This document shows, piece by piece, positions 1 through 21,604 of a stretch of 21,604 nucleotides of DNA. The number at the start of each line of letters is the position of its first letter. Within the stretch, counting starts at the first letter, position 1. The DNA lies in IMG/VR virus record IMGVR_UViG_3300018916_000037, positions 1-21,604 of that record; one strand, given 5' to 3'. The DNA comes from a virus. The translations under genes were made by a program, and so were the position numbers. The notes under the pieces are model-generated. The model was not told the DNA's origin. It ran no database searches and saw only the letters and a program-made list of their open reading frames with translations.

Positions 1-2
1 TC

Positions 3-477
3 AAGTCGCAACTTGGCGGGATTGAAACTGCCGTAGAGTCATTATCCAACAGTCTAGAACGCAATAACATCGCATCCCAGTTTAAAGCGGATGCCACCCA
101 GACGCAAAGCGCCGCCCGACGCATGACAGGCGCTGTTGATCAGATGGGTGACAAAATGAAGGCGGCTGCGAAACGGATTGACCCTTTAAAGAAGGAGTTC
201 CGAGCATTACGAGCCGAGGTCAAATTAATAGATTTTGGGGACATTACCGACGATCGCCAATTTAAGAAGGCGAATAATGAAGCCCGAAAGTATATTACGA
301 CCCTCCAGCATTTAGAAACTCAGATTCGGGGGGATACGACGGCTGAACGTGAATTTACCGCCCAACTCAAGCAGCAGCAAAGGGTGATGGCGACCCGCAT
401 GGAGATGCAGGAGCATCAACGAGTTGCCGCAAAAGCTGCTGGGCGTGTAGGAGAGTTCCAAGTTGTTCAACAGGCAG
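3..477 (+). other. N-terminal charged helical segment of the tape measure protein
   Basis: Residues 1-159 are rich in Ala, Gln, Lys, Arg and Glu with no Pro-rich or hydrophobic stretches, so a long helix or coiled coil is likely. The opening residues (SQLGGIETAVESLSNSLE, then RNNIASQF) resemble the stretch shortly after the initiator Met in TP901-type tape measures, where two helices precede the conserved core. I infer that only a few tens of residues are missing on the left. Repeated Met codons at 123, 147 and 159 could be mistaken for starts, but coding character clearly extends upstream of them. Confidence 0.7.
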
Positions 478-3400
478 GGCAACTTCTGGTAAACGACAAA
501 CTAGTCGGACAGGCAAAGGATGCGATCAATGTTTTTGCCACCTTTGACGACAAGATGGCTGGGGTCGCCGCTATTACAACAGCGACGGGAGATAGCCTAG
601 ATGCCCTGCGGGAAAAGGCTAAATACTTAGGTGCGACAACCCGCTTCACAGCATCAGAAGCCGCCGATGCGATGTCTTTCTTGGGGATGGCCGGCTTTAA
701 AACAGAAGCTATCCTTTCCGGGACTCAATCCACCCTCGACTTAGCTTCCGCAGGACAACTAGGATTAGCGGAATCAGCCGATATCGCCTCCAACGTCCTA
801 AGTGGTATGCAACTTAAGGTTGAAGACTTGGGCCACGTCACAGACGTAATGGCAAGGACAGCAACTAGCGCCAATACCAACATTCAACAAATGGGTGTGG
901 CGATGTCTTATGCCGCTCCCAACGCGGCTCTATTTGGGGCGACGCTCGAAGAGACATCGGCTTTGATCGGTGTGATGAGTAACGCTGGTGTACAAGCAGA
1001 TAAGGCAGGTACAGCTACCCGTGGTGCTTTCTTGAAGTTAGCTTCTCCCGTAAAGGAAGGGAAAATTGCTCTAGCAGAAATGGGCATGACCTTGGTCGAT
1101 TCCTCTGGGAACATGAGGAACGTTATTGAGATATTCAACGAACTCAACGACAAGCTCAAAATTAGCCCTGACACCTTAAAGTCTATCCAAGACGCGGGCG
1201 AAGATATTGACTCATTGGGAGAAGTGTCTCAGTCCAAACAAATCCAAGCCTTAAAAGGCATCTTTGGAACAACTGGGATATCCGGGGCATCGGCGGCACT
1301 AGGTCAAATCAAAGAATTAAATAGACTGGCGATCGCAACTCGTGCTAGTTCCACCAACACTGAGCAACTTACTCAATACTTTACAGAACTTCGTGATATA
1401 AAAATGAAGCCGGGGCAGGATCTTTTTGCTGCGATTATCGAGCAAACCCCCAGCTATACAGAGGCGGTGCGTCAGATTGACGAGGCAAACCTCGCCCTGA
1501 TGCAGGTGAACCTCAAAACACTTAATAGCTTGGATAGTGGTCGTCTAACAGACTACTTCCAGCAAGTTAAAGGGATTAGTACTGCGCCTGGGCAAAGTCT
1601 ATTTGCTGCGGTTGTAGAAAATGCCCCTGATACGCAAAATGCGCTCAACCAAGTCTCAACAGCAATGGAGCAATTGGGAATTCAGGTTAAAGGGCAAGTT
1701 GGGGCAGCGCGGTTGATGGCTCAGGTTATGGAAAACAACCTCGCAGGTAGCTTCCGCTCTCTTGAGTCAGCACTAGAAGCCGTACAGGTTAACTTTATTG
1801 AACCTCTGACCCCTTTAATTCGGCTGGCAATTGATGCCGCCACCCAGTTTGCTTTATTCATCGCCAACCTTCCTGCCCCCATCCGTACAACCATCAGTGT
1901 TGCGGCTGCGCTAACATTGGGTATGGGAGCGTTGGCGATCGCAATCGGTGCAGCCGGGGTCACGCTTTTTGGTTTTCAGCAAGCTATGGCAGTAACGAAC
2001 CTGGCGTCTTCCTCTTTGGCGGCAGGATTGATACCCCTTACTGGTTTCTTTGATACAGCGCAAAAAGCTATTGTTGCAACAAATCCATTAGAAACTTTCT
2101 TCAAGCGTAACACCCAACTTGCTGGAGATTTTGAGAAAGCCGCCGCTGGGACATTTGACGAAACCATAGCAGGGATGAAGCTGTTAGGACGGCAGGCGAT
2201 CCAAACCGGGAAAGCCTTCCTCGTCATGTCGAGATCCCTAATGCTCTCCCCGATTGGGTTGGGTATTGGTGGATTCTTGCTCCTAAATACAGTGCTAGAG
2301 CAGGTTGTCCCAGGTTTTAACTTACTGGGAACTGTACTCGGTGCGATCGCTGCTCCTTTCGGTTTTATATACGGCTTACTTAAGGGCATCATCCACTCTT
2401 TCCTTGATCTTCTAGGCTTAACTGGATCTGGGGCGATGGGTACGATAGCCCCTGTATTTGGCACCATTACTAATGCAATTGAACTTGCAGCTAAGTCATT
2501 TTCCCTGTTTGCCGAATCAGGGGAGCGGATTGGAGAGCGACTGGGAAAGGCAATTACACTCCCATTTGAATTAGCTGGGCAAGCTATTGGCTCCTCTTGG
2601 GATCGAACAATTAGCTTTATCCGAGGAATTCTACGTCCCTTTGCTGACTTTGTTCAGGGCATTGGGCAAATGTTAGTTGGGTTCCTCGCCGAAGCCTCAC
2701 CAGGTCCCACTTTCTGGATACGAAAGAAGTGGGCGATGACAGTACACTTCTTGCAAGGACTATTTGAGCGCCTCAAGGTAGGTGCGATCGCCGTGGGACA
2801 GCAGTTATTAAATGCTTTTACTACTGTTCTCCCTCAACTCTCCAGTGCAATTTCCATTGCGACGGTATTTGCAGAACTATCAGGGATTATTAACCCTGTA
2901 CAAGGGTTAGCGATCGCAATTGGGAACACAATTTTTGGTGGCATTGTGGAGTCGATGGGTAAGTCACTAGATGAAGTGATCCCCATCTTTATTCGCCGCT
3001 TCTCCCTTGTTGCCGCGTTTGGTGGGTTCCTTGCTCAACGATTGAACTTCCTCCAGCCCCTGCAAGCTCAAATTATTGCCGGACTTGCGATTATTACAGG
3101 GCTTTCGACGTTTTACCTAAAAACGTTCAGTTTCGACATTGCAAGTATCTGGCATACTACTGTTCAAATTATCCAAGGGGACTTACAGGCATTGGCTGGG
3201 GTCGCTAAAAATGTTGGGCTTCTTTTAATTAGTTTTCTCGCCGAAGCCTCACCGGGACCTACCTATTGGATTCGCCGGAAGTGGGCGATGACGATAGAAT
3301 TCCTCTCAAGCTTGTTTAAAAAAATTCGCTCCGCCGCAGTTCTTGTCAACCAAGCTTTCTTAGGGATTGGCGATGTCTCATCAGATCAAGGAATTGTTGC

Positions 3401-6400
3401 CCGCCAACAAATCCTTGAAGGTGTCGTTCTTAGCCTAGTCTCAGGCGTCAAGCTATTAGGCTCAGTTGCCACTGGAGTAGATTGGGCAATTACTCAGATT
3501 AACCAGTCGGTGGCTTCAGCCATTGACAATCTTGATCTCTTGGGATTTACCCTCCTCACCCTTTCTTCCCTGCCAATGACCCTTATTGGGCAACTAGCTC
3601 AAGGATTTGAGGCGGTACTTCCCGAACTTGCCCTTTTTGTAGGAGTCGGACTCCCGCGAGCGATCGCCTACGCATTGCCAGGAGCAGTCGCGATTGCAAT
3701 GAGTACAGGACTCATTCAAGGGCTAGAGAAGGGCTTTGCCACTTTTGTTGCTGGGATGACGGAACGCTCCAAAGTTGCGTCACAACAATTGTCTCAGATG
3801 TTCGATGCCAACTTGAAGCAGGCAATCAACCGAGGACTATCAGAAGGCGTGACAACGTTTGTCCGAAATCTTCCTAGTGTCTTTCCCGGCATGGAAGATT
3901 ACCAGTTTACGTTTGATTTTGATCAAGCGTATGCCGATTATGAAAGTCAACGAGAAGCGCGAGTTCAGGCAATTACCTCTTATTTACAGGAAGTAGGAGT
4001 TGTAGCCAACCAGGTAGGGCAACAGCTTCAAGCAGCACTAGCTCCCTTGCTCTCATTTCGGATTGGGGACATATTCCCCGCTCTTAGCTTCCTTCCTCCC
4101 TTAATCCCCCTAGTTACCGCCATTGTCCCTGCTTTTCAATCTCTATCGCAGGTTGTCCAGTCCCCGGCTGTACAGGGAATTGTTAATTTCTTAACCGGAA
4201 CTGTCCTCCCAACGGCATTACAAACATTGCGTGCGATCGCTTCGACGGTTGGTTTGGTTTTTAATGCTTTTATTTCACTCCCCCTAACTGCTGCACTGAT
4301 CGTAATTACTCGTCCCATTGTTTCTGCCTACCGAGAACTCCTGGCATTTCTCCCGCAGATTCCTGGGATACTCGGACGAGCGATTGTTCAACTTGCCCGA
4401 ACAGCCGCTACAGCCGTGGCTAATTTACTTGCGCGAATTCCCTATATTGGGGAGACCGTCTCTCGTGCATTCTTGGGAACCGTAGAATTCTTGATTGCAG
4501 TCACTCCGGTATATTTCCGACTACTGAGAGGACTATTTGAACGCTATTTCTTGAAGACAATTCGCCCATTACTTACTAGGTTCCAGCAACTATTTGGTCA
4601 AGTTGCCCAAGGGATTGTTTACGCCTTAGAAAGGGGATTTAAACCATTAGGTACACTGCTATTCCGAGCGCTTAATCCAATGAGCGCTTTCAAGCTAATT
4701 GGGACATACATCCGTACCAAGGGCTTCGCCGGACTGTTTAAACCTGGGTTGTTCATGCTCAACCCATTTGACTTATTCTTTGGGGGAATTCCAGGGATCT
4801 CTTGGGCAGTTAGAACAGCCGCGACAGCGTTCTATCGCATACCCTTCCCCGCCGGAATAATCGATAAGAAATCGCGAGAATTATTTCAAATCTTTGCAGG
4901 CTCAGAAGCCTTCCTGGAAGCAGAGCTTAAATCCCGACGACTAGGGCGAACCATGCTCGTCTCGATAGAAGATATCTTGAAAACTCAGCCAGCGATTGGT
5001 CGCTTCCTAATACAAATCCTCCGAGGGGTGTTAATGATCAACCCTCTCGTCCAAATCATTGGTCGTATTGCCCTAACTACAATGTTTTGGTACTCGGCAT
5101 TGAAGCCGATTACACCGGAGATGTTTGAGGCGATCGCTGCGACAAAGATGCTGGGGCTTTCCCTTTCTCCAGTCGCAAGTATCCTCAAGGGAATGCGCTT
5201 CGTGTTTGTTGACATGAACGAAGCCTTTATGAGGTTTGCTCGTGGCATTATCCCTTTCATGCGCGGAGTACAGAACTTCTTTAATGTCTTAGGAACAATT
5301 ACAGGCGTAGTTGTCCACGAGACTGCCGGAATTACAAGTATCCTCTTAAACTTATTTAAAGCCACATTCGGAAACCTAGGCTTACTTGTCGCTATTGGTT
5401 TTGCTGGCGCGATTGATGCAACGTTAATTGGATTCCGAGCGATCGCCCAACTAGCACGTCTTAAAACTGAGCAGTATGGGGATGCTTTAGTTGCCCTATT
5501 TCAGGGAAATATTGGTCCACTACTTGGACAGATTGCTAGCGACGTAATGGGTGTCGTTGGGTTTATATTCGAGCAAACTATTGTGCGGGTTACGAAGGTA
5601 GCACTTAGCCTTGCCTCTACTGTGGGCGGTGCGATTCGAGCGACATTCCAAGAAATTGTCCGATTTATCCGTGACCCGTGGAATGAAAGTATCCGCCTCC
5701 TTAACTTGCTTGATGCTGCGGTAGATCGCGTACTAGGGAATATTGCAAGGACGATTAACGTCTACATCCAGCAACTTCAGCTCGACAGGCTTGCCCGTTT
5801 CCTCTCTCATTACTGGGTACAGATTGCGGCGATCGCAGACGTTCTCCTCGCCGTATATGGGGTGCTTAATCCCATGCAGGCGGCAATCTCTGGACTGATT
5901 GGGTTAGGGTTATTTCTAATTCAGGAGTACCGGACAGGCTTCCAAAACCTAGATGCGTTGATTCAAGGATTGGCGCATCCCATTGAGCTTATTACCAATG
6001 CCATTAAAGCAATGGTGGCGGCGCTGGGCATCTATATCCCACCGGATCTAACCAACATCATTGCTAATGTTACAGAGCAATTTATTAAATCCCTTCCGAT
6101 TATTACAGGGGGAGTATTCCTGATTGCCCTGCTCATCAAACGCAACATCGGCGAGGCATTTAGCACTGTGACAGGTGGGGTAATGAAGATCGTCGGGGGA
6201 CTGATGCAGGCGGTAGATGCGACACGAGTTTTTGGGGGTGCAATTTCCGACGTAGCACAAAGTCCTAAGGTACAAGCAAAGGTTGGCTCTCAAGTCCACA
6301 AAGTCCGTCGGCAAGAATCTGTGTTGGGCGTCCGCAATCCATTCGCCTATTCCCAAAATGAAGATCAACAGAGAAGAGCCGTTGCGCTTGGGGATGAGCG

Positions 6401-9400
6401 GGTGGCAAAGAGTCGGGCAGCCCTACGGTATCAGGATGAGATCAACAAGAGCCTACAGAAGATTGTTAAGGAGGAAGAGGAAGAAATTAAGCGGTTGGCG
6501 CGATCGCGCAATGCTCGTGACCAAATCATGGCATTTGGAGGAAAGCTCCAGCGCCCCGATGGCTTCTCTTATGAAGTAGCGCCCTTACTAGAGAAGAAGA
6601 AGGGGCTGCTTGGATTAAATCGGCTGGAGTTGAGCGAGACAGGCAAAGCTGCGGTTGCAGATCAAGCAAGGAGAAGAATTACGTCTCCAGACTCCGAGTC
6701 TGCTATGGGGACTCGAATGCAGGCAGCAAGAAGATCTGGATTAAGAGCCGCATTTGAAAGACACAGTGGAGAGCCTATTCCAGATGACGTTCTCAGGAAA
6801 CTAGCGCAGCAGGGAGATTACGGCATCACCAATCTCATGGGAGCCTTCCAGAAGGCGATGGAAAATCTTCATGTTAAAGATTTCCAAGTTAACAAGTTGT
6901 ACGTTGCCGAATTTAATCGACCCCAAAATTTCCCAACCCAAACACCTATCGACTCAAACGCTTTTGATATCCAACTCAATAGGTTTCGATCGAATCCTAT
7001 TCATGCCAACAAAGAAATTATCAAAAAAGCTAAAACTGCTTCAGAAATTCAAATTGAGATTGACCAAGCTACTACCACTGGGGATACAAGCTATGCAAAT
7101 TTGATTGGCAAGTTTAAACAAAGACTTGAAAAGATGTTTGAGGTTCCTGCTGGGAATTCGGCTATTGTAAGCTCTAATGTTATTGAGGAACACGCAAAGA
7201 CGCTATCCGCTAAATTCAATTTAAGTGAAGAGGAATACCAAAAAGCAAGAAAAGCTGTTATCACTGACTTGCTTCAGAGACAGGCAAAATCTATTGGCAA
7301 GACTGTAACTGACTTCAATGATTTTGAAGAGGCGAATATTGAAGCCCTGAAGCAAGCTAACCGAAGAGTTGAAGGTTTTCATCCCATCGCGACAAATACT
7401 GATGTCTTAGCTCAAGCGGTTCGCAATATAGCAGGGCAAACGCAAGCAGAAGTAGATCAACTTAATCAAACTAGGCGCTCCTTTTTTAGTAGCCTATTTG
7501 GCTTCACTGGAGTTCCTCAACTCATTGAAAATTTCCAGTACAATCGTCGCCTCTTCCGTCGTAGTCAACAAATTTCGCGACGGGTTGAGGAAATGGCGAG
7601 GCAAGAGTCAAAAGACAAAGCATCAGCACAGGCAGCGCGGCAAAGGGGACTAGAGGCGCTGATGTCTAGATCTGGTTCTGGCTATGACTTCCACACTCAA
7701 TCCGCACAATTTTATGCCTCCAAACAAATCAACGCCCAAGAACAGGCATTCATTGAATCTTGGGTAAAAAATCGTAGCTTCAAAGTTGACATTACTCAAC
7801 ACCAAGCTTTCCGCCCAGAAGTTGACAAGATAATTGATAGATTTAAGCAACTTTCAACCAATTTAACTTTAAATACTGTTGATGACGTTAAAAAGTTCCG
7901 ACAGACACTTAATGATGTATCTACACAGATACAAACACAACTATCAAAAGACGAACAAACTGCTCTTAAAAAGCTAGAGCAATACCTCCTACACGGAGCA
8001 TCTGAAGCTCCGAAAGGAGGTCAACTATCTTTTGGTGAGCGAGATTCTATCCTCGCGGCAATTAACAAAAGTATTGCCAATAATAAAGGAGCCTTCGGCA
8101 TAACAGGAGATCACAAGGATATCTCCAAGGCAAGTTTCAAGAAGTTATATGACCAAAATGAGGTCGCCATAAACCGCATCATTTCACAGTTCGCAGCAAC
8201 GGGTGAATTCGTTGCCAAAATTGGGGGCAAAAATGAGTATATCGAAGGGGCGTATAAAGAGATAGAGAGAAAGCTTGGACTAGGAGGAGGTGGAAAGGGA
8301 AGTTCACTACGACGGATTCAAGACATTAAGTTCAGTAATACGATTCGTCAACTAGGCATTAATTTTGGACTCTTTGTTCAAAGCATCGAAGAGAATGTTG
8401 CAGAGTTTCGGGAGCGGATTTATAGAGGACTGGATAGCTTTGAAGGTTGGCTTGAATCCCATCTCCGTTTCCCCAGCCTAGCTACTGGAATTGTTGATCT
8501 CATTCGTCGTCCATTTGAGTTCCTCTCAAACAATATAGAAGCTATCTATACAGCACAGAAGATAAATATCCAAAATATGGCAAATCAGATTAGGGCTGAT
8601 TTTGTCGGGTCTAATGTTGTCAGCCGAATTAATAACCTTAATCAGAAATATAAAGAAGCAAGAGAAGCCTCACTTCAGACTATCCTGCAATCCTCCAGGG
8701 ATGAACGAATAGCTAAACTGGGTCGAAAGAATGCTTTCCAAGGGGCACAGCTAGGTCCTGTGTGGGAAGAGTTAAAGAAACGGCAACTTAGTCAAGCTCA
8801 GTCCGGTCAAACTGTAAGCGCATTGATGCGTGGGGGAATGAGCGAACAAGCTGTTCGTTCCATGTTAGACAGGGAACTGCGACGACAGGGACTTTCTAGG
8901 GATCAGGTTACAACCGAGATAGATAAGGTTCTTGCTAGCCTTGGGAATCAAGCTCGCTATTCAGTGGGCGACATCTTGAAGATGCGAGGCATTGATGCAA
9001 CTAAGGTCTCCAAGGCGCTTGAGTCTGCTCTTTCACTAGAAGCTAAGGCAGTAGAGCAAATCCTCAAGAACCCAAACTATACGGCGCGAGCTGTGGGTCC
9101 ATTCCAGCTCTTTATGGTTCGTGACATAGTTGGCATTCTAGGCGACACCTTCCGAGGAATTGGAGGTACGATGGTGCGTCTTGTTCGCCCTGTTGCAAAA
9201 GATGTAACAGCGGCATTTGGTAGTAATGTGTTGACTCGTATCGCTAATGTGACCCGTGAAATTAATAAATTCTTAGAGATTGGAGCATCTCGATTAGAAG
9301 TAGGAATTATTAAAGTTGTTGGGCGAAACCCGTTAAGTCGGGCAATTAATCGCTTTGCGAGTAGCCTTGGTGGACAGACAGATCTACTAGCTCGGTTTTT

Positions 9401-12400
9401 TGACAAACAAGCTGGTATTGTTGCCGATCAAGCTCCTAAAACCTTTACGGTTCGGATTGTTAATGCCGTTCAGTCCATCTACAAAGCTGTTTCAGATAAT
9501 CTTACAAAAGCTTATAACTACGTTCAAGCTCAAAAAGGCATCCTTCCTGCGATCGCACGGCTTATGGGAGGCGTTCGAGATTTCTTCAAGGGATTGTTCC
9601 GTAACAAAGAACTTGAAAAAGTTCAACAACAGATTAGTCAACAACGAAGGGCGTTTGAATCTAACGATCCAAGAAAGTTCAAGGGTGAAGAGCAGCAAGC
9701 AAGAGCAGCTTCCCGTCGTCGAAGGATAGCCGAACAACTTCCGGCATTAGAAGAGAAACGCAGGCTCTTAGCACGTAATCCAGTCCAGAAAATGGCTGAT
9801 TATGTAAGCTCTAAAAAGCTTCCAGAGAGAGGATTTAATCGGATAGGACAAACCTTTGAAGGGATGAGTAGTCGCCTCTCTGAGTTCGCCACGGTTCTCC
9901 GTGATAAGCGAGTAAAAGCAGAGGAAAAGCGCCGAGGCGGGGTTTACGATCCAGACTTATATGATCGCGTTTCGCCAAGAGGTCAAAGACGCGGGGCAAG
10001 TGGGCTGGGACAAACGATGTCGCCCCAAAACAACGACCAAATGGGAGGCGTCCGACCAAGAGAAGGGATGCGATACATAGGGCGAGGGATTGTAGGTGCA
10101 ACACAAGACATCCTGCCCTTGACCACCAAGATATTTTCCGACTTGCTCTCGGCTGGAGCTAAAACAAGCGATCGCCTGGGACAATTCTTCCGAGGAGCGG
10201 CGCTAAAAGTTCAAGGGGCATGGTGGCAATCGGCGACCGACATCATGGGACGTAGTTGGCGAGCAATGGTTACAGCAGCAAAAGGAGTCGGAAGCTTCAT
10301 TATTGCCCGATTAAATCATGGAAGTGCCGACGTAACGGCAGCAGCCTGGGATCGCACTCAGCATTCAGTTTCCCAGGATATGCAACAGATGGCTGAAACT
10401 GCTCAAGCCACTGGACAACATATTAGCGGAAGCATGGAGCAATCGGCAACCCGCTCCGTTGGGTTCTTTTCTCAACTAGGAAACAGCATTGGCAGAGTCG
10501 GCAAAGCCGGGATGGCGATTGGAGGAGCAGTTACAGGCATAGGTTTCGGAGCGCAGACAGCCGTATACTCCCTCTCTACAATGGGATTTGTTAGCGAGGA
10601 TACATCCGAGAAACTTCGCAAATTCTTTGAAATCTTCACTCTTTTTGGTGCCGTAGGCGGAATAGTTACTCCGCTCTTTGCCGCAGTAGCATCTTCTTTG
10701 GGAGCCATTGGCGCGATCGCCGGAACAGTCGGCACAGCAATTGTCGGGGTTGGCGGTGCGATCGCTTCTGTTGTTGGACTAGGAAGTGTCGCCTTCGCCC
10801 CAATTATTTTAGGTATTGCAGCCGTTGGGCTTGCATTTGCTGGATTGTACTTAGCGATTAAATCCAACTTCCTCGGAATTGGCAATATACTTACTACCCC
10901 TATCCATTGGATCGAGGCAGCATGGCAGGGATTCGTAGATCGATTTGGGGCAAGGTTGATGCCAATCATTCAACCTGCATTGAATGTCGCACAGGGTTTA
11001 ATCAACGCATTGAACCATAACCCCACCCTCCGCATTCCAGAAGCTTGGGAGGCTATGAAGGAAAGAATCGGGGCTGTATTTAACTGGATGTCTTCAACAG
11101 CCGGGGCAATTGGCAATGCGATCGTTGGATTCTTTAGCCCTATCGGTAAATTATTCTCACACGGCGGAGTACGCGAACAGCCAGTAATTCAACCCCGCGA
11201 AAATAGCATTCAACAACTTGGACATAAAGTTCAAGAATCAACCTCAGTAGTCACTGAAAGAGCAAGTGGCTTAGGTCGTGCGGTTAATGATCTAGCTGCC
11301 AAAACCCTTGTTGATATCCTGGCAAAAATAACATTACTTGTCGGAGGAATAGTTCTATTTCGCCAACAAGTTGGGAAAGATATTGCCAATCTGGGCGCTC
11401 AGGTCGTATCGAGCCGCAGTATGCCTTCTTCTTTGATTAATGCGATTGGCGTAAGTGTTTTGGCTAAAACTTTTGCTACCTCACTTGGTATAGCCAAGAT
11501 CGTTAGGGGCGTCACATCTCTAGGTAAAATATCCGAAGATCTGCTTAAGCCAATCCAGAAGTTAGCTTCAAACATAGGACTGAAAGCTAATACGACAGGA
11601 AGACGACCCCAAACCGCACTAGAGTTAACATCCGGAACACTCAAGGGACTAGGAAAACTAGGGGACAAACTTCGACCTATTGCTGGATACATACCAGCGA
11701 TTGCACTCGCTGCACCTGATGTAGCAATGTTAGGAAGCGGACTTATTGGATTAAGCTATGCCTTTAGCGAATTTCCTGTCTTCCTGTTAAAGTTCAAGTC
11801 ACTTCTTATGTTGGCTGGTGGCTTTGCCTCTGCGATCTCTGGGGTTGTGCTCTTACTGGAATTGGCAACCAAACAGACAAATGTACTAGGAGTGCTTGTT
11901 GGTAGTCTAGTATTCGTTGTTAAAGCTTTTGCCGGAGTATTCAAGGGCTTTCAGAAAGCTTTTGCTGAAATTTCAAACCCCCTGAAAGCCTACTACGATG
12001 ACTTTATCGCCACAGTCCAAAGGATGGGTAAAGCGGGCGATGATTTTGGACAAAAACTTGGATACGGGCTAGCTCAAGCTCTAATTTATCCTTTAAACTT
12101 TATTTACCAAGCTTGGCAGGGTTTAGTAGACTGGTTCGCACGACTCCCTTTGGTATCACACGCACTAAATATAGGGCAAGGGTTGGTAAATGCTCTGAAC
12201 CACGGCGCGGCGGACGTTACAGCCGATGCTTGGGAGTCTACTGAGCAGCGAGTAGGAGGAGTTTTTGGTTCCTTGGCGTCAGCCGCAAGTGGTATCGGCA
12301 ATACAATCGCTGGGGCTTTCAAGCCAAGACCTCAAAAGAATAAAGTATTGCAACCCCAAAGTCAAGTAGAAGAGAACCCGGAGTCTCTTGGCTCTGGAAT

Positions 12401-15400
12401 CATTAAGAATGCAACAGTAGCCATAGCATTTCTGCGCGACAAAATTACAGCTCTTATTAAGTCAATCGGGCTATTAAATACAAAGGTTGACTATCAGTCT
12501 CAATTGCTAAAACATCAGCTTCGACTACAACAAGTCAATTTAGTTCGTTCTAGTTGGGGTATTTTAACGAATCGAGAGAGGAATAGTAACTTATCTGGAC
12601 GCGCCTCCAATTTGCCGTGGGTGCAAAGGCGTCAAGCTCAAGTGCGAGGAATTGGTGGGCTTAAAGAGGCGGCAGAAAACCCGCGTCTGCGGCGACTTAA
12701 GCAGTTAGGAGGACTGGTTGGGGAGTTAACTGGACTAAAAGGGGGAGCGATCGCTTCCTTGCTAACAGGTATTACCTCGATCAGTGGGGCGTTAGGTTTA
12801 CTTGTCCTAGCATTCTCTACTGACTTTTTAGAAATCCGAACTAAGACCGTTAAGCTTGCCCAATCTATGCAGGGTGCATTCAAGGGGGCAATTGACTGGA
12901 TTACAGGAGCTTGGACTGGCTTTAGCAATTGGTTTGGAAAGATGCCTTTAGTTCGCCAAGCCCTTGCAATTGCTCAAGGTTTAATCAACTCATTGAACCA
13001 TTTCCCAACGGTCAAGATTCCAGAAGCGTGGGAAGAAGCAGGCAGGCGGATTGTCGGACAATTCCATTATTGGCTAAATGTTGCTAAATGGGTAGGGGTT
13101 GCCATTGCGGGCACCCTGATTACGGCATTAACTGCAATTGCTGCGGCGACAAATCCGGTAATGGCTGCAATCACGGGATTTACTTTAGGAATAAGCGCAC
13201 TAGCTTTCTTTTCCTCAAAGATACTAGCAGGATTTGGTGCTGTTCTTGACTGGTTTGGGAATCGCATTCTTGCCTTAGATGTCAAGTTTGCTTCGGTAAA
13301 CATAGGTGCTATAGCAGGACCATTGTTTGGCTTAAGCACCATATTCGCCACCGTAACTACCGCAGGAACCCTACTGGCAGCGGTTCTAACAGCACCTGTA
13401 TTTGCCCCTTGGATTGCTGGAGCTACAGCACTAGGAGGAGCGATCGCCGGAGCCTTGTTCTTGTGGCAGCGTTTCAGAAAGCAATCTGAGATACCTCCGT
13501 CCGTAGAACAACCGACTCCCACCCCAGGATTTAGAGAACGAGTGGGGCAGAAGGCTCAGGGAGTCCGAGATGCGATTGTTGAGCAAGGTGTAAGGGCTAA
13601 AAATGCTGGAATAGGTGCGGCTAATGCAGTTGTGGAGCAAGCTACGAAGGTTAAAGATGCTGGAGTAGGTGCGGCTAATACAGTGGCTCAACAATACCAG
13701 TTGTTCGCTTCGGCTGCGGCTGACGTAAGCTCTATTCGTCAAAGCTTACAGGCGAGTTCTTCTCTAGGAGATCTAAACAGCAGCTATCTGTCTAAAATTG
13801 TTGATTTAATTCAAAATCTTGTTGATTTTAACAAGCCGAAACCTAGTCCGGAGCCACCTCCAATGGTTACAGGACAGTCGCTTATCGTTGGCTCCGGAGA
13901 AGTTAATAACCCGAATGCTATCCAGAACAAAGTAGGGGGGATCGGTGCGGCTATTCAAGATACTGTTTTGGGTCAAAACGCTTTTGGAAAACTTCTTTTA
14001 AGTCCTATTGCCAGAGCGCCGTTAGATGCAATGGGATTAAAAGATACCCAGAAACGGATCACAAAGGAAAGAGAGCGTGAGCGAATCAGGCAATCATTAG
14101 GACAACAGAAAACTGGTGTCCAATCCTCACTACCTGGTCCCCTGGGATTATTTAGCAAAAAGGATGAGTTTCAAGAAGCAATTCAATCCCAACTTCAGGG
14201 GCAAGAACTGAAATTAGCCGAAAAAGTAATTAGTGGAGCGCAAAGCTCTAGCGCCCTTGTCCGAGATCAATACAAGGGTTTGGTCACGACGATCACTCAA
14301 AACGGACAAGAGCAAGTTGTCCTAAATGAAAAAGGGCAAAATTACTTAGAAGGACAACTTGCAGGACTCATTAAGCAGCAAACAGGATCGTTCTCTGAAA
14401 AAGAATTGGCAGTTACGGCTCAGAAAGCGGGATTCAAAGGAACTCCCGAACAATTAAGGCAAGCTGCCTTGGAGGGACTAAGAGGGAAAGATAAGGATCA
14501 GTTGTCCGCTCTAGAGCAAGCCGCAGGCACACTTCCTGGGACGAAGGTTGATTACCAGGAACTTGCTAGCGACAGTTTGTCACGGTTAGTTGAAATCGCC
14601 CAGAACATCTTCACTTGTGTTGACTACATCGCTGCCCTTCTACAACCAAAATCCAAGGTTCCTAAGTCTCTAGCTTCAGGGGCATCAATTCCCGTTGATT
14701 TCCAACCTACTCCACCTTCTCCTCCAGCAGAGCCAAGTCTTGTATCTAAGGCGGGAGATGCAATCAATAACACGTTATCCTCTCTCGGTGTCCACGCCAA
14801 GACGCCACTCAGTACCGGGGCAGCAGGAGCTGAATCAATAACAGAGGTTCTAACTCGACTTCGTAATTCTCTGTCAACGACCAAAGAGCCAGTAGAATAC
14901 ACCTCTATTCAAAAACGTATTGGGCAGTTGTTCGCTGGCAAGTTTGAGCAACCCAAAGGAGTCCAGGCTCGCCTTTCAGATCAAGTAGGCAAGCCCCAGC
15001 CCACTGCCCAAGGCATAGATGCTGACCCATCAAAGGCATTGGCGTTTGCCGCTCAAAATACGACACAAGCTTGGAATAATACCACTACGGCGATCGCGTC
15101 CAACATTGATTCCTTAGTTAGTACGTCTGCCGACCAAGGTTACGAATTACAAAAAGCAGTATCCGAGGGTTCTCCAGGACCTACTTATTGGATTCGAGAA
15201 CACTGGAGTAAAACAGTCGAGGCGATTAAGGGATGGATGCATGGATTAGGCAGTACATCCCAGAAGGTTGGGGAAGCAGTAACCCAATCCCTAACCCCCC
15301 AGGAGATGGTTCAAAAGGCGAAAGAAGGTATCCAACAAGTCGGGAAAAGTTTGCTTATTTTGGGGGGAGACATTGGAGACTTTATTCGTAGGGCAACAGT

Positions 15401-18400
15401 CGCGACACTGACTCTTAACTTCTTCGAGCTAGGAGATGCCGTTGGCGACCTTGGTGGAAATTTTGGCTACTTTGCTCAAGGAGTAATGACTGGCTTTGGG
15501 CAGATGGGCAAGAGTGCGATCGCCTTCTGGTTGATGGCAATGAGTTGGGCAACGCCCTTCTTTGTAATCCTAGGAGGAGTTACTTTTGTCACTGCCGTCT
15601 TGGTTGCGAACTTCTTGGGGCTACGGACTATTCTTGGTGGAGTGATCCGGATTGGAATTGGGGCAGGACAAATCCTGATTGCGGTCTTGGGAGGCTTGGG
15701 GAATACGGTTAAGTCCCTTGGCAAGATTGCCCTTGGTGTATTTAAAGCACTCAGGGGAGACTTCTCACTACTTGACGAGGGAATTGCTCAACTAAAAGCC
15801 AGTTTCACCCAAATGAAAGCGGGCGTAGTTCGGGGGCTTAAGACGATTGGGCGAGGCATTCGGCAGATCTTTACTGGGATTGATCAAGGAATCCAGCAGG
15901 TATTCCCCTCGTTTAAGGGTGTTATCCACTACGTTCAGGCTATTTCCTCGGCATTAAAAAATCCAGAAGCTGCCGCACGGATGCTGGCGCAAGGGATTGT
16001 CCGAGTTGCGCGACAAATTGGAGACACCATCCAAACTATTCCTGGATTCGTAGCGCGTGGGGTACAGAAGGCGTTTAAGTGGGTGAAGGACGGTGCTAAT
16101 GCCGTACTCAAAAAAGGACAGCAGGTTGTTGCTTACTTCAGCGGGTTGTCGTTTTCAGAGGTAGGCGATCGCTTCGTCACGGTTCTCCGTGATGTGGGAA
16201 ATGCCATTGTTCGCCTACCTGGAACATTGACGGGGGCGGTGGAGCGGATGATACCCGCCCTCAAGGCTCCTTTCAACTATCTACGAAGATTTATTGGGAC
16301 TTTTATCAATGAGATGAAAGCCTTGCTCCCACCGGGAATAGCTGCATCGATAGTGCTGGGATTTGAACGTGCGGCTGGGTGGATCAAGGCAATCTTTAGC
16401 CGGATTAAATCAGGATTGCGCGGCTTTGTAACTCAGCTTGGCTTTGAAGAGCAGTTTAATGCTGTCACCCAAGGTATCCGAACACGATGGCAGCAGTTAG
16501 TTGATTTTGCAACTAAGACCAATTTATTTGGTTCTATTCCAAAAGATATCAAGCAGTTTTCTGCTGCTTTTGTAAGGGGCGTAGACTTAGCTCAAGCCAT
16601 TTGGACTCGATTTACAAATTGGCTGGCATCTACGACCTTATTCCCTAAGATTTGGACGCAACTTGAGACGTTGGGAAGTCGATTCACTCAATTTGCCGAG
16701 AAATTGGGCGAAAAATGGGAGGGGGTTAAAGGGGAATTTGCGACTGGGAATATGTTCGCTGGCTTCTTTGAGAGGATGAGGCGTCTAGGGACTCGTTTTC
16801 AGGAATTCGTTATCAAGCTAGAAGAGAATTGGCGTGGATTTGCTCGAATTATTCCAGGTATCCCCATCTTCCAATCTCTATTCACCGAGCTTTATGTGTT
16901 TGGCGATCGCTTTAGTGGGCTTGCCAACTTCCTGGAGCAGCAATGGCGAAAGTTGGCGCAGTTTTTAGGTACAACGTCACTAGTTGGAGGTGCGATCTCG
17001 ACCATTGAGTTTTTGGGGCGAAAGTTCACTGAGGTTATTGGGTTTGTCAAGGGAGCCTGGGAACCTTTCACCGAGTTTTTAAACAGCAGTGACTTCTTCT
17101 CAAAGGCATTCGAGCAGCTTCGCAAATTTGGGAATTTTATCCCTCAACTAGGTGAAACGACGAGGCAGGAATTCTCTAAAGCCAGGGAATTTATTGAAAA
17201 TGTATTCCAGGATGTCCCTGGAGCAGTTAATCGCGCAGTTGAGCGCATTAGCAATGCTTGGCGAGGATTTACAGACCAATTCCAGTCTATTTTGTCCCCG
17301 ATTGTTGATTTTGCAAAGAAAGTTGCTCAGTGGCTAATAGACGCATTGAACCATTCACCAACGGTCCGCATCCCAGAGGCGTGGGAAAAGGCAGTTGCTT
17401 GGATTCGAGGGACTATAGAATCTTTGGTTGCCCCAGCTCAAGGGGTAGCTGAAAAACTAACTGGAATATTCCAGTCTACAACAAATCGTATCTCTGACTA
17501 TTGGGCTGGATTTAGCCAAACGTTTGAGACTCACGTTGTCCCTGCCCTGAACGCACTAAAACCTCACCTAGACGAGTTGAGAGAGGGCTTCCAAGGATTT
17601 ACAGAGCGACTACAGGCCGCGCTTTCTCCCTTAATAGAGAGATTTGGTCAAATCACATCTCAAGTTCAAGATTTTATTCAAAGGATTCGAGCGGCAAGGG
17701 AACCTATAGACGCAACAGCAAATTCCGCTGTCAATTTAGGTGATTTGCTAGCACGGGGATTAGCCGGTGCCATATCGACAATCGAGCGAATGTCCCCCGC
17801 TATTTCAGTTGTTCTTAAGATATTAGGAAACTTAACGATTGGCTTTTTGGAATTAAGCGATCGCATACTTGCTGGGCTTAGTCCGGCTCTATCCACCATT
17901 AAAGAGCTTGCCGATAAGGTATGGCGATTTGGCAACGCCTTTACAGAGGTATTTGGAGCTGCCGTTGCTCCGGCAGCCAAGGAACTACTTCCGGTTCTTA
18001 AGAAGCTACTAGCTATTTATGGGCGAGTGCTTGCGTTATCTGCTGCCCTTCCCTTTGGAATGATCGCTGGTGGCTTGGCTGGAGTCGTGGTTTCCATGAA
18101 GGCGCTACTGAATTTATTTGAGCCAATGAATCAACGCACGAAGGAACTCTTAACTTCCTTCAGTAGCGCACAAGATATGGGGAAGGCATTTGGGGAGATT
18201 GTCGGCAATTCCATTTCGGGAGTAATTAATACCTTAAAAATTCTCCTGGAAGTGGCGGCTACGGTGGGTGATACCTTGACGGCACCACTAAAGTTCATTG
18301 ATGCCGCATGGGAGAAAACGGGAAATGCGATCGGGGGAGTTTTAGGGCGATTAAAGCGACAAGCAAAGGGCGCTGGGAAAGGATTTCAGGGGGATCTCTC

Positions 18401-21400
18401 TGAGGCGTCTCCTGGTCCCACCTACTGGATACGCCAAAACTGGGCGAAGACAGGGGACTTTGTGAGCAATCAGATAAAAGAGATGGCATCGACAGCCAAG
18501 ACCCAGGGGAATGGCATGAGGCAATCGCTAGAAAATGTCATGGGAGGGGGCGACGCATCTACAAATATATTTCGATTTGCCCAGCAAAATGGAAACAAGG
18601 CACAGCTCGTATCTATTTATGAACAAATGGAGGCAATGAGGCGAGCCGGCGCACTTGAGCAGCAAATCCGAGAAAAGCACCAAGCTGGCTTATTGTCTGA
18701 CGCTAGGGCTGAAAAGCAAATAATGAAACAGAGGCAGCTAGGGCAAAAAGCACACCTAGCAATGATTAACACTGTTAGGGAGATCCAGACTTCGGCTAGG
18801 GAGAGAGAAGCTTCGGCTGCCGGAGCAACTCAGGAGCGAAATCAAAAGTTAGCCAACAGCTCAAGGGGGCTTTTCCTCAGTATGGGTTCTGCCCTATCTA
18901 ACTTCGCTCCACAACTTGCAACACCTCTATTCATGCTCAACGACTTTGTAGATCTTTTCATAGATCTCAAAGATGTACTTCCCCAAATCCGAGCATTGTT
19001 TGGAGCGACAGAAGCGGCAACAGCCGCTAATGCAGCGACAACGAGTGCTGCTAATGGAGTAATTGCAGCGTCAGAAGGAACCGTGACGGCGGCAGCCGCG
19101 AGTTCAGCAGCAGCCCAAGTCCAGGGCTCTGCGGCATCTAGTGGAGCAGCAATAGGGGAAGCTGCCGTTGTTGGGGGAGCTAATAGCTTTATGGCAACGA
19201 CTTACGGACTCCTAGGGAGGGCAGCTCAATCGGCTTACGCCAACATGATTAAACCCCTGATTCCTCTACTTCCCTGGATATTAGGTGTGTCTGCTGCACT
19301 ATTCATTCTCTATCAAGGTTTCAAAAATAATTTCTTAGGCATAGGGGAGGCGATCAAAGGAGTTGGCGGCTTTATTAAAGAGTTTTTCGATTTACTGCTT
19401 GGTGGAGTATGGCAAACAATTGCCTCGATCTTTCTCAATATTGAGGTTCAAATCAGTGCTATCGGTCGCACACTTGGTCGGGTCGGTCATATTTTAATGG
19501 AACCGTTCCGCCCACTCTTGGCGGCATTTGGTGTTTCTGGACAACGCTCTCTGTTGGGGAATGCAATGGTCGTGACGGTCAATTTGATCCTCCTTCCTTT
19601 AAAACTAGTTGCAGGAGCAATTAATCTCATCATTAGCCTCCTCAGTGGCTTTATTCAAGGCGTAATTCTAGTTGGGGGAATCATCCTCAATTTCATCCTG
19701 CTCCCTATTCGGTTGATCAACGCCGCGATTTACGGCGTCATGATGGGCTTCAATTCTGTGATGCTCGGTGTCAACCAAGCGGTCAACTTATTACTTCTTG
19801 CCCCTCTAAATATCGCCACGGCTGTTGCCTACAAGATTGCCAACGTAATCGCAAAAATAGGGCGAGTAATTACTGCCTTCATTCTTTCTCCCTTCTTTGC
19901 CGTCCAAAATGCCATCATGAGGGCGATCAGCCCTGTGGTGGATTTTGTCTTTAAAGCAATTGGATTGATCGCAGGGGCAGCAGCTCTAATTTTCACCATC
20001 TTAAATCCAGGGATGGTAATTGGGACGTTCTTTGCCTTCGTCACTGGGGCAACATTAGCGGCAAAAGCAATTCGATTCACATTAGGGATTCCACTTAAAG
20101 CTATCGGTTTCCTGTGGCGAAACACGTTAGGAAAGATGGCTGCTGCGGCAGTGACAGATTCGACAGTGGTAGGTGGAGCCAATACGTTCATGGCGACAAC
20201 GTATGGGTTATTGGCAAACGCTGCACGATGGGCATATAAACAAATCTTGATGCCATTAATGCCTTTGCTCCCACTAATCCTAGCCGTCGTGGCAGTTCTC
20301 GGTCTTCTTTACTTGGGATTTAAGACCAATTTCTTGGGCATTGGTGATGTGATAAAGGGGTTTATAGGAGGGTTCTTACTGGTATTTGATGTTGTTTGGG
20401 GCGTAATTAAAGGAATAGGGGATGCGATCTCCCAGGTATTTGGTAGCCTGATAACTTCGGTTGGAGAAATCTTTGGGGCATTAAAAGAACTAGCCGGGGC
20501 TATTCTTGCTCCCTTCGACGCTTTATTCGGACTGTTTGGAGGAAATGGTGCCGGGGGTGGGGGATCACTTGGAGAGGCAATCAGTGCTACTGTCGGTTTT
20601 ATTCTAATTCCCACTAAGTTTGTTGCCGATGCCCTTTCGTTAGTGATTCGGGGGATAACATCCCTGATTGTGGGAGTTATTAGGCTAGGAACAGCAATCA
20701 TCAATAGCATTTTCCGACCCATCACCAGTACGTTAGGATTCCTTTCTCCTGTAATGGGAGTAATTCGGACAATTATTGGGGCGATCGGAGGGGTGGCATT
20801 AGGGATTGCGGCTCTAATCGGCTTGATTGGTTTTCTCGCTACTACCCTGATTCCGTTAATAATGACCGGAACCGCTATGCTATTTGGGATGATCGTATCG
20901 GGCATGACGTTCCTGATCTCTGCTGCCCTGCCTGCGTTAATCAGCGGCTTATTAACAGTTGCAACGGTTGTCATTCCCTTGCTGGTCAGCGCATTCTTGT
21001 TTGTCTCAACTGTAGCTATCCCAGGCATTATTAGTGGATTAACTGCGATCGCTACAACAGCTATCCCACTGGTAATGACTGGCTTGTCTGCTGCCATTCC
21101 CTTTATCATCGCTGGGTTTGGCTTCATTGCGGCGACAGTTATTCCCGCCATAGTTGCTGGAGTAATGTTCATTGCAACCGTCGCCATTCCCGCTATGATT
21201 GCAGGAATTGCCGGACTTGTAACTGCCGCCATTCCACTACTCATAACCTTTTCTCCAATAATCCTGATGGTTCTCGCAGTTGTCGCTGCGGTTGTCCTCG
21301 TTAAATTAGCTTTCGATGCTGTCGTTGGGGCAATACAGAAAGTCATTCAGGGAATAGCGAGTGCAATCAGCTCAGTTGGGCAATTTTTCCAAGCTCTGCC

Positions 21401-21604
21401 CTTGATCGGAGGATTATTTGGAGGACAAAAAAATAATGCGGGCGATGGTTCCAACATTCAGGAATTCGCCGGTGGAGGTTTAGTCCTAGGGCAATCCGCT
21501 CAAGCTGTCCCGGTGATTGCTCACGCGGGGGAATTTGTCATGACCGAATCGGCAACCCAGGCTAACCTAGGAATACTGCAATATCTTAACGCCGGAGGGA
21601 AATT
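3..21604 (+). CDS. Giant phage tail tape measure protein, TP901 family (partial at both ends)
   Basis: Seen: one frame, codons starting at multiples of 3, runs without a stop from base 3 to the window end (7,200 full codons). The first in-frame ATG is at 123, but the frame is already open upstream and protein-like, so the true start lies left of the window; the stop lies to the right. Residues about 160-660 form a TP901/PhageMin_Tail core. The last 45 residues carry the Gly-rich and GEFVM signature typical of tape measure C-termini. Between them, hydrophobic regions alternate with charged helical blocks and several families of internal repeats. Known of the family: the protein fills the tail tube, sets its length during assembly and leaves with the DNA at ejection. 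Inferred: a very long siphovirus-like tail. Odd: extreme length, only one Cys, and no recognisable muralytic domain. Tail chaperone genes upstream and tail-tip genes downstream would be expected but are not in view. Confidence 0.95.
480..1985 (+). other. TP901 / PhageMin_Tail core domain
   Basis: This is the most conserved part of the protein and the basis for naming it. Visible hallmarks: an AITTATGDS turn followed by LREKAKYLGATTRFTASEA and AMSFLGMAGF (about 576-710); a LDLASAGQLGLAESADIASN segment (about 738-797); ANTNIQQMGVAMSYAAPNA with an ETSALIGVMSNAG helix (about 873-990); and GTATRGAFLKLASP (about 1008-1052). The core closes with LFGTTG-like residues at 1261-1278 and a FRSLESALEAVQVNF helix (1755-1800) ahead of the first membrane-like segment (1890-1980). 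Order and spacing match TP901-type tape measures. The insertion between about 1320 and 1690 is larger than I would expect and is itself duplicated (separate entry). Confidence 0.92.
1368..1661 (+). repeat. Degenerate 59-residue duplication inside the TP901 core
   Basis: Two units start at 1368 and 1545, exactly 59 codons apart. Unit 1 reads LTQYFTELRD then KPGQDLFAAIIEQTP. Unit 2 reads LTDYFQQVKG then APGQSLFAAVVENAP. Shared residues are LT-YF, I, PGQ-LFAA, E and P in the same register. The similarity is clear at protein level but weak in DNA, so this is an old in-frame duplication. Role unknown. Confidence 0.75.
2682..2777 (+). repeat. SPGPT-WIR repeat, copy 1
   Basis: Encodes FLAEASPGPTFWIR, then KKWAMT and a FLQGLFERLK helix. 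Copy 2, which starts 552 bp downstream, matches at 18 of the first 20 residues, and similarity continues into the helix (FL--LF). The core S-P-G-P-T-x-x-I-R-x-x-W-x-x-T recurs four times in the protein. Confidence 0.88.
3234..3329 (+). repeat. SPGPT-WIR repeat, copy 2
   Basis: Encodes FLAEASPGPTYWIR, then RKWAMT and a FLSSLFKKIR helix. It is the closest partner of copy 1, in the same frame and 184 codons downstream, which points to a duplication in this part of the gene. Confidence 0.88.
6240..10080 (+). other. Charged, coiled-coil-like central block (about 1,280 residues)
   Basis: Composition changes sharply at about residue 2080. The Gly/Leu/Ile-rich pattern gives way to Lys, Arg, Glu, Gln, Asn and Asp, with few membrane-like stretches until about 9100. 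The most charged parts are 6300-6540 (including KIVKEEEEEIKRLARSR) and 9600-9790 (KELEKVQQQISQQRRAFE, then a run of four to five Arg), both strong coiled-coil candidates. Base use also looks more A-rich around 6900-8300, and no GCGATCGC octamer lies between 6508 and 9548. I recognise no catalytic motif. It may be an inserted domain acquired separately, or a soluble helical rod within the ruler. Function unknown. Confidence 0.7.
9885..9905 (+). repeat. 21-nt hairpin-containing repeat, copy 1
   Basis: The sequence TTCGCCACGGTTCTCCGTGA plus T recurs at 16173-16193 with one mismatch. CACGG and CCGTG can pair around a TTCT loop. Both copies are in the same codon phase and encode F-x-T-V-L-R-D. Confidence 0.6.
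10311..10358 (+). repeat. LNH-AW motif, copy 1 (GSADVTAAAW variant)
   Basis: Encodes LNHGSADVTAAAWDRT. It aligns without gaps to the other LNH motifs: LNH at the start and AW at positions 12-13, but the P-T-x-x-I-P-E core is replaced by S-A-D-V-T-A-A. Copy 3 shares this variant form. Confidence 0.75.
10803..10883 (+). repeat. NFLGIG module, earliest copy
   Basis: A hydrophobic segment (GIAAVGLAFAGLYLAIK) runs into SNFLGIG. This matches the second half of the two 65-residue duplicated units at 19167 and 20166 (LY-x-GFK-x-NFLGIG). A weaker echo, ANFLGLR, lies at 15606-15626. Confidence 0.7.
10920..11145 (+). repeat. AW/LNH module i
   Basis: Encodes AWQGFVDRFG, a hydrophobic helix with QGLINALNH, then NPTLRIPEAWEAM and a RIGAVFNWMSS...IGNAIVGFF helix. 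The order AWxG, QGLxN, LNH, AWE, R(I/V)G-VF, IGN-I-G-F is repeated in module ii, and its first part in module iii. AW-to-LNH spacing is 30 codons here, against 28 in ii and iii. The LNH motif is at 11010-11057. Confidence 0.82.
12111..12327 (+). repeat. AW/LNH module ii
   Basis: Encodes AWQGLVDWFARLPLVSHAL, QGLVNALNH, then GAADVTADAWEST and RVGGVFGSLAS...IGNTIAGAF. It has the frame and order of module i, but with the ADVTA variant of the core motif (LNH motif at 12195-12242). The PLV--AL-I-QGL stretch is shared with module iii. Confidence 0.82.
12909..13080 (+). repeat. AW/LNH module iii
   Basis: Encodes AWTGFSNWFGKMPLVRQAL, AQGLINSLNH, then FPTVKIPEAWEEA and RRIVGQFHYWL. AW-to-LNH spacing (28 codons) is identical to module ii. 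The LNH motif is at 12993-13040. A hydrophobic segment follows directly. Confidence 0.82.
13578..13685 (+). repeat. 54-bp tandem repeat, two units
   Basis: Units 13578-13631 and 13632-13685 match at 43 of 54 bases by my count and encode VEQGVRAKNAGIGAANAV and VEQATKVKDAGVGAANTV. Length is a multiple of three, so the frame is kept. A weak third echo (GGIGAAIQDTV) occurs at 13938-13970. It looks like a more recent duplication than the other repeats. Confidence 0.88.
14616..14618 (+). other. Only cysteine codon in the frame
   Basis: TGT within IFTCVDYIAAL (residue 4872) is the single Cys I find in 7,200 translated residues. Its surroundings do not resemble an NlpC/P60 or CHAP active-site Cys. 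Confidence 0.85.
15171..15215 (+). repeat. SPGPT-WIR repeat, copy 3
   Basis: Encodes SPGPTYWIREHWSKT, preceded by SEG. It marks the change from the polar linker to amphipathic region III. Spacing T-x-x-I-x-x-x-W is the same as in copies 1, 2 and 4. Confidence 0.87.
15216..16454 (+). other. Amphipathic region III, first part
   Basis: Residues about 5072-5484. After a polar helix comes a membrane-like stretch at 15510-15720 that includes ANFLGLR, a degenerate form of the NFLGIG motif. It is followed by Gly-punctuated amphipathic helices with regular Arg, Lys and Gln. The second copy of the 21-nt hairpin repeat lies at 16173-16193, directly after a GCGATCGC octamer. Confidence 0.55.
16173..16193 (+). 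repeat. 21-nt hairpin-containing repeat, copy 2
   Basis: One mismatch to 9885-9905 and in the same codon phase (F-V-T-V-L-R-D). Here TCACGG and CCGTGA can form a 6-bp stem around TTCT. It directly follows GCGATCGC at 16165-16172. Confidence 0.6.
16455..17138 (+). repeat. 38-residue (114-bp) repeat, six units in exact register
   Basis: A Phe codon starts each unit at 16455, 16569, 16683, 16797, 16911 and 17025, all exactly 114 bp apart. A Trp codon lies exactly 33 bp later in every unit (16488, 16602, 16716, 16830, 16944, 17058). Further shared positions, counting Phe as 0: hydrophobic at 7, 14 and 17/18, usually Phe at 24, hydrophobic at 27/28 and 31, Leu/Phe-Gly at 34-35 and mostly Arg/Lys at 37 (for example LGSRF, LGTRF, FGDRF, LGRKF). 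A seventh decayed unit (17139-17252) keeps an aromatic at the Trp position. The 3/4 spacing of hydrophobics indicates amphipathic helices with a Gly break per unit. DNA similarity is low, so the period has been kept by selection at the protein level. Confidence 0.88.
17139..18407 (+). other. Amphipathic region III, last part
   Basis: Residues about 5713-6135 continue the Trp/Phe-rich amphipathic pattern (AWRGFTDQF at 17256-17282, YWAGFSQTF at 17499-17525) but outside the 38-residue register. They include LNH motif copy 5 and two AISTIE/ALSTIK segments (17769 and 17886) related to the AISTIE at 16992. A hydrophobic stretch lies around 18015-18120. No enzymatic motif seen. Confidence 0.55.
17346..17393 (+). 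repeat. LNH-AW motif, copy 5
   Basis: Encodes LNHSPTVRIPEAWEKA, the clearest consensus form. It follows an amphipathic helix (FAKKVAQWLIDA) rather than the full AWxG module found in region II, so only the C-terminal half of the module is present. Confidence 0.85.
18408..18452 (+). repeat. SPGPT-WIR repeat, copy 4
   Basis: Encodes SPGPTYWIRQNWAKT, preceded by LSEA as in copies 1 and 2 (LAEA). It marks the end of region III and the start of a charged helix. Confidence 0.88.
18453..19004 (+). other. Charged helical segment
   Basis: Residues about 6151-6334. From about 18600 to 18860 the chain is rich in Gln, Glu, Arg, Lys and Met with no Pro (for example EQMEAMRRAGALEQQIREKH), a strong candidate for a long helix or coiled coil. 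It is followed by a short hydrophobic stretch (LFMLNDFVDLFIDLKDV) leading into the Ala-rich segment. Confidence 0.6.
19005..19166 (+). other. Ala-rich low-complexity segment
   Basis: About 24 of 54 residues are Ala, mixed with Thr, Ser, Gly and Asn (ATEAATAANAATTSAAN at the start). Ala/Thr-rich runs of this kind are common just before hydrophobic domains of tape measures. It separates the charged helix from region IV. Confidence 0.75.
19167..19361 (+). repeat. 65-residue duplicated unit, copy A
   Basis: Encodes VVGGANSFMATTYGLL, then AY, PLIPLLP, a hydrophobic helix and GFKNNFLGIG with IKG. It aligns without gaps to copy B, with 44 of 65 residues identical by my count. The copies are exactly 333 codons apart. 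Confidence 0.9.
19362..20165 (+). other. Hydrophobic region IV between the duplicated units
   Basis: Residues about 6454-6721 are almost continuously hydrophobic helices punctuated by Gly, Pro and Asn (19560-19760, 19795-19900, 19950-20060), with repeated L-L-P-(L/I)-(K/R)-L elements at about 19596 and 19707. Membrane-spanning or tightly packed helices are likely. Together with copy A this forms the presumed duplicated block. Confidence 0.6.
20166..20360 (+). repeat. 65-residue duplicated unit, copy B
   Basis: Encodes VVGGANTFMATTYGLL, then AY, PLMPLLP, a hydrophobic helix and GFKTNFLGIG with IKG. See copy A. After the unit the chain becomes Gly/Phe-rich, including a GGNGAGGGGS linker at about 20541-20570. 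Confidence 0.9.
20853..21248 (+). repeat. Proline-phased 15-residue (45-bp) hydrophobic repeat
   Basis: Pro codons fall at 20931, 20976, 21021, 21066, 21099, 21144, 21189 and 21234: six of seven intervals are exactly 45 bp and one is 33 bp. The preceding Pro at 20853 is 78 bp upstream (45 + 33), so one unit has lost its Pro. Typical unit: I-P-x-h-h-x-G-h-x-x-h-A-T-x-A (for example IPAIVAGVMFIATVA). About nine to ten units in all. No charged residue occurs between 20853 and 21248. It may form short hydrophobic helices bent at each Pro, suited to a membrane. Confidence 0.9.
21471..21602 (+). other. C-terminal tape measure signature
   Basis: After a polar Gly/Asn/Asp linker (21420-21465) come AGGGLVLGQ, VPVIAHAGEFVM and ATQANLGILQYLNAGG. 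Gly-rich turn, PV-x-x-H/T-x-GEFVM and a short L-x-x-L-N-x-GG helix in this order are familiar from the C-terminal part of phage tape measures. I infer that the stop codon is close to the right of the window. Confidence 0.85.

Follow-up and report, generated by a model that had tools for sequence, protein, structure and literature searches.

The window, that is, the whole stretch of 21,604 nucleotides analyzed here, which is also the entire linear IMG/VR record, is a real, nearly complete phage tape measure gene and not an assembly artefact. In our estimate, the probability is about two in three that it lies within, and covers almost all of, the tape measure gene of a large myo-type phage that belongs to the same lineage as the Nostoc plasmid pC052_F and has a tail of about 1 micrometre.

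A single open frame with tape measure signatures spans the window

Frame +3 of the window holds 7,200 sense codons with no stop and is open at both ends, with both the start and the stop codon of the gene lying outside. Since each of the other five frames contains 201 to 510 stops, a chance origin of the frame is excluded. There were no ambiguous bases, no tandem repeats were detected in the window, and codon-position-specific GC content was homogeneous along the frame. As the first-pass annotation had described, this frame carries a TP901-type core at one end and a C-terminal signature at the other. The following features were located in the window:

3..21602, + strand: tape measure protein, encoded by one open frame of 7,200 codons and collinear with the Nostoc homologue
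504..1397, + strand: TP901-type tape measure core by profile matches (TIGR01760; PF10145 at 609-1268)
6243..9842, + strand: hydrophilic, charge-rich central region (residues 2081-3280), about 33% conserved with Nostoc and without known domain
19800..21398, + strand: very hydrophobic C-terminal stretch (60% AVILMFW, 7% charged)
21471..21602, + strand: C-terminal motif GG.V.G...VP...GEFV, which aligns with a Nostoc motif about 83 residues before the stop of that protein

The core was recognized by TIGR01760 at residues 168-465 (5e-53, 180 bits against a curated cut-off of 28.8) and by PF10145 at residues 203-422 (4.3e-44, 151 bits against a curated cut-off of 33.2). Many PHROG tape measure families matched the N-terminal third (best 1.9e-70), and further matches to PHROG tape measure families clustered at residues ∼5,531-6,219 (best 1.2e-29). 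Together with intact homologues of up to 8,170 residues, these profile matches supported and strengthened the assignment of the window product as a TP901-type tail tape measure protein of the size first proposed. Pfam matches to Apolipoprotein, Baculo_PEP_C and Perilipin were rejected, since they failed to reach the curated cut-offs and are of a kind that long amphipathic helices commonly produce.

The hydrophobic C-terminal stretch contains 10 of the 31 hydrophobic segments of the protein and is followed by the C-terminal motif, which starts at residue ∼7,157. Such stretches are expected for membrane-active ends of tape measures, and its composition would fit a membrane role. Because proline and glycine make up 14 to 17% of much of the chain, the protein is not one continuous helix. 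Two pieces modeled by AlphaFold2 without an alignment were mostly helical, with pLDDT values of 39 (central region) and 42, too poor for a fold search. We also observed an antisense open frame of 345 codons (20309-21346, - strand) opposite the hydrophobic C-terminal region; codon composition most likely accounts for it, one frame of that strand having just 201 stops.

The closest relative is encoded by a Nostoc phage-plasmid

A tblastn search against plasmids returned one strong match, pC052_F of Nostoc sp. C052 (NZ_CP040278.1), a complete circular plasmid of 223,442 bp. Its gene FD723_RS39910 (20,766-45,278) encodes an uninterrupted protein of 8,170 residues (WP_179070682.1), which is already in RefSeq under an automatic name, so that the protein class is catalogued. 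By blastp, residues 2-3,720 of the window protein matched residues 29-3,757 of the Nostoc protein with 43% identity, and further window segments matched at 35% (5,038-5,889) and 31% (5,758-6,714); the region between residues 3,720 and 5,038 was variable and poorly conserved. Global alignment gave 40% identity over 6,786 aligned residues. Judged from this alignment to the intact homologue, the window protein lacks ∼27 N-terminal and ∼83 C-terminal residues, and the complete protein can be estimated at ∼7,310 residues.

The two proteins are collinear and share the TP901 core, repeated modules of about 88 residues, the hydrophobic C terminus and the end motif. However, the Nostoc protein is ∼860 residues longer, gives two more module hits and carries DnaJ and hydrolase-like inserts, and its gene sits on a complete phage-plasmid, whereas the window contig consists of one gene. 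The DnaJ (J-domain) match lies at residues 7,264-7,309 (∼42,555-42,692 of the plasmid; 2.2e-7, above the Pfam cut-off), opposite a gap of 288 residues in the window protein; it suggests a possible recruitment of host Hsp70. A weak alpha/beta-hydrolase (lipase-like) match (E 0.004) covers residues ∼4,140-4,300, with GWSLG at 4,250, and falls in the region poorly conserved with the window.

Circular and equipped with both partition genes (ParA/ParB) and virion genes (TerL, portal and sheath), pC052_F is a phage-plasmid. TerL and the portal were assigned by annotation, the latter being confirmed by PHROG (5.5e-37), and there were a weak major head protein match and endolysin matches. Two small genes upstream of the tape measure gene (235 and 144 residues), where a tail assembly chaperone pair with a frameshift would be expected, gave no clear PHROG match. 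The plasmid annotation further lists isolated CRISPR-associated genes, type I-D cas5/csc1 and csx3 (88696-89394 and 117272-117586), which perhaps serve counter-defence, and several TnpB/IscB RNA-guided nuclease genes and insertion sequences, one pair of which adjoins the portal gene:

pC052_F 63519-65320, 160874-162091, 193557-194780, 203650-204933, 217319-219052: TnpB/IscB genes and insertion sequences

With a Nostoc plasmid as its nearest relative, the kinship part of the first-pass description of a cyanobacterial phage held up; the host of the window contig itself we infer from that kinship, a cyanobacterium being the probable one.

The window gene belongs to a lineage with tape measures of 3.7 to 8.2 kaa

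We derived two degenerate DNA patterns from motifs common to the window and Nostoc proteins and scanned IMG/VR with them, which yielded 11 contigs related to the window protein; contig G003 also matched, but by chance. Protein-based scans of viral and genome contigs, using the C-terminal third and two-sequence alignments, had returned only one contig, matching the ordinary core, and the terminase and portal of pC052_F as protein queries in the same contigs found no lineage relatives. As the degenerate patterns then found the 11 relatives, these null results reflect a failure of the chosen peptides.

The longest frame among the IMG/VR relatives, in contig G008, encodes 8,062 residues with both stops inside the 58.7-kb contig. 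Contigs G001 and G002 (188.9 and 188.6 kb) carry frames of 6,339 and 6,337 residues, and a frame of at least 5,086 residues runs off contig G011. Shorter, more distant frames comprise 4,867, 4,852, 4,851, 4,305, 3,991 and 3,686 residues, and a later sheath-based scan of IMG/VR added G014, with 6,043 residues. G008, G001 and G002 resemble the window in the N-terminal 920 residues (47 to 50% identity) and in sharing the 88-residue modules, and all three have a full-length sheath and portal, with a terminase in G001 and G002; unlike the window protein, they have other total lengths, with module numbers of 9, 7 and 7. In a provisional N-terminal tree (10 rows, long branches), the window paired with Nostoc (support 93/94), and the proteins of 6.3 to 8.2 kaa grouped together, apart from the short ones, at a weakly supported fork (81/93).

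The first annotation had set the gene against tape measures of around 5,000 residues and had called for a search for tape measures above 7,000 residues. The searches here yielded the Nostoc and G008 proteins, and the window gene, very large as it is, is no singleton: the tape measures of its lineage span 3.7 to 8.2 kaa, and others are longer.

These homologues also bear on chimeric joining or misassembly as the source of the length, which had been named as a possible refutation. The contig ends do fall inside the tape measure gene. However, the frame has no stops or ambiguous bases and is homogeneous in codon-position GC, and it is collinear with the gene of a complete plasmid and with several independent contigs that are comparable in length or longer. 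The uninterrupted, collinear Nostoc gene is not something that a faulty assembly would reproduce. Since independent intact homologues of 8,062, 6,339 and 6,337 residues exist, collapse or chimerism is excluded as the source of the unusual size; assembly error, to which we assign a negligible probability, is effectively refuted by the Nostoc and IMG/VR homologues.

The window protein contains nine copies of an 88-residue module

A unit of ∼88 residues occurs nine times in the window protein. In each unit, a W is followed by a hydrophobic stretch and this in turn by LNHxPTxxIPxAWE, LNHGxADVTxxAWE or SPGPTYWIRxxW:

2562..2828, + strand: module copy 1, SPGPT type
3114..3383, + strand: module copy 2, SPGPT type
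10179..10442, + strand: module copy 3, LNHG type
10881..11141, + strand: module copy 4, LNHxPT type
12072..12326, + strand: module copy 5, LNHG type
12870..13124, + strand: module copy 6, LNHxPT type
15033..15299, + strand: module copy 7, SPGPT type
17220..17477, + strand: module copy 8, LNHxPT type
18270..18536, + strand: module copy 9, SPGPT type

A self-BLAST of the window protein showed no internal repeats. Profiles built from only four LNH or two SPGPT copies of the window recovered the other types in both the window and the Nostoc proteins, with scores exceeding those of all 200 shuffled decoys. Because each profile recovers the other types above the decoys, the LNH and SPGPT classes form one family. 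Module hits numbered 11 in the Nostoc protein, 9 each in G008 and the window, 7 in G001 and G002 and 2 to 5 in the short proteins. The longer proteins tend to have more copies (Spearman 0.77, n = 11), a descriptive value from related sequences that include two near duplicates. Since modules account for no more than about one-ninth of the chain, other insertions also add length, the DnaJ and hydrolase-like segments of the Nostoc protein being examples.

At corresponding positions of the window and Nostoc proteins, the modules can be of unlike class: window 10179-10442 is of the LNHG class vs SPGPS at Nostoc residues 3,405-3,495, and window 15033-15299 is of the SPGPT class vs LNHSPT at Nostoc residues 5,071-5,153. 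Such a pattern might reflect an exchange of modules inside the gene.

Sheath and baseplate genes point to contractile tails

A protein of 1,001 residues encoded by pC052_F, the sheath WP_179070712.1, matched PHROG 23, a tail sheath family (5e-18); tblastn also aligned it with sheaths of marine cyanomyophages and of Caulobacter phage Cr30. The plasmid further has matches to baseplate wedge and hub proteins. The sheath was found nearly full length, at 41 to 50% identity, in 8 of 12 IMG/VR records and in two further contigs, and in relatives across the whole range of tape measure lengths. The records without it are fragments of 19 to 85 kb. A portal was detected in 8 of 11 IMG/VR records and TerL in 6 of 11.

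The sheath proteins of the lineage are near constant in size (999 to 1,029 residues). The PHROG match covers residues 718-935, in the C-terminal part, with large extra domains in front. At ∼1,000 residues, the lineage sheath (L003:21594-24599 and relatives) is nearly twice the size of the 579-residue sheath of phage G.

Because pC052_F and at least 10 IMG/VR contigs encode a sheath, and pC052_F encodes baseplate genes, the lineage should have contractile tails. Judged by its gene content, it is one of contractile-tailed (myo-type) jumbo phages, at least one member being a phage-plasmid. The window phage itself probably has a sheath as well, its relatives being the basis for this view and its own contig consisting of the tape measure gene only.

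The first-pass annotation had taken Thermus phage P74-26 as the comparison class, which would make the window phage non-contractile (sipho-type). The window does lack a sheath gene, holding one gene only. Against this, the ∼1,000-residue sheath homologue occurs in the nearest relatives over the whole length range, and pC052_F has its wedge and hub matches. Moreover, profile searches (Pfam, PHROG and TIGR) recognized no globular enzyme domain, polymerase included, in the window protein, and with a sheath in the relatives, the traits of a P74-26-like phage were not found. We therefore consider a sipho-type phage highly improbable and the comparison class mistaken; with sheath and baseplate genes in the relatives, the tail should be contractile and the fair comparator is phage G (tape measure of 2,893 residues, tail of 450 nm).

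Extrapolation from known tape measures predicts a tail of about 1 micrometre

We calibrated tail length on six tape measure-tail pairs from the literature: T4 (590 residues, 92.5 nm) and phage G (both PMC8570332), phiCbK (1,964 residues, 300 nm) and Colossus (2,155 residues, 336 nm; both PMC3556154), Hotorobo (gene of 9,984 bp, 540 nm; PMC4982279) and fEg-Aba01 (1,195 residues, 156 nm; PMC7354433). These pairs gave 1.31 to 1.62 angstrom per residue, with a slope of 1.57, and reach up to 3,327 residues, or 5,002 with P23-45, a non-contractile tail. Extrapolating the calibration, we predict a tail of 0.95 to 1.19 micrometre from ∼7,311 residues and of 1.07 to 1.33 micrometre for the Nostoc homologue. 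The ∼1.1 micrometre proposed earlier was thus a fair extrapolation, to be read as a prediction only.

This prediction supposes a ruler role for the greater part of the chain, at ∼1.5 angstrom per residue, as we infer. An alternative is that the protein is a real tape measure of a contractile tail in which much of the length consists of cargo or of membrane or enzymatic segments, giving a tail of 0.4 to 0.9 micrometre and not above 1. The DnaJ and possible alpha/beta-hydrolase domains inserted in the Nostoc homologue speak against a full-length ruler, and because of them some of the length of such chains may not count. The variable region at residues 3,720-5,038, the 31 hydrophobic segments and the P23-45 tape measure, part of which is RNA polymerase (PMC10770324), point in the same direction. 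With 1,000 to 2,000 residues not acting as ruler, the predicted tail of the window phage would be ∼0.83 to 0.99 micrometre. However, the full length of the P23-45 tape measure (5,002 residues; PMC10770324), polymerase part included, fits its tail, with ∼780 nm predicted by extrapolation vs more than 800 nm reported (PMC9022992), and the window protein itself has no enzyme domain recognized by profiles. We regard the partial ruler as rather unlikely, and a tail of about 1 micrometre as a well-grounded prediction. The further claim that the phage is among the longest-tailed known goes beyond what can be claimed from sequence alone.

DISCUSSION

Tape measures of other phages set the length of the tail while the tube polymerizes and have a role in DNA delivery (PMC9022992). 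By analogy, the ∼7,310-residue protein would lie wound up within the tail tube as this grows, largely in helical form, and tube and sheath rings would polymerize along it up to its end, yielding a tail of ∼1 micrometre. On infection, the sheath would contract and the tape measure exit before the DNA does, and the hydrophobic segments at its C terminus would contribute to a channel through the cell membrane; these ejection steps are extrapolated from tape measures in general.

If true, the prediction would more than double the longest described contractile phage tail, that of phage G among the literature found; the literature searched (with preprints and most subscription papers outside its scope) contained no contractile tail longer than its 450 nm. 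A contracting tail of such length might serve to overcome the thick glycan coats around filamentous cyanobacteria. Whether this cyanobacterial lineage of jumbo phages and phage-plasmids as a whole has contractile tails above 1 micrometre, the longest of any virus and by far the longest among contractile phage tails, with a ruler grown by repeatedly inserted 88-residue modules and whole domains, we regard as an even bet.

The lineage provides a natural length series, with tape measures of 3.7 to 8.2 kaa beside sheaths of nearly constant size, against which the validity of the tape measure rule up to 8,000 residues could be judged. Because the Nostoc strain that has one member as a plasmid is in culture, the rule is directly testable. 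The tape measures of the lineage are of record size, although their kind is a known one. No description of the lineage, the sheath link or the length series was found in the literature searched on cyanobacterial phage-plasmids, giant tape measures and the longest contractile tails (preprints and most subscription papers being outside its scope).

Several known systems resemble the one described here. The Gordonia phages Hotorobo, Monty and Woes (genes of 9,969 to 9,984 bp, tails of 540 nm) likewise have tails that scale with an unusually long tape measure (PMC4982279), but they are sipho-type and their tape measures are less than half the length. Gp96 of the Thermus phages P23-45 and P74-26 is an extremely long tape measure with a tail to match (PMC10770324, PMC9022992); unlike the window protein, it has an N-terminal RNA polymerase, serves a non-contractile tail and is shorter. 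Gp183 of phage G is the tape measure of a contractile-tailed giant phage and spans 1.56 angstrom per residue (PMC8570332), yet it is 2.5 times shorter, its host is Bacillus and it ends in C-terminal peptidoglycan hydrolases, none of which was recognized in the window protein.
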